From Companilactobacillus zhachilii (GTDB taxonomy: Bacteria > Bacillota > Bacilli > Lactobacillales > Lactobacillaceae), in contig NZ_CP031933.2 in assembly GCF_003606365.2 (NCBI RefSeq), positions 2,604,001-2,668,000 on the forward strand: DNA of 64,000 nt, written 5' to 3'. The notes under the pieces are model-generated. The model made no database searches and had not been told where the DNA came from. It saw only the letters and a list, made by a program, of their open reading frames with translations. Below, in pieces: positions 1 to 64,000 of this stretch. The position numbers and the translations under genes were made by a program. Positions within the stretch are counted from its first letter, which is position 1; each line of letters begins with the position of its first letter.

Positions 1-34
1 GCAGGCTTTTTCTCGTTTTTGACTGGAGACGGCA
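1..34 (-). repeat. IR-A element, truncated by the window edge (copy A0)
   Basis: The last part, CTGGAGACGGCA at 23-34, is identical to the right end of the minus-oriented IR-A copy that ends at 17448. The preceding pyrimidine-rich stretch would be the right outer arm. The rest lies outside the window, so the assignment rests on this short match. Confidence 0.5.
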
Positions 35-35
35 A

Positions 36-1451
36 CTACTTAAAAACTGCCAACCCACCAGCTGGATTCTTCCAATCAGGTTCTTGAGCTGTTACAACAA
101 GTTTTTCATTGGTAAAGGCATTTAGTCCTAATTGGCTCATTTCACGACCATAACCTGAACCTTTAACACCACCAAATGGCAATTCTGGCAATGATACTAA
201 GAATGAGTTAACGAAAACCATTCCAGTTTCAATCTTTTCAGCTATAGATTTACCGTGTTGAGGATCGGCTGAAACGACAATTCCACCTAATCCTAATTCC
301 GAATCATTGGCTAAATCAATTGCTTCTTGGTCAGAGCTTACTTTAAATACTTGAGCTACTGGTCCAAACATCTCATCATAAAATTCAGGATTATCTTTAT
401 CGATATCGGTCAAAATAGTTGGTTGAATAAATTGACCTGGCAAATCAATTGGTTGATTACCGTAATAAACTTTGGCACCACCAGCAACAGCCTTATCAAT
501 TTGGCCTTGTAGCTTTTCCTTAGCACGTTTTGAGTTCATTGGGGCAATCGTTGTCTTAGGGTCCATTGGATCACCAGGAACTAGTTTTTCAAAGTTAGCT
601 TTAAGTTTCTTCAAAAATTCATCGTACAAATTATCTGCCACGATAAAACGTTTATCTGAAGTACATACTTGTCCAGCATTATAAATCCGGACCCGCCATG
701 CTAAATCAACGGCTTTATCAACGTCAGCATCTGATAACACAACGAAGGCATCAGAGCCACCTAATTCCATTGAATTCTTCTTCAAATTCTTGCCTGCAGT
801 TTCGGCAACTGATTGACCGCCACGCTTGGAACCTGTCAATGCGACCCCTTGAACTCGAGGATCAGCAATAATATCGGCTACTTGATCATAACTAGCAAAT
901 AGATTAGTTAAACTACCAGCTGGGGCACCTGCTTCTTGAACAATTTTTTCAAAGGCAGCTGCAGAACCAGGAGTATTAGATGCATGCTTTAAAATCATTG
1001 GATTACCGACCATAAAGTTAGGCGCAAAGACACGCATAATTTGATAATATGGGAAGTTCCATGGTTCAACCATCATTAAAACACCTGTGGCTTGGTGCAA
1101 AATTTCGGCATCCCCAGTATTGCGACTACTGATTGGTGTTGGTTTCAATAAATCAGCCCCATTGTCAGCATAGTAATCGGCAATAATCGCGCAAAGTTCA
1201 ACTTCACCTTTTGATTCAGCATAAAGTTTTCCCATGTCGATCGTAGCAATCTTAGCTAACTTATCTTCATTCTCACGCAGACGGTCCGCAATTTCATGCA
1301 AAATAACTGCACGGCTCTCTACTGGTTCATCACGCCACTTCTTATAAAGGGCATGCCCAGTACTCAAAGCTGTTTCAATTTCCTCACTAGTTGCATCAGG
1401 ATACGATTTAACAAGTTCATTTGTATATGGATTGACTGTTTTATATGCCAT
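36..1451 (-). CDS. NAD(P)-dependent aldehyde dehydrogenase, succinate-semialdehyde dehydrogenase type
   Basis: Cytoplasmic aldehyde dehydrogenase superfamily enzyme of 471 residues, the usual length of GabD-like enzymes, which oxidise an aldehyde to an acid with NAD(P). The NFPYY segment, the ELGG motif with the general-base glutamate (MELGGSDAFVV) and the catalytic cysteine in GQVCTSDKR are all present. I place the start at the ATG at 1451, which lies 8 bases after GGAGG; an in-frame TTG two codons earlier is less likely. It is transcribed alone, divergently from the AEC transporter. The family assignment is firm; succinate semialdehyde as substrate is only inferred from overall similarity. 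Confidence 0.88.
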   Translation of the reverse strand: MAYKTVNPYTNELVKSYPDATSEEIETALSTGHALYKKWRDEPVESRAVILHEIADRLRENEDKLAKIATIDMGKLYAESKGEVELCAIIADYYADNGADLLKPTPISSRNTGDAEILHQATGVLMMVEPWNFPYYQIMRVFAPNFMVGNPMILKHASNTPGSAAAFEKIVQEAGAPAGSLTNLFASYDQVADIIADPRVQGVALTGSKRGGQSVAETAGKNLKKNSMELGGSDAFVVLSDADVDKAVDLAWRVRIYNAGQVCTSDKRFIVADNLYDEFLKKLKANFEKLVPGDPMDPKTTIAPMNSKRAKEKLQGQIDKAVAGGAKVYYGNQPIDLPGQFIQPTILTDIDKDNPEFYDEMFGPVAQVFKVSSDQEAIDLANDSELGLGGIVVSADPQHGKSIAEKIETGMVFVNSFLVSLPELPFGGVKGSGYGREMSQLGLNAFTNEKLVVTAQEPDWKNPAGGLAVFK

Positions 1452-1670
1452 AATCAATTCCTCCTCAATATTTAAGCGAAAAATCTAATAAAACTCTTTT
1501 ACGTATCCATTGTAAGACAGCGATTACATTTTTCAAGGATTTGCACTCGTCCACTTCTGATATTGGTACGTACCTATTATGAAAAATAGACAAATTATGA
1601 ACCTTTTTCAAAATTTTTCAAAAAAGTGTAACATAAGGGCATATAAAGTAAGATGAAGGGTGTTTTTTAT

Positions 1671-2609
1671 ATGAGTGTCTTCTTTTCGAGTATCCAAGGG
1701 ATTCTAATTATCATCGGTTTAATTGCAGTCGGCTATGGGCTGAGCGCACTGGGCTGGTTTTCTGAAAACTCAACTCGTTTAATTGCAAAAATTGTTACCC
1801 AAGTAGCCTTGCCTACTTATATGATTTCGACAATTACCAAGGACTTTACAGCTGATAAATTAATTAAATTGTTGCCTAATTTAGCAATTCCAGTCATTTC
1901 AATGACCATTTTAATTTTTATCTCCATCATTTTAATCAAAGTTTTGAAGATTGACCCCAAACACAAGGGGCTATTCTCTTCCATGTTCTTTAACTCCAAT
2001 ACCGTCTTCGTTGGCTTACCCGTTAATATGGCGCTTTTTGGTGAGAAAAGTTTACCTTACGTGTTGGTTTATTACATGGCCAATACAACTTTCTTCTGGA
2101 CTCTAGGAACATATTTGATTCAGATGGATGGCGAGATCAAAGGACACTTCAAACTAAAAACAACCCTTAAAAAAGTCTTTTCACCACCACTAATGGGCTT
2201 CATCATCGGTTTGATTTTGGTCATGTTGCACATTCAACTCCCTAAATTCTTAATGTCCGATTTTGAATACCTTGGTAATTTGACCATTCCACTTTCCATG
2301 ATCTTTATCGGTATTTCAATTTACAACGCTGGACTTAAAAATATTTCCTTCCACAAAGACAACTTGGCAATCCTCTTTGGACGTTTTATCTGTGCCCCAT
2401 TATTGATGGCTGGACTATTTCTCTTCATCCCTGCCAGTCCTTTAATGAAACAAGTCTTCATTGTTCAGGCCGCTATGCCCGTCATGACGAACGCACCCGT
2501 TGTTGCCAAACTTTACCATGCTGATTCCGATTACGCGGCTATCATGGTTACCGAAACAACGTTGCTGAGTTTAATCGTTGTACCAATTATTATGGTTTTA
2601 ATTAAGTAA
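1671..2609 (+). CDS. AEC family transporter (auxin efflux carrier/malate permease type)
   Basis: Integral membrane carrier of about 312 residues with roughly ten hydrophobic segments in two halves, typical of the AEC family. In lactic acid bacteria these transporters are linked to organic acids such as malate, but the substrate here is unknown. The conserved polar stretch FFNSNTVFVGLPVNMALFG sits in the discontinuous helix region. An upstream ATG at 1653 is in frame, but AAGGGTG at 1656-1662 is well placed as the ribosome site of the ATG at 1671, so I use the latter. An IR-C repeat begins five bases after the stop codon. Confidence 0.85.
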   Translation: MSVFFSSIQGILIIIGLIAVGYGLSALGWFSENSTRLIAKIVTQVALPTYMISTITKDFTADKLIKLLPNLAIPVISMTILIFISIILIKVLKIDPKHKGLFSSMFFNSNTVFVGLPVNMALFGEKSLPYVLVYYMANTTFFWTLGTYLIQMDGEIKGHFKLKTTLKKVFSPPLMGFIIGLILVMLHIQLPKFLMSDFEYLGNLTIPLSMIFIGISIYNAGLKNISFHKDNLAILFGRFICAPLLMAGLFLFIPASPLMKQVFIVQAAMPVMTNAPVVAKLYHADSDYAAIMVTETTLLSLIVVPIIMVLIK

Positions 2610-2613
2610 GAGA

Positions 2614-2725
2614 GTGGAACAAAACATGCTCAGCTTTCGAGCATTAAGGCAAATAGTGCCAGTAATCCGATTTTGGATTGCTGGCACTATTTGTTTTAAG
2701 CGGAAAAAGCTATGTTTTGTTCCAC
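2614..2725 (+). repeat. IR-C element copy C1
   Basis: Imperfect 112-bp palindrome. The outer arms GTGGAACAAAACAT (2614-2627) and ATGTTTTGTTCCAC (2712-2725) are perfectly complementary. They enclose a small hairpin GCTC-agcttt-GAGC and a central stem whose arms carry AGTGCCAG and CTGGCACT. The central loop is GATTTT. It lies just after the AEC stop codon, and there is no clear run of T after the outer stem, so a plain intrinsic terminator is not an adequate description. Confidence 0.85.
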
Positions 2726-2792
2726 GTTTATGCTACATGTTTAAGGCAAAAATAGTTATGTCACAGCCCCTTTTTAATACTTGAAATTAATC

Positions 2793-3962
2793 CTATTTTT
2801 TACTAACAAATTTTTCAATACCTGTCTTCAAACGTTCAGCCCCATCAACCACGTTACTCTTTGGAGTTGCCAAATTAACTCTCAAGAAACAATTACCATT
2901 GCCACGATACTTTGTTCCTTCAGCTAAATACAATCCGGTTTCGTCACGTAAGAATTGATTGAAAGCATCTGATTTGTCAGTCAACTTACTACAATCAAGC
3001 CAAGCTAAGTAAGTCGATTCCGCTGGAATAACTTTAATTTCAGGAATATTATCTTGTACAAACTTTTCCAAATATTCTCGATTGGTTTGGATATATTTTC
3101 TTAATTCATGAAGCCACTCATGGCCCTCGGTATATGCTGCAATCGATGCGTCAATCGCCAAAATACCAGGTTCACTCAAACCATCAACTGAAATAGCTTT
3201 TTCAGCTAGACCGCGCAGATGTTCATTAGGAATAATCATTGTTGATGCATGCAAAATAGCCACATTAAAAGTCTTACTTGGAGAAACTAACGAAATACTG
3301 TTGTCAGTCACATCACTATCTAATGAAGCAAAAGGTACATAATCATGACCTGGCATAGTTAAATCACCATGAATTTCATCGGAAATAATCAAAACATGAT
3401 GTCTCTTAGCCATCTGACCAATTTTGGTTAATGTAGCTCTATCCCAAATATGACCACTGGGATTATGTGGATTGCAGACAATCATTACCGTTGTTTGCGG
3501 ATCAAGCATTTTATTTTCCAAATCTTTCCAATTAATGCTGTACTTACCTTGTTTATAAATAAGCTCACTGTTCAAAATATGCCGACCATTATTTTCGATA
3601 GCTTTGAAAAATGAATTGTAATTAGGTTCTTGAATTAAAACATTGTCACCAACATCAGTTAAATGACGCAAAATCGAACCAATCGTAGGCATAATTCCCG
3701 TACTAAAGATTAGCCAATCCAATTGTAGTTCAAAATTGTGTTCTTCCTTATACCAACTAGCAACCGCCTCATAATAACGTTTAGGAACATATTGATAACC
3801 AAAAATACCACGATCAACGTCTTTGTGCATGGCCTCAATAATTGCCGGTGCTGTTTGAATATCCATGTCAGCAACCCACATTGGCAATTCATGTTCTTTA
3901 ACATTCCACTTCTCAGAATTAGAATTACGACGGTCATTTATTTTATCAAAATTAAATTGCAT
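2793..3962 (-). CDS. MalY/PatB-type PLP-dependent aminotransferase or cystathionine beta-lyase
   Basis: Fold-type I pyridoxal-phosphate enzyme of 389 residues, matching the MalY/PatB family, which cleaves cystathionine and related C-S compounds to homocysteine or thiols, pyruvate and ammonia. Visible motifs are the cofactor-contacting NPHNPSGHIW, the DEIHGDL segment with the aspartate that contacts the PLP ring, and the probable Schiff-base lysine in SPSKTFN. The N-terminal NDRRNSNSEKWN is characteristic of the family. A GGGGGA-rich ribosome site precedes the ATG. It stands alone between IR-C and IR-A repeats, so operon context does not narrow the substrate. Confidence 0.9.
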   Translation of the reverse strand: MQFNFDKINDRRNSNSEKWNVKEHELPMWVADMDIQTAPAIIEAMHKDVDRGIFGYQYVPKRYYEAVASWYKEEHNFELQLDWLIFSTGIMPTIGSILRHLTDVGDNVLIQEPNYNSFFKAIENNGRHILNSELIYKQGKYSINWKDLENKMLDPQTTVMIVCNPHNPSGHIWDRATLTKIGQMAKRHHVLIISDEIHGDLTMPGHDYVPFASLDSDVTDNSISLVSPSKTFNVAILHASTMIIPNEHLRGLAEKAISVDGLSEPGILAIDASIAAYTEGHEWLHELRKYIQTNREYLEKFVQDNIPEIKVIPAESTYLAWLDCSKLTDKSDAFNQFLRDETGLYLAEGTKYRGNGNCFLRVNLATPKSNVVDGAERLKTGIEKFVSKK

Positions 3963-4026
3963 AACCTTTCCCCCTTTTACTTAATCACTCACAGAGTATC
4001 ATCAAGTTAACTTGGATTGCCAGTAG

Positions 4027-4206
4027 GGCCACTTCCGGGAACGAGAAATTTAGGCTGCTGTGGGGACCGACGAAAGCCAAGGTCTTTCGTCTCGATTTTG
4101 AACTTCGAGAAAACCGCTCGAATTTCAAAACTCGTCCCGTGGTGTAATGGCTAAAGCCATAACGCCACCTGCACTGCTGCCTAAATTTCTCGTTCCCTCC
4201 AGCTAA
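4027..4206 (+). repeat. IR-A element copy A1 (plus orientation)
   Basis: Outer arms GGGAACGAGAAATTTAGGC (4037-4055) and GCCTAAATTTCTCGTTCCC (4179-4197) are a perfect 19-bp inverted repeat. Between them are three hairpins in the family order: one around CGAAAGCCAAGGTCTTTCG, one of AAAATCGA/TCGAATTT type, and one GTGGTG...CGCCAC. The left end reads GCCACTTCC and the right end TCCAGCTAATG. It lies 103 bases from copy A2, which points the other way. Confidence 0.9.
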
Positions 4207-4308
4207 TGTATTTGTTATTTTGTATGGTATTCAATCATTGAGGTTCAAATTTCATTAAAATTCACCATTTTTCTTCCAACAGATTAAAAAAATTCATAAA
4301 ATACAACA

Positions 4309-4493
4309 AGTCGGAAGAGCTGAGGTAGGTTAACTCGCCGTGAAAGTGCTGTTAGATCGAGTGCTTTTCTCGGCCTTACAGCACCGGGCGTGTTTTGAAA
4401 TTCGCGTACCTTGCGAAGTTCAAAACCGAGGACTGAGACCTTGGCTCAGTCCGGTCCGCACAGCGAGTTAACCTGCCTCAGCTCTGGAGACAT
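4309..4493 (-). repeat. IR-A element copy A2 (minus orientation)
   Basis: Inverted copy starting AGTCGGAAGAGC and ending GCTCTGGAGACAT. The outer arms (AGAGCTGAGGTAGGTTAACT and its complement near 4458-4484) have almost nothing in common with the arms of A1, yet they pair with each other. The internal hairpins keep the family order read from the minus strand. Together A1, A2 and the 100 bases between them fill the 609-bp gap between the malY-like gene and the permease; I see no gene there. Confidence 0.88.
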
Positions 4494-4571
4494 CCCCCCA
4501 AGTTAAAGCTGTAAATTTAATTCTAATCATGTAATAATGTTATGTACATTAAATTAGAAAGTGTGTTAATT

Positions 4572-5960
4572 ATGCCCTCTTTATTTCGAAAAAAAGACAT
4601 TGCTAATGATCTTTTACACGAAGAAACAAGCCTTAATCGGACTTTAACAGCCAAAGACTTAGTCATCATGGGTGTTGGGGTTATTGTCGGTTCTGGTATT
4701 TTTATTACTCCCGGTATCATCGCTGCAAACTATGCCGGACCTGGTGTGATTTTGACATATCTTTTAGCCGCCTTAGTTTGTATCGGTGCTGCTTTTTGTT
4801 ACTCTGAATTTTCATCAACCATCCCGTTAGCTGGTAGTGCTTATACATATTCCTACTCTGTCTATGGCGAAATTGTCGCTTGGATCGTTGGTTGGTCGTT
4901 AATTTCTGAGTATCTCTTTGCTGCATCTTCAACGGCTGTTAGTTGGTCAGCTTATTTTCGTAACTTGCTGGCTGGCTTTGGAATTCACTTGCCTAAAGCA
5001 TTACAGTCCGCTGCTGGAACGGTTGGAAATCCCGAAGGCCGTTTTGATATCGTGGCTTTTGTGATTGTTTTAATCGCTACAACGCTACTACTTCAAGGTA
5101 TGACGGAATCGATGAAAGTTAATACTATCATGGTTTACATCAAAATATTCGTTATCCTATTATTCGTTGCCGTTACGGTCTTCTATGTTAAACCTAAAAA
5201 CTACAATCCTTTCTTGCCCTTTGGTGTCGGCGGAATCGGACGTGGTGCTGCGGTCGCCTTCTATGCTTTCTTAGGTTTTGATACTGTATCTTCAGCTAGT
5301 GAAGAGGTTAAAAATCCAAAGCGTAACATGCCGATTGGTATCATCGCTTCCCTATTGATTGTTGCTATTCTTTATAGTCTCGTTTCATTAGTCTTAGTTG
5401 GAGCTGTTAACTACAAACAACTCAATGTGGCTGATCCCGTTTCACATGCCTTAAATATTTTAAATCTTAACTGGGTCTCCGGTATCGTTTCGTTAGGTGC
5501 CATTATGGGTATGACTACCGTTTTGTTAGTCGTTATTTACGGTGGAACTCGTTTGATTTTTTCCCTCAGTCGCGATGGTTTATTGCCTCGCCAGTTTGAA
5601 AATCTCAGTAAACAAGGTGTGCCAATCCGGAGCACTTTCTTAGTTGGATTAGTAGCCGCTACTGTTGCCGCTGTTATTCCAATTGAGAAAATCACTGAAC
5701 TAGTTAATATTGGTACTTTGCTGGCTTTTGCGGTAACTTCAATTGGAGTTATCTCGCTTCGTCACAGTAAAAATACCAAGAATTTAAAACCGGCTTTCCG
5801 TGTACCGTTATATCCAATTTTTCCAATCGTGTCCTTTGCCGCCTGTGTTTACTTAATGACACAGTTACAATCGTTCACTTGGAAAATGTATGCCGCATGG
5901 ACTGCTGTCGGCTTAATTATTTACTTTAGCTATGGTTTCCGTCACAGTAATGAAAAATAA
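4572..5960 (+). CDS. APC superfamily amino acid permease, cationic amino acid transporter type
   Basis: Twelve-segment membrane permease of 462 residues. The N-terminal order (a short basic tail with LNRTLTAKDLVIMGVGVIVGSGIFITPG) is the consensus first helix of the APC/CAT group, and GFDTVSSASEEVKNPKRNMPIGI is the family's loop signature. It probably exchanges or imports an amino acid in symport with protons; which one cannot be read from the sequence. An earlier ATG at 4542 lacks a ribosome site; the ATG at 4572 has GAAAG at 4557-4561 and gives the usual N-terminus. A hairpin terminator overlaps the stop codon, so it is a single-gene unit. Confidence 0.88.
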   Translation: MPSLFRKKDIANDLLHEETSLNRTLTAKDLVIMGVGVIVGSGIFITPGIIAANYAGPGVILTYLLAALVCIGAAFCYSEFSSTIPLAGSAYTYSYSVYGEIVAWIVGWSLISEYLFAASSTAVSWSAYFRNLLAGFGIHLPKALQSAAGTVGNPEGRFDIVAFVIVLIATTLLLQGMTESMKVNTIMVYIKIFVILLFVAVTVFYVKPKNYNPFLPFGVGGIGRGAAVAFYAFLGFDTVSSASEEVKNPKRNMPIGIIASLLIVAILYSLVSLVLVGAVNYKQLNVADPVSHALNILNLNWVSGIVSLGAIMGMTTVLLVVIYGGTRLIFSLSRDGLLPRQFENLSKQGVPIRSTFLVGLVAATVAAVIPIEKITELVNIGTLLAFAVTSIGVISLRHSKNTKNLKPAFRVPLYPIFPIVSFAACVYLMTQLQSFTWKMYAAWTAVGLIIYFSYGFRHSNEK

Positions 5961-6003
5961 GAGTACTGGGTAGCTTCAAATCTGCCCAAGACTCTTATTT
6001 TTT
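5956..6003 (+). terminator. Intrinsic terminator after the amino acid permease
   Basis: Stem of AATAAGAGT...CTGGG pairing with CCCA...ACTCTTATT, followed by a run of T. The stem includes the stop codon of the permease gene. Confidence 0.85.
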
Positions 6004-6098
6004 TACTATTATTTTTGTTTCACATACTGAAACTTTTATCATAATTTTGGTTTTAATTTCAAAACATACTATCTTACTATTTGAGAAAGGAACCGCAC

Positions 6099-6833
6099 AT
6101 GCCAAATTCAGCATCGACTTTACGCAATGGTTTAAAAATCTTGGAAATTTTAAAAAGTACTAGCGGACTTCGTCTAACAGAAATATCTCAACAATTGGGA
6201 TTGAATAAAACGACTGTTTTTCGACTCTTAAGTACCTTAGTTGAGTTAAATTATCTCAAAAAAATTGATAATAAATATTCTTTAGTTCATCAGACCGATA
6301 TCACTAACCAATATAACGATCCGTACTTAAATTGGGTCGCCATTCCAGTTTCCAAAAATATCACTAATAAATTCCAAACAACCGCTTTTATTGGAATTTT
6401 ACGTGGTAAAGACGTCGTTATCACTCAAGTATTTCCAGCTAATCAGGGTTTCGATGAATTCAAAGTCCTGGGAAATGTGACTCCAGTTAATTTGAGTGCT
6501 CTCGGCAAAGGAATTGTTGCCTTCCTACCCCAAGATGAACAGACTAATATTTTAAAACAATTGAATTTTGATATTGCGACTAAATACACCTTATCTGATC
6601 AGTTAACTTTCCAACAGAATTTAAAAATCATTGCCCAACAAGGATACGCCCTTGATGATGAAGAAAGCACCATTGGAATTCGTTGCTTAGCTGTGCCAAT
6701 CTTTCGCAATCAAAGAGTCATTGCTGCCCTCGGAATCTCAGGAACTTTTGATAAAATTCCTCGTGGCAAATTAAAGCAAATGGCTCACGAACTCATTAGT
6801 TGTAGTCGGGAAATAACTAACGAGTTTTTCTAG
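6099..6833 (+). CDS. IclR family transcriptional regulator
   Basis: DNA-binding regulator of 244 residues with an N-terminal winged helix-turn-helix (about residues 1-60, containing LRLTEISQQLGLNKTTVFRLLSTLVELNYL) and a C-terminal effector-binding domain (about 70-244) with the IclR features GKGIVAFLPQ and ESTIGIRCLAVPIF. GAAAGGA at 6084-6091 sits 7 bases before the ATG at 6099, so the in-frame TTG at 6081 is rejected as start. The stop lies 11 bases before a short-chain dehydrogenase gene whose ribosome site overlaps this gene's end, so the two are co-transcribed and the regulator probably controls that enzyme. Confidence 0.9.
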   Translation: MPNSASTLRNGLKILEILKSTSGLRLTEISQQLGLNKTTVFRLLSTLVELNYLKKIDNKYSLVHQTDITNQYNDPYLNWVAIPVSKNITNKFQTTAFIGILRGKDVVITQVFPANQGFDEFKVLGNVTPVNLSALGKGIVAFLPQDEQTNILKQLNFDIATKYTLSDQLTFQQNLKIIAQQGYALDDEESTIGIRCLAVPIFRNQRVIAALGISGTFDKIPRGKLKQMAHELISCSREITNEFF

Positions 6834-6844
6834 AGGAGAATAAT

Positions 6845-7597
6845 ATGAAAACAGTTGTAATTACAGGTGCCGCTTCTGGTATGGGACTTTGCGCAACTAA
6901 AAAGTTTTTAAATAATGGCTGGCAAGTTGTGATGGCCGACTACGATATTAAAAATGGTCAAGCTCAAGCTGATTTATTAGCCAAAGAATTCAAGGATGCG
7001 GTTCAATTCAGACAAACTAACGTTGCTGATGCTAAGTCGGTCGCTGATTTAGCAACCTTCAGTCATGAAACTTTCGGTAACATTGATGCCCTAATTAATA
7101 ATGCTGGAGTCTTTGTGAAGGGCGCTTTGCATGAAGTAGGCGAAAACGATTGGGATCGAATTATGGCAATTGACGTTAAATCTGTCTATTTAATGACTAA
7201 GAGCTTTGTTCCTGACATGATTCAACAACGTAACGGCGTTATATTAAATACCGCCTCAATTTCCGGCTTGATGGGCGATTTCAACATGGCTGCTTACAGT
7301 GCCGCCAAAGGTGCCTTAACCAATCTTGTTAAATCAATGGCCTTAGATTATGGAAAGTATGGTATTCGAGTAAATAATATCGCTCCTGGACCAACTAATA
7401 CTCCAATGTTCCAACAAAACCCTCAAGCCGTTATTGATGAATTTAAAAATGCTAGTCCGATGAAGAAAATCGTTGAACCAGAAGATATTGCTAATATGAT
7501 GTTTTTCTTGGCCAGTGATGAAGCTGCTTCTGTTACCGGCCAAAACGTTGGTGTTACAGCTGGTTTCGGCATTTATAGTAGTCAGCCTCAACAATAA
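6845..7597 (+). CDS. Short-chain dehydrogenase/reductase (SDR)
   Basis: Classical SDR of 250 residues, an NAD(P)-dependent cytoplasmic oxidoreductase. It shows the cofactor motif TGAASGMG near residue 8, the structural NNAG, the catalytic serine in NTASISG and the YSAAK pair, plus PGPTNTPM after the active site. The acidic residue in VMADYD after the second strand suggests NAD rather than NADP, an inference from family rules. It is translationally close to the preceding IclR gene. The substrate is unknown; sugar alcohols, hydroxy acids and acetoin-like ketones are all possible. Confidence 0.88.
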   Translation: MKTVVITGAASGMGLCATKKFLNNGWQVVMADYDIKNGQAQADLLAKEFKDAVQFRQTNVADAKSVADLATFSHETFGNIDALINNAGVFVKGALHEVGENDWDRIMAIDVKSVYLMTKSFVPDMIQQRNGVILNTASISGLMGDFNMAAYSAAKGALTNLVKSMALDYGKYGIRVNNIAPGPTNTPMFQQNPQAVIDEFKNASPMKKIVEPEDIANMMFFLASDEAASVTGQNVGVTAGFGIYSSQPQQ

Positions 7598-7787
7598 ATT
7601 TACGTAATAAAAAAATAAATAACATTAATTCGAGCAAATGGGTTCCATTTTCGCGCAAAAGAAGGCATACTATATACATTGTATTAGAGTTGGTTAGAGA
7701 CTTAATTTTTCATTCGAATGGTTACTTTCTGAGATTAGCTTAATAATGCAAAAAAAGTTGCGCAAAAAGCGCTGGAGGTTCTCATTC

Positions 7788-7988
7788 ATGGAACAAGGTA
7801 CAGTTAAATGGTTTAACGCTGATAAAGGTTTTGGTTTTATTACTCGCGAAGATGGTAGTGACGTATTTGCTCACTTCTCAGCTATCCAAGGTGATGGTTT
7901 CAAGACTTTAGACGAAGGTCAACACGTAACATTCGACGTAGAAGACGGCGACCGTGGACCACAAGCTACTAACATCGTTAAAGACTAA
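7788..7988 (+). CDS. Cold-shock protein, CspA family
   Basis: Single-domain nucleic-acid chaperone of 66 residues. It has the RNP1 motif KGFGFI and the RNP2-like motif DVFAHF, and the length is standard. The ATG at 7788 is preceded by GGAGG at 7774-7778; an in-frame ATG at 7746 would add a basic tail unknown in the family and is rejected. About 100 bases of AT-rich, potentially structured leader lie upstream, as is usual for cold-inducible csp mRNAs. A strong terminator follows. Confidence 0.95.
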
Positions 7989-8006
7989 TTAGTAGTTTAA
8001 AATTTT

Positions 8007-8053
8007 AAAGGGACTTTAGTAATCAAAATTATGATTACTAAAGTCCCTTTTTT
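8007..8053 (+). terminator. Intrinsic terminator after the cold-shock gene
   Basis: Long perfect stem: AAAGGGACTTTAGTAATC pairs with GATTACTAAAGTCCCTTT across an AAAATTAT loop, followed by seven T. Confidence 0.95.
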
Positions 8054-8277
8054 TGATGTCCATTATAATTAACTTACAATTAATTGTTCTATCTCCTTAA
8101 TAGTTTAATATATAAACCAAAATATTATTTGATTATAAAAAAATACCATTTTCGTAAAAGATTCTTACAAAATATGAAGTAAATAATTTTATCCCAATTC
8201 TATAATTTGAAAGTGACATATAGTGACAATTTGTACATATTTTCTCACTAAATATATAAACAATCAGGGGGATATTT

Positions 8278-11200
8278 ATGAGATTTCAACAATTAAAACG
8301 TGATCCTAACGCAATCATGAGGAAAAAGTTAGTCAAATCCAAGAAGGCGTGGGTCGTAGTAAGTAGCCTTTCCTTTGCTGGTGGACTATTACTTCTAGGA
8401 GGCCCAAATACCATTGCTAAAGCCGATGTCACCACAGAATCAGCTAAAGTAGCGACCGTTGTTGCTCAAAGTAATAGCGTAGAAACCCAGGATTCCACGC
8501 AAACTACTCAATCGAATAATAAAGAAACCAGCCTAACGGGCTCAGACACAACAGTTAATAGTGATTCTAAAAATCCAATCGACACTTCTGCATCCTCTAA
8601 CATAGACAGCAATACAGCGGAAAAGGATACGAAAATAGCTACAAATACTGTAACGAAAGATGACAATGCAACTCCATCATCTGAAGAAAATTCCACTGTA
8701 GAAAATGATTCCATTTCGACTCCTTCAGGAGCACCTGTTACTTCAGCTGCTAAAATATCTACATTTTCGTCTACCACACCTACCGACGTAGAGGATAAAG
8801 TGATCCTTACTGATAGTTCAACCACTAAAACGAGTGACTCAGCAAGCGCTGATTCTAACAATCTTAAAGATAATGAAAAGGTAACTAATGAGTCAGTAGT
8901 TATAGATCCGGTATCAACCGACTTAACTGCCGATAAACTAACTAGTGATGCACTTGCAGCCCCCATTTCCGAAGACACCAGCGTCACCACTGATTCTGGT
9001 ACTGGTTGGACCTATGATTCAACCAGTACAACCTTAAATATCACTGGTCAATTGGATGATTTTAAAGGTGGAGATACAGAGCACTGGGGCGGAAATACAG
9101 GCTCAATCACCACAGTTAAAGTGACTGCTCCAGTTAAAGCACCTACCGATTCATCATACATGTTCGCAAATATGACAAGCTTAAAAACCATTGATATCGC
9201 GAAACTAGATACTAGCAATACGACTAACATGCAGGGCATGTTTAAAAATGATACTAATATAACAAACATCGATCTTTCTAGTAATAATTTAAGTACAGCC
9301 ACAGACATTAGTCATATGTTTGAAAATGACACTAGACTTACAAATGTGGATATAGCTTCTGGTAACACAACAACTGACCCTAGACCCGGTAAACCGTTTA
9401 AAAAATTAACAGATGCAAGTTACGCTTTTGCAAATGATATAAACCTAACAAATATGGATAGTTTGAAGAGTTGGCAAGGCTGGTATCTTACTGATTTAAG
9501 TGGCATGTTCAAGGATGATGCCAAAATAAAAAGTTTAAATCTTAGTAATTTAATGTGGACCATGATGGGAGGAAGACCTAATACAGGTGATTCTTCCATC
9601 GGTGAAGGTATGTTTGATGGAACTGATTTACAATCAATTACTTTAAGTTCATCACTATCCTTCAGCCCTAAAACTGCCCTTACCTCATCGTATGGTGGTC
9701 AGTGGACATCTAACGTTGGTGAACTATCCGGCAAATCATTCAGTTTTCTAGGTGTACCGTTGATTGATAATTCTGGTACAGCAACTAGTGGTATTGGTAG
9801 TTTATACAACGGTAAAGCCGTATCTAATGATATTACACTTACTTATAATGCTAACAAATTATCTGATGGTACTACTGTATCTAATTTGATTACTATTAAC
9901 ACTAATCATGGTCCGATTTCATTTATTGCCCAAGGAACAGTCGGTCAATCTAGCACTATTAACGTTCCAGACACATTTAAATTTGAAGATGGAAATACAT
10001 ATACAAGAACTTCTGCCCCCACCGTTCAAGTAACTTTTAATCAAACACAGTCTACAGCAGCTAATGAAGCTACCTATGTAGGTGCTCTAATCTCAAATGG
10101 TACAGCTACTATTTCCACTAATGATGGCAATCAAGTGGTTAACGATATCTCTGGACATATTGGTGATACCGTTGATATCACTGTTCCTACTAAAGAAGGC
10201 TATACACCTGATAAATCCACTGTTGCTGGTATCATCCAACCCGATGGTTCTGTCAAAGTAACTGACACTGTTACTTACATCGGTAACGAAATTACTGCTC
10301 CTATTACTATTTCTACTAATAAAGGGGAAATCACAGTTAATGACGTTACTGGTAAAGTTGGCGATACTGTTGATGTTACAGTCCCTACTAAAGAAGGTTA
10401 CACACCCGACAAGTCCACTGTTAAAGCTACTATTAATCCTGACGGATCCATCACTACTTCTGATACTGTTAAGTATAGTGGTAATTCTATTACAGACGGC
10501 AAGGCAACCATTTCTTCTAACTTGGGAAATCAAGAGGTCGATAATATTGCTGGTACCGTTGACGATACTGTAACAGTAACAGTACCAATTAAGACAGGTT
10601 ATACACCTGACAAAACTACTGTTTCTGGTGTCATTCAACCTGATGGGTCCGTTAAAGTTACTGACGCCATTACTTATACTGGTAACTCCATTACAAATGG
10701 TTCAGCTTCAATATCCTCTAATGACGGTGAAAAAACTGTTACTGATATCTCTGGTAAAGTTGGTGATACTGTTGATGTCACTGTTCCTACTAAGGAAGGT
10801 TACACACCTGACAAAACTACTGTTTCTGACGTCATTCAACCTGATGGGTCTGTTAAAGTAACCGACACTGTTACTTACACTGGTAACTCCATTACAAATG
10901 GTTCGGCTTCTATCTCTTCTAATGATGGTGAGAAGACCGTTACTGGTATCTCTGGTAAAGTTGGTGATACTGTTGATGTCACTGTTCCTACTAAGGAAGG
11001 TTACACACCTGACAAAACTACTGTTTCTGGTGTCATTCAACCTGATGGGTCTGTTAAAGTAACCGACAACGTTACTTACACTGGTAACTCCATTACAAAT
11101 GGTTCGGCTTCTATCTCTTCTAATGATGGTGAGAAGACCGTTACTGGTATCTCTGGTAAAGTTGGTGATACTGTTGATGTCACTGTTCCTACTAAGGAAG

Positions 11201-13614
11201 GTTACACACCTGACAAAACTACTGTTTCTGGTGTCATTCAACCTGATGGGTCTGTTAAAGTAACCGACAACGTTACTTACACTGGTAACCCTATTACAGA
11301 TGGCTCAGCTTCTATCTCCTCTAACGATGGTAATAAAACCGTTACTGGTATCTCTGGTAAAGTTGGTGATACTGTTGATGTCACTGTTCCTACTAAGGAA
11401 GGTTACACACCTGACAAAACTACTGTTTCTGGTGTCATTCAACCTGATGGGTCTGTTAAAGTAACCGACAACGTTACTTACACTGGTAACTCCATTACAG
11501 ATGGCTCAGCTTCTATCTCCTCTAACGATGGTAATAAAACCGTTACTGGTATCTCTGGTAAAGTTGGTGACACTGTTAATGTCACTGTCCCTACCAAAAA
11601 AGGCTATACATCTGACAAAAACACTGTTTCTGGCGTCATCCAACCTGATGGGTCTGTTAAAGTTACTGATACTGTTACTTACATCGGTAACGAAACTACT
11701 GCGCCTGTTACTATTTCCACCAATAAGGGAGAAGTTACAATCAAGGACGTCACTGGTAAAGTTGGTGATACTGTTGACGTTACCGTTCCTAATAAAGAAG
11801 GTTACACACCTGATAAAAACACCGTTAAAGCTACTATCAATCCTGATGGGTCCATCACTACTATCGACTCCATTACTTATACTGGTAATCCCATTACAAA
11901 TGGCTCAGCTTCTATCTCCTCTAACAATGGTGTGAAAACAGTTACTGGCATATCTGGCAAAGTTGGCGATACTGTTGACGTTACCGTCCCTACTAAAGAT
12001 GGTTACACACCCGATAAGTCCATTGTTTCTGGTGTTATCCAACCTGATGGGTCTGTTAAAGTTACTGAAACTGTTACTTATACTGGTGATCCTATTACAA
12101 ATGGCTCAGCTTCTATCCCCACTAACGATGGTGAGAAAACTGTTACTGGCATATCTGGTAAAGTTGGTGACACTGTTGACGTTACTGTTCCTAATAAAGA
12201 AGGTTACACACCTGATAAAAACACTGTTTCTGGTGTCATCCAACCTGATGGGTCTGTTAAAGTAACTGACATTGTTACTTATACTGGTAACTCCATTACA
12301 AATGGCTCAGCTTCTATCGCTACTAACAATGGTGAGAAAACTGTCACTGGTATCTCCGGTAAGGTCGGTGACACTGTCGAAATCACTGTTCCTACTAAAG
12401 ATGGTTACACACCTGATAAAACTACTGTTTCTGGCATCATCCAACCTGATGGGTCTGTTAAAGTAACTGACGCTGTTACTTATACCGGTAACTCTATTAC
12501 AAGCGGCTCAGCTTCTATCCCCACTAATGATGGTGATAAGACCATTACTGGTATCTCTGGTAAAGTTGGTGATACTGTTGACGTCACTGTACCTACTAAA
12601 GAAGGCTACACACCTGATAAAAGTATTGTTTCTGGTGTCATCCAGCCCGATGGTTCTGTCAAAGTAACTGACACTATAACCTATACCGGAGTTGATAATC
12701 CATCCCAGACACTAACAGTCAAAAATCCAGATGGTACAATTTCACAATTATTAATTCCTGCTGGTAAATATGGCGATAATCCTGTGTCAGTAACTGCTAA
12801 GGAAATGTCTGGATACAAAGCTCCATCAGTAATTGTCACTTACAATGCAGACGGAATACCAACAATTACAGATGCCATTGACACCTCAAAATCCATTTTA
12901 GAAACAGATGAACTTTCATATACGAAGAATCCATCTCATGGTTCGGGAACCGTTAAACCTGTAATTCCAAACTCCGACGAAGGAACAATTGAACACAAGG
13001 TACAAACAATTTCCACATATTCCGACAAACCAGACGTCGAACTTTACCAACTAGGTGCTGATAACAAGATGGCTCCAATCACAAGTCGCTATCTAGCCAC
13101 AGCCTCAAACTGGTACAGCGATGCTACAATCACAATTGATGGAATTAGCTACTTCCGTGTTGCTACTAATGAATGGGCTAAAGTTGGAGAAGTCTATCCA
13201 TATCAAGCTCTCAATTTACACATCAGAACTTACGACGATTCTGAAAAAGATCTCTACAAGGCTGAAAACGTCCTAATTACTAAAGAAACTCTCGCTCCAG
13301 ACAGCAGTTGGATTACTGATCGTGAAACTTACGTTATCAACAATACTAAATACTATCGTGTTGCTACCAACGAGTTTGTTAATGCTAATGATGTCTATGT
13401 TTACTCACCTGTAAATATGATCGTAACAACTCATGCTGACAAATACACACCTCTTTACACTGCTAAGGGCACTGAAGTCACAAATAGAACTCTATCAAAT
13501 AATACTAGTTGGAAAGTTGATAGTGTCGTATATATCAACGGTGACAAGTATTACCGCGTCGCTACTAACGAATTTGTTAAAGCTAGTGACGTTGATGTCG
13601 AGAATTATCGTTAA
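8278..13614 (+). CDS. Large secreted surface protein: BspA-like repeats, thirteen 67-residue repeats, C-terminal SLAP domains
   Basis: Protein of 1778 residues. The N-terminus (about 1-50) is a long basic-then-hydrophobic signal peptide ending near AKAD, resembling KxYKxGKxW-type signals. Residues 51-240 are Ser/Thr-rich low complexity. About 250-420 holds DUF285/BspA-like leucine-rich units such as MFKNDTNITNIDLSSNN. About 602-1473 are thirteen repeats of 67 residues with VGDTVDVTVPTKEGYTPDK, resembling MucBP-like adhesin modules. Residues 1575-1778 hold three SLAP-type units with YYRVATNEFV. There is no LPXTG motif, so attachment is probably non-covalent through SLAP. AGGGGGA precedes the ATG. 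A role in adhesion is inferred; the ligand is unknown. Confidence 0.88.
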   Translation: MRFQQLKRDPNAIMRKKLVKSKKAWVVVSSLSFAGGLLLLGGPNTIAKADVTTESAKVATVVAQSNSVETQDSTQTTQSNNKETSLTGSDTTVNSDSKNPIDTSASSNIDSNTAEKDTKIATNTVTKDDNATPSSEENSTVENDSISTPSGAPVTSAAKISTFSSTTPTDVEDKVILTDSSTTKTSDSASADSNNLKDNEKVTNESVVIDPVSTDLTADKLTSDALAAPISEDTSVTTDSGTGWTYDSTSTTLNITGQLDDFKGGDTEHWGGNTGSITTVKVTAPVKAPTDSSYMFANMTSLKTIDIAKLDTSNTTNMQGMFKNDTNITNIDLSSNNLSTATDISHMFENDTRLTNVDIASGNTTTDPRPGKPFKKLTDASYAFANDINLTNMDSLKSWQGWYLTDLSGMFKDDAKIKSLNLSNLMWTMMGGRPNTGDSSIGEGMFDGTDLQSITLSSSLSFSPKTALTSSYGGQWTSNVGELSGKSFSFLGVPLIDNSGTATSGIGSLYNGKAVSNDITLTYNANKLSDGTTVSNLITINTNHGPISFIAQGTVGQSSTINVPDTFKFEDGNTYTRTSAPTVQVTFNQTQSTAANEATYVGALISNGTATISTNDGNQVVNDISGHIGDTVDITVPTKEGYTPDKSTVAGIIQPDGSVKVTDTVTYIGNEITAPITISTNKGEITVNDVTGKVGDTVDVTVPTKEGYTPDKSTVKATINPDGSITTSDTVKYSGNSITDGKATISSNLGNQEVDNIAGTVDDTVTVTVPIKTGYTPDKTTVSGVIQPDGSVKVTDAITYTGNSITNGSASISSNDGEKTVTDISGKVGDTVDVTVPTKEGYTPDKTTVSDVIQPDGSVKVTDTVTYTGNSITNGSASISSNDGEKTVTGISGKVGDTVDVTVPTKEGYTPDKTTVSGVIQPDGSVKVTDNVTYTGNSITNGSASISSNDGEKTVTGISGKVGDTVDVTVPTKEGYTPDKTTVSGVIQPDGSVKVTDNVTYTGNPITDGSASISSNDGNKTVTGISGKVGDTVDVTVPTKEGYTPDKTTVSGVIQPDGSVKVTDNVTYTGNSITDGSASISSNDGNKTVTGISGKVGDTVNVTVPTKKGYTSDKNTVSGVIQPDGSVKVTDTVTYIGNETTAPVTISTNKGEVTIKDVTGKVGDTVDVTVPNKEGYTPDKNTVKATINPDGSITTIDSITYTGNPITNGSASISSNNGVKTVTGISGKVGDTVDVTVPTKDGYTPDKSIVSGVIQPDGSVKVTETVTYTGDPITNGSASIPTNDGEKTVTGISGKVGDTVDVTVPNKEGYTPDKNTVSGVIQPDGSVKVTDIVTYTGNSITNGSASIATNNGEKTVTGISGKVGDTVEITVPTKDGYTPDKTTVSGIIQPDGSVKVTDAVTYTGNSITSGSASIPTNDGDKTITGISGKVGDTVDVTVPTKEGYTPDKSIVSGVIQPDGSVKVTDTITYTGVDNPSQTLTVKNPDGTISQLLIPAGKYGDNPVSVTAKEMSGYKAPSVIVTYNADGIPTITDAIDTSKSILETDELSYTKNPSHGSGTVKPVIPNSDEGTIEHKVQTISTYSDKPDVELYQLGADNKMAPITSRYLATASNWYSDATITIDGISYFRVATNEWAKVGEVYPYQALNLHIRTYDDSEKDLYKAENVLITKETLAPDSSWITDRETYVINNTKYYRVATNEFVNANDVYVYSPVNMIVTTHADKYTPLYTAKGTEVTNRTLSNNTSWKVDSVVYINGDKYYRVATNEFVKASDVDVENYR
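10081..12693 (+). repeat. Thirteen tandem 201-bp coding repeats
   Basis: Units begin at about 10081, 10282, 10480, 10681, 10882, 11083, 11284, 11485, 11686, 11887, 12088, 12289 and 12490, all close to 201 bp, so the reading frame is kept. The two units at 10882 and 11083 look identical base for base, while those at 10282 and 11686 belong to a divergent subtype (TAPITISTNKGE, TAPVTISTNKGE). This pattern suggests recent unequal crossover in the middle of the array. Confidence 0.93.
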
Positions 13615-13632
13615 TACAAGTCCAGATAACAC

Positions 13633-13679
13633 AAAAGGTCCTATCGAACTTATTTAAAAGTTCGATAGGACCTTTTTAT
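13633..13679 (+). terminator. Intrinsic terminator after the surface-protein gene
   Basis: AAAAGGTCCTATCGAACTT pairs with AAGTTCGATAGGACCTTTT, followed by T-rich sequence; the stem could work in both directions. Confidence 0.92.
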
Positions 13680-13694
13680 ATAGTCAGCGGCTCT

Positions 13695-13850
13695 AAAACG
13701 AGCTACAACAGGTCAGCTCTCTATTTTAAAACGAGTTCCACAGGCCAATTTCTTCCGCTTTGCCTAACTTCCCAAATCATTCGCAAAACCCAGCGAATAA
13801 TTCGTGAAGTCATGCAAATGCTCGGAAATTACCGGGCCTGTTCCACTCTC

Positions 13851-13853
<3 letters not shown>
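13695..13853. repeat. IR-B element copy B1, preceded by a partial copy
   Basis: A full copy spans 13727-13853, with CACAGGCC near its left end paired to GGGCCTGT near its right end. Its inner stem is CTTCCCAAATCATTCGC against GCGAATAATTCGTGAAG (13765-13810). A shortened copy, AAACGAGCTAC...GTCAGCTCTC, precedes it at 13695-13722. The right end touches the guaB stop codon. Confidence 0.8.
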
Positions 13854-15347
<1,494 letters not shown>

Positions 15348-15382
15348 TTATCTTTACCTATTAGTGGGTAAAATTTATAAAC

Positions 15383-15411
15383 ATGGTATCTAATTTTTCT
15401 AAGTTAGTCAA
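15383..15411 (-). promoter_or_regulatory. Promoter of guaB
   Basis: Read on the minus strand: TTGACT (15411-15406), a 17-base spacer, then TACCAT (15388-15383). The distance to the guaB ribosome site fits a short leader. Confidence 0.6.
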
Positions 15412-15458
15412 TTAAAGTTTGTGAAAAAAAAGAACCTATCGTTGATACGACAAGTTCA

Positions 15459-15818
15459 TTAATACATCTTTATAGATATAACTTTATAATTTAACAACTT
15501 CTGTTTTTTTAAATAAAAGTCAAAACTACGCTTCTTCAAACATAATTTATATTTGATGATATTGCCCTTTTTGGAAATTAATTCGTCAATGCGATATAGA
15601 TCATCGTTATAATTCCGTTTTAAATAATCAGCTGTTGCGCTATCAGCTGATATCTCGGCTATAACATCTTCATCTTCTAGGGCCCTTTTACAAGCTTGAA
15701 TCATTCTTCTACGAATAAAATCATTTATAAACAACGCAATAATTATACCCGATATTATCAGCAAAAGTAGCCCACCATATAATTCCATAGTAACTACACT
15801 GGTTAGATTCATAATCAT
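15459..15818 (-). CDS. Small hypothetical membrane-anchored protein
   Basis: About 119 residues. A single hydrophobic segment (GGLLLLIISGIIIALFI, about residues 15-32) is followed by a basic stretch and a cytoplasmic tail rich in charged residues. I recognise no domain. The start is uncertain: a GTG at 15824, the ATG at 15818 used here and an ATG at about 15788 are in frame, and none has a good ribosome site. It is a plausible but unproven gene upstream of guaB, on the same strand. Confidence 0.45.
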   Translation of the reverse strand: MIMNLTSVVTMELYGGLLLLIISGIIIALFINDFIRRRMIQACKRALEDEDVIAEISADSATADYLKRNYNDDLYRIDELISKKGNIIKYKLCLKKRSFDFYLKKQKLLNYKVISIKMY

Positions 15819-15968
15819 CAACACTTTTTATAATTTTATTTAAATAAATCATATCATTTCAACATTATTGTTATCAAATTGGACGCTTAGTATACATGTT
15901 ATAATTTGGCACTTTTTTATCTTCATGGTAAGATTTCTCTACAGATGTTTTAGGGGGACTATTTAAAT

Positions 15969-16280
15969 ATGAAAAAGTTAGTTCGGGACAAAATACCCGA
16001 TATTATTCCTGACGAAGCTACTTTTGAAGTTCTCTCCAACGAGGACTATCGACTGTCACTCCGTGACAAAATCACCGAAGAAGCCACCGAAGTCAAAAAC
16101 GCCGAAACACGGGCTAATCTAGTCGAAGAATTAGGGGACCTCGAGGAGGTTATCCGTGCTATTTTGGAAGACGCATCCATTACTTATGAAGAAATGGATA
16201 GTTTGCGTCAGGCAAAAATTAATCAAAAGGGTAAATTTGCTCAAAAATTTGTTATGATAAAACCCGATGAAGAATCGTAA
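15969..16280 (+). CDS. MazG-like nucleotide pyrophosphohydrolase
   Basis: All-alpha NTP pyrophosphatase superfamily protein of 103 residues. The opening KLVRDKIPDII is the signature of the phosphoribosyl-ATP pyrophosphohydrolase-like subgroup. The metal-binding acidic motifs are EEATEV (about 37-42) and EELGDLEE (about 53-60). Such small enzymes hydrolyse (d)NTPs or related nucleotides to monophosphates; the exact substrate is not predictable, and no histidine biosynthesis genes are nearby. AGGGGGA precedes the ATG. Confidence 0.8.
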   Translation: MKKLVRDKIPDIIPDEATFEVLSNEDYRLSLRDKITEEATEVKNAETRANLVEELGDLEEVIRAILEDASITYEEMDSLRQAKINQKGKFAQKFVMIKPDEES

Positions 16281-16340
16281 TAGTGTTATGGTTCTTCTTT
16301 TTGTTTGCTTGATTGCGATTCTTGTATAAACGTTTACGGG

Positions 16341-16718
16341 ACTAGGGTGTGTCTTCAAATTATTTATATTATAGATATGCCGTCTCCAGATTCGGACAGT
16401 GGTTACTGGCAGTGCGGAACGGCCCGAGCCACGGTCTCGGACCTCGGTTTAAGCCTTGCAAGTTCGGCAAGTCTTAAACGCGCCCGGTGCTATAAGAACG
16501 ACAAAAACGGTCGTCCTAACACCACTTTCACTGCCATTAACCACTGTCCAAATCTTCCGACTAGTTCTTTATTAACTCAAGGATAGCTTGATACCACAAA
16601 TATTTTTCATGGCTTTTATTACCATCTTGATAGGACTATGGAACAACCATACTATATAAAATATTTATCCTTGTCAGAATAGATTCTTATCAGACTAACT
16701 TGAAGACAGACCCTAGTT
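16341..16718. mobile_element. MITE-like segment with 20-bp terminal inverted repeats
   Basis: The left end ACTAGGGTGTGTCTTCAAAT (16341-16360) and the right end ACTTGAAGACAGACCCTAGT (16699-16718) match as an inverted repeat at 18 of 20 positions. The ends resemble terminal repeats of DDE insertion sequences, with CTAG bordering both. The 378-bp interior has no intact transposase gene and contains IR-A copy A3. I infer a non-autonomous element or an internally deleted insertion sequence. It fills most of the 564-bp gap between the MazG-like and DUF1304 genes. Confidence 0.6.
16377..16565 (+). repeat. IR-A element copy A3 (plus orientation), nested in the MITE-like segment
   Basis: Ends ATGCCGTCTCC and CTTCCGACTAG. 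The outer arms GACAGTGGTTACTGGCAGTG and CACTGCCATTAACCACTGTC pair along their length with a single internal mismatch, with a sequence unlike A1 or A2. The inner hairpins include AAGAACGACAAAAACGGTCG-type and TTAAGCCTTGCAAG-type arms. Confidence 0.85.
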
Positions 16719-16844
16719 TGAACCAAAGAACAACCTCGAAACTCGCTTTTGAACTTTGCATTTTTTTGGCTTCTGATTCAATTTGTACATCAAAACAAAA
16801 CGGTTTAATATGGTACTTATACTTTTAATAGAAAGAAGATTACA

Positions 16845-17216
16845 ATGCAAATCTTAACTTTATTTTTGGTGGCATTAGTTGCTCTTGAGCACATTGGCAT
16901 CGCCGGTTTAGAAATGTTTGCTAAACCTGAAATTCAAGCTAATGCTTTTGATATGCCAGTTAACTTTGTAAAAACCAAAGAAGCACAAACTGCTTTAGCC
17001 AATCAAGGCATTTACAATGGTATGCTCGGCCTTTTAATTTTAGTAATGATTTTATTTTTCACTGGTTCAGTTTTAAAAACGATTTTAATTTTATTGATGC
17101 TCTATATCATCGTAGTAGCAATTTACGGCGCCGTTACAGCAACAAAGAAAATCCTTTACCTTCAAGGTGCACCAGCACTAATAGCCTTGATTTTTGTTGC
17201 CATTTTTTATCATTAA
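16845..17216 (+). CDS. DUF1304 family membrane protein
   Basis: Four hydrophobic helices in 123 residues. The opening VALVALEHIGIAGLEMF and the NQGIYNGMLGLLIL segment are typical of DUF1304, a family of unknown function. AGAAAGAAG serves as ribosome site. The gene sits between the oppositely oriented IR-A copies A3 and A4, so the two repeats bracket it. Confidence 0.85.
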   Translation: MQILTLFLVALVALEHIGIAGLEMFAKPEIQANAFDMPVNFVKTKEAQTALANQGIYNGMLGLLILVMILFFTGSVLKTILILLMLYIIVVAIYGAVTATKKILYLQGAPALIALIFVAIFYH

Positions 17217-17274
17217 GGTAATTATTTATATGATATAAATAATCAACAACATCAAATTTACTAAAGTTAAAAAA

Positions 17275-17448
17275 TAGTCGGAAGAGCTGAGAAAGATTAA
17301 CAGGCAGTGAAAGTGGCGTTAGGGCTTTAGCCCTTACACCACCGGGCGTATTTGAAGACTTGCTTGCAAGGCTTCAAATCGAGGTCTGAGACCTTGGCTC
17401 AGGCCGGTCCGCACAGCCAGTTAATCTTTCTCAGCTCTGGAGACGGCA
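17275..17448 (-). repeat. IR-A element copy A4 (minus orientation)
   Basis: Begins TAGTCGGAAGAGC and ends CTCTGGAGACGGCA. The outer arms AGAGCTGAGAAAGATTAAC and GTTAATCTTTCTCAGCTCT are a perfect 19-bp inverted repeat. An inner hairpin carries GGGCTTTAGCCC. It ends 22 bases before the next gene, so it lies in that gene's leader. Confidence 0.9.
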
Positions 17449-17470
17449 CAACACAAGTAATTTACAAAGA

Positions 17471-19099
17471 ATGGAAAACAAAATGAAAAAAGATTCATTA
17501 TTAAAGAGTTCCTTATGGATCTCACTTAGTGGGATTCTTTCCCGTATTCTCTCGGTTGTCTACATCATCCCGTGGAATATTTGGATTGGGCCTGTTGCTG
17601 TCGGAGCTGCAAATGCTTTGTATGGTAAAGTCTACAATATCTACAACTTATTTTTGATTATCGCAACCGCGGGTATTCCTTCTGCCATTTCTAAAGAAGT
17701 CGCCGCTCATAACGCTTTAGGTCGCTTTGATCAAAGTGAAAAACTTTTTAAAAAATATACGATTTACATGTCCTTAGTCGGAATCGTCTTAGCACTGATT
17801 ATGTTTTTTGGGGCTAAATACGTTGCTATTGTTTTGGCAGCCGGCGATATGCGCGTTGTAACGCCAATCAAATACTTGAGTATCGCGATGTTGATCATTC
17901 CGGCACTTGGTATTTTGCGTGGTTATATTCAAGGATATGCCTTTATTTCTTATTCAGCTTTTTCACAAGTTATCGAACAAATTGCTCGTGTAGCATACAT
18001 GCTTTACGCTACTTACACAATTATGATTTTACAAAAGGGTAACTATATGTCAGCTGTTAACCAATCAACTCTGGCATCATTCATTGGTGCAACGCTTGCC
18101 TACGTATTCTTACTTTGGATTCGAATTAGAGTACGCCGTTCGGTTACCGTTACAGATATTAAAACAACTGCTGATATACCAACCGATGAAAATGTTCCAG
18201 AAATCAACTTCAGTTCTATGCTTCGTTCAGCTATTCCATTCTTGCTAGTTGATACGATTATGACCGTTCTACAATTGTTTGACCAAACTACATTTACTTG
18301 GATTTATGAACTGATTCTACATGCCAGTCAAAAAACTATCGATGATCTATATGCGATGTTTGGTTTCCAAGCTAACAAGTTGATCATGGTCCTAGTTTCT
18401 CTAGCTATTTCAGTTTCTGCATCAGTTATTCCCGCACTTTCAGCAATGGTCAGCCGTCAAGTCGGTGCCGAACAAATTCAAAAATTGATGCGTAATATCG
18501 TTCAATTTACCTTGTTCATCATCTTGCCCGCTACTTTCGGTATGATTGCTATCAGTCGTCAGCTTTGGACTGTTTTCGTTTTCTACGACCAGAGTATTCT
18601 TGGTTCCAAAGTTTTGATGGTTTCTTGTTTGGAAGCTTTCTTCTACTGTGTCTTCCTAATTTTGGAAAACATTTTGCAAGTCTCTCATCATGTCAAAAAA
18701 TCACTTGTCTACTTAGTGATTGCATACCTACTTAAAATTGTTCTACAACTACCATTAACCCTCGCTATGGGCGTTTATGGACCTCTAGCAGCCTCAACAA
18801 TTGCTTTCATGGTTATGGGACATTTTGCTTTCCGTTTGATCAACAAGCAATTTAACGTCGTTGATAAAGAACTTGCCAAAAAATTATTCAAGATTTTCAT
18901 CGATGGCTTAATCATGCTAGTTGTCGTGGTTATCGCTGATTTCTTGGTTGTGAAAGTTATTTCTGACGCCACTAAGATTGGTGCTACTATCGTTATTATC
19001 ATCTGTGGTTTGATTGGGGTTGCCGTTTACGGATTCCTCAGTTACAAAGATGGTTCATTGAAGATTTTGAAAGATATTCGTGATACAAAGATTTATTAA
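17471..19099 (+). CDS. MOP-superfamily flippase, SpoVB/YtgP type polysaccharide or lipid II exporter
   Basis: Polytopic membrane protein of 542 residues with about fourteen hydrophobic segments. The first helix with SLWISLSGILSRILSVVYIIPW is typical of the YtgP/SpoVB/MurJ-like group, whose members flip lipid-linked cell-wall precursors across the membrane. A role with lipid II is likely but not proven, since other lactobacillar paralogues serve exopolysaccharides. Starts at 17471 and 17483 are both possible; neither has a strong ribosome site. The IR-A copy immediately upstream would be part of, or just upstream of, its leader. Confidence 0.85.
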   Translation: MENKMKKDSLLKSSLWISLSGILSRILSVVYIIPWNIWIGPVAVGAANALYGKVYNIYNLFLIIATAGIPSAISKEVAAHNALGRFDQSEKLFKKYTIYMSLVGIVLALIMFFGAKYVAIVLAAGDMRVVTPIKYLSIAMLIIPALGILRGYIQGYAFISYSAFSQVIEQIARVAYMLYATYTIMILQKGNYMSAVNQSTLASFIGATLAYVFLLWIRIRVRRSVTVTDIKTTADIPTDENVPEINFSSMLRSAIPFLLVDTIMTVLQLFDQTTFTWIYELILHASQKTIDDLYAMFGFQANKLIMVLVSLAISVSASVIPALSAMVSRQVGAEQIQKLMRNIVQFTLFIILPATFGMIAISRQLWTVFVFYDQSILGSKVLMVSCLEAFFYCVFLILENILQVSHHVKKSLVYLVIAYLLKIVLQLPLTLAMGVYGPLAASTIAFMVMGHFAFRLINKQFNVVDKELAKKLFKIFIDGLIMLVVVVIADFLVVKVISDATKIGATIVIIICGLIGVAVYGFLSYKDGSLKILKDIRDTKIY

Positions 19100-19100
19100 A

Positions 19101-19210
19101 AGTAAAACGAAACATATTCAGCTCTTGAGCATTAAAACAAACGAGACTAGTAACCCGATTTTTGGGTTGCTAGTCTCGTTTGTTTTAAGCGAAAAAAGCT
19201 ATACTTTACT
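19101..19210 (+). repeat. IR-C element copy C2
   Basis: Outer arms beginning AGTAAA and ending TTTACT; the central stem has GAGACTAGTAACCC against GGGTTGCTAGTCTC around GATTTTT. It fills the space between two convergent genes and overlaps the stop of the DUF4097 gene, so a two-way terminator role is plausible. Confidence 0.85.
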
Positions 19211-19895
19211 GAGCGATACGAACTTGACCTGATCCACTCTTGATAATTAATGGATGACTACCATTTTCACGATAACGTTGTCCACTGCCAGCTTTTTTGA
19301 TGCCATTTAATTTGAACTGACCAGACTTAACTGAAACATCCAAACCATCACTAGTTAACTGATATAAATCAGTCCGTCCATTGTGTTTATCCAATTCACC
19401 ATGACCTGTAATCGTTAATTTACGAGCAATGGTCGTCCCATTAGAATGTTGTAATTGTAAATCTTTAACAGTTAGATCATTCAATTTCAACGTTCCATTC
19501 AACTGTTCAATTTGAAGATGATTTAAAGTTTTAGGAGGTAATGTCAAAATAATTTTGGCACTCTGACCTACTTCCCACTGATGTTTTGAAAAGTTATTCT
19601 CTGTGATACTTAATTGACCGTCTATTTGCTTGATTTGACACTGTTTTTGACCTACATTGGTCAACTGTAAATTAGCCTTTTGTCCTGTTCTAACTTGGAT
19701 AGCAGCCGTGCGTACCGAAATATCAATCGAGTTGATTTTTTCAGCCACATTCATATTTTTAGTTTCCAATTTTGTCATTGTAAACTGATTAACATTCAAA
19801 CGTTGATTAGTATTCGCTGTCCAACCAATCAAGCCAACAATCACGACAGTAACGATTGCAACTAGTATAAGTAAAGCAATTAATATTTTTTTCAT
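19206..19895 (-). CDS. DUF4097-like putative adhesin with N-terminal membrane anchor
   Basis: 229 residues: a hydrophobic N-terminal segment (KKILIALLILVAIVTVVIV) followed by a beta-helix-like body of repeated short strands (VRTGQKANLQLTNVG, LPPKTLNHLQIEQLNGTLKLNDLTV, SGQFKLNGIKKAGSG), the pattern of DUF4097/DUF2807 proteins. The start at 19895 follows AAGAGGA; the longer frame to 19940 would run through the palindromic operator and is rejected. It is separated from the tetR gene by 77 bases holding that operator, which suggests repression by TetR. The function is unknown. Confidence 0.75.
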   Translation of the reverse strand: MKKILIALLILVAIVTVVIVGLIGWTANTNQRLNVNQFTMTKLETKNMNVAEKINSIDISVRTAAIQVRTGQKANLQLTNVGQKQCQIKQIDGQLSITENNFSKHQWEVGQSAKIILTLPPKTLNHLQIEQLNGTLKLNDLTVKDLQLQHSNGTTIARKLTITGHGELDKHNGRTDLYQLTSDGLDVSVKSGQFKLNGIKKAGSGQRYRENGSHPLIIKSGSGQVRIAQ

Positions 19896-19911
19896 TTTAT
19901 TCCTCTTAACT

Positions 19912-19941
19912 ATGAATGAATAATTTTTACATTCATTCATT
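19912..19941. promoter_or_regulatory. Palindromic operator in front of the DUF4097 gene (site 1)
   Basis: ATGAATGAATAA and TTCATTCATT arms around a short AT-rich centre. The same 30-base pattern recurs at 20563-20592 before the tetR gene, differing only in the middle bases. Inferred binding site of the neighbouring TetR protein. Confidence 0.75.
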
Positions 19942-19972
19942 TTCTTTCAAAAAAAATAATTTTAAAATATGC

Positions 19973-20539
19973 TTATTTTAAAATCACCAATAAAATCCCA
20001 TCAATTAAGTCATTTAAAACTTGGAAATAATTATCTGTTTGAATCTCACTTTGATGGAAATCTATAACTGTTAAGGCATTGAACAAACTAATAATTCGTT
20101 CCTTCGACATGCCCACTTTCAACAGTTTACGTTTCTCCCAGCTATCAATCAAAGTCATTAAAGTCGCATAAACCACACTATCAGTTACTGCGTTTTTATT
20201 TGTTTTAGAGATTTGACGATTGAGGGCTGCGTTTACAAACCATTCTTGCAAGATTAAATTGGCTTGCGACTGTTTTAAAATCTCTTGAACTATCTTGCGC
20301 ACTACTTTTTTAGGATCACCAGTTAAATCCACTTCACTTAAAATGGACTGCTTAACTTGTTCATTTTCAGCGTTATAAATATCAATAAAAATAGCCGATT
20401 TAGAAGGATAGAAATTATAAAAGGTGCCGACAGCCACCCCTGCTTTGGAAGCAATGGCCGCAATATTAGTTGCCTTGAAACCTTGCTCTAAAAATAGCTT
20501 TCGAGCTGCATCATAAAGCTTTGCTTGTTTTATCTCCAT
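19973..20539 (-). CDS. TetR family transcriptional regulator
   Basis: 188 residues. The N-terminal helix-turn-helix (about 1-50) has the typical AARKLFLEQGFKATNIAAIASKAGVAVGTFYNFYPSKSAIF. The C-terminal ligand domain is not assignable to an effector. It is followed by the DUF4097 gene, and matching 30-bp palindromes lie before both, which supports autorepression and control of the partner. The ligand may be a membrane-active compound, as for many such pairs, but this is inference. Confidence 0.9.
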   Translation of the reverse strand: MEIKQAKLYDAARKLFLEQGFKATNIAAIASKAGVAVGTFYNFYPSKSAIFIDIYNAENEQVKQSILSEVDLTGDPKKVVRKIVQEILKQSQANLILQEWFVNAALNRQISKTNKNAVTDSVVYATLMTLIDSWEKRKLLKVGMSKERIISLFNALTVIDFHQSEIQTDNYFQVLNDLIDGILLVILK

Positions 20540-20562
20540 CAGAAATTACCTTTCATCATTTT

Positions 20563-20592
20563 ATGAATGAATAATAATTTAATTCATTCATT
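20563..20592. promoter_or_regulatory. Palindromic operator in front of tetR (site 2)
   Basis: ATGAATGAATAA followed, after a short centre, by ATTCATTCATT; same length and arms as site 1. It lies between tetR and the divergent guanine deaminase gene, so it might also affect the latter. Confidence 0.75.
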
Positions 20593-20666
20593 TTGTCAAA
20601 CGATATTTTTATACATCATTTATTTGAACTATAATAATGGTATATATTCCTAGGAGGTGTTTTTGT

Positions 20667-21143
20667 ATGGCGTACGATAAAAAGTATATGGAACTTGCAG
20701 CTAATGAAGCTCAAAAAAATGTTGGTACTCATGAGGGTGGTCCCTTTGGAACTGTCATTGTTAAAGATGATTTAGTTATCGCTCAGGGACGTAATCACGT
20801 TCTTTCTAGCAATGATCCAACGGCTCATGGTGAAATTTATACAATTCGGAAGGCATGTAAAAAATTAGGCACCTACGATTTATCCGATTGCGAATTATAC
20901 ACCAATGCTTATCCCTGCCCAATGTGTCTTGGAGCAATTATTTGGGCTAACATCAAAACTTGTTATTATGGCAACACGGCAGAAGATGCGGAAGAAATTG
21001 GTTTTCGTGATGATAATATTTATAAATTTATGAATGACGGTTGCCAAGATAAGAGTATGTTGAATCTGGAGCAACATGATCATGATTTAACTATTAAGTC
21101 ATTTGAGAGTTTTGCGGATAACGCTGAAAGTAAGATTTACTAA
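20667..21143 (+). CDS. guaD: Guanine deaminase, cytidine-deaminase fold
   Basis: 158 residues, close to the Bacillus subtilis GuaD length of 156. Zinc and catalytic motifs are THGE-type (AHGEIYTIR) and PCPMCLGAI. The NDPTAHGE context and the domain-swapped C-terminal tail ending in an aromatic residue (KIY) fit guanine deaminase, which converts guanine to xanthine, better than tRNA adenosine deaminase. TAGGAGGTG precedes the ATG at 20667; an earlier ATG at 20637 is rejected. It is a single-gene unit closed by a terminator. Confidence 0.88.
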   Translation: MAYDKKYMELAANEAQKNVGTHEGGPFGTVIVKDDLVIAQGRNHVLSSNDPTAHGEIYTIRKACKKLGTYDLSDCELYTNAYPCPMCLGAIIWANIKTCYYGNTAEDAEEIGFRDDNIYKFMNDGCQDKSMLNLEQHDHDLTIKSFESFADNAESKIY

Positions 21144-21157
21144 AAATAATAATCTCT

Positions 21158-21209
21158 AAAAGAGTATTCACATATGAAATGAACAAATCATATGTGAGTA
21201 CTCTTTTGT
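21158..21209 (+). terminator. Intrinsic terminator after guaD
   Basis: AAAAGAGTATTCACATATGA pairs with TCATATGTGAGTACTCTTTT around a short loop, with one mismatch. Confidence 0.9.
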
Positions 21210-21240
21210 TTTAAATACATATTAGAATTTAACTAAACTG

Positions 21241-21286
21241 CAAATACAACTTATTTCCGCACACATCCGGAAATAAGTTGTATTTG
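21241..21286. promoter_or_regulatory. Perfect 19-bp inverted repeat upstream of the first PTS operon
   Basis: CAAATACAACTTATTTCCG (21241-21259) and its exact complement (21268-21286) are separated by CACACATC. No T-run follows. It abuts the cre site and lies about 55 bases before the PRD regulator gene. It may be an operator for that regulator or an RNA hairpin in the leader; nothing in the sequence decides between these. Confidence 0.7.
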
Positions 21287-21298
21287 TTAGCGCTTTCA
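21285..21298 (+). promoter_or_regulatory. cre-like site (CcpA binding)
   Basis: TGTTAGCGCTTTCA fits the catabolite-responsive element consensus TGNAANCGNTNNCA at all but one defined position. It predicts glucose repression of the following PTS/aldolase operon. Confidence 0.65.
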
Positions 21299-21339
21299 TT
21301 AAAAGGTAATCTTATAAACGTAGAGAGGAGGTAGAAATA

Positions 21340-23202
21340 ATGAAAGACAACTACGCTAAGTTATTATTACAACTCGAGAAAAAGACATCTGGAATCTCCG
21401 GAAACCAGCTTTCTGAATATTTAGGAGTTTCAACTCGATCAGTTAGAAACTACGTTAAAGATTTAAATAATAACTACTTACAAGGTGCTCAAATAGAAGC
21501 CAGTCCAGACCATGGTTATATTTTGAAAGGACAAATTACCAGCATTACTGAAACTGGTCAACTGGAATTCGAACAACGTGCATTCTTTATTTTGCGGTAT
21601 CTGATGACATCCTCGCAGGTGACGACTTACGAAGATTTAGCAGATCAATTACATTATTCTCCTCAAACAGTTCGCAACGATATATATCGAATTCAAGAAT
21701 TAATCGCTGAAGAACAGCGGGACGTTAAATTACAAGCAATCATTTTTAAAGGCGTCGTCCTTGAAGGTGATGAACTCGCAATAAGAAGTTTGCTAGATAG
21801 TTTCTTTAATCCTAACTCTACAACATTTGAACAATTAGAACGTGAATATAATTTTTACTTTGAACCTTGGATTACCCCATTAACAATCCATTCCCTTTTA
21901 GAAATCATCAGACAAGAATTCACTAAGCATAGTCTTAAAGCAACACCATCTTTAGTCAAGCCAATTGCAAGCTACATAATTATTGCCAATCACCGTGATA
22001 AATTAGGCTTCAAATTGAACCAGATTTTACCTGAAACTCAACAACTAAAAATGGAAACTTTAAACTATGCATCTAAATTACTAAAAAGAGGATTTGAGAT
22101 TTTTAACGACATTAATCCAGACAACGTGGAAACTTGGTGCTTTGCTTGGTTACTAGTAAGCCAACAACTACTAACTGACAACGTTGTAATTAACTTTGAA
22201 ACAGACCCACAACTCAAACATCGCGTTCAAGAAGCATTATTGCAACTTGGTGAAACATATAAACAACCATTTCTACATGATTCTAAGTTACAAACCGATT
22301 TATTACTACACGTTTCAAGAGATATGTACCCTCTACAATATCAATTTTATATTGAAAATTCTTACTTACACCACATCAAAACAGACTATATTTTGGCATA
22401 TCAATACGCTGTAGATTTTGCTAACAGTCTAATTAAATCATTGAATTTAAAAGTGCCTGATAACGAAATTGGTTATTATGCCTTGCACTTTGCATCATTT
22501 TTGGAACGAAACCAACAAAGATCAATTGATATTGCGGTAGTTTTTGCTAGACGACCAGTAACAGGTCAAATGCTAGCTCGTCGTATTGAGGAAAAGTTTT
22601 CCAATGTTCAGGTGGTTTCAATTGTCGATACTAAACACGTTACCGACATTCCCAAAGTTTCTTTAATTGTTGCTTCCAACGAAGTAAATATTGATTCTAA
22701 ATATCCCATTATCTATGTCAATGATTGGTTAGATTCAAATGATAATAAGAAATTACAATTACAAATCAGTCGTATAATACTAAATCAAGTTTTAAAAGGT
22801 AGCCTTTTGATTCACGGGACATTTAAAGATAAGAAAGAATTAATTAAAACAGTTCTTCACAAAATGGGAAACGACGGATTATATAAAGACATTATTAAAC
22901 GCGAACAACTTTCATCTACTGAAACTGGAAACTTTGCAGCTATTCCCCATCCAATGAGAATACCAGATGTATCTGAATTTGCACTTGGTATCGTTATTCT
23001 AGATGAACCAATGAAATGGGATAAAGAGCAAGTTCGACTAGTTATTGTCGTTATTCCAACCCATGATCAACTATCAAGATACGAAATGATATTTAAAGAG
23101 CTACAACGTGTTGTTACTAATAATGAATTGCCAAATTTATTACCAAACATTTCAAGTTTGGATGATTTTATTAACCTGATTGCTAATGCAAATCAGAGTT
23201 GA
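21340..23202 (+). CDS. PRD-containing transcriptional regulator with EIIA-like domain (LicR/MtlR type)
   Basis: 620 residues. Two N-terminal helix-turn-helix domains (about 1-160: GISGNQLSEYLGVSTRSVRNYV and YEDLADQLHYSPQTVRNDIYRI) are followed by two PTS regulation domains (about 190-395), a degenerate EIIB-like domain (about 400-485, lacking the phosphocysteine), and a C-terminal EIIA-like domain with the probable phosphohistidine in AAIPHPMRIP. Such proteins activate their PTS operon according to phosphorylation by HPr and EIIB. It is the first gene of a four-gene plus-strand cluster, with 18 bases to the PTS gene. Confidence 0.9.
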   Translation: MKDNYAKLLLQLEKKTSGISGNQLSEYLGVSTRSVRNYVKDLNNNYLQGAQIEASPDHGYILKGQITSITETGQLEFEQRAFFILRYLMTSSQVTTYEDLADQLHYSPQTVRNDIYRIQELIAEEQRDVKLQAIIFKGVVLEGDELAIRSLLDSFFNPNSTTFEQLEREYNFYFEPWITPLTIHSLLEIIRQEFTKHSLKATPSLVKPIASYIIIANHRDKLGFKLNQILPETQQLKMETLNYASKLLKRGFEIFNDINPDNVETWCFAWLLVSQQLLTDNVVINFETDPQLKHRVQEALLQLGETYKQPFLHDSKLQTDLLLHVSRDMYPLQYQFYIENSYLHHIKTDYILAYQYAVDFANSLIKSLNLKVPDNEIGYYALHFASFLERNQQRSIDIAVVFARRPVTGQMLARRIEEKFSNVQVVSIVDTKHVTDIPKVSLIVASNEVNIDSKYPIIYVNDWLDSNDNKKLQLQISRIILNQVLKGSLLIHGTFKDKKELIKTVLHKMGNDGLYKDIIKREQLSSTETGNFAAIPHPMRIPDVSEFALGIVILDEPMKWDKEQVRLVIVVIPTHDQLSRYEMIFKELQRVVTNNELPNLLPNISSLDDFINLIANANQS

Positions 23203-23220
23203 AGTAAGGAGTAAAACCAC

Positions 23221-25158
23221 ATGAAAATTTCAGAACTATTAACTGTAGATACGATTAATCTTAATCTACAGGGTAACGGTAAAGATGATGTTATAAAAAG
23301 TCTTGCTCATAAGTTATACGATGCCGGAAAAGTGAATGATTTAGATGCTTTTATAAAAGATGTCTGGGCCCGTGAAAATGAAGTTTCTACAGCCGTTGGT
23401 AATGGTATCGCAATTCCGCACGCTAAAAGTAGTCACGTAAAAAATGCGGCTATTGCTTTTGGTAGAGCACTTCCTGGCATTAAATATGGCGACGATAATT
23501 GTCAATTGTTCTTTCTGATTGCCGCTGGAGAACATGCTTCTAATGAACATTTAAAAGCACTCTCCAAGTTATCTGGATTCCTAATGGATGATATCTTCCG
23601 AGCCAACCTAATCTTAGCTCGGACTCCGCAAGATGTCGAAAAATTAATTGCTGACAAGGAAAAGGCTGATGCGACTGACACAGCTCAGCCAAAACCAGAT
23701 ACTACGAATTCAAAGCAATCAATTGTCGGAATAACTGCTTGTACAGCTGGTATTGCTCATACCTATATGGCAGCTCAAGCTTTAACAGATGCCGGTACAA
23801 AATTACACATCCCAGTCAAGATTGAAACTCAAGGTTCTTCTGGAACTGAAAATGAACTAACTTCAGAAGAAATTAAAAATGCTTCTGGTATCATAATTGC
23901 CGCAGATAGAACTATTGATTTATCCAGATTTGATGGTAAACATGTTCTACAAACATCAACTAAAGAAGGTATAAATGAACCCGAGAAATTAGTTCAGTCG
24001 GCCCCTCAATCTGATATTTATCACGGTAATAATAATTCAAGTGCAAAAACCAGTTCATCTGGGAAAAGCCAAGCTAAATCAATTGGATTTGGCATTTACA
24101 AACATCTAATGAACGGTGTTTCATTCATGTTACCTTTCGTGGTTGCAGGTGGTATTCTAATGGCTATTTCATTCATGTTTGGTACTCAATCGTCGAATCC
24201 TGATAGCTCTCAATATAATTCATTTGCCGCCTTTCTAAATATGGTTGGGTCTAAAGCAGCATTTGGACTGATGGTTCCTATATTCGCCGGATATGTTGCT
24301 TACAGTATTGCAGATCGACCTGGATTAGCTCCAGGAGCAATTGGAGGTATGCTTGCTTACACAGGAGGCTCCGGCTTCTTAGGTGGTGTAGTCGCCGGAT
24401 TTGTCGCTGGTTACATCGTTGTAGGTCTTAAAAAGATTCTCAGCAAGCTACCAAGTTCACTACAGGGATTAAATCCAGTTTTACTATATCCCGTTATTGG
24501 TACATTCCTAACTGCTACAGTCATTCATTATTTGATTAATACTCCTGTAGGGTCATTTAACAAAGCACTAACAGCTTGGTTGCAACATATGTCTGGAGCC
24601 AATGCAGTTCTAATCGGATTTATTTTAGCTGCATTACTAGTTAGTGATATGGGTGGTCCATTAAACAAAATCACATACGCCTTTGGTATCCAAATGTTAA
24701 CCGCTGGTGTCTATGCACCAATGGCTGCAATCATGTGTGGTGGTATGATTCCACCGATTGCTTTAGGACTTGCAACAACATTCTTTAAGAATAAATTTAC
24801 TGCTCAAGAAAGAGAAACTGGTAAAGTTGCATATGTTCTAGGAGCCTGTTTTATCACTGAAGGTGTCATTCCATTTGCTGGTGCTGATCCTTTACGTGTT
24901 ATTCCAGGAAACATCATCGGCGCCGGAGTTGGTGGGGCATTATCAATGTTATTCGGTATAACTCTTCAAGCTCCACATGGTGGTATATTCGTAATTCCAA
25001 TTGCCATCAATCATCCCCTACTTTACATTCTATGCATCATAGCAGGTGCCATTGTTGAATGTTTAATCGTCGGCTTAACTAAAAAAACAATCTCAGTTAC
25101 TGATGAGAAAACCGTTAAACCCGTAGATAAAGAGAATGAAGTTGCTTCAATTTTTTAA
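23221..25158 (+). CDS. PTS fructose-family permease, EIIA-EIIB-EIIC fusion
   Basis: 645 residues. EIIA occupies about 1-145 with phosphohistidine His67 in IPHAKS, EIIB about 167-265 with Cys174 in TACTAGIAHTY, and a membrane EIIC about 285-620 carrying GGPLNKITYAFG and the ITEGVIPFAGADP motif. It imports and phosphorylates a sugar, probably a hexose or ketose of the fructose/mannitol class. The adjoining class II aldolase suggests the product is cleaved directly; no 1-phosphofructokinase gene is present. AAGGAG precedes the ATG. Confidence 0.92.
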   Translation: MKISELLTVDTINLNLQGNGKDDVIKSLAHKLYDAGKVNDLDAFIKDVWARENEVSTAVGNGIAIPHAKSSHVKNAAIAFGRALPGIKYGDDNCQLFFLIAAGEHASNEHLKALSKLSGFLMDDIFRANLILARTPQDVEKLIADKEKADATDTAQPKPDTTNSKQSIVGITACTAGIAHTYMAAQALTDAGTKLHIPVKIETQGSSGTENELTSEEIKNASGIIIAADRTIDLSRFDGKHVLQTSTKEGINEPEKLVQSAPQSDIYHGNNNSSAKTSSSGKSQAKSIGFGIYKHLMNGVSFMLPFVVAGGILMAISFMFGTQSSNPDSSQYNSFAAFLNMVGSKAAFGLMVPIFAGYVAYSIADRPGLAPGAIGGMLAYTGGSGFLGGVVAGFVAGYIVVGLKKILSKLPSSLQGLNPVLLYPVIGTFLTATVIHYLINTPVGSFNKALTAWLQHMSGANAVLIGFILAALLVSDMGGPLNKITYAFGIQMLTAGVYAPMAAIMCGGMIPPIALGLATTFFKNKFTAQERETGKVAYVLGACFITEGVIPFAGADPLRVIPGNIIGAGVGGALSMLFGITLQAPHGGIFVIPIAINHPLLYILCIIAGAIVECLIVGLTKKTISVTDEKTVKPVDKENEVASIF

Positions 25159-25207
25159 ACTTATAAATAAAAAAATAATTTAAACAAATAGAGAGGAAGT
25201 ATTCATT

Positions 25208-26173
25208 ATGGTTCTAGTTTCAGCAAAGTATTTAGTAGATAAGGCTTATGAAAATCATTTCGCAGTTGGTGCATTTAACGTAGGTAACAGTGAGTTTGTT
25301 AAAAATATTCTAAGTGTAGCTGAAGAGCTACGTTCACCAGTAATCTTACAAGTACACCCCTTCGAATACGATCTTATGGGAAGCGACATTGTTAGATATA
25401 TTAGAGAAATGGCTATGACAGCAAATGTTCCCGTAGCCGTTCACCTAGACCATGGTCGTGATATCAACGATGTTATGAGAGCAATTCGTGACCAAATGAA
25501 TTCAGTTATGATTGACACTTCTGGACTTTCATTTGATGACAATCTGGCAGCAGTAAAACAAACTGTTGACTTGGCTCATAGAGTCGGAGTAGCTGTCGAG
25601 GCTGAACTTGGTAGCATTGGTAACCGTAATGCTAGTGCTGCTAATAACATGGGGCGTGTTTATACCGATCCCGACAGTGCTAAAGAATTCGTTGACGCTA
25701 CTGGTGTAGATGATTTGGCAGTAGCTATTGGTACAGTTCATGGCCCTTACCCAAGTGGAGATAATGATATTAAAATTGATCGTCTAGATGCACTCAATGA
25801 TAAATTGAAAATGCCACTAGTATTGCATGGCGGTTCAAATAATCCCGAGCAAAAGATTCGCGAAGCAGTTGCTCATGGTATTGCCAAAGTTAATATCTCA
25901 ACAGATATTAAAATGCCTTTCTATCATGCAATTAAAGATACAGTTATTAATCGTCCTAACGACTATGAGCCTTGGATGATGACACCCGAAGCTGACGAAG
26001 CACAAAAGAAAGTTGTTCGTGAAAAGATGTTACTCTTCAGTAGTGATGGTAAAGCTGATTTATACTTTGCTGATTCAGTCAACTTAAAACCACTATATCC
26101 ATACTCAACAGATATCGTTGACAAAATCATCTATGATCAACAACCTGATGAAACTCTAGTAACACAAAAATAA
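25208..26173 (+). CDS. Class II ketose-bisphosphate aldolase family protein
   Basis: 321 residues, a zinc-dependent TIM-barrel aldolase. The active-site strand HLDHGRD carries the catalytic aspartate and a zinc histidine; the other ligands are in GTVHGPYP and LHGGSNNP. The family cleaves fructose- or tagatose-1,6-bisphosphate, and some members act on ketose 1-phosphates, giving dihydroxyacetone phosphate and an aldehyde. It is about 30 residues longer at the C-terminus than the two relatives on the other strand. Its position directly after a PTS gene, without a kinase, makes a PTS-derived ketose phosphate the likely substrate (inference). Confidence 0.88.
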   Translation: MVLVSAKYLVDKAYENHFAVGAFNVGNSEFVKNILSVAEELRSPVILQVHPFEYDLMGSDIVRYIREMAMTANVPVAVHLDHGRDINDVMRAIRDQMNSVMIDTSGLSFDDNLAAVKQTVDLAHRVGVAVEAELGSIGNRNASAANNMGRVYTDPDSAKEFVDATGVDDLAVAIGTVHGPYPSGDNDIKIDRLDALNDKLKMPLVLHGGSNNPEQKIREAVAHGIAKVNISTDIKMPFYHAIKDTVINRPNDYEPWMMTPEADEAQKKVVREKMLLFSSDGKADLYFADSVNLKPLYPYSTDIVDKIIYDQQPDETLVTQK

Positions 26174-26176
26174 CTC

Positions 26177-26223
26177 GAAATAGTCCGATAAGTTGAGTTC
26201 CTAACCTATCGGACTATTTTTAA
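26177..26223 (+). terminator. Intrinsic terminator after the first aldolase gene
   Basis: AAATAGTCCGATA pairs with TATCGGACTATTT, followed by T5. Transcription reaching the next gene would need read-through. Confidence 0.85.
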
Positions 26224-26241
26224 CGATAAGGAGTAATAACT

Positions 26242-26856
26242 ATGAAATTTGATGGACCCATCCAATGGTTTGTTTACGAAGGCCTTCACAGTAATCTAAA
26301 AACCATCTCTACCGATTATTTCAATATAACAAATAAAAGTTTTTATAATCTTCTTTCAGATAATCAAAATATGAATGACCTACCTGATGATTTGTTAAAA
26401 TTGTTTGCTAAAAAGATTAGATTACTAACTGATGATCATATCATGGACGAATACGACCTAATTGAATCAATTAGAGGGCTACTAACACATTATGATGAAA
26501 TGTTATTAAATAAGAATTACTTGGATAAAGACAGCAAGGACAAACAGCTAACATACTTCAGTCAACAATCCCAATTATTTGAAAAAATAATTACTGAGAT
26601 GCGTCCATATATTAAATGTGCCCTTTTTATAAATAAGACAGGTGAACAAATTTATTCACTAGTATTCGATAAGAATATTAGAATAAACTATTTTCCTGCA
26701 GGTCAAATAAACCAATTGGGTCATTCTATTATTACAATTGCTCAGGACGAATCGTTTACTTGGACGTTCATAGAAGATGAATTAAACATAACCGACTTAC
26801 AAAAAAAATTAACTAATTTACAAAGGTCTCTTAATTTAAAACAATCTATTAAGTAG
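26242..26856 (+). CDS. Hypothetical protein of 204 residues at the end of the first PTS operon
   Basis: I recognise no family. The protein is soluble, acidic, without signal peptide or membrane segment. It appears to have an alpha-helical N-terminal half and a mixed second half (CALFINKTGEQIYSLVFDKN) ending in a helix (DLQKKLTNLQRSLNLK). AAGGAG precedes the ATG by 8 bases. It starts 20 bases after a terminator and is followed by another one, so it is either a read-through gene of the PTS operon or an independent gene. The location suggests a sugar-related role, but nothing in the residues confirms this. Confidence 0.7.
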   Translation: MKFDGPIQWFVYEGLHSNLKTISTDYFNITNKSFYNLLSDNQNMNDLPDDLLKLFAKKIRLLTDDHIMDEYDLIESIRGLLTHYDEMLLNKNYLDKDSKDKQLTYFSQQSQLFEKIITEMRPYIKCALFINKTGEQIYSLVFDKNIRINYFPAGQINQLGHSIITIAQDESFTWTFIEDELNITDLQKKLTNLQRSLNLKQSIK

Positions 26857-26861
26857 ACAAC

Positions 26862-26892
26862 AAAAAGGGATTGCCTCTGCAATCCCTTTTTT
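26862..26892. terminator. Bidirectional terminator between the two convergent PTS operons
   Basis: AAAAAGGGATTGC pairs with GCAATCCCTTTTT around CTCT; A- and T-runs on both sides suit both strands. Confidence 0.93.
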
Positions 26893-26909
26893 ATCTCTAA
26901 TTTTTATGT

Positions 26910-27803
26910 CTAAAGAAATTCACTTCTCCAAGGATCCATACCTTCGTAAAGACTTGCTTTACCAACTGATTCAAATAAATCATTCTTATGGTGAACAACC
27001 TCTTTAGCAGCATCAATACATGTTGGGAACAAATTGTTAGGATCCCAACCATCATCTTCTGCCAGTACCTTTCTAGCCTGAACAAAGAATGCGTGTTTAT
27101 AGTCTGAGGAAATATTGACTTTAGAAATACCCGTCTTAACTGCTTCCGCAATTTGATCATCGGGATTTGAAGAACCACCATGTAATACTAATGGATTATC
27201 AACAACTGCCATAATATCTTTCAAAATATCAATACGAATCTTGGGAGTAACATCTGATGGATAAATTCCGTGAGCCGTACCAATACCCACAGCTAACGTG
27301 TCTACACCAGTCTCTTCAACAAACTTCTTAGCATCTTCCGGTTGAGTATAAATACCATTTTGTAAATGTTCTTTAATGTGATTACCAGTTTGTCCAATTG
27401 TTCCTAATTCACCTTCAACAGTAACCCCAACTAAATGACACATATCAACTGTCTTTTTAGTTATTGCAACATTATCTTCCCACGAAGCTAAAGAACCATC
27501 AATCATAACAGAACTAAATCCATTGTGGATAGCACGGGCAACATTATTAATTGTATCACCATGATCTAAGTGAAGAACAAATGGAACTTTGCTGTTCTTA
27601 ATACGTTGCAATACGTAGGCGAAGAAATCATCCTTAGCATAAGCCATTTCTGTCGGATGGACCGCAATAATACCAGGTGCATTATCAGCTTCACATTGTT
27701 CTACAGCAGCCTTAAGTAATTCAGAATTCGAAACATTATAAGCACCTACTGCAAAATGATTTTCCTTAGCAACTGACAACATTTGATTCATATTCAATAA
27801 CAT
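26910..27803 (-). CDS. Class II ketose-bisphosphate aldolase (FbaA/KbaY/GatY-like)
   Basis: 297 residues. Motifs: HLDHGDT (catalytic aspartate, zinc histidine), GTAHGIYP and LHGGSSNP. It resembles the 321-residue aldolase of the facing operon more than its own neighbour. It is the last gene of the minus-strand PTS operon, 29 bases after the preceding aldolase gene. Cleavage of a ketose (bis)phosphate from the operon's PTS is inferred. Confidence 0.88.
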   Translation of the reverse strand: MLLNMNQMLSVAKENHFAVGAYNVSNSELLKAAVEQCEADNAPGIIAVHPTEMAYAKDDFFAYVLQRIKNSKVPFVLHLDHGDTINNVARAIHNGFSSVMIDGSLASWEDNVAITKKTVDMCHLVGVTVEGELGTIGQTGNHIKEHLQNGIYTQPEDAKKFVEETGVDTLAVGIGTAHGIYPSDVTPKIRIDILKDIMAVVDNPLVLHGGSSNPDDQIAEAVKTGISKVNISSDYKHAFFVQARKVLAEDDGWDPNNLFPTCIDAAKEVVHHKNDLFESVGKASLYEGMDPWRSEFL

Positions 27804-27832
27804 AATTAATACTCCCTTTTATTTTAGTATTT

Positions 27833-28687
27833 TTATTCTGCTTTATTTGTTGAACCTGATAATTCAATGTAATACTTAACCACTTCTTTAGCTGGATCTA
27901 ATGTCTTATTCATTAAATCTACATATTCCATATCTCGATTACCTTGTTGCGACCTAAAAATCGAATCTGCCTGAGCCTTCATAACATCTGAGCCAACATT
28001 TACCTTATTAATGCCACATTTAATTGCTTTTTGGATATTATCCTTGCCACATCCTGATCCACCATGTAACACTAATGGTTTATGTGTCCCAGCCTTAATT
28101 TTCTTTATAATATTGAAATCAAAGACAGGTACAAAATCTTTTGGCATAATTCCATGACTAGAACCAAAAGAAATCGCTAGAGCTGTAACATCAGTTCGCT
28201 CCATAAACTCAATTGCTTTTTCTGGATCAGTATACATATCTGCTTGTGTAAAATGATCTCCAGCGACAGCACCCATATTACCGATTTCTGCTTCAACACT
28301 AGTATTAAATTTAGATGCCAATTTAACTATCTCATTGGTTATTTGAATATTTTCTTCAAAACTATGCTCGGAAGCATCCATCATTACACTTGAAAAGCCA
28401 TCTAGAATGCTATCTCTAACATACGATTCGGATTTTCCATGATCCAAATTTATTGCTACATCGACACTCGCATCTTTAGCCATTTTGATAACTGGTGGCA
28501 ACACATATTCTTTAGGAATATGTTTCTGTAAATGCTCCATTAATAAATCAATAATTATCGGGGCATGTAACTCTTCTGCTGCTGTAATTGTTGCATAGGC
28601 GCTTTCTAAGTTGAAACAATTGATTGCCATTATCGCATAATTTCCATAATTAGCTTTATTCAGCATTTTTTTCATTGAGACATACAT
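27833..28687 (-). CDS. Class II ketose-bisphosphate aldolase paralogue
   Basis: 284 residues. The first motif reads NLDHGKS, with asparagine where relatives have histidine, but the catalytic aspartate and following zinc histidine remain; the other ligands lie in SSHGIMP and LHGGSGCG. It could therefore be active with altered specificity. The ATG at 28687 is 14 bases from GGGAGGTGA, a long spacing. It follows the EIIC gene by 19 bases, so two paralogous aldolases end the same operon, possibly for two different phosphorylated ketoses or as a hetero-oligomer (speculative). Confidence 0.85.
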   Translation of the reverse strand: MYVSMKKMLNKANYGNYAIMAINCFNLESAYATITAAEELHAPIIIDLLMEHLQKHIPKEYVLPPVIKMAKDASVDVAINLDHGKSESYVRDSILDGFSSVMMDASEHSFEENIQITNEIVKLASKFNTSVEAEIGNMGAVAGDHFTQADMYTDPEKAIEFMERTDVTALAISFGSSHGIMPKDFVPVFDFNIIKKIKAGTHKPLVLHGGSGCGKDNIQKAIKCGINKVNVGSDVMKAQADSIFRSQQGNRDMEYVDLMNKTLDPAKEVVKYYIELSGSTNKAE

Positions 28688-28706
28688 TGTGTTTCACTTC
28701 ACCTCC

Positions 28707-29801
28707 CTATGTGATATTAATATCACCGATATCTATATCTTCTTCCTCATCTTCCATACTCTTTTCTAGTCCATCATTTTCAATTGGTTCTTTCTTCCAA
28801 ACAAATAAAATCAAACCCGTTATTGCTGAACCAACTAATAAAGCGACAAGGAACAGCAATGGATGGTTCATAGCAGGTACTATGAATAATCCTCCTGATG
28901 GAACAGGGCTTTTAATTCCCCACATCATTGACAAACCACCACCAATAGCTGCTCCGAAACTACATGAAACAACCAATCTAATCAAGTCAACTGCGGCAAT
29001 TGGAATAACACCCTCAGTAATCATGACAATTCCCATTGGAAAAGCAATTTTAATGTTATCTTCCTCCTCTTTTGAATAGATTTTATGATGGAATATTTTG
29101 GAAAGAGCCCAAGAAATTGTGACTCCAAATGGGGGAACCATCGAGGCTAAAATTTTAACGGCTTCTGGTTCTTGAACCCCCTGCAGTAAAAGTCCATCGG
29201 CAAATAATGAAGCAACTTTATTAACTGGACCTCCAAAATCGAAGGCGGCCATACCTCCCATGATCATTCCGAAAACAAATCTGGCCGATCCCTGCATTCC
29301 ATTCAAGAAAGAGGTCAATCCATTAGTTAGCCATACAATCGGCTGTCCAACAATAAAGAACATTAGAACTCCCATAATCAACGATGACAAAAGTGGAATA
29401 ATCATCATCGGTTTAAGTCCTTCAGCCCAATTTGGTACCCTAATATATTTAACTAATGCAAGTACTAACCAACCGGTGATAAAACCACCAAGCATACCAC
29501 CTAAGAAACCAGCTCCAATATTGTATGAAATAATACCACTAAGTAATCCAGGAGCTATACCGGGCCTATCAGCAATTGAATAGGCTATGGCTGCAGATAT
29601 AACCGGAGCCAATAATCCCATTCCCCACACTCCAAGGGTGGTTAATGCTGATGGAAGAGTATAACCTCCTTTAAAATCTGTTATTACTTTCCCGCCCGTT
29701 AGGTTTCCTATCGCAATTAATAAACCAGCTGCAACAACTAAAGGTAACATGTAAGAAATTGCTGTCATCGCATGCTTTTTTAACTGTAATTTCTTTAACA
29801 T
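28707..29801 (-). CDS. PTS fructose-family EIIC membrane subunit
   Basis: 364 residues with about nine to ten membrane helices. Family motifs include GGPVNKVASLFADG and ITEGVIPIAAVD, and SIADRPGIAPGLLSG near residue 80. The start at 29801 follows AAGGAGA; the frame extends ten codons further without a ribosome site. The C-terminal tail is strongly acidic. The EIIB and EIIA subunits are separate upstream genes of this operon. Confidence 0.9.
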   Translation of the reverse strand: MLKKLQLKKHAMTAISYMLPLVVAAGLLIAIGNLTGGKVITDFKGGYTLPSALTTLGVWGMGLLAPVISAAIAYSIADRPGIAPGLLSGIISYNIGAGFLGGMLGGFITGWLVLALVKYIRVPNWAEGLKPMMIIPLLSSLIMGVLMFFIVGQPIVWLTNGLTSFLNGMQGSARFVFGMIMGGMAAFDFGGPVNKVASLFADGLLLQGVQEPEAVKILASMVPPFGVTISWALSKIFHHKIYSKEEEDNIKIAFPMGIVMITEGVIPIAAVDLIRLVVSCSFGAAIGGGLSMMWGIKSPVPSGGLFIVPAMNHPLLFLVALLVGSAITGLILFVWKKEPIENDGLEKSMEDEEEDIDIGDINIT

Positions 29802-29866
29802 AACTTTTCTCCTTGTTTGTATATTAAGCACGGATCAATAACTATTCTTTGGAACCAAATATTTAA

Positions 29867-30184
29867 TTATGCTGTGGTATGTAATTTTGCAACTACCGCT
29901 TCCAATAACTTAGTAGGAGCCTTAATTGCAGTATTTGTTGGTACTTCCACCACTTTCTTATCTTTAAATCTATCTTTACCACCAATCTTGATATCCACAA
30001 CAAGCAAAACAAAATCTGCTTCTTTAATCTGCTCTGTAGTAAGTTCATTTTCTGTTCCAATAGTTCCTTGTGTTTCCATATGAATTTCATAGCCTAACTT
30101 TTGAGCTGCTTTCATGACCTTTTCACGAGCAATATAGGTATGGGCAATTCCCGAAGTACAGGCTGCTACACCAACAATTTTCAT
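29867..30184 (-). CDS. PTS fructose-family EIIB subunit
   Basis: 105 residues, a complete EIIB domain with the phosphocysteine Cys9 in VAACTSGIAHTY. It transfers phosphate from EIIA to the sugar bound by EIIC. Two bases separate it from the EIIA stop codon, so translation is probably coupled. Confidence 0.92.
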   Translation of the reverse strand: MKIVGVAACTSGIAHTYIAREKVMKAAQKLGYEIHMETQGTIGTENELTTEQIKEADFVLLVVDIKIGGKDRFKDKKVVEVPTNTAIKAPTKLLEAVVAKLHTTA

Positions 30185-30186
30185 TT

Positions 30187-30672
30187 TTATTCCTCCTCTG
30201 GTTGTGCTTCAAATAATTCAATCAGTTTTTCTTTTGTTTTAATATCATGTAAATTTTGAATAAAGGATTCATCCGCTAATAAAATAGCAACTTTTTGAAG
30301 CAGTTTGATATGTAATGTATTGGCATCCGTATCTTTTACAGCGAAAAGAATGATGATATTAACTGGTTTGTTATCTAATGATTCCCAAGCAATATCATTT
30401 TGACTAATCCCAATTGCTATAGTTGTATTCTTAACGGCTTGGGATTTTCCATGGGGAATAGCAACTCCTTGACCTAATCCTGTCATTCCCTCAGTTTCTC
30501 GCTTCAACACATCGTCTATAAATCCTTGCCTATCAATAACATCTCCATGTTTAACTAATAAATCAGTTAGCTCAGCGATTGCGTCTTCTTTACTTCGTGA
30601 TTGTAAGTTTAATGAAATAAGCTCTTGAGTAAGTACCTGGCTTATATCAAAATTATTTATATCAATTCCCAA
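30187..30672 (-). CDS. PTS fructose-family EIIA subunit
   Basis: 161 residues, a PTS EIIA type-2 domain with phosphohistidine His74 in VAIPHGKS. The start overlaps the end of the regulator gene by 11 bases, typical of coupled translation. It receives phosphate from HPr and passes it to the separate EIIB, and probably also to the regulator. Confidence 0.92.
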   Translation of the reverse strand: MGIDINNFDISQVLTQELISLNLQSRSKEDAIAELTDLLVKHGDVIDRQGFIDDVLKRETEGMTGLGQGVAIPHGKSQAVKNTTIAIGISQNDIAWESLDNKPVNIIILFAVKDTDANTLHIKLLQKVAILLADESFIQNLHDIKTKEKLIELFEAQPEEE

Positions 30673-32152
30673 CTTTCTCCAACTCCTTTAACAATTTTTC
30701 AACTCTCGCTTGATCGTTAGGTGTAAACATCGCGTTGACCAAAATCACCGGTTTCTCGTCATTCTTAGATTTGTATCCAATCGTGGTTATAATTAAATCA
30801 ATCACTTGATTAAACTCTTTTTGATTATTTTCATATTGTCTAAGGGAAACAACATCAATAATATTCAACTGTGGGAAATATTTTTTTACTTTAACTTTCA
30901 ATAATTCGGATGTTCCAACTCCACTCGCACACATAATCAAGACATTGATTTTTTTTGGATGCTGTTCAATATACTTAGCAAAATAGAGAGTCAAAAATCC
31001 AATTTCGTCATCTGAAAGTTTTTGATGATATGATTTTTTAAAAATTTTATTAGTCGCTCTTTTCACATTCTCAAACGTATCTGTATATTCAATTTTTATA
31101 TCCTGTAATAATTTGTTTCGGATGTTTATGTGATTACTAACTCGATTTAACATTGGTTTTATATGGCCTAATAATTCATTCTCAATATCTGATTCACGAA
31201 TTGTGATATTCATTTCATTGCCAATCTCTTCAATCAAGTTACGTGTTAAACTCCGAACTTCTTTTGAATATGATGTACTATCATCTGATTCTGAAAAAAG
31301 CCTTGATGAAATTAAATATTGAAGAACATAATATTTTTCAATATTTGGAATATAGCGGTGCAAATAAAGTTCTAGATTATTAATTACTTTTTCAGCAATT
31401 TCGTATAATCGCGCATTAATGGTAATAATCTTTTTCTCAGAAGTAGTCAGTTCTTCTTTTTCATTCTTAGAATCAATCACACCTTTTCGATAACGATTAA
31501 TCAAAATGTATATGTGGGAAAAAATATTGATATTGTAAGGATAAGGAATTGTTGAATTTAAATTCAATTCAATAACTTGTAACTGCCTAATAATAAATTC
31601 CATATCATATGAACTTAGATCTGGAAACTCTCCTTTAAGGTCTTTTAAATTAATCACGTTCGTTTTATTAATTGTTTCAATAATTGCTTGTCTAATAGAA
31701 CTTTCTAATCCTGAAATTTTTACCCTGCGATTTTTCCTTATTAATTTCAGATTGTACTTATTAATCTTATCTTTGATACTTAATAAATCCATATTACTAA
31801 CAGTTTCACTAACAAAATAAGGTTCAAATAACGTATCTGTAGAAGTGAACTTAGGTGAATTAAATAGCATTCGTAATAAAATCTCATTCCGTCTTTCAAC
31901 CGGAGAGTAGTTGCTCCCCTTACTTACACCTAAACCTGCTTTAAGATAATTATCATAATTTAATGCATATCCTTTTCCCTTTTCGGATATGACTAAACAG
32001 CCAACATCACTTTCAACATTTATCTGCTTCACATATCTTGCTATAGTCCTGGTAGATACACCAATTTTTACGGCAATGTCCTTGGAGTTCAAATATCCTG
32101 GTTCTTGTGAAAGAATTTCTAAGATGGCTTTTTCCTTTTCTCCAATGGACAT
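30662..32152 (-). CDS. PRD-containing transcriptional regulator with EIIB-like domain
   Basis: 496 residues: an N-terminal helix-turn-helix (about 1-60, with YLNSKDIAVKIGVSTRTIARYV), two PRDs (about 190-390) and a C-terminal EIIB-like domain with an intact cysteine in VLIMCASGVGTS. Unlike the regulator of the facing operon it has only one clear helix-turn-helix and no EIIA domain; the EIIA is the next gene. Presumed PTS-controlled activator of its own operon. The upstream region has a cre-like site. Confidence 0.88.
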   Translation of the reverse strand: MSIGEKEKAILEILSQEPGYLNSKDIAVKIGVSTRTIARYVKQINVESDVGCLVISEKGKGYALNYDNYLKAGLGVSKGSNYSPVERRNEILLRMLFNSPKFTSTDTLFEPYFVSETVSNMDLLSIKDKINKYNLKLIRKNRRVKISGLESSIRQAIIETINKTNVINLKDLKGEFPDLSSYDMEFIIRQLQVIELNLNSTIPYPYNINIFSHIYILINRYRKGVIDSKNEKEELTTSEKKIITINARLYEIAEKVINNLELYLHRYIPNIEKYYVLQYLISSRLFSESDDSTSYSKEVRSLTRNLIEEIGNEMNITIRESDIENELLGHIKPMLNRVSNHINIRNKLLQDIKIEYTDTFENVKRATNKIFKKSYHQKLSDDEIGFLTLYFAKYIEQHPKKINVLIMCASGVGTSELLKVKVKKYFPQLNIIDVVSLRQYENNQKEFNQVIDLIITTIGYKSKNDEKPVILVNAMFTPNDQARVEKLLKELEKVGN

Positions 32153-32200
32153 TTATGTCACCTTCTTTCTTGATTACAAATATATTATATATGGCATTAT

Positions 32201-32214
32201 TGAAAGCGTTTTAC
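32201..32214. promoter_or_regulatory. cre-like site upstream of the second PTS operon
   Basis: TGAAAGCGTTTTAC keeps the TGAAAGCG half and central CG of the consensus, with a weaker right half. It is placed between the divergent regulator and fructokinase genes. Confidence 0.5.
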
Positions 32215-32269
32215 CGGTTATTGTCAGGTGTATATGACAATTTTTAGACTTTAATATTCATTTTATCCA

Positions 32270-32284
32270 GAAAAGCGCTTACTG
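32270..32284. promoter_or_regulatory. cre-like site upstream of the ROK kinase
   Basis: AAAAGCGCTTAC carries the near-palindromic AAGCGCTT core of CcpA sites, but the outer TG/CA pair is imperfect. About 50 bases before the kinase start codon. Confidence 0.4.
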
Positions 32285-32333
32285 AATGATTTATAATAAT
32301 TAACATAAAGTTCATATATAGGAGGAAATACAT

Positions 32334-33206
32334 TTGTTAGTAGGAAGTATTGAAGCAGGTGGGACAAAATTTGTCTGTGCCGTAGGTGATGAAGATTATC
32401 GGATTAAAGATAGCATCCACTTCCCCACAACTACACCTGAGGAAACATTACAAAAAACAATCGATTATTTTAAACAATTCGACATTGAAGCCCTAGGGAT
32501 TGCCTCCTTTGGTCCCATCGAATTACGTAAAAATTCTCCAAAGTATGGTTACATTACATCAACGCCTAAGCCTGGTTGGAAGAACACTGACTTTATCGGC
32601 AAGATGAAAGAAAGCCTTGACGTACCAATGTTTTGGACGACCGATGTTAACGGTTCAGCTTATGGTGAATACGTTATGTCGACGTTATCAAATGAAAAAA
32701 TCGATTCGTTAGTTTATTACACGATTGGAACTGGTGTCGGTGCTGGTGCCATTTCTGACGGCAAATTTGTCGGTAATATGGGCCATCCTGAAATGGGTCA
32801 TACATTCTTGAAACGTCACCCTGATGATCTCGATTTCAAAGGAATTTGTCCTTTCCACGGTGACTGTCTTGAAGGTCTAGTGGCTGGACCAACTTTTGAT
32901 GCTCGTTTAGGCAAGCCTGGTAAAGACGTTCCATTGACTGATCATGTTTGGGATATCATGGCTTACTATGTTGCTCAAGCAGCTATTCAAGCTACCTTGA
33001 TTCTTCGCCCTGACAAAATTGTCTTTGGTGGTGGCGTTGTCAGCGAAGCTTTCTTAGTTAAAGTACGTGCGCAATTTAAAGAATTACTAAACGATTATGT
33101 TGAAGTACCAGAACTCGAAAAATATATCACGATGCCTATTGTTAAGAATAACGGTTCCGCAACGCTAGGTGACTTTGCCTTAGCCATTCGTGAATTACAA
33201 GATTAA
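32334..33206 (+). CDS. scrK: ROK family fructokinase
   Basis: 290 residues. Phosphorylates fructose at position 6 with ATP. The N-terminal GSIEAGGTKFVCAVG is the phosphate-binding motif. The zinc-binding cluster of ROK kinases is visible as HPEMGH followed by CPFHGDCLEG, and the length matches ScrK-type enzymes. Translation starts at TTG 32334, placed after AGGAGG. The gene is divergent from the second PTS operon. ScrK partners usually handle unphosphorylated fructose from sucrose or fructans; no such hydrolase is in the window. Confidence 0.9.
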   Translation: MLVGSIEAGGTKFVCAVGDEDYRIKDSIHFPTTTPEETLQKTIDYFKQFDIEALGIASFGPIELRKNSPKYGYITSTPKPGWKNTDFIGKMKESLDVPMFWTTDVNGSAYGEYVMSTLSNEKIDSLVYYTIGTGVGAGAISDGKFVGNMGHPEMGHTFLKRHPDDLDFKGICPFHGDCLEGLVAGPTFDARLGKPGKDVPLTDHVWDIMAYYVAQAAIQATLILRPDKIVFGGGVVSEAFLVKVRAQFKELLNDYVEVPELEKYITMPIVKNNGSATLGDFALAIRELQD

Positions 33207-33242
33207 CAAAACTACTATTGGCTTAAATATGCAGCATAAACG

Positions 33243-33353
33243 CGGAATAAAACATAGCTTTTTCCGCTTAAAACAAAAGACTCCAGTAATCCAAAATCGG
33301 ATTGCTGGAGTCTTTTGTTTTAATGCTCGAAAGCTAAACATATTTTGTACCAC
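33243..33353 (-). repeat. IR-C element copy C3 (minus orientation)
   Basis: Reverse orientation relative to C1, starting with CATAGCTTTTTCCGCTTAA and ending GCTCGAAAGC...TTTTGTACC. The central stem GACTCCAGTAATCC pairs with GGATTGCTGGAGTC across AAAATC. Lies between the fructokinase and the TVP38 gene. Confidence 0.85.
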
Positions 33354-33423
33354 TCTTTTTTTAGTTACTTTCACAAATAAATATGCTAAGTTGAAGCTAG
33401 AAATATTTTCTGGGGGGCAACTA

Positions 33424-34101
33424 ATGAAGCTATGGCATAAGGTGTTTTTAATAACACTAGGTATTTTAATATTAATCGGTCTACTATTTTCAATTTGGAC
33501 CAGTTATCAAGATGCTATTCAAACCTTCTTTGCCTATGCTTTCGACCGCCAAACTCTAATCAATTTATTACGACATCAAGGTAAGCATAACGCCGTTTTA
33601 TTCATGGCCGTTATTGCGATTGGATCGGCTATTCCTGGTATGCCTATTGCAGCAGTAGCGGTTCTTTCTGGAGTCTGTTTTGGCAGTTGGCTTGGCTTTG
33701 GAATCAATATCGTTGGTACAGTCTTAGGAAATTTATTGGCCGTTTACATATTGGGAGAATTTCCTCATACTGCCCGTCCAAGTCGTTTTCGCCCCATTGC
33801 TGATAGATTGAAAAACATGAACCACCCTCGCTTAGGATTAAGTATTGGTTACGCTATACCTATGTTACCAACCTTATTGGTGAATTACGCGGCCATCGAA
33901 ATGAAAATGTCTTTTAAAAATAAAGCTCTGTGTATCTTAATTGGCTCGTTACCTGTCTCATTTCTCTATGCGTTCGGTGGCGATGCCCTACTCCTAGGAA
34001 ATACCAAAATAGTTATCATCGTCGTAATCTTAGTGCTGTTATTATTTGGCTTATACGAGATTATCCGTCGGGATCAACGAATTATTAAAGCTAGAAATTA
34101 A
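33424..34101 (+). CDS. TVP38/TMEM64 (DedA-like) family membrane protein
   Basis: 225 residues with about five hydrophobic segments. The central block SAIPGMPIAAVAVLSGVCFGSWLGFGINIVG is the SNARE-associated/VTT domain with its proline-glycine re-entrant loop. The family is tied to lipid scrambling or membrane homeostasis; the role here is unknown. GGGGGG at 33412-33417 precedes the ATG at 33424. The frame stays open upstream to 33190 but runs through the IR-C repeat and lacks a start signal. Confidence 0.82.
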   Translation: MKLWHKVFLITLGILILIGLLFSIWTSYQDAIQTFFAYAFDRQTLINLLRHQGKHNAVLFMAVIAIGSAIPGMPIAAVAVLSGVCFGSWLGFGINIVGTVLGNLLAVYILGEFPHTARPSRFRPIADRLKNMNHPRLGLSIGYAIPMLPTLLVNYAAIEMKMSFKNKALCILIGSLPVSFLYAFGGDALLLGNTKIVIIVVILVLLLFGLYEIIRRDQRIIKARN

Positions 34102-34119
34102 TTGTTGAGGTGAATAATA

Positions 34120-34995
34120 TTGTTATTACAAGAGAAAATTGACTCCACTAATTTTTCTGCAAATGAACAAATTGTCGTGAATTTCATTGAACATAAACAA
34201 GAAACTATCAACGAATACTCAACCACAAAAATTGCTAAAGAGACGTATACTTCTCCATCCGTATTGGTTCGAATTGCCAAAAAATTGGGGTTTAACGGCT
34301 GGATCGAATTAAAAAATGCTTATGTAGACGAATTAACTTATCTACACAAGCATTTTAAAAATATTGATGCTAATATCCCGTTTTCTGGTAATGATTCTGT
34401 CCTAAGCATTGCCAATAAATTAGGACAATTAAAAAACGAAAGTATTTTAGACACAATATCTCTAATTGATTCCAAATCATTTTCTCAAGCAATCCAACTA
34501 CTCAACCATTCCCATAGCACGGGAATCTTTGGACTTTCAAATATATTATTTCAGGCTGAAGAATTCGCTTTTAAAATGAGACATATTGGCTCCAAAGTTC
34601 AAACTTTTCCGATTCAAAATACAATGTTCCAAGAAGCTGCCATGATGACTTCCAATGACTGTGCCATCTTTATCTCATACTCCGGCGAATCAGATCCATT
34701 GTTCACTGTCATTAAAATACTCAAGAAAAATCACGTCCCCATAATTGCAATCACAAGTATCGGTGACAATAAACTCTCTAAATTAGCCGATATAACGTTA
34801 CGCATCTCAACTCGTGAGCATTCCTATACCAAAATTGCCGGATTTTCATCACAAGAATCAATCTCATTGATTTTAGATATTTTATATTCCGGTTATTTTG
34901 CTCAACACTTTGATGATAACTATAATTACAAAATCAACTTATCTAAGAAGACTGAATTTAGGAATATTGACAATCATATTATTCAGGATAATTAA
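34120..34995 (+). CDS. RpiR/MurR family transcriptional regulator
   Basis: 291 residues: an RpiR helix-turn-helix (about 1-75, with TTKIAKETYTSPSVLVRIAKKLGFNGWIELKNAY) and a SIS sugar-isomerase-like domain (about 110-245, with FISYSGESDPLFTVI) that senses a phosphosugar. TTG at 34120 is the likely start, 8 bases after TTGAGGTG. Its 3' end overlaps the 3' end of the convergent epimerase gene by 17 bases. The target genes are not evident. Confidence 0.88.
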   Translation: MLLQEKIDSTNFSANEQIVVNFIEHKQETINEYSTTKIAKETYTSPSVLVRIAKKLGFNGWIELKNAYVDELTYLHKHFKNIDANIPFSGNDSVLSIANKLGQLKNESILDTISLIDSKSFSQAIQLLNHSHSTGIFGLSNILFQAEEFAFKMRHIGSKVQTFPIQNTMFQEAAMMTSNDCAIFISYSGESDPLFTVIKILKKNHVPIIAITSIGDNKLSKLADITLRISTREHSYTKIAGFSSQESISLILDILYSGYFAQHFDDNYNYKINLSKKTEFRNIDNHIIQDN

Positions 34996-35938
34996 TAATT
35001 CCTCGATCAATATAGCTTTGAACTGCCTCTTCAACCGTCTCAAGCGGCGTGTGGTTTGGCGAATAACCAAGTAACTTTTTAGCATTTTCGATGCTATATT
35101 GTCCACTTCTAGCAATATGATAATATGTATGCTCAACTTCAGCATCATTCCCGATATATTCCGCCCATTCTTTCCATGGCAAAAATCCAATCTTTGGTGT
35201 TTGATTAAAGAACTTATACATTGCCGTTGTATATCCGTATAATGTCCACGAAGTATCAGAAACAGCATGAAATGACTCGCCTAATGCTTGATTACGATGT
35301 TGGATAGCCTTAACAAACATCTGCGCTACGTCGTCAGCGTGAACATGGTGAAGTGTTTCCATACCAAAATTTGGTAAGTAAATCTTTTCACCATCAGCAA
35401 TCCTTTGAAATACATCAGTATTATTATTCCCCAACGGATTAATAATAGTCCAACCTGGTCCAGAAATTTGACCAGGCATAATTATTGTGGCTGGAAAACC
35501 ATTTTTACGATATTCGTCTTTTAAAAACATCTCTCCAGCGTATTTATTTTTACCATAGTCATCCAAAGGATGCTTGATACCATTCGGATCAGCGGGTAAC
35601 GTTTCAGCACGACCATGTGCCCAAACTGACGAACAGAATAAATAATGAGTCAAGTTGGTGCCTTTCAAAGCAGCAACTATTTTTTTGGTGTCTTCAATTT
35701 TAAAACTAATCAAATCAATTACAATATCTGCATTAACATCCGCAACTTTTTGCGCAAAATTTGGATCTTTAACACGGTCTAAACTTAAATGTTCAACCCG
35801 TTTCCATGCACTATCATTTTTTGTATAAGAATCATGCTTACCACGACTTACGGCAATAACCTCATGCCCTAGTTTCACTAATTTAGGAACCAAATATGAA
35901 CCAATATGACCATATCCACCTAATACAATAATTTTCAT
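34979..35938 (-). CDS. NAD(P)-binding epimerase/dehydratase family protein
   Basis: 319 residues, extended short-chain dehydrogenase fold. The N-terminal MKIIVLGGYGHIGSYLVPKL carries the GxxGxxG motif. The middle holds the HVHADDVAQMF segment common in sugar-nucleotide epimerases. The usual YxxxK may be YGKNK. AAGGAGGA precedes the ATG at 35938; the frame is open much further upstream, but through a terminator hairpin, so this start is preferred. Sugar or isoflavone-reductase-like substrates are both possible. Confidence 0.8.
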   Translation of the reverse strand: MKIIVLGGYGHIGSYLVPKLVKLGHEVIAVSRGKHDSYTKNDSAWKRVEHLSLDRVKDPNFAQKVADVNADIVIDLISFKIEDTKKIVAALKGTNLTHYLFCSSVWAHGRAETLPADPNGIKHPLDDYGKNKYAGEMFLKDEYRKNGFPATIIMPGQISGPGWTIINPLGNNNTDVFQRIADGEKIYLPNFGMETLHHVHADDVAQMFVKAIQHRNQALGESFHAVSDTSWTLYGYTTAMYKFFNQTPKIGFLPWKEWAEYIGNDAEVEHTYYHIARSGQYSIENAKKLLGYSPNHTPLETVEEAVQSYIDRGIINYPE

Positions 35939-36064
35939 AAATGAAATCCTCCTTGAACTTGAAGACATTCTAACATCCAAATTGAATCCAAAATTACCTT
36001 TAGAACAGATTAGAAAAGCTTTTACAAAAAGTTTCATATTATCGTTATTTGATGTAAAAAAATA

Positions 36065-36128
36065 AAACAGGTTTCTGCCCAATTTTAGTTAGTTGATTTT
36101 ATAACTAACTTTGAGTAGAAACCTGTTT
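36065..36128 (-). terminator. Intrinsic terminator, minus strand, upstream of the epimerase gene
   Basis: AAACAGGTTTCT and AGAAACCTGTTT form the outer stem, with an inner AGTTAGT/ACTAACT stem; the A-rich run at 36054-36064 reads as T on the minus strand. It probably ends the transcript of the ABC/GtrA cluster. Confidence 0.75.
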
Positions 36129-36194
36129 GTAATCATAGACTTATATGTATTAGTTTACGCGTGGTACTTTTAACTATGAATTTAAAATTATTAA

Positions 36195-36380
36195 ACTAGC
36201 CATAAAGAGCAAGAAATTCGGGTTGCTGTGCAGGTGGAGTTAGCGCTTTAGTGCTTACTCCACGGGACAACTTTTGAAATTCGCGTTCTTTGCGAAGTTC
36301 AAAATCGAGACTCGAGACCGCCTTTCGGCTCGAGTCGGTCCCCATAGCGACCCAAATTTCCTGCTCTTGGAGGCGGCATA
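36195..36380 (-). repeat. IR-A element copy A5 (minus orientation)
   Basis: Begins ACTAGCCATAAAGAGC and ends GCTCTTGGAGGCGGCATA. The outer arms AAGAGCAAGAAATTCGGGT and ACCCAAATTTCCTGCTCTT pair with two mismatches, fewer than expected for unrelated sequence. The hairpin GGAGTTAGCGC...GCTTACTCC replaces the GTGGTG type. It occupies most of the 463-bp gap 35939-36401, together with the terminator. Confidence 0.88.
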
Positions 36381-36401
36381 TTTAACTACCACCAAACGTA
36401 A

Positions 36402-36812
36402 TTAGTCTCTTTTTCTAAAAATAATAAACTTACTAAAAATATAGTTAAGTAAAACAACGACTACATTGGCAATCAATTTAACAATAAACCCATTTCCATG
36501 TAATAAAATCATTCCGATAAACATTGTTCCTTGATCAATCAACCAAGAACCACCTCTGAATAAGAAAAATGATCCCATTTCTTGAAAAAATGCTTTCCAA
36601 GTCGTCGTATGAGAGTCAAAGACCCACAATTTATTGGTAACATAGGCAAAAATAACTGAAATTAGATACGCAATCGCATTAGCTATTTGAGAATTCATGC
36701 CCATAGCACGCCACAAAAGCGCAAAGGCCACGTAATTTACTACTGTTGTTAAGACTCCAAAAAATAAATAAGGAATCGCATCTTTATATTTATTCCATAA
36801 TTCTTTCATCAT
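36402..36812 (-). CDS. GtrA family membrane protein
   Basis: 136 residues with four membrane helices. The pattern YLFFGVLTTVVNYVAFALLWR at the start and NFIFSKFIIFRKR-like end (LNYIFSKFIIFRKRD) is typical of GtrA, proposed to move lipid-linked sugars across the membrane for cell-wall decoration. It follows the ABC permease gene by 12 bases, so it is co-transcribed with the metal transporter although no functional link is obvious. Confidence 0.88.
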   Translation of the reverse strand: MMKELWNKYKDAIPYLFFGVLTTVVNYVAFALLWRAMGMNSQIANAIAYLISVIFAYVTNKLWVFDSHTTTWKAFFQEMGSFFLFRGGSWLIDQGTMFIGMILLHGNGFIVKLIANVVVVLLNYIFSKFIIFRKRD

Positions 36813-36824
36813 TTATGATTTTCC

Positions 36825-37622
36825 TTAATGGTTTAATTTCCAATTTTTATAGCTTAATCCCAAGAAGTAGGCAATAACTTCAAAGCTTGAAATAAAGAAA
36901 GTTACGGGCCAATTGGTTACAAAAGCTAAGTACAATCCTAACCAAACACCAGCCAATGACAAACCAACCGACACCATGATCAGCTTAGGAACAGTATGAA
37001 CAACATATTTAGCTGTAGCACCTGGCAATGTCAACAATACGAAGACTAACAACGAACCCACGATTTGAGCGCCAATACTGACGCTAAGAGCCAATGTTAC
37101 TAAAAAGGCTATCGAGAGTAATCTGGTCTTCAAACCGGCTGCACGAGCGCCAATATGGTCAAATGAATCAAACGAAAGTGGTTTATAGAAAATAATAAAC
37201 ACAAAAATGACAAATAATGCCAAAATCATCAATTGATGAACTTCTTTAGAACTAATTCCGACAATACTTCCGAATAAGATATTTGTCGCATAACTACTTG
37301 ATTCTGAAGATAACGACAAGAATAAAATTCCTAGACCAATGAATAACGATGATATGGCGCTAATTGATGCCTCTCGTCGCGACGATTCCGAACTCAAACT
37401 ACCCACAGCGATGGAACTGATCAATGTAAAAATAATCATCCCTGCCAGTGGTGAAATTCCAACTAAAATACCAAATGAAGCACCCGCAAAACCAATTTCT
37501 GACAAGGTATGGGACAGAAATGACATGTTTCGAGAAACAACGAATACCCCAACTAATCCAGCCGTTATAGCGATAAAAGTGCTGGCAATAAAGGCTTCAC
37601 GCATAAATTCATATCCAAACAT
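36825..37622 (-). CDS. Zinc/manganese-type ABC transporter, membrane permease
   Basis: 265 residues, ABC-3 family, about eight to nine helices, with HTLSEIGFAGASFG near residue 37 as the ATPase-coupling region and FDHIGARAAGL later. It forms the membrane channel for the metal delivered by the binding protein encoded upstream. A GGGAGG site lies at the end of the ATPase gene, three bases before the ATG. Confidence 0.9.
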   Translation of the reverse strand: MFGYEFMREAFIASTFIAITAGLVGVFVVSRNMSFLSHTLSEIGFAGASFGILVGISPLAGMIIFTLISSIAVGSLSSESSRREASISAISSLFIGLGILFLSLSSESSSYATNILFGSIVGISSKEVHQLMILALFVIFVFIIFYKPLSFDSFDHIGARAAGLKTRLLSIAFLVTLALSVSIGAQIVGSLLVFVLLTLPGATAKYVVHTVPKLIMVSVGLSLAGVWLGLYLAFVTNWPVTFFISSFEVIAYFLGLSYKNWKLNH

Positions 37623-37625
37623 AAC

Positions 37626-38291
37626 CTAACCTCCCATATCAAACATATCTTCCGAAACGTCTGCCACATTAACTTCTTCAATCGTTTGATGTTCGAAAAA
37701 TAATGCCCGACTAGTGTACTTTTTCGTCAACTCATAATCATGAGTAATGAAGATAACCGTTAAATTATATTTGTGATTCAATTCTTCTACCAGATCCATC
37801 AGTTGCATCTTAACTTCAACATCAAGACTGGCTGTCGATTCATCCAAGATCAAAATCTTCGGATCATTCAACAATGCTTGTGCTAAATAAGCCTTTTGCT
37901 TTTCACCACCAGAAGCTAATCCTAAAGGACGATCCTTCAAAGTTGTTAACTTCGTTTTTTCCAAAATTTGCTTGATAGTCTCGTTATCTTGGCGACGTTT
38001 AGCTGGACTCAAAGTAAACTTCAGATTCAATCGCACAAATTGTTCAATATTTAAAGGATAATCAATATCAATATTTCGGAATTGGGGCACATAGCCAATT
38101 GTTTGTTTATCAATCTTCAATTCACCACTAGTTTTCTTTTCCAACCCCATCATAATCTTGACTAGAGTGGTTTTACCGGAACCATTAGGCCCAATCAAAC
38201 TAACAAAGTCACCATTATTAATAGTGAAATTTAAATCCTTAAAAACTAGTTGCTTCCCAAAACTTTTGCTTAAATTCTTTGCCTCAATCAC
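37626..38291 (-). CDS. Zinc/manganese-type ABC transporter, ATPase
   Basis: 221 residues. Walker A GPNGSGKTT, Q-loop YVPQF, a signature stretch LASGGEKQKAYLAQAL and Walker B ILILDESTASLD, then the switch histidine in FITHD. The second position of the signature varies from the common LSGGQ. Translation starts at GTG 38291, two bases after the binding-protein stop. It energises uptake by the adjacent permease. Confidence 0.92.
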   Translation of the reverse strand: MIEAKNLSKSFGKQLVFKDLNFTINNGDFVSLIGPNGSGKTTLVKIMMGLEKKTSGELKIDKQTIGYVPQFRNIDIDYPLNIEQFVRLNLKFTLSPAKRRQDNETIKQILEKTKLTTLKDRPLGLASGGEKQKAYLAQALLNDPKILILDESTASLDVEVKMQLMDLVEELNHKYNLTVIFITHDYELTKKYTSRALFFEHQTIEEVNVADVSEDMFDMGG

Positions 38292-38293
38292 AG

Positions 38294-39169
38294 CTATTTC
38301 TTCACTATCCTTTCAATCTGAATGATGTTTCCATCCATCCAGTCATAATATCCTAAATCGCTTGGCAATGTTTCCGTAAAGTAAACAATTGGAACATGAT
38401 TTTTCTTAGCTAAACTTGTCATCTTCGTAATAATACCGCTAGTTACTTGTTTATTAACAACTAAGAAACTCACGCGATGATTCCTCAAACCATTTTCCAT
38501 ATCTTTAATATCCTCAATTGAAGGGTCCGTATCATCTTCAATCGATTTGGCGAAATGTGGATTAGCAATCGTGACACCAAGATCTTTTAGTAGATAGTAA
38601 GGCAAAGGTTCTGTGACATAAGCTTTCTTGCCATTAGTGTATTGCTTTAAAGCTTGTTCTCTTTGGATTAAACTATCTAACTTTAAATCATATTTCTTAA
38701 AATTAGCTTGATAATAAGTTTTATTTTTAGAATCAACTTTTGCCATGTGTTGGTAAACCGCATAACTCAATTTCTGAACATTATGCACACCAAACCAAAC
38801 ATGCTCATTGGCACCATCTTTTTTATCAAGCACACTTCCAGCAAAATCAATTAAATTTTTATCCTGACTATTAGCCGTTACAATCTTATTGACCCAATCA
38901 TCATATCCCAGACCACTAGAAACAATTAAACGTGAATCAGCAATCAACTTAGCATCATTACTAGAAGGTGAAAAACTGTGCGGATCAACATTAACCGATT
39001 TAATGATTGATTCCACTTTGTATTTATCACCGACAACACTTTTGATTGGTTCAATGTAAGTGTTGACCGTGGTTGTAATAATCTTTTGAGACGTAGACCG
39101 CTTAGCACATCCCCCGATGACCAGTAGCAGCGAAAACAAAACCACTAAGAAAACTTTTCTCTTTCGCAT
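38294..39169 (-). CDS. Metal ABC transporter substrate-binding lipoprotein (ZnuA/TroA family)
   Basis: 291 residues. Type II signal peptide with the lipobox VIGGC (cysteine about residue 21). Metal-binding residues typical of cluster A-I proteins appear: the first histidine in NVDPHSF, a histidine in NEHVWFG, one in IANPHFA, and an acidic residue near FTETLPSDLG. No long His-rich loop is present, so manganese and zinc are both possible. First gene of a four-gene operon; I see no clear Zur or MntR box in its AT-rich leader. Confidence 0.9.
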   Translation of the reverse strand: MRKRKVFLVVLFSLLLVIGGCAKRSTSQKIITTTVNTYIEPIKSVVGDKYKVESIIKSVNVDPHSFSPSSNDAKLIADSRLIVSSGLGYDDWVNKIVTANSQDKNLIDFAGSVLDKKDGANEHVWFGVHNVQKLSYAVYQHMAKVDSKNKTYYQANFKKYDLKLDSLIQREQALKQYTNGKKAYVTEPLPYYLLKDLGVTIANPHFAKSIEDDTDPSIEDIKDMENGLRNHRVSFLVVNKQVTSGIITKMTSLAKKNHVPIVYFTETLPSDLGYYDWMDGNIIQIERIVKK

Positions 39170-39408
39170 TTATAATCCTCTATTTTTACTTTTTAAAGTA
39201 TAGAAATTTGAAATCATATTACCTTTATTAAAAAAAATAAATCTAACATATCTTGCTTAGTAAAAGTAATATAACTTCAATAAAAACACATATATGTATT
39301 CTATACCCATTTGATTGTTATGACTTTCAAACTAAATTTCCATGGAATAAATATAAATTTTATAAATCCAAAACTCAGTTAGTTTCAGTTCATTGTCTTC
39401 AACGAATA

Positions 39409-39600
39409 CCCTAGCCTGCGGGTGATAGCGAGTTAGTCAGCAGTGAAAGTGGTGTTAGGACGGCCGCTTTTGCCGTTCTTACACCACTGGACGTGTTTTG
39501 AAACTTGAGCGATTTTCTCAAGGTTCAAAACCGAGTCTGGAGACCTTGGCTCCAGACGGTCCCACAGCAGACTAACTCGCTATCACCCGCAGGCGGCATA
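39409..39600 (-). repeat. IR-A element copy A6 (minus orientation)
   Basis: Starts CTAGCCTGCGGG and ends CAGGCGGCATA. The outer arms GCGGGTGATAGCGAGTTAGT and ACTAACTCGCTATCACCCGC are a perfect 20-bp inverted repeat whose sequence is unlike any other copy. An inner hairpin has CCGCTTTTGCCG-like arms. With AT-rich sequence and a terminator it fills the 529-bp gap 39170-39698; no gene is seen there. Confidence 0.9.
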
Positions 39601-39615
39601 CTTATACAACCAAAA

Positions 39616-39656
39616 TAGAGGCCAGAACAAAACCTAAGTTTTGTACCGACCTCTTA
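39616..39656 (-). terminator. Intrinsic terminator after the lipoprotein gene
   Basis: AAGAGGTCGGTACAAAAC pairs with GTTTTGTTCTGGCCTCT on the minus strand with small mismatches; a short T-run follows. Confidence 0.7.
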
Positions 39657-39698
39657 AAAATATAACTAATTATTATTGCAAAGGCAAGTTACACCTTA

Positions 39699-40256
39699 TT
39701 ACCAAATTTGGAAATACTGTCCATTTGCAGGAACTAGATAGCTTCCAACTGGTGAATCAGAATTTTTACTGTAGATATTAATTTGATATCCAGTAACGTT
39801 ATCCCAGGTAACTTTTCCATTAGCAACATATTGTGTCGTTGTCTTGTCATAGGTTGAACCTAGTTGATTAGCTAAGTACTCAACCGCTTGATCTGAAGTC
39901 GTTAAATTGACTTGAGATTGTTGCGTTTGACCTTGTGATGATTGATCACCATTAGTTGTATTATTGTTATTTGTATTATTAGCGTTGTTATTGCCATTTG
40001 ATTGGCTATCATTATTCGAATCACTTTGATTATTATTAGCCTGAGCATCGTCAGAAGTTTTGTCTGTTGTATCATCTTCTGCACTCTTGGTGCTGGCCTT
40101 AGGCGTTGTTGTCTTCTTTTCCTTAGTAGGAGCTTTCTTGGTACTACTACTTGTGTCAGAACTTGAAGCTGACTGTGTACTTGCCGATTGTGATGAGCAA
40201 CCTGCCAATAAAATACCTGACAAGACAACTGTGAAGATAGATAATTTCTTAAACAT
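39699..40256 (-). CDS. Hypothetical lipoprotein with Ser/Thr/Asn-rich linker
   Basis: 185 residues. Signal peptide II with lipobox LLAGC (cysteine at residue 20), then about 95 residues of low-complexity Ser/Thr/Lys/Asp/Asn/Gln, and a folded C-terminal domain of about 70 residues (LTTSDQAVEYLANQLGST to the final IW) that may resemble small secreted domains of lactobacilli. The linker would lift the domain above the membrane. I cannot assign a function. GGAGGTAC precedes the ATG. Confidence 0.8.
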   Translation of the reverse strand: MFKKLSIFTVVLSGILLAGCSSQSASTQSASSSDTSSSTKKAPTKEKKTTTPKASTKSAEDDTTDKTSDDAQANNNQSDSNNDSQSNGNNNANNTNNNNTTNGDQSSQGQTQQSQVNLTTSDQAVEYLANQLGSTYDKTTTQYVANGKVTWDNVTGYQINIYSKNSDSPVGSYLVPANGQYFQIW

Positions 40257-40314
40257 GCGCGAAGTACCTCCTTATACACTCAGTATTATATCGGAAGTAG
40301 GTTTATTCTCGCAA

Positions 40315-40330
40315 TGTTTCGCATGAAACA
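40315..40330. promoter_or_regulatory. parS-like palindrome
   Basis: TGTTTCGCATGAAACA differs from the bacterial parS consensus TGTTTCACGTGAAACA at two central positions and is extended by AA/TT on the outside (40313-40332). A ParB-like gene is 9 kb away. The palindrome overlaps the racemase stop; it could also be a plain transcription-related hairpin. Confidence 0.4.
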
Positions 40331-41068
40331 TTAATAAATCTTAGTAAAATCGATTTTTTCACCACGACGAATCTTTTTGGCAAACTCAATCGATTTGTCG
40401 ACGATGATTCCTTGACCATCAATAACATTATATGGATGATCAGGCGCTTTTTCTTGAGCAAGCGATAATTCGGTACAGCCCAAAACAATTACATCGCAAT
40501 CAAATTTATCATGCATTGTTTGCAAAATATCATAATATTTGTTGGCATCGACTTTACCTTTAATTTTGATATCATCGTAAATCAAACTTTCAACTTGGTC
40601 TTGGACAGCTTGATCACCCAAACTATATTCAAAACCAGCGTCTTTGATTTCATTCTCATAAATATGATCCGCAATCGTACCCTTTGTTGCAATCAAACCA
40701 ATTCGCTTAGCCTTTGGGTACTTCTTTTTCATCACACTGATAGCCATGTGTGGCATGTGAATCAAAGGTATATCGGTTGCTGCTTGCAATTCTTTATAGT
40801 AATAATGAGCTGTATTGCAAATTAACACCATGAATTCAGGTTTGAGCAAACTTTGTTGCTTAATATCTTCAACTAGTGGAGGCAAAAAGCTGGGTTTGCT
40901 GTGATCTAAGATATGAGCTGTTCGATCAGGAACAGTTGAATGATTAACTAAAATATAATCTAAATAATCTTGGTCCTTTTCAGTCGGTGTTCGTTCGTTT
41001 AACAAATGAACGTAACTTTCGGTGGCTAAACTGCCCATACCACCCAACACTGTAAAGAATTTCTTCAT
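40331..41068 (-). CDS. racD: Aspartate/glutamate racemase family protein, probable aspartate racemase
   Basis: 245 residues, PLP-independent two-cysteine racemase fold. The catalytic cysteines lie in LICNTAHYY and VLGCTELSL, and GGMGSLATESYV is the family's opening. It is 5 bases from the murE-type gene. Together they fit a pathway in which D-aspartate is made for the interpeptide bridge of Lys-type peptidoglycan, known in many lactobacilli. The amino-acid specificity is an inference from this context. Confidence 0.82.
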   Translation of the reverse strand: MKKFFTVLGGMGSLATESYVHLLNERTPTEKDQDYLDYILVNHSTVPDRTAHILDHSKPSFLPPLVEDIKQQSLLKPEFMVLICNTAHYYYKELQAATDIPLIHMPHMAISVMKKKYPKAKRIGLIATKGTIADHIYENEIKDAGFEYSLGDQAVQDQVESLIYDDIKIKGKVDANKYYDILQTMHDKFDCDVIVLGCTELSLAQEKAPDHPYNVIDGQGIIVDKSIEFAKKIRRGEKIDFTKIY

Positions 41069-41073
41069 AACTT

Positions 41074-42603
41074 TTAACCCTCAATATCCTTTAGAATTTT
41101 CTTGGCGACAACGGGATCACTTGGATATGGTACATCTTCACCCTTTGTCTTTTGATAAGCATCGTTTCCTTTAGCGGCCAAAACAACGATATCATCGCCG
41201 TGACTTGACTTAATCATTTCACGAATGGCTTCTTGACGGTCAAGAACGGTTTTTACATCAACCTTAGTATGGTCGATTTTTTCATCAATTTGCTTACAAA
41301 TATCAGCCGGATCTTCAAATCCAGGATCATCTGTAGTCAAAATAGCTTGATCAGCTTGTTCAGTCAAGACTCGAGCAAAGCCTTCACGTCTAGAAACTCC
41401 TTTATCACCAGGACTTCCTACAACGACTTTCACCTTTGATTCAGGGTATTCACGTTTTAGAAAGCTTAATAAAGCATTCATACTAGCATAATTGTGGGCA
41501 TAGTCAACAAAAATTGTTCCGTGAGATTTGGTGTTAATGTGTTCCATTCTCCCCGGGACAAACGCTGATTTTAAACTATCAGCAATCACCTCGTTTTTGA
41601 CACCCATCTTCTTGGCCGCAATAATTGCCGCCCCAGCATTCAATTCATTGAAATCACCGACTAGACCTAATTGATAAGTATATTCACTGTGGTCTTGTAA
41701 ATCTTCAGCCTTGTCGCTTTCAGCTGTGAAAGTAAAGACTGAATCATTTAAATTGGATTCCTTATTACGGATACTAAAGTCAGTATCACCAACTTCATTT
41801 TTAGCAAAACGGTAAATATCTTTGTCATCACTAGTCTCTTTGGCAGCAGCGTAAACTGTGTCATAGTCATTTGTTTGACGATTAATGATCTTTACTTTGG
41901 AGTTGATCATCAATTGCTTCTTGCAGTTGAGATAATCAGCATATGTAGGATGTTCATTAGGTCCAATATGATCTGGAGTAATGTTCAAGAAGCCACCAAT
42001 ATCAAACTTCAAACCGTAAACACGGTTCTTCTTATAAGCTTGAGAAGATACTTCCATAACTAAATATTTGATGCCGTTATCAACGCAAGTTCTCATATCG
42101 TGGAACAATTCCATTGATTCAGGAGTTGTTAAATCAGACTTAAATTCGTCTTCAGGCTTTGGACCAACAATACGATCAACGGTTGAAAAGAGTCCGACTT
42201 GCTTTGGATAGGCATGTTTCAAAATATCATACAAGAAGTATGAAGTCGTTGTCTTACCTTTGGTACCTGTGAAAGCAACGATAAATAAATCATTTTGCGG
42301 ATTGCCATAAAACTCTGAACTCAATAATGCCAAAGCTTTGGAAGCATCCTTAACAATTAAACGGTCAATATCTTGACTATATTCTTTCTCTGAAACATAG
42401 ATTTTAGCATGATTCTTAATGGCTTGATCTAAATACTCGGCTTTAAATCTATTACCTTTGCAGAAGAAGATTCCGTTGGTTTGATCTTCTTTAGAGTTGT
42501 AACTAATGTTAGTTACTTCTAGGTTTTCATCAGTTACTGAACTTGAAACCAATAAGTCGTGTTTCTTCAAAATCTCTAAAGCATTCTTAATTTTTAAACT
42601 CAT
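41074..42603 (-). CDS. murE: MurE-type UDP-MurNAc-tripeptide ligase, probably lysine-adding
   Basis: 509 residues, Mur ligase with three domains: N-terminal UDP-binding (about 1-95), central ATPase with TGTKGKTTTSYFL (about 110), and C-terminal ligase domain. The specificity motif reads DDPGFEDP instead of the DNPR of diaminopimelate enzymes; loss of the arginine agrees with L-lysine addition. It acts in the cytoplasm in peptidoglycan precursor synthesis. It lies between dacA and racD in a cell-wall cluster on the same strand. Confidence 0.88.
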   Translation of the reverse strand: MSLKIKNALEILKKHDLLVSSSVTDENLEVTNISYNSKEDQTNGIFFCKGNRFKAEYLDQAIKNHAKIYVSEKEYSQDIDRLIVKDASKALALLSSEFYGNPQNDLFIVAFTGTKGKTTTSYFLYDILKHAYPKQVGLFSTVDRIVGPKPEDEFKSDLTTPESMELFHDMRTCVDNGIKYLVMEVSSQAYKKNRVYGLKFDIGGFLNITPDHIGPNEHPTYADYLNCKKQLMINSKVKIINRQTNDYDTVYAAAKETSDDKDIYRFAKNEVGDTDFSIRNKESNLNDSVFTFTAESDKAEDLQDHSEYTYQLGLVGDFNELNAGAAIIAAKKMGVKNEVIADSLKSAFVPGRMEHINTKSHGTIFVDYAHNYASMNALLSFLKREYPESKVKVVVGSPGDKGVSRREGFARVLTEQADQAILTTDDPGFEDPADICKQIDEKIDHTKVDVKTVLDRQEAIREMIKSSHGDDIVVLAAKGNDAYQKTKGEDVPYPSDPVVAKKILKDIEG

Positions 42604-42616
42604 TCTCTACACACTC

Positions 42617-43855
42617 CTAAAATAGATGTTTAAAAAATTCTATGATTTGATCCCACCAAGATTTCTGGTTTGTCTTCTTATGAACTACTTTTTTAACATC
42701 TGCCTTTTTAAACGGAAGATAACCACCATCAGTGTTAGCAGCAATTAATTTCACCGTTTGTTTTTTATGAATTGCAGTAAAACCTAAGTCGTTACTGCTT
42801 ACATTATAACGTAAATTTTCGACATGATAATTTTTTGGTAACCAAGTATAAACAGGTTCATAAGTTTTATACTTTTTATGCTTAATCGTAACTGTAGCAT
42901 CTTTTTGTAAAATCTCTTTGCGTTCATAGTTATCCACCAAATAATGGACTAATTTTTGGGTACTGCGGAAACGTTTATCACGGTCTTCTTTTTCACCTTG
43001 AGCGTTCAGAACGACGGTCACTATGCGAGTATCATTCAATGGCAACGTTCCAACAAAGGACTCTCCTGCCGCATCAGTCGTACCAGTCTTCAAACCATCA
43101 AACTCGTAACCTTCCTGATAATCACGATTACCTTTAAGCAATAAATTCAACGAATCATAAGTCTTAACTTCATTATCAACTGGAAAACTAAATTTAGCCT
43201 TAGATGTCGTTTGAACGATTTCAGGATATTCATCCAAAACGTGTTTTACAATGACACCAATATCATTGGCTGACAATTTATTTTCGTTTTCTTTAGTACC
43301 CAAATACATATCAGGTTCCAAATCTGAGTTATTTAAGCCGGACACATTGAATAATTGAGCATTCTTAATGCCCCAATCTTTGACGGTTTTGCGCATCAAC
43401 TTAACAAAATCACCTTGATTACCAGCAACCTTGTCAGCCAACATCATGGCAGCTGAATTGGAAGATACAATCCAAGCGGCGTTATATAAATCTCTGACAC
43501 TATACGACTTATCAGCATCTAAACGGACATTAGTCAATTCGTTTCGTTGCGTCATATCGGCTTGAGCTTTCGTTGGTGTCAGCATATCTTTCTCGGAAAA
43601 TTTACCTTCTTTGATAGCTTTAGTAACCAAATACAAAGTAATAATTTTCGTAATTGAACCGATAGCCAGTTTTTCGTCAGCGTTTTTAGAATAGACGACT
43701 TGCCCAGTATGTTCATCGAAAACCATCCCCGCACTAGCATTTAGTTCCAAAGTTACATTGGCCGTTTCCTCAGCGTGAACCGTTGATGCAAAAATTGGTA
43801 ACGTCAAGATAACGACTGACATTACCAACATTAATTTCTTAACGAAATTTTTCAT
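42617..43855 (-). CDS. dacA: D-alanyl-D-alanine carboxypeptidase (PBP5-like)
   Basis: 412 residues. Secreted through an N-terminal signal (about 1-28, ending VHA). The penicillin-binding motifs are SITK (Ser67-Lys70), SSN (131-133) and KTG (256-258). A PBP5 C-terminal beta domain and a C-terminal amphipathic membrane anchor (WWDQIIEFFKHLF) complete it. It removes the terminal D-alanine of muropeptides. It starts 28 bases after the histidine kinase gene, suggesting control by that two-component system. Confidence 0.93.
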   Translation of the reverse strand: MKNFVKKLMLVMSVVILTLPIFASTVHAEETANVTLELNASAGMVFDEHTGQVVYSKNADEKLAIGSITKIITLYLVTKAIKEGKFSEKDMLTPTKAQADMTQRNELTNVRLDADKSYSVRDLYNAAWIVSSNSAAMMLADKVAGNQGDFVKLMRKTVKDWGIKNAQLFNVSGLNNSDLEPDMYLGTKENENKLSANDIGVIVKHVLDEYPEIVQTTSKAKFSFPVDNEVKTYDSLNLLLKGNRDYQEGYEFDGLKTGTTDAAGESFVGTLPLNDTRIVTVVLNAQGEKEDRDKRFRSTQKLVHYLVDNYERKEILQKDATVTIKHKKYKTYEPVYTWLPKNYHVENLRYNVSSNDLGFTAIHKKQTVKLIAANTDGGYLPFKKADVKKVVHKKTNQKSWWDQIIEFFKHLF

Positions 43856-43883
43856 TTTTAAACCTCACAAATCAATCTTGAAA

Positions 43884-44972
43884 TTAAGAAATTGGAAAAT
43901 GGCTGATAAATGATGTTCGTTCATCATCTGAAGTTACAGCGATTGTTCCTCCATGCAACTGCACCATACTTTGGGCAATTGCAAGTCCTAAACCTGTTCC
44001 CCCAGTTTTCTTAGAGCGAGAATCTTCCACACGATAAAAGCGATCAAAAACGTGCTTTAAAGAATCTTCGGGAATAGGTTTACCATTATTGGCCACCGTT
44101 ACGACGACCTCTTTTTCTTTTTGTTCTGCCGTTAACCAGATATGAGTGGCGCCTTTTCCGTATTTCAAGGCATTCATGATCAAATTATTGAAGACACGAC
44201 CAAGTTTTTCGGTATCACCTTTCATCAAAATCTTGTTTGGTGTTGAGTTGACGATAATTTCCATACCGCGTTTATTAGCTTCCAACTCAAAATCAGCCGA
44301 CAATTGATCAAGCATTTGAGCCATATCAAACTTAGTCATATTTAACCGACTTGTTGCATGTTGAACATTGGCATATTCGAAGAGCGAATTAACCAAATTT
44401 TGCATTTCTTGTGACTTTTTATAAGCGATATGAGTATATTTTAAAATTTGTCCCAAGTCACTATAATTTTTACTCTCAATCAAACCCAAATAACCAATGA
44501 CTGATGTCAAAGGAGTTCTAATATCATGACTGACATTACTGATCAGCTCATCTTTACTCTTCTCAGACTGCTTTTGTTCCTCAGCCCGACGATTCATATT
44601 AGAAATCAACAAATTAAAACTATCAACAATACTTTGTAAATTATGGTTAACTTTGATATTCACTTCTTTAGTGAGATTATCAGCTGCTGTTTTTTGGAGG
44701 ACTTGCTTAATTTGATTCAATTCCAAATTGTGGTAGGTACTGATCACAATCAAGTACGTCAAAAAAATTTCCAACGCTAAAACAACGACAATTACCCACA
44801 ATTTATTTGCCATCAAGGTTTGCCAATTGGTTTGTAAATTAGCTATCAAATTATTTTGACCAAGACTACTAATTAAAATTACGTTTATTATCTGAAATAA
44901 AAGAAAGGTGCCTATTCCTTCAACAAGGAGGACACCTTTTTCTCCTACACTCAGTTTGATTCTTTTGTTCAA
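43884..44972 (-). CDS. Sensor histidine kinase
   Basis: 362 residues. Two membrane helices (about 10-40 and 60-90) flank a short outside loop, followed by a HAMP-like linker, the HisKA domain with the phosphoacceptor in SNVSHDIRTPLTS, and the ATPase with N box NNLIMNALKYG, G boxes NNGKPIPEDSLKHVFDRFYR and GGTGLGLAI. I choose the TTG at 44972, 7 bases after GGAGG and two bases after the regulator stop; the frame extends to 45005. The signal sensed is unknown, but the gene context (dacA, murE) points to the envelope. Confidence 0.9.
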   Translation of the reverse strand: MNKRIKLSVGEKGVLLVEGIGTFLLFQIINVILISSLGQNNLIANLQTNWQTLMANKLWVIVVVLALEIFLTYLIVISTYHNLELNQIKQVLQKTAADNLTKEVNIKVNHNLQSIVDSFNLLISNMNRRAEEQKQSEKSKDELISNVSHDIRTPLTSVIGYLGLIESKNYSDLGQILKYTHIAYKKSQEMQNLVNSLFEYANVQHATSRLNMTKFDMAQMLDQLSADFELEANKRGMEIIVNSTPNKILMKGDTEKLGRVFNNLIMNALKYGKGATHIWLTAEQKEKEVVVTVANNGKPIPEDSLKHVFDRFYRVEDSRSKKTGGTGLGLAIAQSMVQLHGGTIAVTSDDERTSFISHFPIS

Positions 44973-44974
44973 AA

Positions 44975-45661
44975 TCAAACCTCCACTTTGTAGCCGACGC
45001 CCCAAACGGTTTCAATAACTTTCTCACCGTTAGTAGCTTCTTCTAGTTTATCTCGTAAATGACTCACGTGTACCATTACTGTTTTAGCCGAGACGACACT
45101 CTCTTGTTTCCAAACACGTTCAAAGATTTCATCAGCTGAAAAGACACGATTAGGATGACTTGCAAGTAAATAAAGGACCCCAAATTCCAAAGCCGTCAAC
45201 TGTACCTTTTGTCCAGAATCAGTCACAACTTCGTGGGAATCTTTGTAAATCGTAATTGGCCCAACTTCTAATTTGTCGGGCACATTTTTGGCTGTTTGTT
45301 GGGTACTACGGCGCAAAAGTGAACGAATTCGGGCCATGATCTCCAACGGATTGAATGGCTTAGTAACGTAATCATCTGCACCCGTAATAAGGCCTTGAAT
45401 TTTGTCCATATCAGTCGTTTTAGCAGATACAATAATAATTGGTATTTGCGATTCTTTCCGAACTCTTTTAACGACTTCGATACCGTCAATACCAGGCATC
45501 ATAATGTCCAATACCATCAGCGCTATATCGCTATGAGCAGACAATTGGTCTAGTGCTTCTTGACCCGAATTGGCTGACAATGGTTCATAGCCTTCGTTTT
45601 TAATATAAATACTGAGTAATTCTACGATTTCTTTATCATCATCGACAACTAAGATTTTCAT
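44975..45661 (-). CDS. OmpR/PhoB-family response regulator
   Basis: 228 residues: a receiver domain with the acidic pair DDD at 7-9, phosphoacceptor Asp52 in VLDIMMPG and conserved Lys in VTKPF, then a winged-helix effector domain (about 130-228, ending WGVGYKVEV). First gene of the operon with the kinase, dacA, murE and possibly racD. Related lactobacillar systems respond to cell-wall stress, but the signal here is not shown. Confidence 0.93.
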   Translation of the reverse strand: MKILVVDDDKEIVELLSIYIKNEGYEPLSANSGQEALDQLSAHSDIALMVLDIMMPGIDGIEVVKRVRKESQIPIIIVSAKTTDMDKIQGLITGADDYVTKPFNPLEIMARIRSLLRRSTQQTAKNVPDKLEVGPITIYKDSHEVVTDSGQKVQLTALEFGVLYLLASHPNRVFSADEIFERVWKQESVVSAKTVMVHVSHLRDKLEEATNGEKVIETVWGVGYKVEV

Positions 45662-45764
45662 TTAAATAAACCTCACAAGCGAACATATATTTACAAGTCT
45701 ACAACTAGTTAGTATTATACAATAAGATGTTACTAGATTACTAATCGGGTCGTTGGATAAGGTC

Positions 45765-45943
45765 ATGCCGCCGGAGGGGGCCAATGATGAAGTCTGCTGT
45801 GGGACCGGCCCGAGCCAAGGTCTCGGACCTCGATTTTGAGCTTCGCAAAGTACGCGAATCTCAAAATACGTCCTGTGGTGTAAGAGCTAAAGCTCTAACA
45901 CCACTGTCACTGCTGACTTCATCATTGGCCCCCTCCAGCTAGG
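45765..45943 (+). repeat. IR-A element copy A7 (plus orientation)
   Basis: Left end ATGCCGCCGG, right end CTCCAGCTAGG. The outer arms are long and GC-rich: GGGGGCCAATGATGAAGTC and GACTTCATCATTGGCCCCC, perfect over 19 bp. An inner hairpin is AGAGCTAAAGCTCT. Followed after 118 bases by copy A8 in the other orientation; the pair fills the 627-bp gap 45662-46288. Confidence 0.9.
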
Positions 45944-46061
45944 TTATTATTTAATTGAAATGTATTTCCCCTTTTTATAAGATTTAGTAATTACAAAAAG
46001 ATTTAAAAAATATGCGTGGTACTAGTTAGTCCTTTGACTATTAATTCAAAACAAAGAATAA

Positions 46062-46246
46062 ACTAGCCGGAAAGAGCAATAAATTTTGGTCGCTGTGCAG
46101 GTGGAGTTAGCGCTTTAGCGCTTACTCCACGGGACGACTTTTGAAACTCGCGGTTTTTGCGAGGTTCAAAAGCGAGATTCGAGACCGCTCTTTGGCTAGA
46201 ATCGGTCCCCATAGCGACCAAAATTTCTTGCTCTTGGAGGCGGCCT
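46062..46246 (-). repeat. IR-A element copy A8 (minus orientation)
   Basis: Starts ACTAGCCGGAAAGAGC and ends GCTCTTGGAGGCGGCC. The outer arms AAGAGCAATAAATTTTGGTCG and CGACCAAAATTTCTTGCTCTT-type pair with one mismatch. The inner hairpin GGAGTTAGCGCTTTAGCGC is shared with copy A5, to which A8 is most similar. Confidence 0.9.
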
Positions 46247-46288
46247 AGTACTAACCATTAAAAATTTAAACAATGAAAGAGAGCCACC

Positions 46289-46486
46289 ATGGAATTTTTG
46301 AAGAAAAGAATGAAATTTATTTTGATTATCGTTTTCTCCATAGCAGTCATTGCTTTTGTACAATATGAAATGCACTTTGACCATAATATTTCGCTGAAAA
46401 AAGTCGGTTTTCTGATGACTATTTTGCAAGCTGCGGCTGGTGGCTATGGATTATACGGACTAGTGCAATTTTTTAGAGTTAAATAA
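46289..46486 (+). CDS. Small hypothetical membrane protein
   Basis: 65 residues with two predicted membrane helices (about 8-25 and 40-60) and basic ends. GAAAGAGAG precedes the ATG. It lies 26 bases before the DUF1801 gene and is probably co-transcribed. No family recognised. Confidence 0.65.
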   Translation: MEFLKKRMKFILIIVFSIAVIAFVQYEMHFDHNISLKKVGFLMTILQAAAGGYGLYGLVQFFRVK

Positions 46487-46512
46487 ATTCTATTCAGGTT
46501 GAGGATGAGAGT

Positions 46513-46839
46513 ATGGATGAATATTTGGCAACATTAACTGATTCAGATGATAAAATTTTAGCAAAAAAGATGCACCAGATTATTTCTGAAGTTTTGCCGG
46601 ATGCAGAAGTTCGTTTATCTTATGGCTTGGTTGGTTATTATCAGCCTAAACAGATTTGTTTCTTTGGTATTAATAAACAACATATCGGTTTTTATCCAAC
46701 CGATAAACCGATTAAGCATTTTGAAAAGGAAATTTCTCCTTATTTGAGTGGGAAAACTACACTTAGGTTTCCTAAAAGTGAAGCAGCTATTCCGGTGGAT
46801 TTGATTCAGGAGATTGCTGTTTGGAATTTGAATAATTGA
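46513..46839 (+). CDS. DUF1801 (YdhG-like) protein
   Basis: 108 residues, the usual size of this soluble family. Characteristic parts are the opening helix with DEYLATLTDSD, LPDAEVRLSYGLVGYY, and the C-terminal strand with KTTLRFPKSEAAIPVDLI. The Bacillus relative has been suggested to be an iron chaperone; the role here is not established. Ends before a strong terminator. Confidence 0.85.
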   Translation: MDEYLATLTDSDDKILAKKMHQIISEVLPDAEVRLSYGLVGYYQPKQICFFGINKQHIGFYPTDKPIKHFEKEISPYLSGKTTLRFPKSEAAIPVDLIQEIAVWNLNN

Positions 46840-46854
46840 TTATTTGGGTATTAA

Positions 46855-46897
46855 AAAAAGTCTTTCTTCTCAATTTTTTTGAGAAGAAAGACTTTTT
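46855..46897 (+). terminator. Intrinsic terminator after the DUF1801 gene
   Basis: AAAAAGTCTTTCTTCTC pairs with GAGAAGAAAGACTTTTT around a T-rich loop. Confidence 0.93.
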
Positions 46898-46917
46898 GTT
46901 TATATATTCAGTGGCTC

Positions 46918-47306
46918 TAAAACGAGCTACACAGGCCAATTTCTTCCGCTTTTCATAGAACTGTAAACTGCCCGCAAAAACCGGTGTGCAATTTACAGTT
47001 CTACGAAAATGCTCGGAAATTCCCGGGCCTGCTCCGCTCTCTGATATTTAAACGAGCTACGGCAGGGCAACTCCTTCCGCTTTGCCTAACTTCCCAAATC
47101 ATCCGCAAAAAACGCGGATAATTCGTGAAGTCATGCAAATGCTCGGGAGCTGAACGCCCTGCCTTCGCTCTCTTGTTCTTAAACGAGCTGCGGACGACAG
47201 ATTCCTGTGCATTTCTACGCTTCCCAAATCATCCGCAAAGTTCGCGGATAATTCGTGAAGCTAGGAAATTGCTCGGAATCTAACCGGTCGTCCTCCGCTC
47301 TCTTTT
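46918..47306. repeat. Tandem array of three IR-B elements (B2, B3, B4)
   Basis: Units at 46918-47041, 47050-47173 and 47181-47306, each starting AAACGAGCT and ending CGCTCTCT. The outer arms differ yet pair: CAGGCC/GGGCCTG, GGCAGGGC/GCCCTGCC, GGACGAC/GTCGTCC. Inner stems are also paired; B2 has GAACTGTAAA...TTTACAGTTC where B3 and B4 have CTTCCCAAATCATCCGC. The array fills the 467-bp gap 46840-47306 together with the terminator and ends exactly at the DUF1129 stop. Confidence 0.88.
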
Positions 47307-48062
47307 TTAAAAGAAAGAACGTTCCTTATATCCTGTCATTGAACGGAACAAGAATCTTCCACCGAAGGCAACTGCTGCTGCTATGAAGTAGCCGATTGCG
47401 TTTAGTGGTGGGTTGATTGATGTTGGTACGGCTGTCATGGCTGCTAGGAAGACGAACATGAAGACTAGTCCGACTACTAAATAACCGATGGTTATTCCCC
47501 AGCCTGGTCGTTCGGACTTAGGTTTCTTCATTTGGTTATTGAACCATGATAATAATGCACCCCACATTGCTGACAAGACGATCAATGTAATGATACCTGT
47601 CTGGCTGTTAGGATCATTCTTAGCAGCGCCTTTGCTTGTTAAAGCAACGATTCCGTATAACAATCCAAACAATGAAAAGAACAATAGTGAAGTATCAAGC
47701 CATGAAGCCCAGAATGGTGTCTTCTTTGGCTTTTTCACTGGATGTGTAATATCCTGAGCTCTTTGTGTCACGGGTCCATAAAGTTGGTTAGCTGGAATCC
47801 CTTTGATTTGGTTTTCGATAATTTCGGGAAGAAGTTTGTCAATTTCGGTCTTGGCTTCATCTTCTTTAAATCCATCGTCCATCAAATACTTATTAAGTTT
47901 AAAAATGTATTCGGCATTTTTATTACTTAATTTTTTGCGTAAATCATCAGCATCTGCACTGTAGATTTCGCTTTTGATTTCTTCTTTTTTTTCATTCTTA
48001 GCTGAAGCAACTTTTTGTTTTTCAGCAGCTTGCTTATTCTTTTCTCTTAAATCCTCAGACAT
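47307..48062 (-). CDS. DUF1129 family membrane protein
   Basis: 251 residues. A charged N-terminal half rich in Lys/Glu (about 1-110, partly helical, with DADDLRKKLSNKNAEYIFKLNKYL) precedes four to five membrane helices. DUF1129 proteins are widespread in lactobacilli and their function is unknown. It is the last gene of the ychF operon. Confidence 0.9.
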   Translation of the reverse strand: MSEDLREKNKQAAEKQKVASAKNEKKEEIKSEIYSADADDLRKKLSNKNAEYIFKLNKYLMDDGFKEDEAKTEIDKLLPEIIENQIKGIPANQLYGPVTQRAQDITHPVKKPKKTPFWASWLDTSLLFFSLFGLLYGIVALTSKGAAKNDPNSQTGIITLIVLSAMWGALLSWFNNQMKKPKSERPGWGITIGYLVVGLVFMFVFLAAMTAVPTSINPPLNAIGYFIAAAVAFGGRFLFRSMTGYKERSFF

Positions 48063-48077
48063 ATTACTCCCCCTGGT

Positions 48078-49181
48078 TTAGACGTTGAAGCGGAATTCGA
48101 TAATGTCACCGTCTTGAACTTCGTAATCCTTACCTTCAACTCGTAATTTACCGGCTTCTTTGACGGCTTTTTCACTACCTAATTCATCTAGATCACTATA
48201 TGCCATAACTTCAGCACGGATAAATCCACGCTCGAAGTCAGAGTGAATGATACCAGCAACTTGTGGTGCTTTCATGCCTTCGTGGAATGTCCAGGCACGT
48301 GTTTCCTTACCACCAGCTGTAAAGAATGTTCTAAGGCCTAATAGTTTGTAACTAGCTTTAATTAATTTATCAAGACCTGATTCAGTTACACCTTCAGCTT
48401 CAAGGAATTCTTTTCTTTCATCGTCATCTAATTCAGCAATTTCTTCTTCAGTTTTTGCGGAAACACCGATTACTTGAGCATTTTCTTTCTTAGCGTAATC
48501 TTCAATAACTTTGTAATACTTCGAAGCTTCAGGATCAGCCATATCATCTTCAGCGATATTAGCAACATACAAGACTGGTTTTGATGTTAACAAGAACAAA
48601 CCTTTAACAATTTTTGCTTCATCTTCATCAAAGTCGATTGAACGAACTGAACCGCCTTCTTCAAGGACTGGCTTAATCTTTTCTAGAACTTTGAATTCAG
48701 CTTGGGCTTCTTTATCTTTTGCACTCTTAGCAGCTTTTTCAACACGTGTATAACGTTTATTAACACTATCAAGGTCAGCTAGACCAAGTTCCAAATTGAT
48801 AGTTTCGATATCATCTAATGGATCAACTTTACCGGTCACACTAGTAATATCGTCATCATCAAATGCACGAACAACGTGAACGATGGCATCAACTTGACGA
48901 ATGTTTTCCAAGAACTTGTTACCAAGTCCTTCACCTTTACTAGCACCTTTAACGATACCAGCAATATCAGTAAATTCGAAAGTTGTGTGGATTAATTTTT
49001 TAGCAGGGATCAATGAATCGATTCTTGCAAGACGTGCATCTGGTACTTCAACCATTCCGACGTTAGGATCGATCGTTGCGAAAGGATAGTTGGCCATTTC
49101 CGCACCGGCCTTTGTAATAGCATTAAATAAAGTTGACTTACCAACGTTTGGTAGTCCGACGATTCCGGCAGTTAGAGCCAT
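48078..49181 (-). CDS. ychF: Redox-regulated ATPase/GTPase YchF (Obg family)
   Basis: 367 residues. P-loop GLPNVGKST at the start, switch DIAGIVKGASKGEGLGN, and NIAEDD in place of the NKxD guanine motif, as is usual in YchF, which prefers ATP. A coiled-coil insertion (about 130-200) and a C-terminal TGS domain (about 280-367) are present. Known as a ribosome-associated stress regulator. It is 3 bases from the DUF951 gene. Confidence 0.96.
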   Translation of the reverse strand: MALTAGIVGLPNVGKSTLFNAITKAGAEMANYPFATIDPNVGMVEVPDARLARIDSLIPAKKLIHTTFEFTDIAGIVKGASKGEGLGNKFLENIRQVDAIVHVVRAFDDDDITSVTGKVDPLDDIETINLELGLADLDSVNKRYTRVEKAAKSAKDKEAQAEFKVLEKIKPVLEEGGSVRSIDFDEDEAKIVKGLFLLTSKPVLYVANIAEDDMADPEASKYYKVIEDYAKKENAQVIGVSAKTEEEIAELDDDERKEFLEAEGVTESGLDKLIKASYKLLGLRTFFTAGGKETRAWTFHEGMKAPQVAGIIHSDFERGFIRAEVMAYSDLDELGSEKAVKEAGKLRVEGKDYEVQDGDIIEFRFNV

Positions 49182-49184
49182 TAG

Positions 49185-49448
49185 TTATTCCTCATTTCTT
49201 TTAATAAAATTTGATGGCATTAATTGATCTTTTTTCAAATAATGTTCTTCATTTTCTGGTTTGACCTGGTCAGCTTGGGTTAAAACTTTTTTGAATTTCT
49301 TATTGAAATCAGCACGTGGAATCATCACGATATGTCCACAGCCTAAGCATTTAACCTTAATATCCGCCCCTAAGCGAATAACTTCCCAGCGATTTTCCCC
49401 ACATGCGTGAGGCTTTTTCATTGTGATAATATCTCCAAGTTTAAACAT
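49185..49448 (-). CDS. DUF951 family zinc-ribbon-like protein
   Basis: 87 residues. The family core LGDIITMKKPHACGENRWEVIRLGADIKVKCLGCGH contains cysteines at KPHAC and CLGC that probably bind a metal. Always near parB and ychF in Firmicutes; function unknown. The C-terminal tail is longer than in Bacillus relatives. Confidence 0.92.
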   Translation of the reverse strand: MFKLGDIITMKKPHACGENRWEVIRLGADIKVKCLGCGHIVMIPRADFNKKFKKVLTQADQVKPENEEHYLKKDQLMPSNFIKRNEE

Positions 49449-49457
49449 ACAATTCCT

Positions 49458-50327
49458 CTAATCTAAATGGATTCCTAATATGTCTAAAATACGGTTCAAA
49501 TCTTCCGTATTTGTAAAATCGATTTCGAGTTTTCCATGACCGCTGCGAGTTTCTTTAACTGAAACTGGCGTATCAAAACGTTCCACCAATTTTTCTTCAG
49601 TTGCCCGAATGTAAGGTGACTTTTGAGCAACTTTCTTTTTCTTCTTACTATCATGTTTTGATTCAGTAGCTAACTGCTCGAGTTGACGAACTGTTAAATC
49701 TTCACTGACTGCACGCTTAGCAAGTTTATCAATTTGATCTTTATCTTTCAAACTGAGCAAGGTTCTCGCTTGTCCCATTGAAAGTTCACCGTTTTGAACT
49801 AATTTCTTAGTTGCATCAGGTAAATTCAATAGTCGCAAGTAGTTAGCAATGTAAGGACGACTCTTGCCTAATCTTTGGGAAACCTGTTCTTGAGTAAGAT
49901 TCAATTTCGTAATCAAGGTTTGATATGCATCAGCCTCTTCAAGTGGCGTTAAATCTTCACGTTGTAAGTTTTCCAAAACAGCGATTTCCATCATCCCTGA
50001 TTCACTCAACGGCCGAACAATAGCTGGGATAGTGGTTTTCTTAGCAATCTTACTTGCACGGTAACGTCTTTCACCAGCGATAATTTCAAAACCATTGACA
50101 CTTTCACGAACAATGATTGGTTGGAAGACACCATTTTGTTCAATGGAATGAGCTAATTCGTTCAAAGCATGCTCATCAAAAGTTTTTCTAGGTTGGTACG
50201 GATTAGGACGAATATCATCGATCGATAGGTCAACAACTGTCTCACTATTTTCATCGATGGCTTCGAATTCAGAAAAAATCGCGTCGATTCCTCTGCCTAA
50301 ACCTTTTTTATTTTTGCTTGATGCCAT
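49458..50327 (-). CDS. parB: Chromosome partition protein ParB/Spo0J
   Basis: 289 residues: an N-terminal CTPase/clamp domain with GERRYRASK and ENLQREDLTPLEEA, a central helix-turn-helix with LTQEQVSQRLGKSRPYIANYLRLL, and a C-terminal dimerisation domain. It binds parS sites and recruits ParA and SMC. The start overlaps parA by 20 bases. Confidence 0.96.
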   Translation of the reverse strand: MASSKNKKGLGRGIDAIFSEFEAIDENSETVVDLSIDDIRPNPYQPRKTFDEHALNELAHSIEQNGVFQPIIVRESVNGFEIIAGERRYRASKIAKKTTIPAIVRPLSESGMMEIAVLENLQREDLTPLEEADAYQTLITKLNLTQEQVSQRLGKSRPYIANYLRLLNLPDATKKLVQNGELSMGQARTLLSLKDKDQIDKLAKRAVSEDLTVRQLEQLATESKHDSKKKKKVAQKSPYIRATEEKLVERFDTPVSVKETRSGHGKLEIDFTNTEDLNRILDILGIHLD

Positions 50328-51084
50328 TACGCTTTAACACCTCCTTAGCAAGATCACGATAAGCTTTAGCCCCCTTTGACTTAGCGTCATAGTCAACAAT
50401 GGGTTGTCCATAACTAGGTGCTTCAGCTAGACGTGTGTTTCGAGGAACGATTGTTTTATAAACTGAATCGCCGAAATATGATTTAACTTCGTCGACAACT
50501 TGAGCGCCCAAATTTGTTCGAACATCAAGCATGGTGATCAAAACTCCTTCGATAGCTAAGTTAGTATTGAAATGTTTTTGAACTAAACGGATAGTGTTCA
50601 ACAATTGACTCAATCCTTCCAGCGCATAATACTCACTTTGAACTGGAATAATAATTGAATCACTTGCTGTAAAGGCATTAGTTGAAAGTTGTCCCAGTGA
50701 AGGTGGGCAGTCGATCAAAATAATATCGTATTCTGAATCGACCTCTTCAATTCCAGCTCGTAAACGAGTTTCACGGGCCATCATGGAAGTAAGTTCCATC
50801 TCTGCACCGGCCAATTGAATTGTTGCAGGAACAATATCAAGATTTTTATGTTCAGTATGAATAATCGTCTTCTTGAGCGGATATTCATTTACTAAAACAT
50901 CGTAAACATCTTTTTCAACATTGGCTTTTTTAATACCTAATCCGCTGGTTGCATTTCCTTGTGGATCAGTATCGATAATCAATACTTTTTGACCCATATC
51001 AGTTAAACATGCTCCCAAATTGATGGTGGTTGTGGTTTTTCCGACACCACCTTTTTGATTTGCAACAGATATTTTTCGTGCCAT
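50308..51084 (-). CDS. parA: Chromosome partition ATPase ParA/Soj
   Basis: 258 residues with the deviant Walker A KGGVGKTTTTINLG, Walker A' and B motifs (DTDPQGNAT, ILIDCPPS) typical of Soj. It acts with ParB in origin segregation and in control of replication initiation. The usual upstream noc gene is missing; an IR-A repeat lies there instead. Confidence 0.96.
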   Translation of the reverse strand: MARKISVANQKGGVGKTTTTINLGACLTDMGQKVLIIDTDPQGNATSGLGIKKANVEKDVYDVLVNEYPLKKTIIHTEHKNLDIVPATIQLAGAEMELTSMMARETRLRAGIEEVDSEYDIILIDCPPSLGQLSTNAFTASDSIIIPVQSEYYALEGLSQLLNTIRLVQKHFNTNLAIEGVLITMLDVRTNLGAQVVDEVKSYFGDSVYKTIVPRNTRLAEAPSYGQPIVDYDAKSKGAKAYRDLAKEVLKRNGIKQK

Positions 51085-51208
51085 TTTATTCCCCTATCTC
51101 TAGAAATTGCCGAACAACTTCACAAAATATTTATCTATGGTAATCACTCTTTGGCGCTTTTGCCATAACTCTATAATCTTATCATTTTTATTCAATTGTT
51201 TAATAGGT

Positions 51209-51394
51209 TTGCCGTTTCCGGAGCCAAGAAAGATTAACTGGCAGTGCGGACCGGTCTGAGCCAAGGTCTCAGACCTCAGTTTGAAGCCTTGCAAGCAAGT
51301 CTCCAAACATGCCCGGTGCTGTAAGGCCGAGAAAACCACTCGACCTAACACCACTTTCACTGCCTGTTAATCTTTCTTGGCTCCTCCGACTATG
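51209..51394 (+). repeat. IR-A element copy A9 (plus orientation), between parA and rsmG
   Basis: Left end GCCGTTTCCGGAGCC, right end GGCTCCTCCGACTATG. The outer arms GGAGCCAAGAAAGATTAAC and GTTAATCTTTCTTGGCTCC are a perfect 19-bp inverted repeat. The arm core AAAGATTAAC is shared with copy A4. It fills most of the 343-bp gap 51085-51427; nothing else is recognisable there. Confidence 0.9.
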
Positions 51395-51427
51395 GTATTT
51401 GTTATATTAATATTTTTAGATTAGTGA

Positions 51428-52153
51428 CTACTTCACGAGTGGTTTTTTAGCGGGTGTTCCTGGTTTACGAGGGTACTTCTTCGGTGTTTTGTTAATTTTA
51501 CTTACAAAGATAAAATTACGGATTCCAGCGTCGTTTGGTAACTCGACTGATTCTTGTTGCTTAATTTCTCCACCTAATGTTTGGATAGCAAATTTTGCTG
51601 TTTCCAATTCTTCTGGGGCTTTTTCGGATTTCATTGCAACAAATTGACCGCCAATTTTAACTAATGGTAAACAAAATTCTGTTAATACATTCATGGCTGC
51701 CACGGCTCTGGCTGTTACTACATCAAATGATTCACGGAATTGGGGATTTTTACCAACTTCTTCTGCACGTCCATGAACTAAATTGACGTTATCCAAATTC
51801 AACTTGTTAACTAATGTATCTAAAAACTTGATCCGTTTATTCAACGAGTCAACGATGGTAATTTTTAGTTTTGGATTGATAATTTTTAATGGCAATGATG
51901 GAAAACCTGCTCCTGATCCGACATCACATAAGGTTAATTCTTCATTTAATAATTTTTCATCCACAAATCCTAAGACGATTGAATCATAAAAATGTTTCAA
52001 ATAAACTTGGTCTTCTTCGGTAATTGAAGTTAAATTCATAACCTTGTTGGTCTCGACTAATTCATGAAAATAAGTTGCGAACTGATCTTTCTGTGTTGCA
52101 CTTAAATCAATGCCCTGTTTAGCTAGAGCTTCAAAAAATTCTTCCGGTTTCAT
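51428..52153 (-). CDS. rsmG: 16S rRNA (guanine527-N7)-methyltransferase
   Basis: 241 residues. The SAM-binding motif is LCDVGSGAGFPSLPLKI, followed by VDSLNKRIKFLDTL and the catalytic-region ARAVA. It methylates G527 of 16S rRNA. Start chosen at the ATG at 52153, 7 bases after GGAGG; an ATG two codons earlier is too close. The Lys/Pro-rich tail after residue 225 is common in lactobacilli. Confidence 0.95.
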   Translation of the reverse strand: MKPEEFFEALAKQGIDLSATQKDQFATYFHELVETNKVMNLTSITEEDQVYLKHFYDSIVLGFVDEKLLNEELTLCDVGSGAGFPSLPLKIINPKLKITIVDSLNKRIKFLDTLVNKLNLDNVNLVHGRAEEVGKNPQFRESFDVVTARAVAAMNVLTEFCLPLVKIGGQFVAMKSEKAPEELETAKFAIQTLGGEIKQQESVELPNDAGIRNFIFVSKINKTPKKYPRKPGTPAKKPLVK

Positions 52154-52169
52154 TGACATACCTCCACTC

Positions 52170-52187
52170 GTGAAACACATGTTTCAC
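52170..52187. promoter_or_regulatory. Palindrome made of swapped parS half-sites, upstream of rsmG
   Basis: GTGAAACACATGTTTCAC: the arms are the two halves of a parS site but in reversed order, two bases apart. It lies in the rsmG leader, just before the ribosome site, in the partition-gene region. ParB or another regulator might bind, but this is not established. Confidence 0.35.
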
Positions 52188-52315
52188 ACCCTTTTATCCT
52201 ATATTAATGAGAGCGTTAATTCAATGATGAGTTCAGAAAGTCTTTTTAAATTATTGTTGTACTTGCAACAAAATAGTTTTATTATATTCTTAATTTATTT
52301 TAACGGAGGTTACTG

Positions 52316-52744
52316 ATGATTAGCGTTAAAAGTACAAATGAACTCAGTCCTAAAGAATTGATTGATATTTTAAAAGCTCGTGTAGCTGTTTTTGTAGTTG
52401 AACAAAACTGTCCTTATCAAGAAGTGGATGATGATGATTACAACGACTTGCATGTTTGTTTAATCGAGAATGGCGATTTGGAGGCCTACACACGTATTAT
52501 CGACAAAGGTGACCATATTACTTTCGGTCGTGTCTTAGTTGTTGAGAAGTATCGTAAGCATGGTTTAGGTGCAAAAATTGTCGGTGCAACGATTGACGAG
52601 ATCAAAAAACGTTTCCCTAATATGCCTATTCAAATTCAAGCACAGGCTTACTTACAGGATTTTTATGCGGGATTTGGTTTCAAAGCTATCTCCGAAGTGT
52701 ACTTAGAAGATAACATCCCTCATTTGGACATGTTAATGAAATAA
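52316..52744 (+). CDS. GNAT family N-acetyltransferase, ElaA-like
   Basis: 142 residues. The opening helix region with ARVAVFVVEQNCPYQEVDDDD is the ElaA hallmark, and the acetyl-CoA motif is VEKYRKHGLGAKIV. The acceptor is unknown. ACGGAGG precedes the ATG, and a strong hairpin terminator follows. Confidence 0.88.
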   Translation: MISVKSTNELSPKELIDILKARVAVFVVEQNCPYQEVDDDDYNDLHVCLIENGDLEAYTRIIDKGDHITFGRVLVVEKYRKHGLGAKIVGATIDEIKKRFPNMPIQIQAQAYLQDFYAGFGFKAISEVYLEDNIPHLDMLMK

Positions 52745-52807
52745 AAAAGTGTATCGGCAAAATATGTGAATTGGTTCTTTCTCAACTTTGGTCATAGAAG
52801 TAAATAT

Positions 52808-52860
52808 AAAAAGGGCTAGATATTTTTTCTTGGTATCCAGAAAAAATATCTAGCCTTTTG
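52808..52860. terminator. Intrinsic terminator, probably bidirectional
   Basis: AAAAGGGCTAGATATTTTTT pairs with AAAAAATATCTAGCCTTTT; it serves the ElaA-like gene and possibly the convergent CopY-like gene. Confidence 0.9.
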
Positions 52861-52957
52861 ATTACGTTAAATCTTAATTTTTCCAATTTATTTAGTAAAA
52901 AAGCGTCCAATCATCAAATGATTGAACGCCGTGTCGCCCCTGCCAAGGAACTTAATT

Positions 52958-53410
52958 TTAACACATCTCAGCGCAACCTTCAGGTAAGCAATCGCATTTA
53001 ACATGTTCAGGAGCAGTTGCCAATTTCCTATCAAGTGTCTTTTGAAGCATCTTGATATCTGCTTGGCTAATATCCATTGTTTCAATCAATTCATCTAAGA
53101 CTGAACCAGATTTATGGGCACAAAAATCGGCGAATAAACTATTAGCATATTCATTCATAGTTGCCTGTTCTTCAACCGTTGCAGAATAAATGTAACGTCC
53201 TTTTTCCTTTTCACGGCTAAGGAATTCCTTTTTAGTCAAACGAGTGATCAATGTCTTGATGGTGGAATCAGACCATGTTTGTTTCTTTTGCATCAGATTG
53301 ATTATTTCGGAACTTGTCACATGTTTCAAGGTCCAGACAATTCTCATAATTTGCCATTCAGCTGAAGAAATCTCAACTTTTTTCTGTTCTTTCTTTACGG
53401 TATCCATCAA
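52958..53410 (-). CDS. CopY/TcrY-type (BlaI family) transcriptional repressor
   Basis: 150 residues: a BlaI/MecI winged helix (about 10-80, with SSAEWQIMRIVWTLKHVTSSEIINLM) and a C-terminal domain ending CDCLPEGCAEMC. CopY repressors end in CxCxxxxCxC; here the last cysteine is two residues farther along, so metal binding may differ. No copper ATPase or chaperone gene adjoins. The leader has an ACAACTGT core that may be its operator. Confidence 0.85.
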   Translation of the reverse strand: MMDTVKKEQKKVEISSAEWQIMRIVWTLKHVTSSEIINLMQKKQTWSDSTIKTLITRLTKKEFLSREKEKGRYIYSATVEEQATMNEYANSLFADFCAHKSGSVLDELIETMDISQADIKMLQKTLDRKLATAPEHVKCDCLPEGCAEMC

Positions 53411-53441
53411 AACCTTCCTCTCATAATGACAACATTATATA

Positions 53442-53449
53442 ACAACTGT
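53442..53449. promoter_or_regulatory. Possible cop-box-like operator of the CopY-like gene
   Basis: ACAACTGT matches the ACANNTGT core of cop boxes (TACANNTGTA), but the flanking T and A are missing. It lies about 32 bases upstream of the start codon. Confidence 0.35.
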
Positions 53450-53496
53450 CGTCTGCAAACTGGAGAAATGAGATGATTGTCATAAATTAGACCTTT

Positions 53497-54231
53497 TTAA
53501 TTAGCCAATTCTTTCTTTTCATCATAAACTTCAACACAATAGTCTTTTTGACCACAGGCTGGACAAACAAGTTTTCTAGCTCTTGCGTTGTGCTTCCCCC
53601 AAAAAGCCGCCCAAAACTTTGGTTTAAATTCGGTATTACAGTTCGGACAAATATAATTGGTATTTTGATAATAAAAGCGGCTTAACCAAGCGGCCATTAC
53701 CAAAACCAATGTCATTCCTAGCGCAAATGGCAACCAATCGCCCTTCATAATTCCCCAAACTAAAGTACCAACTTCAATAATGTCTAGCGGAAAACCCAAA
53801 AGCAACATCTTCATATGAACTTTTCTTAAAGCTTTTTTATTTTTCATAATATTTTCGATATCTCCAATGTCTTTAATTTTTACTTGGTCGATTTGTGGCA
53901 AACTACGCTTTATTTCTTCAATTTTTTTTATTTGTTCTTTGGAAGTTTGTAATTGTGTTTTTAAACCTATCAATTGTTGATCCAGCAAAAGGTTCATAAC
54001 TTTCATTGAATTATTACTATCCAGAATTTCACTAATTGATTTTAGCGTTAAACCTAAATTTTTTAATAATAAAATCAATTTCAGTTTATTTAAATCCGCA
54101 TCGGTATAAATACGTTTGCCATTAGCATAAATTTCACTCGGCTTTAGTAAATTCTTTTTATCATAGTACTGAATTGTTCTGACCGAGACTTGAGTCATTT
54201 TGGCTAACTCACCAGTCGTATACTCGGACAT
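53497..54231 (-). CDS. MerR family regulator with membrane segments and zinc-ribbon tail
   Basis: 244 residues. The MerR DNA-binding domain (about 1-70, with YTTGELAKMTQVSVRTIQYYDKKNLLKPSE) is followed by a coiled coil (about 85-125), two hydrophobic segments (about 145-190) and a C-terminal zinc-ribbon-like part with CPNC and CPAC pairs. A membrane-tethered regulator is unusual. AAGGAGGTGA precedes the ATG at 54231. Confidence 0.85.
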   Translation of the reverse strand: MSEYTTGELAKMTQVSVRTIQYYDKKNLLKPSEIYANGKRIYTDADLNKLKLILLLKNLGLTLKSISEILDSNNSMKVMNLLLDQQLIGLKTQLQTSKEQIKKIEEIKRSLPQIDQVKIKDIGDIENIMKNKKALRKVHMKMLLLGFPLDIIEVGTLVWGIMKGDWLPFALGMTLVLVMAAWLSRFYYQNTNYICPNCNTEFKPKFWAAFWGKHNARARKLVCPACGQKDYCVEVYDEKKELAN

Positions 54232-54443
54232 AATATTCACCTCCTTGATTCTATTTATAGCTTATTACCTTAGGTCGTCTGCAAGCTTTATTTATGGAAA
54301 AAAGCATAACGGCGTTTTATAATGAATTTGCATAAATATATTTGTTAATGTTATTTACAGAATTTGTATATACCATTGATATAAATTCGGAATTATCATA
54401 AAATATTCTATTATCAGTCAATATTGAGATAGGGGGAATTAAT

Positions 54444-55097
54444 ACGAAATATAGTTTTTTTGTACAGTCACAAGTAAACAAAAGTGACAATTCAGTTTTT
54501 GGCTATGAAGTACTCTTGCGTAAGGAAGATAATGGTGCTTGGCACTTGCCACAAGACTTTACGGAGTTATCCATTGAAGATCAAGTGCAATTGGTCGAGC
54601 AAACGGCTGCTGTCATTAAGAAGAATGCTGGTAGTAACAAGGTTATATCATTTAATTTAAATAGTGAACAAGCCAATGATCCATATACACTTGGGGAAGT
54701 AATTGCCTTAAAAAAACGTATTAACCCCGTTGCCCTAACAATTGAATTGACTGAAGCAATGCCTTTGGAACAAATCAAACAATTTAGCGTCCTACTTCAT
54801 CAATATGGTATCTCATTAGTTATCGATGATGTCGGTACCGGTTCAAACACCTTTGATAATATCAAACATCTTTTACCTTACGTTGATAAAATCAAACTAG
54901 CAATGCAAAACCTTCGTATGTCTGGAAAAGCTAATAAGATTCCTGAATATGTTTCATTCTGGGTTCAACAAGCTGAAAGATACTGTCTAGACATGGTTCT
55001 AGAGGGTGTTGAGGATGGCAAAGATCAACTACTTGCTAAGAAATACGGAATTAATATTCAACAAGGTTACCTTTACGGTAAGCCTGTTATGCCTTAG
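54444..55097 (+). CDS. EAL-domain protein (c-di-GMP phosphodiesterase family) without an ordinary start codon
   Basis: 217 residues when read from an ACG at 54444, 7 bases after AGGGGG. This frame encodes KYSFFVQSQVN...FGYEVLLRKE, the normal N-terminus of the domain; starting at the first TTG (54516) would delete the EVLLR motif. Catalytic-site residues of EAL enzymes are present: Glu of EVLLR, Asn in SFNLNS, Glu in ELTE, the DD pair in IDDVGTG (Phe replaced by Val), Lys in DKIKLA, Glu in LEGVE and Gln in QQGYLYGKP. Either a non-AUG start is used or the gene is a recent pseudogene. No GGDEF protein is in the window. Confidence 0.75.
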   Translation, partial: TKYSFFVQSQVNKSDNSVFGYEVLLRKEDNGAWHLPQDFTELSIEDQVQLVEQTAAVIKKNAGSNKVISFNLNSEQANDPYTLGEVIALKKRINPVALTIELTEAMPLEQIKQFSVLLHQYGISLVIDDVGTGSNTFDNIKHLLPYVDKIKLAMQNLRMSGKANKIPEYVSFWVQQAERYCLDMVLEGVEDGKDQLLAKKYGINIQQGYLYGKPVMP

Positions 55098-55130
55098 CCA
55101 TAGATACTGAATTAATTTAAGTACACAAGC

Positions 55131-55179
55131 AAAAAGCAGTTTAACAATCTTTCATGGTTGTTAAACTGCTTTTATTTTT
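55131..55179 (+). terminator. Intrinsic terminator after the EAL gene
   Basis: AAAAAGCAGTTTAACAA pairs with TTGTTAAACTGCTTTTA, followed by T5. Confidence 0.93.
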
Positions 55180-55181
55180 GT

Positions 55182-55363
55182 CTGCCGTCTCCGGGAGCAA
55201 GGGATTTAGGTTGCTGTGGGGACCACCTGGAGCCAAGGTCTCCAGGTTCGATTTTGAACTTCGAGAAAATCACTCGAATTTCAAAACTCGTCCCGTGGTG
55301 TAGGCGCTAAAGCGCCAACGCCACCTTCACTGCTACCTAAATCCCTTGCTCCCTCCGACTAGT
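55182..55363 (+). repeat. IR-A element copy A10 (plus orientation)
   Basis: Left end CTGCCGTCTCC, right end CTCCGACTAGT. The outer arms GGGAGCAAGGGATTTAGGT and ACCTAAATCCCTTGCTCCC are a perfect 19-bp inverted repeat, differing from copy A11 by compensated changes. The inner hairpin GGCGCTAAAGCGCC is shared with A11. With the terminator it fills the gap 55098-55461. Confidence 0.9.
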
Positions 55364-55461
55364 TCATTCGCTATTTCTAATAAAATTGCCCAATAGTTTG
55401 AAGTTTCGTCGATTTTTTACACTTAACTGAAGATAAAAAATCACCTTCATCAAATTATCTT

Positions 55462-56793
55462 CTATGCCAAAGCATCCCAAGCTGACAATACAACGGGTTC
55501 TTGATTATACTCGGAAAGTTCTTTTTCGGTTAGATACTTTTTATTGATGACAACATCATAGACGTAGTCTTCAAACCACTTTTGGTCCATTGTGTAATAA
55601 CCTTTTTCGCCGTATTTTTCGCCCCATGAGTTTTCTACTTTCCAGCGATTTGGTTGTCCTTGAATAAGGTTTACACCGGTTAAGGTCATTGCATGGGAAA
55701 CTTCTCCTTGGCCGTAATCGAGTCTTTGAGCTTTATCCATTTGTGAATCAATCCCGAATAGTTGGTCATATTGATAAATATTTCCTAACAAATACCCATT
55801 TTTACGGTCAGAATCTTCTAGCACGTCGTTTCCAAACCAAATTGGATCATTGCCTTTTAGTTGTTCAATGGCCAATTCTTGAAGGCGTTCCATTGGTAGG
55901 TTGAGAAACTTTTGCGTCTTACCTCCTACCATGCTGCTTTCGGTATCAATTGAATATACTTGATGATATTTTTTATTTGTCTGTGGTGAGTTTACTAAAT
56001 CAACAAAATCATCAACATCAATCGTAAAGTAACGTTTTAAAAATTCTTTAGGTGTGATTTTGTCAGCGGCGATTAATTTACCATCGTCTGCTTGTAATGA
56101 CAATTCAAAATCAGTTGGTGGCATTCCGAATGAGTAAACACATAACTTGTAAACTTCAGCCAACATGTCATCGAGTCGCTTATCTAACTCATCTTTGGTT
56201 GCTTTATCATGCACCATTTGTCTCAATTCAATCCCATTTTTACGGAGCAATTTGCCTAGTACATCGTCAAATTCAGTTGTATTATCTGATGCACTCGTTT
56301 CAGGCATGACGTAATTTGGCACGACACCATATTTTTTAACTAAATTGGCTGCATTTTGCCATAATCCGCCGTCACCATTAGGATAGGAGAATAAAGAATT
56401 GACCTTTCGATCTTCGACTGGCAAATCAGCCGTCTGCAAAATTTCTTGATAAAAATAATTTGATTTTTCTAGACGATCCCAGAATGATAAATAATTTTGA
56501 GAAAGCTCAAAGTCTTTCAGATTATGCTTGTTAGCAAAATCAGTTCTCAATGTGTTCAAGGCTGAGAACAACCAGCAACGTCCAGAGTGCTTTTGATCAG
56601 ATACTTTTCCCGTATCAACAGTCACGTTGAATGACGGATTAAGGATCGTTTTTACTTCCGGATTTTCAGTAGCACTAAATATTCCAACTTGTGCTACTGC
56701 ATTTTTAAGAACATTATTAATTGCATCTTGATTTAAGTTCTTGTTAAAATCTGCTAAAATCTCTTTATTGATTTCTTTTGTCAATTCAATCAC
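55462..56793 (-). CDS. pepC: Aminopeptidase C (bleomycin hydrolase family)
   Basis: 443 residues, the usual length. A cytosolic cysteine peptidase of the C1 family releasing N-terminal amino acids from peptides. The active site is Cys73 in SGRCWLFSALN, His in VSHAMTLTG and Asn in ENSWGEKYG; the C-terminal tail that limits the enzyme to exopeptidase action ends WDALA. No signal peptide. Divergent from the gatD-like gene. Confidence 0.96.
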   Translation of the reverse strand: MIELTKEINKEILADFNKNLNQDAINNVLKNAVAQVGIFSATENPEVKTILNPSFNVTVDTGKVSDQKHSGRCWLFSALNTLRTDFANKHNLKDFELSQNYLSFWDRLEKSNYFYQEILQTADLPVEDRKVNSLFSYPNGDGGLWQNAANLVKKYGVVPNYVMPETSASDNTTEFDDVLGKLLRKNGIELRQMVHDKATKDELDKRLDDMLAEVYKLCVYSFGMPPTDFELSLQADDGKLIAADKITPKEFLKRYFTIDVDDFVDLVNSPQTNKKYHQVYSIDTESSMVGGKTQKFLNLPMERLQELAIEQLKGNDPIWFGNDVLEDSDRKNGYLLGNIYQYDQLFGIDSQMDKAQRLDYGQGEVSHAMTLTGVNLIQGQPNRWKVENSWGEKYGEKGYYTMDQKWFEDYVYDVVINKKYLTEKELSEYNQEPVVLSAWDALA

Positions 56794-56843
56794 CTCGTTG
56801 TTTAACTATATTACAACATTTCTAATTATATTGGAGAAAAATT

Positions 56844-57518
56844 ATGTCTAAAGTTATAAAAATTGCTTATTTGTACGAAGATTTAATGAACACTTATGGA
56901 GATAGCGGTGACGTTAAGATTCTTAGCTTTCTTCTTAAAGAACAAGGTTATGATACTCAAGTCGATAACATTAGTTTGGAAATGAAATTCAATGCTTTCG
57001 ATTATGACTTCCTCTTCTTCGGTGGTGGCCAAGATTTCGAACAATCAGTTGTTGCAACCGATTTACAAAGACATCGCCAAACTATTCAAAACTATATTGA
57101 AGCTGACAAACCTATGCTTTGTATCTGTGGTGGCTACCAATTCCTCGGTAAATATTACGAAACCAGTGGTGGTCAAACTATCCAAGGCCTTGATATCCTA
57201 CCTTTCCATACCGTATACAAAGCTGACAGTCGTATGATTGGTGACACAGAATATAAGACTGAATGGGGAACTGTTCGTGCTTTCGAAAACCATAGTGGTA
57301 GAACCTACTTTGACGATAAGAGCAAATTAAAACCTTTCGGTGAAATGATTGAAGGATATGGTAACAATCCTGACGACAAGCAAGAAGGTATGCATTATAA
57401 GAACGTTATAGGCAGTTACTCACACGGTCCTATTTTGAAAAACGAAAATGTTGCCCGTGCCATTGCTGATAAAATTATTGCTTCACATAAACAACGTATG
57501 GCAGCAATCGTTAAATAA
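56844..57518 (+). CDS. gatD: GatD-like glutamine amidotransferase (lipid II isoglutaminyl synthase subunit)
   Basis: 224 residues, class I glutamine amidotransferase fold of the CobB/CobQ type. Catalytic cysteine in MLCICGGYQFLG; the histidine is in SYSHGPIL. The opening YLYEDLMNTYGDSGDV is the GatD consensus. In Gram-positive bacteria it works with MurT to amidate glutamate of lipid II. Its usual partner murT is not adjacent: the gene is divergent from pepC and closed by a terminator. Confidence 0.86.
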   Translation: MSKVIKIAYLYEDLMNTYGDSGDVKILSFLLKEQGYDTQVDNISLEMKFNAFDYDFLFFGGGQDFEQSVVATDLQRHRQTIQNYIEADKPMLCICGGYQFLGKYYETSGGQTIQGLDILPFHTVYKADSRMIGDTEYKTEWGTVRAFENHSGRTYFDDKSKLKPFGEMIEGYGNNPDDKQEGMHYKNVIGSYSHGPILKNENVARAIADKIIASHKQRMAAIVK

Positions 57519-57555
57519 AAAAACATCAAATCCATGACGGATTTGATGTTTTTTT
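57517..57555. terminator. Bidirectional terminator between gatD and ackA
   Basis: AAAAACATCAAATCC pairs with GGATTTGATGTTTTT around ATGAC; it overlaps the gatD stop. Confidence 0.93.
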
Positions 57556-57560
57556 ATTGT

Positions 57561-58745
57561 CTATTGTAACGCCGCTACCTGACGCACCATAGCTAATTCT
57601 TCATCAGTTGGAATCAATAGAACTTTAATAGCTGAATCAGGACTACTAATTAAGCCTTCTTTTCCAGCTTCATTTAATTTAGCATCTAATTTAACATTAA
57701 AAATTGCCAATTCATCAATAATTTGTTGACGTAATTGAACATTATGTTCGCCGATTCCTCCAGCAAATACCAAAGCATCAGCACCATGTAGTTCAGTTAT
57801 ATAACTACCTGCATATTTAACGATTCGGTTAACAAAAATTTCAATAGCCAACTTAGCTTGAGGATTAGTTGCTTCTTGAGCTTTAATTTCACGCATATCC
57901 GGTGAGATACCAGAAACGCCAAGTAGACCAGATTTTTGATTTAACATCATCATGATTTCATTTGGATCTGTAACGTTTAATTCTTTCATCAAATAAGGTA
58001 CTAAGGCTGGATCAACATCACCAGCACGTGTTCCCATCGTTACACCAGTTAAAGGTGTGAATCCCATTGAAGTATCAAAGGCTTTCCCATCTTTAACTGC
58101 CGCTAATGAAGCGCCACTACCTAAATGCATCGTTACAAGATTGATTTTATCTTTAGGCATATCTAATAATTCAGCTGCACGCCCCGTCAAGTAACCATGA
58201 GAAATTCCATGTTCACCATAACGGCGAATTTGATATTTCTTCGTCAATTCATAAGGCAAACTATAAATCGCATTCATTTCAGGTAAGTCCGTAAAGAATT
58301 GGCTGTCAAAAACAGCATATTGCTTAACATCAGGCAAAGTCTTCGCCATTGTTTCAATCCCTTGAGCTTCCATTGGATTGTGCAGTGGTGCAAAGTTACT
58401 GAGTTCTTTAATTTGCTTCAAAACTTCAGGTGTCACTTCAACAGCTGATTTAAAAACTTGTCCACCAGCAACTACACGATGTGCTACCGCTGTGATCTCA
58501 CTCAAGTTTTGAATAATTTCCAAACGTTGTAATTCGTCGAAAACCATTTGTGCTGCGTGAGCTTGGTCCAAGTTATCAACCGTTGTTTCAAATTTTTGGT
58601 GATCACCGTATTTAATTGTAAAAATAGATCCTGGCATACTGATTCTTTCCACTAAACCATTGGCTAAAACAGTCTCAGCGGGCATTTCAAACAATTGCCA
58701 CTTCAAGGATGAACTACCAGCATTAATAACTAATGTCTTTTGCAT
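57561..58745 (-). CDS. ackA: Acetate kinase
   Basis: 394 residues. Forms ATP from acetyl phosphate and ADP, the last step of heterofermentative or phosphoketolase acetate production. Opening KTLVINAGSSSLKW, then catalytic HRVVAGG, HLGSGASLAA, DTSMGFTPLTGV and GGIGEH. The ATG at 58745 is preceded by GGGAGAGTGA; the frame stays open 300 bases upstream, but through the IR-A copy A11. Confidence 0.95.
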   Translation of the reverse strand: MQKTLVINAGSSSLKWQLFEMPAETVLANGLVERISMPGSIFTIKYGDHQKFETTVDNLDQAHAAQMVFDELQRLEIIQNLSEITAVAHRVVAGGQVFKSAVEVTPEVLKQIKELSNFAPLHNPMEAQGIETMAKTLPDVKQYAVFDSQFFTDLPEMNAIYSLPYELTKKYQIRRYGEHGISHGYLTGRAAELLDMPKDKINLVTMHLGSGASLAAVKDGKAFDTSMGFTPLTGVTMGTRAGDVDPALVPYLMKELNVTDPNEIMMMLNQKSGLLGVSGISPDMREIKAQEATNPQAKLAIEIFVNRIVKYAGSYITELHGADALVFAGGIGEHNVQLRQQIIDELAIFNVKLDAKLNEAGKEGLISSPDSAIKVLLIPTDEELAMVRQVAALQ

Positions 58746-58810
58746 CGAAATCACTCTCCCATGTAATAGCATACCGGATTTTCTGAAAATTTGTTGAGAT
58801 TTATTTAAAT

Positions 58811-58995
58811 ATGCCGCCTTCAAGAGCAAGAAATTTAGGTCGCTATGGGGACCGATTGGAGCCGAAAGGCGGTCTCCAATCTCGATTTTGAACCTCGCAT
58901 AAACCGCGAGTTTCAAAAGTCGTCCCGTGGTGTAGGCGCTAAAGCGCCAACGCCACCTGCACAGCGACCTAAATTTCTTGCTCTTTCCGGCTAGT
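58811..58995 (+). repeat. IR-A element copy A11 (plus orientation), best reference copy
   Basis: Outer arms 58823-58844 and 58963-58984 are a perfect 22-bp inverted repeat (core AGAAATTTAGGTCGC). Inside are three hairpins in order: 58854-58881 (GATTGGAG/CTCCAATC with a GAAA-type inner loop), 58882-58923 (TTTTGAA.../...TTCAAAA) and 58927-58956 (GTGG...GGCGCT/AGCGCC...CCAC). GGGGAC before the first and GTCCC after the second can pair, giving a multi-branched fold. End motifs are ATGCCG (left) and CCGGCTAGT (right); GCCG and CGGC can close the structure. I see no target duplication. Confidence 0.92.
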
Positions 58996-59326
58996 CCTTT
59001 GTAATGAAATAATAATTGATTAGCAATCTTATTCGCTTGTACCATAAAAATAGAACGTTTATATTCCTTGCACTCATTAAATTACTTAATGTATAGGACC
59101 TTGCACAACGCGTTATTCCAAAGCAAAGAACACAATTAATTCAGAAGAAATTAATAATTCAGAATATCATCAAAGTATTATTGACGAAAAAATATACTTC
59201 AAAAACAGTGCATATAACGTTTCTTGATTTTTACTACAATCTTGAATCATCTTATGCACTTAACCGAGTATTGAAAAAAAAATACGCAAACTCAAATACT
59301 CAAAATTATCCAAAACGACAAATACC

Positions 59327-59504
59327 CTAGCTGGAGGGAGTAAGTAATTTAGGTCGCTGTGAAAGTGGCGTTATGGCTTTAGCCATTACACCACGGGACG
59401 ACTTTTGAGACTTGCGGTTTTTGCAAGGCTCAAAATCGAGTCTGGAGACCTTGGCTCCAGACGGTCCCCATAGCGACCTAAATTACTTACTCCCGGAAGC
59501 GGCA
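59327..59504 (-). repeat. IR-A element copy A12 (minus orientation)
   Basis: Begins CCTAGCTGGAGGGAG and ends CTCCCGGAAGCGGCA. The outer arms GGGAGTAAGTAATTTAGGTC and GACCTAAATTACTTACTCCC are a perfect 20-bp inverted repeat. It ends six bases from the stop of the ECF gene. Between A11 and A12 (58996-59326) is AT-rich sequence in which I recognise nothing but a possible ackA promoter region. Confidence 0.9.
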
Positions 59505-59509
59505 CCAAC

Positions 59510-60103
59510 CTAATTATCCAAAAACTTATTAGATTTCAATAGAGCAGTAGAAATAGCCGGTGCAATTATAATTGCGACAATCATTTCAGGAACTCCATTT
59601 GTTCCGACAATGACCAATAATAATTTATTCAACAAATCAGTTTGAGTTGCGTATGCTTGTGCCATTGCGCTAGCGTACATTAGTCTCATCAAACCTAAAA
59701 CTAAAACTGTATTCGTCAGTGAGCCTGCACCTGATGCAAGCGCCATACCTAAAACTTTCTTATTTGTATGATTTTTAAACCATAAATAAATCCAGCCAGC
59801 AACTAAACCAACGATCACTCGAGGTAAAATTGCCACGATTGGATTTGTAAAGACTGTTGTATCAATAATTGATGTTGGACTAGTGAAAGCACGAATGACC
59901 GTACCAATTCCCCAAACTAGACCAACGATTGCCCCATCTTTTGGACCTAATAAAATTGCGGCTACGATTACAGTAATATGAATAATTGTAATATTTATAA
60001 AACCAGTTGGTATGTATCCTAAAAACGGTACCATTGATTGTACAAAAATTATCGCAATCAGCACACCCAAAATTGCTGTCCGATACGCCTTTCTTCTTTG
60101 CAA
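59510..60103 (-). CDS. ECF transporter substrate-binding (S) component
   Basis: 197 residues, about six hydrophobic helices, resembling vitamin S components (PanT/FolT/QueT-like). Motifs are the AxxxA-like helix around AYRTAILGVLIAI and the TSIIDTTVFTNPIVAILPR loop. It would dock on a shared EcfA-EcfA'-EcfT module encoded elsewhere. The vitamin is not evident. I choose a TTG start at 60103 after GAGGGG; the longer frame to 60154 has no ribosome site. Confidence 0.8.
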   Translation of the reverse strand: MQRRKAYRTAILGVLIAIIFVQSMVPFLGYIPTGFINITIIHITVIVAAILLGPKDGAIVGLVWGIGTVIRAFTSPTSIIDTTVFTNPIVAILPRVIVGLVAGWIYLWFKNHTNKKVLGMALASGAGSLTNTVLVLGLMRLMYASAMAQAYATQTDLLNKLLLVIVGTNGVPEMIVAIIIAPAISTALLKSNKFLDN

Positions 60104-60256
60104 AATACACGTACCCCTCAATATTAATTTCCTTAATTTTAACCGATTGCTCATTAAAGAACAAAAAAAAGTCTATGAAAAATAATTAGAGCTTGTCTTC
60201 ATTTTGGTTATACATGAAGGGACAAAATCACTTTTGTCTTAAACCATGCGAATAAA

Positions 60257-60369
60257 TGTGAAACAAAACATAACTTTTTCCGCTTAAAACAAACAGCTTC
60301 AGCAATCCAAGGTCGGATTACTGGAGCTGTTTGTTTTAAGGCTCGAAAACTGAACATGTTTTGTCCTAC
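60257..60369 (-). repeat. IR-C element copy C4 (minus orientation)
   Basis: Central stem CAGCTTCAGCAATCC against GGATTACTGGAGCTG (one wobble-type mismatch); outer arms TGAAACAAAACAT and ATGTTTTGTCC. It lies downstream of the minus-strand proC gene in the matching orientation. Confidence 0.85.
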
Positions 60370-60397
60370 TCTCTACCTTACAATTTTCAATACTCAA

Positions 60398-61165
60398 TTA
60401 TTCATTTTCTGCAGCATCAACTGCTTTAATAACTGCATTTCTAAAGCCATACTCTTCCAAAGCTGCCACACCGCGGATTGTTGAACCACCTGGTGAAGTA
60501 ACTTCATCCTTCAAAGCAGAAACATTTAAATCTGATTGTTTAGCTAATTTACTTGCACCAATTGCCATCCCAATAGCGGCATCATAGGCTAACTTACGAC
60601 TCAAACCATGTTTCACGCCAGCATCACTCAAAGCTTCGATGAAGACATCTAAGAAAGCTGGAGAACAACCAGCTACCGTTCCTAAAATACCTAGTTCATT
60701 TTCAGGAACTTCAACTAATTGACCTGTATAACCTAAAACAGAACCAATCTTCTTCTTGTCTTCTGGTGTAAAGTCATCTGAATACGTAATTCCAGTAAAT
60801 CCGGCACCAACTTTAACTGGTGTATTTGGAATTGCATGAGCTACTTTAACATCACCCAAAAGTTGCTTAAGATGCGTTACAGAAGCACTACCTGTGAAAG
60901 CCACAATTAATTTACCGGCAGCAATTTCCTTCAATTCTTTCGCAACACTGCTCAATGCGTCAGCACCAACTGCAATGAAAATAATCTCTGTATCTGCTAA
61001 TTGCTTTACTTTCTTGACCATTTGAAAACCTAATTGATCACACAAAAGTTTTGTTCGATTTGAACGGCCACCTTTGACAATAATATCTTCAGAATTGTAA
61101 CCATTCTTTACTAGACCCGTTATAACGGCTCCACCAATACTACCTGCGCCAATAAATCCAATCAT
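60398..61165 (-). CDS. proC: Pyrroline-5-carboxylate reductase
   Basis: 255 residues, NAD(P)H-dependent last step of proline synthesis. The opening MIGFIGAGSIGGAVITGL is the Rossmann dinucleotide-binding motif; the C-terminal dimerisation part contains the signature DEVTSPGGSTIRGVAALE. AAGGAGA precedes the ATG at 61165; seven extra codons upstream lack support. proA and proB are not nearby. Confidence 0.95.
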   Translation of the reverse strand: MIGFIGAGSIGGAVITGLVKNGYNSEDIIVKGGRSNRTKLLCDQLGFQMVKKVKQLADTEIIFIAVGADALSSVAKELKEIAAGKLIVAFTGSASVTHLKQLLGDVKVAHAIPNTPVKVGAGFTGITYSDDFTPEDKKKIGSVLGYTGQLVEVPENELGILGTVAGCSPAFLDVFIEALSDAGVKHGLSRKLAYDAAIGMAIGASKLAKQSDLNVSALKDEVTSPGGSTIRGVAALEEYGFRNAVIKAVDAAENE

Positions 61166-61279
61166 GATGTAATTCTCCTTTATCAAACTTTGTAATTATT
61201 ATATAACAAATTAAAAGCAAACATTTTCTTATACGCTTCGTCTCATGTATCCTATAAGAGTACAGAGGGGGTGAACGAT

Positions 61280-61993
61280 ATGAAAACATATCGCACACGA
61301 GCAGAGTTAAAATACGAAGTTAAAAATTTACTCAAGGGTAATTGGAAAAAGGCTATTTTACTATACCTAATTCCACTGATTATTTTTGTCCTAACAAATG
61401 GCTACAATAATTCCAATTCACGCGCGACTTTCAGATACAATACATCTAGTTTTGATATTGGAACTTTCTCCAAAATTGTTACTACTTTTGGAATCATTGG
61501 TTTTATTACTAGTTTAATTTTCTTATTAATCAATTTATCAGCTAACTTTCGGGCTTTTGATTGGTTAGGTGACCACGACCTTGATTTCGATCCCATCAAA
61601 AGTAATTTCACTTACTTTAGAAGTCCTGATTGGTGGCAATTAATTTTCATTTACGTAATTATTAATATTTTTACCTTTTTATGGACCCTATTATTGATTA
61701 TTCCTGGAATTGTCAAAGGCATTGGTTACTCACAAACGTATTTTGTTTATAAAGATCTCAATGACCGCGGCTTAACTGATGGTTATTCGTTAACGACTTA
61801 CATTACAAAGAGTCAACAATTAATGATGGGCAACAAGTGGCGTTACTTTGTTCTCCAACTTAGTTTCATTGGTTGGTGGATTCTTGGCGTTATAACTTTA
61901 GGAATCGGATTTATTTGGATCTTCCCATATTACAAACTTACAATGGCCAACTTCTATCGCGATTTGGTTGAAAAAAATTCTACATACTTATAG
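61280..61993 (+). CDS. DUF975 family membrane protein
   Basis: 237 residues, about five membrane helices. The family core TRAELKYEVKNLLKGNWKKAILLYLIPL at the start and YKLTMANFYRDL at the end are typical of DUF975, function unknown. AGGGGGTGA precedes the ATG at 61280. Confidence 0.88.
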   Translation: MKTYRTRAELKYEVKNLLKGNWKKAILLYLIPLIIFVLTNGYNNSNSRATFRYNTSSFDIGTFSKIVTTFGIIGFITSLIFLLINLSANFRAFDWLGDHDLDFDPIKSNFTYFRSPDWWQLIFIYVIINIFTFLWTLLLIIPGIVKGIGYSQTYFVYKDLNDRGLTDGYSLTTYITKSQQLMMGNKWRYFVLQLSFIGWWILGVITLGIGFIWIFPYYKLTMANFYRDLVEKNSTYL

Positions 61994-62000
61994 CGAGAAA

Positions 62001-62111
62001 GTGGGACAAAACATGGTCAGCTTTCGGGCATTAAAATAATAGCGCTAGCAATCCGATTTTGGATTACTAGCGCTATTTGGTTTAAGCGGAAAAAGCTATG
62101 TTTTGTTCCAC
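62001..62111 (+). repeat. IR-C element copy C5
   Basis: Outer arms GTGGGACAAAACAT and ATGTTTTGTTCCAC (one mismatch); the central stem has AGCGCTAGCAATCC against GGATTACTAGCGCT around GATTTT. Between the DUF975 gene and a convergent acetyltransferase gene. Confidence 0.88.
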
Positions 62112-62140
62112 GTTTAAGGGCACCGATAGTCTTGTTTATT

Positions 62141-62668
62141 TTAATTTACCATTGCATATAAATTGGCATCATGGAAAGCTCCATTTGAATAAATCTCATC
62201 CTTTAACTGACCTTCCAAAACAAAACCAACTTTTTTTGCGACCGCATTACTGGCTTCATTAACTTGTTCAGCTAGCAACTTAATCTTATGTAAATTTAAT
62301 TCTTCAAAGCCTATTTCCAATAGTTTACTTAAACAATCAGTCATAACGCCGTTACCCTGATATTCACCACCAAGCCAATAACCAACTTCAGCTTTTTCAT
62401 TATCAGAATCGATGTTATGAAGATCAATCATCCCGACAGCTTTGCCATCAATAATAATACTTGCATTCCAGAGTTTCTGTTCTGCGATTCGTCCTTCACA
62501 ATATTCCAAAAACACTCGTTCATCTTCCACTGACTTAGTTGAATCACCCCAGGGCATAAACTTAGCTAACTGTGGCCGAGTCTTTTCTATTTGTTCGTAC
62601 AAACTAGCAGCGTCATCAGGATCAACTAGACGTAATTTCACATTTGGGCGCACCGTCCATTCTTTCAT
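62141..62668 (-). CDS. GNAT family N-acetyltransferase, RimJ/RimL-like
   Basis: 175 residues. RimL-type parts: LRLVDPDDAASLYEQIEKTRPQL, VGYWLGGEYQGNGVMTDCL (acetyl-CoA loop) and VNEASNAVAKKVGFVLEG. It may acetylate an N-terminal amine or another amine; the acceptor is not predictable. 18 bases downstream of the MerR gene on the same strand. Confidence 0.88.
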   Translation of the reverse strand: MKEWTVRPNVKLRLVDPDDAASLYEQIEKTRPQLAKFMPWGDSTKSVEDERVFLEYCEGRIAEQKLWNASIIIDGKAVGMIDLHNIDSDNEKAEVGYWLGGEYQGNGVMTDCLSKLLEIGFEELNLHKIKLLAEQVNEASNAVAKKVGFVLEGQLKDEIYSNGAFHDANLYAMVN

Positions 62669-62686
62669 AACATCACCTTCAATTGA

Positions 62687-63445
62687 TTAATTTGTATAAC
62701 GGTATACCACATCGTGCAACAACTGCACAACTGATTCTTTGGCTTTTTCGTCATAGTAGCGTGCAAATCTATCGTCCGCCAAATACATATCAACTAGACC
62801 TCGGTGAGCTTGGGTATTGTAACTAGGCCAAGTGTATTGAAGCCACTGTTTGTGCTCTTGATAAATTTTTTCAGCTAACGGTGATTCCAAATCAGGCTTT
62901 TTCGTCAACATTACTAAGTCATCAATTAACTGTTTTTCAATTGTTTGCATAGCTTGAAAGTCCTTTTCAGTTAAATTTGAAAATTTCTGATTGGACTGCT
63001 CCACTGTTTTTTCACCATACTTCTGGCGGATTTCTGTTCCAAAGTTAGCCTCATTTTCATGCAATTTTTGTTGTTTAAAGGCTTGAAATTTCTCTGTATC
63101 TGTCATTTTTATTTCTCCATGATAATCTTTTATGGTCTGATCAATATTTGTTAGGAGTCGTTCAATTTCTACTTGCTTGTCTTTCAGCATTTTTCGTTGG
63201 TCCTCTAAGGCCTGCAGGCGTGAAAAATTAGGATCATCCAAAAGCTGTTTAATTTGATTGAGTGGGAAACTTAACGAGCGATAAAACATGATTTGTTGTA
63301 ATTTATTTACATTTTTTTCATCATAAATACGATAATTACTTTTATTAACCTCTTCTGGTTTCAATAAACCAATTTGGTCATAATATCTCAATGTACGCGT
63401 ACTGACACCAGCCAACTCGGCTAATTTTTTAATTGTATATTTCAT
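62687..63445 (-). CDS. MerR family regulator with TipAS domain
   Basis: 252 residues: a MerR helix-turn-helix (about 1-70, with IKKLAELAGVSTRTLRYYDQIGLLKPEEVN), a coiled coil (about 75-115) and a TipAS antibiotic-recognition domain (about 130-252). Relatives respond to thiopeptides or other multidrug ligands. GGGAGAG precedes the ATG at 63445. Its target may be the adjoining acetyltransferase (inference). Confidence 0.9.
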   Translation of the reverse strand: MKYTIKKLAELAGVSTRTLRYYDQIGLLKPEEVNKSNYRIYDEKNVNKLQQIMFYRSLSFPLNQIKQLLDDPNFSRLQALEDQRKMLKDKQVEIERLLTNIDQTIKDYHGEIKMTDTEKFQAFKQQKLHENEANFGTEIRQKYGEKTVEQSNQKFSNLTEKDFQAMQTIEKQLIDDLVMLTKKPDLESPLAEKIYQEHKQWLQYTWPSYNTQAHRGLVDMYLADDRFARYYDEKAKESVVQLLHDVVYRYTN

Positions 63446-63579
63446 AAATATCTCTCCCAACAATTTGCATTTTAAAGGTTTACGCTACGTCAAGGTCAAG
63501 CAAAACTGCTAAAAATTGCCCACTTTTTTCATAATTCCTGTTAAGATAAGGGTTAATAATTATTAGGTGGGTGACTATA

Positions 63580-64000
63580 TTGAATGAATTTACACAAGTT
63601 TTAACTATTGCTGGTTCCGACTCTGACGGTAGTGCCGGAGCACAAGCTGACTTAAAGACATTTATGGCTCGTGGCGTATACGGAATGTCCGTATTGACTG
63701 CTGCAGTTGCTGGTAATTCATACGGAATACACGATAGCGTGAATATGCCAGCTAGTTTTATCCAAAACCAAATTAAAGATATCAAAGATGACTTCAAAGT
63801 TTCAGCTTTTAAAACTGGTATGTTATCTGATTCAGAAATTATTCATACAGTAGCAGATGCCATTAAGGACGAGCCTTTTGGTACTTTTGTCCTTGATCCT
63901 GTTATCATTACTAAACATGGTGCCATGCTTCTAGAAGCTGAAGCTTACCAAACTTTGATCGATGAATTGTTCCCTCTTGCTGATTTGATTACACCTAACT
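63580..64000 (+). CDS. ThiD/PdxK-like (hydroxymethyl)pyrimidine or pyridoxine kinase, 5' part only
   Basis: Runs off the right edge of the window after 140 codons. Starts at TTG 63580, 6 bases after TTAGGTGGGTGA. The opening NEFTQVLTIAGSDSDGSAGAQADLKTF and VLTAAVAGNSYGIH are the ribokinase-fold ThiD/PdxK pattern; LDPVI and FKTGML follow. It phosphorylates hydroxymethylpyrimidine (thiamine) or pyridoxal. ThiD enzymes usually have GGAGIQADLK; here SAGAQAD. ThiD and PdxK cannot be separated with certainty from this part. Confidence 0.85.
   Translation, partial: MNEFTQVLTIAGSDSDGSAGAQADLKTFMARGVYGMSVLTAAVAGNSYGIHDSVNMPASFIQNQIKDIKDDFKVSAFKTGMLSDSEIIHTVADAIKDEPFGTFVLDPVIITKHGAMLLEAEAYQTLIDELFPLADLITPN

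What the first reader, a model, noticed from the sequence alone, without database searches (positions are those of the whole stretch)
1..59504. IR-A: a dispersed family of about 185-bp multi-hairpin elements (12 full copies and one partial in 64 kb)
Copies at 4027, 4309, 16377, 17275, 36195, 39409, 45765, 46062, 51209, 55182, 58811 and 59327 (starts), plus a fragment at 1-34, share one architecture: a 19-22 bp outer stem, then three hairpins in fixed order, with ATGCCG at one end and CTAGT at the other. They occupy nearly every gap longer than 300 bases. I know of no named element with this plan. Possible roles: a mobile non-autonomous element, a structured RNA in transcript leaders or tails, or a chromosome-architecture site. 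The structure is seen; the function is not.
Basis: seen in the sequence. Interest (0 to 1): 0.92.

Follow-up and report, generated by a model that had tools for sequence, protein, structure and literature searches.

The report
Folded DNA module in lactobacillus miniature transposons
A roughly 185-letter piece of DNA that can fold into a stem with three hairpins is scattered hundreds of times through the genome of a fermentation bacterium and occurs in many relatives, and it rides inside several kinds of tiny gene-less jumping elements, which raises the question of why they share one elaborate fold.

Summary
In detail: 12 full copies, and the 1-34 fragment is the end of a 13th. The fold is supported by changes on both sides of 41 of 65 pairs. 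The host is a Companilactobacillus. 800 kb of its genome hold 158 strong copies, about 535 by extrapolation. Hits occur in 62 of 251 Lactobacillaceae genomes; no Rfam match.

It is mobile DNA. Inserts of about 220-700 bp are absent at orthologous sites in relatives, and recurrent tails follow the CTAG side. One class ('alpha') looks like a classical MITE: inverted ends, 8-9-bp target duplications in 11 of 19 units (0.5 expected), full IR-A in 13 of the 19, always 20-21 bp inside one end. Other copies follow at least three other left ends. Close neighbours are nearly always tail-to-tail (36 of 38), also in three other genera.

Pairing is nearly all Watson-Crick without G.U excess on the model strand, and orientation to genes is unbiased: evidence against a cis-regulatory RNA. 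REPIN criteria fail in part. No mobilising enzyme was found; IR-A's own role is inferred.

The parts
1..34 (-). end of an IR-A copy cut by the window edge (full copy at genome 2603844-2604034)
   Evidence: L164:8871-9061
4027..4206 (+). IR-A copy (model strand, TGCCG end first)
   Evidence: 186 bits
4307..4495 (-). IR-A copy, tail-to-tail neighbour of 4027
   Evidence: 167 bits
16378..16564 (+). IR-A copy
   Evidence: 143 bits
17274..17448 (-). IR-A copy; the 709-bp gap to 16378 holds a 123-aa ORF at 16845-17216
36196..36378 (-). IR-A copy
   Evidence: 179 bits
39411..39598 (-). IR-A copy
   Evidence: 171 bits
45746..46265 (.). whole insert (two IR-A copies and the spacer) absent as one block in 10 relatives; L031 and L033 hold one copy there
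45766..45942 (+). IR-A copy of that pair
   Evidence: 185 bits
46012..46027 (+). alpha terminus (2 mismatches) in the spacer, on the tail side of the copy at 46063
   Evidence: G000 2650012-2650027
46063..46245 (-). IR-A copy of that pair
   Evidence: 180 bits
51204..51425 (+). single-copy insert: IR-A with about 5 bp before it and a short tail; absent in 21 relatives (gaps of -20 to 60 bp there); L033 has a pair and L031 one copy at this site
51210..51393 (+). IR-A copy of that insert
   Evidence: 158 bits
55183..55362 (+). IR-A copy; absent in 9 relatives, but the insert ends are not resolved
58798..59509 (.). 712-bp insert: two IR-A copies, TGCCG ends outward, with the spacer; absent as one block in 8 relatives
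58812..58994 (+). left IR-A copy of that insert
   Evidence: 190 bits
59327..59504 (-). right IR-A copy of that insert; best-scoring of the 150 scored copies of the genome
   Evidence: 202 bits

Best explanation
IR-A is a conserved folded DNA module, not a complete element. It sits just inside one end of small gene-less transposable units, or at both ends of a block with the TGCCG sides outward. The units spread through intergenic DNA in lineage-specific bursts. At least one class ('alpha') moves like a MITE: a cut-and-paste transposase supplied in trans recognises its inverted ends and leaves 8-9-bp duplications, carrying IR-A along. SHOWN: presence/absence at orthologous sites, ends, duplications, the fixed position of IR-A, covariation, spread across Lactobacillaceae. 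INFERRED: that a DDE-type transposase does it; that the fold works as DNA (a hairpin on one exposed strand, or a cruciform) and helps the unit, for example as a landmark for a host protein or at replication forks; that units with different ends took up the module because of that benefit.
For: Mobility: at 13 distinct sites a block with IR-A is missing in at least one relative, 3 of them pair-plus-spacer blocks; four of the 13 are missing in several relatives. Upstream flanks are nearly unique (18 hits, 21 of 159 elements), downstream tails recur (687 hits, 81 of 159). Spacers of pairs at different loci are homologous. Copy number is patchy: 33 of 36 genomes of the genus have a hit (some only at E 1e-6 to 1e-8; 75 candidates scored each), with first-look counts of 1224-1509 in four genomes against 189-636 in the other 32. 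The alpha end is frequent in the same four genomes (17-38 sites each at up to 1 mismatch; at most 2 in any other). Ends: 55 alpha ends in G000 against 1 control. Of 19 units with two alpha ends, 11 have a duplication matching at least 7 of 8 (0.51 expected), 6 perfect (0.27 expected). 13 of the 19 hold full IR-A, each 20-21 bp inside one end. Module character: left flanks form at least four groups, each abutting IR-A at the same base (87 links against 6 in the control region). DNA-level fold: A.C 136 / G.T 73, 170 / 75 and 81 / 38 in three sets. No orientation bias relative to genes.
Against: No transposase gene was found inside inverted pairs of ends, including two longer spans, so the enzyme is unknown. 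Nine of the 13 absences rest on one relative, so deletion there is not excluded; at 2396105 the relative (G011) keeps what looks like an IR-A 3' end, which points to deletion. A general scan for inverted ends with duplications over 156 elements beats its control only at one threshold (score >= 20: 6 against 1; >= 19: 6 against 6; >= 18: 24 against 17), so most copies cannot be delimited. Beta has few duplications (1 of 22 at >= 7/8, 0.19 expected, many of the 22 being loose matches). Of the 19 alpha units, 2 hold a 106-nt remnant and 4 no detected IR-A, one of these (101 bp) with a perfect 9-bp duplication, so IR-A is not needed for movement. The twofold A.C excess would also fit a function on the complementary strand, RNA included.
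Confidence: 0.62

Rival explanations
1. REPIN-like system: two outward IR-A copies are the true ends of the mobile unit, recognised as single-strand hairpins by a dedicated enzyme. Single copies are remnants, and the alpha/beta ends are secondary.
For: Tail-to-tail orientation dominates among neighbours closer than 750 bp: 36 of 38 in the host sample, 32 of 36 in G024+G011 and 9 of 10 in other genera, 11 of 11 in the window plus named Companilactobacillus loci. Three pair sites lack the whole block in relatives. Spacers vary in type.
Against: No Y1 (RAYT/IS200) domain in G000 or G024, both rich in copies, while zero-copy G002 and G026 have one; of the other two rich genomes G011 has two and G012 a fragment. 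Paired copies are not better conserved than singles (0.731 against 0.752). Singles have their own tails and duplications. L031 and L033 hold one copy where the host has two.
Confidence: 0.17
2. Functional RNA carried by the elements, read on the complementary strand (CTAG to CGGCA), for example an insulating or stabilising structure. Tail-to-tail pairs would give it to transcripts from either side.
For: Covariation with recurring core motifs across genera. The A.C excess on the model strand is a G.U excess on the complement in all three sets. RNA z-score -12.5 for the model strand.
Against: The excess is only about twofold and pairing is nearly all Watson-Crick. Single-copy orientation relative to genes is 23/25. 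No Rfam match. No expression data.
Confidence: 0.12
3. The fold has no function. It is an inherited palindrome whose arms are kept complementary by template switching between arms during replication.
For: Mostly Watson-Crick cells and little G.T. Outer stems differ in sequence between genera yet pair. Unpaired core columns are on average not better conserved between genera (0.62) than paired core columns (0.64).
Against: Some core positions stay at least 90% identical over 48 copies of four genera, where outer-stem identity between genera falls to 0.46, and all helices persist in fixed order.
Confidence: 0.14

Closest known systems
BOX elements of Streptococcus pneumoniae (PMC3049150, abstract passage and other passages seen)
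   Same: Modular, strongly folded, high copy, non-autonomous, spread in a burst; proposed to be moved by an IS with similar ends.
   Different: BOX is boxA-boxB-boxC with its ends paired in the fold. Here one fixed fold follows at least four different left ends. No direct sequence comparison with BOX was run.
bcr1 repeats of the Bacillus cereus group (PMC6542083, passages seen)
   Same: Small mobile repeat of a Gram-positive group (bcr repeats 100-400 bp); bcr1 has 11-130 copies per genome.
   Different: bcr mobility is linked to a TTTAT motif and a site-specific-recombination-like mechanism. Here inverted ends with 8-9-bp duplications (alpha), and presence in many genera.
REPINs (PMC3116915, abstract and passages seen)
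   Same: Inverted doublets with variable spacers, compensatory changes, extragenic, many copies.
   Different: No RAYT domain in two of the four copy-rich genomes, doublets not better conserved than singles, module of about 185 bp instead of REPs of 20-40 bp (size from the abstract of PMC3733652).
MITEs in general, Correia and ERIC (PMC10969869, passages seen)
   Same: Inverted ends, target duplications, mainly intergenic, folded, small.
   Different: The internal fold follows different ends and is conserved across genera. The term 'lactobacill' does not occur in the review's main text.

Membership tests
MITE (alpha units) | terminal inverted repeats | tested here: met
   55 sites of the 16-bp end at up to 2 mismatches against 1 control; 19 units with two inverted ends in the loci in hand
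MITE (alpha units) | target-site duplication | tested here: met
   11 of 19 at least 7/8, 0.51 expected; 6 of 19 perfect, 0.27 expected
MITE (alpha units) | short, no transposase gene | tested here: met
   units of 88-369 bp; no ORF of 70 aa or more in the 8 host-sample pair spacers of 300-500 bp
MITE (alpha units) | autonomous relative with the same ends | tested here: inconclusive
   none found; only two longer spans were examined, 1.9 kb (G012) and 3.0 kb (G011), and they hold ORFs that do not look like transposases (judged by eye, no family search)
MITE (remaining IR-A copies) | inverted ends with duplication | tested here: inconclusive
   11 of 155 with strong outer complementarity against 0 in two controls; combined scan mostly at control level
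REPIN/RAYT | Y1 (RAYT) transposase in the genome | tested here: not met
   0 in the host G000 and in G024; 2 in G011, a fragment in G012; 18 of 36 genomes in all; control rings in E. coli
REPIN/RAYT | inverted doublets over-represented | tested here: met
   36 of 38 close neighbours
REPIN/RAYT | doublets better conserved than singlets | tested here: not met
   0.731 (66 paired) against 0.752 (84 single), permutation p = 0.087 in the opposite direction
Rfam RNA family | match to a curated model | tested here: not met
   0 at gathering score in the window; none over IR-A at E <= 5; none over IR-A in 6 loci of other genera
cis-regulatory RNA | fixed orientation relative to genes | tested here: not met
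   23 sense, 25 antisense among single copies in co-directional gaps
ISL3-derived MITE (beta units) | ISL3-like end and 8-bp duplication | tested here: inconclusive
   end GGTTCTTTCT... resembles GGCTCTTTGTCAAAT beside the host's ISL3 match (ISL3 end form and 8-bp rule are recalled); one perfect duplication, 1 of 22 at >= 7/8

The most novel reading that the evidence does not exclude
IR-A is a portable DNA-structure module, independent of any one transposase, that different non-autonomous transposons of Lactobacillaceae have taken up. It folds on one exposed strand and raises their mobility or persistence: a shared plug-in for genomic parasites.
Probability: 0.25. Interest if true: 0.8.

Novelty: new variant of a known kind. 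Interest (0 to 1): 0.6.

Why it matters
About 3.6% of the sampled host sequence (28.8 of 800 kb) is this one fold. It is shared by units with different ends and recurs over many Lactobacillaceae genera, so it can be tested directly whether a DNA fold inside a transposon affects its spread. It also marks a large repeat class for which I found no description, relevant to reading genomes of food bacteria.

Tried and rejected
RAYT/Y1 as mobiliser: judged unlikely, absent from the host and G024, though G011 has two.

Genes inside the pairs: none of 70 aa or more in the 8 spacers of 300-500 bp; longer gaps hold ordinary-looking ORFs; spacers under 300 bp were not listed.

Autonomous alpha element: sought through two long inverted spans, no transposase-like ORF seen.

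Pairs as recent inverted duplications: rejected, the arms (30 pairs) are less alike than random pairs (outer stem 0.50 against 0.60).

Generic end-plus-duplication scan: mostly at control level.

Plasmids and phages: no match by distant blastn of one pair.

Hits outside Lactobacillaceae: 6 of the 21 positive genomes of 345, 1-2 hits each at no more than 48 bits. Reverse-strand shadows of true copies reach 58 bits, so these are taken as background.

Literature: nine searches. By title and start of abstract, none listed a paper on such an element in lactobacilli. Passages were read in five papers.

Rows dropped: of 243 hits, 160 were kept (158 at 98 bits or more, two at 50-51 bits) and 83 read by eye as opposite-strand shadows. 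One antisense row was dropped from A6, but is. A count for the window and named loci (9 of 11) was wrong, because shadows were kept; one search gives 11 of 11.
Full report
WHERE. The window is G000:C1:2604001-2668000 of a single-contig genome of 2,714,973 bases. A protein taken as RsmG (name recalled) is closest to Companilactobacillus nantensis (97%), then C. musae and C. huachuanensis, so the host is a Companilactobacillus. G024 contig C31 has the length (20,796) of the C. nantensis contig behind L031, and G012:C34 matches with the same coordinates as C. huachuanensis L033, so these are probably those species.

OBSERVATION. The 12 copies were aligned in one orientation. RNAalifold gives 65 pairs, 41 with changes on both sides. 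Counting on the MAFFT alignment gives 97.1% paired cells against 80.2% +/- 0.9 in shuffles and 33.9-47.7% with slid partners, and 144 cells changed on both sides against 41.8; the measure 'further pair types' does not exceed its shuffles (65 against 61.5, 94 of 500). The model R1 (178 positions, 64 pairs) recovers the 12 copies. The fragment at 1-34 is the end of a full copy. Rfam has no match over the copies at gathering score or at E <= 5.

HOW MANY AND WHERE. All 150 scored candidates of the host genome match at E <= 2.2e-30; the first look had 1671 candidates, of which 150 were scored. In 800 kb taken as 40 stretches, not a random sample, there are 158 strong copies and 2 weak ones, 79 in one contiguous 400 kb and 81 in 400 kb of scattered stretches. 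This extrapolates to about 535. 155 of 160 are intergenic by a simple ORF map, and 112 of 171 gaps over 300 bp hold one. In the genus 33 of 36 genomes have a hit at E <= 0.001, several only weakly. G002, G020 and G026 have none, and first-look counts are highest in G000, G011, G012 and G024 (1224-1509, the other 32 genomes 189-636). The 400-kb samples of G024 and G011 hold 37 and 92 hits. In 251 Lactobacillaceae genomes, 10 candidates scored each, 62 match, in 11 of 40 genera; nine genera have a hit at E <= 1e-11, g4 and g13 only weaker ones. In the order-wide sample 21 of 345 genomes match; 15 are Lactobacillaceae and the other six have 1-2 weak hits each.

THE FOLD ACROSS GENERA. In 20 stretches (390 kb) of 16 genomes of four other genera, chosen at known hits, there are 49 hits at E <= 1e-6, one a reverse-strand shadow. 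57 of 64 pairs show a change on both sides and 89.7% of cells pair (this alignment is fitted to the model and leans towards it). Between genera identity is 0.46 in the outer stem, 0.64 in paired and 0.62 in unpaired core columns; 83% of outer and 91% of core cells are Watson-Crick, and a set of core positions is at least 90% identical.

DNA OR RNA. Leaving out columns fixed for a mismatch, the model strand has G.T 73 / A.C 136 among 150 host copies (9128 Watson-Crick cells), 75 / 170 among 129 copies of G024+G011, and 38 / 81 among 48 copies of other genera. One host column left out is T.G in 101 of 150 copies. A functional RNA on the model strand would be expected to favour G.U. The twofold A.C excess points weakly to the complementary strand, as RNA or single-stranded DNA. 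Copies share ancestry, so the binomial p-values overstate this. Singles in co-directional gaps are 23 sense / 25 antisense.

THE MOBILE UNIT IS LARGER THAN IR-A. Upstream flanks are nearly unique while downstream tails recur in 81 of 159 elements, 51 of 87 singles included. Tails of one family (12 aligned) run about 170 bp and include a terminator-like hairpin. Conservation around IR-A starts about 10 bp before TGCC and ends about 23 bp after CTAG, both stretches poor in C. Comparison with relatives gives 13 distinct sites where a block with IR-A is missing elsewhere. Examples: 359 bp at 2128613-2128971 (relative G024), 366 bp at 2467766-2468131 (G011), 222 bp at window 51204-51425, and the pairs at window 45746-46265 and 58798-59509. 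The relatives' gaps are -20 to 77 bp and several junctions are blurred by divergence. Nine of the 13 rest on one relative; at 2396105 G011 keeps an IR-A-like 3' end, which points to deletion there.

ENDS AND DUPLICATIONS. Flanks facing the tails are strongly complementary in 11 of 155 elements, against 0 in two controls. Left flanks cluster into alpha (CGTGGTGCTAGTTAAATA), beta (GGTTCTTTCT..AA.TTTGGTTAGT), gamma and delta groups, all touching IR-A at TGCC (pattern controls: alpha 0 against 12 observed, gamma 0 against 4, beta 5 against 12). For alpha, 55 ends in the host face 1 control, and the end is frequent only in G000, G011, G012 and G024 among 36 genomes. Of 19 units in the loci in hand 11 have a duplication of at least 7/8 (0.51 expected) and 6 are perfect. 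R1 finds full IR-A in 13 of the 19, always 20-21 bp inside one end: L151, L154, L155, L164, L189, L201 (81 bits), L260, L267, L272, L273, L332, L335, L338. L336 and L337 hold a 106-nt remnant. Units of 88, 101 and 195 bp have none at E <= 0.001, and one of 238 bp (L221) none at E <= 1e-9. L339 (101 bp, no IR-A) and L335 (305 bp, IR-A) both have perfect 9-bp duplications, so units with and without the module have moved. Beta has one perfect 8-bp duplication (AAGATTTC) but 1 of 22 overall at that level. One beta unit lies, with a near-perfect repeat, in the loop of a terminator-like hairpin.

PAIRS. Neighbours closer than 750 bp: 36 tail-to-tail, 2 same-strand, 0 head-to-head in the host sample; 32 of 36 in G024+G011, 9 of 10 in other genera, the nine lying in three genera; 11 of 11 in the window plus named Companilactobacillus loci. 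Spacers are AT-rich and many fall into shared families. The arms of a pair are not especially alike. One pair (2688022) shares the tail of an alpha unit on its left and has a beta end on its right. What fixes the orientation is unexplained.

READING. IR-A is a conserved folded module of non-autonomous transposable units. Movement is indicated by absence at orthologous sites, and for alpha also by ends and duplications. The enzyme is not found: no Y1 domain in G000 or G024, one ISL3 match in G000, no gene seen inside the units. That the fold acts as DNA and helps the units is inference. It resembles BOX, bcr1 and REPIN elements in behaviour but fails tested features of the REPIN system, and no paper on it appeared in nine library searches.

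Noticed in passing
window 2652-2730 and 62038-62116: Second dispersed hairpin (apical part close to CAGTAATCCGATTTTGGATTGCTGG, terminator-like) followed by TTTAAGCGGAAAAAGCTATGTTTTG, 91% identical. A similar hairpin occurs in G011, and one IR-A unit lies in the loop of such a hairpin.
   Followed up: partly
window 46893-47307: Another repeat family (copies about 130 bp apart) with many matches elsewhere in G011, G012 and G024.
   Followed up: no
window 33206-33356 and 60222-60372: Two-copy repeat of about 150 bp, 78% identical.
   Followed up: no
window 8278-13614: 1778-aa ORF, by eye a secreted or surface-type protein, with a series of 67-aa repeats (201-bp period).
   Followed up: no
window 7713-8045: cspA-thermoregulator-like match at 75.2 bits, just under the gathering score of 78.
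   Followed up: no
flanks of IR-A (10 bp before TGCC, about 23 bp after CTAG): Conserved, C-poor, T-rich borders on the model strand, shared by units with different ends. Unexplained.
   Followed up: partly
L285:2330-2395: RAGATH-18 RNA match (53.2 bits, gathering 44.9) in a genome of another genus.
   Followed up: no
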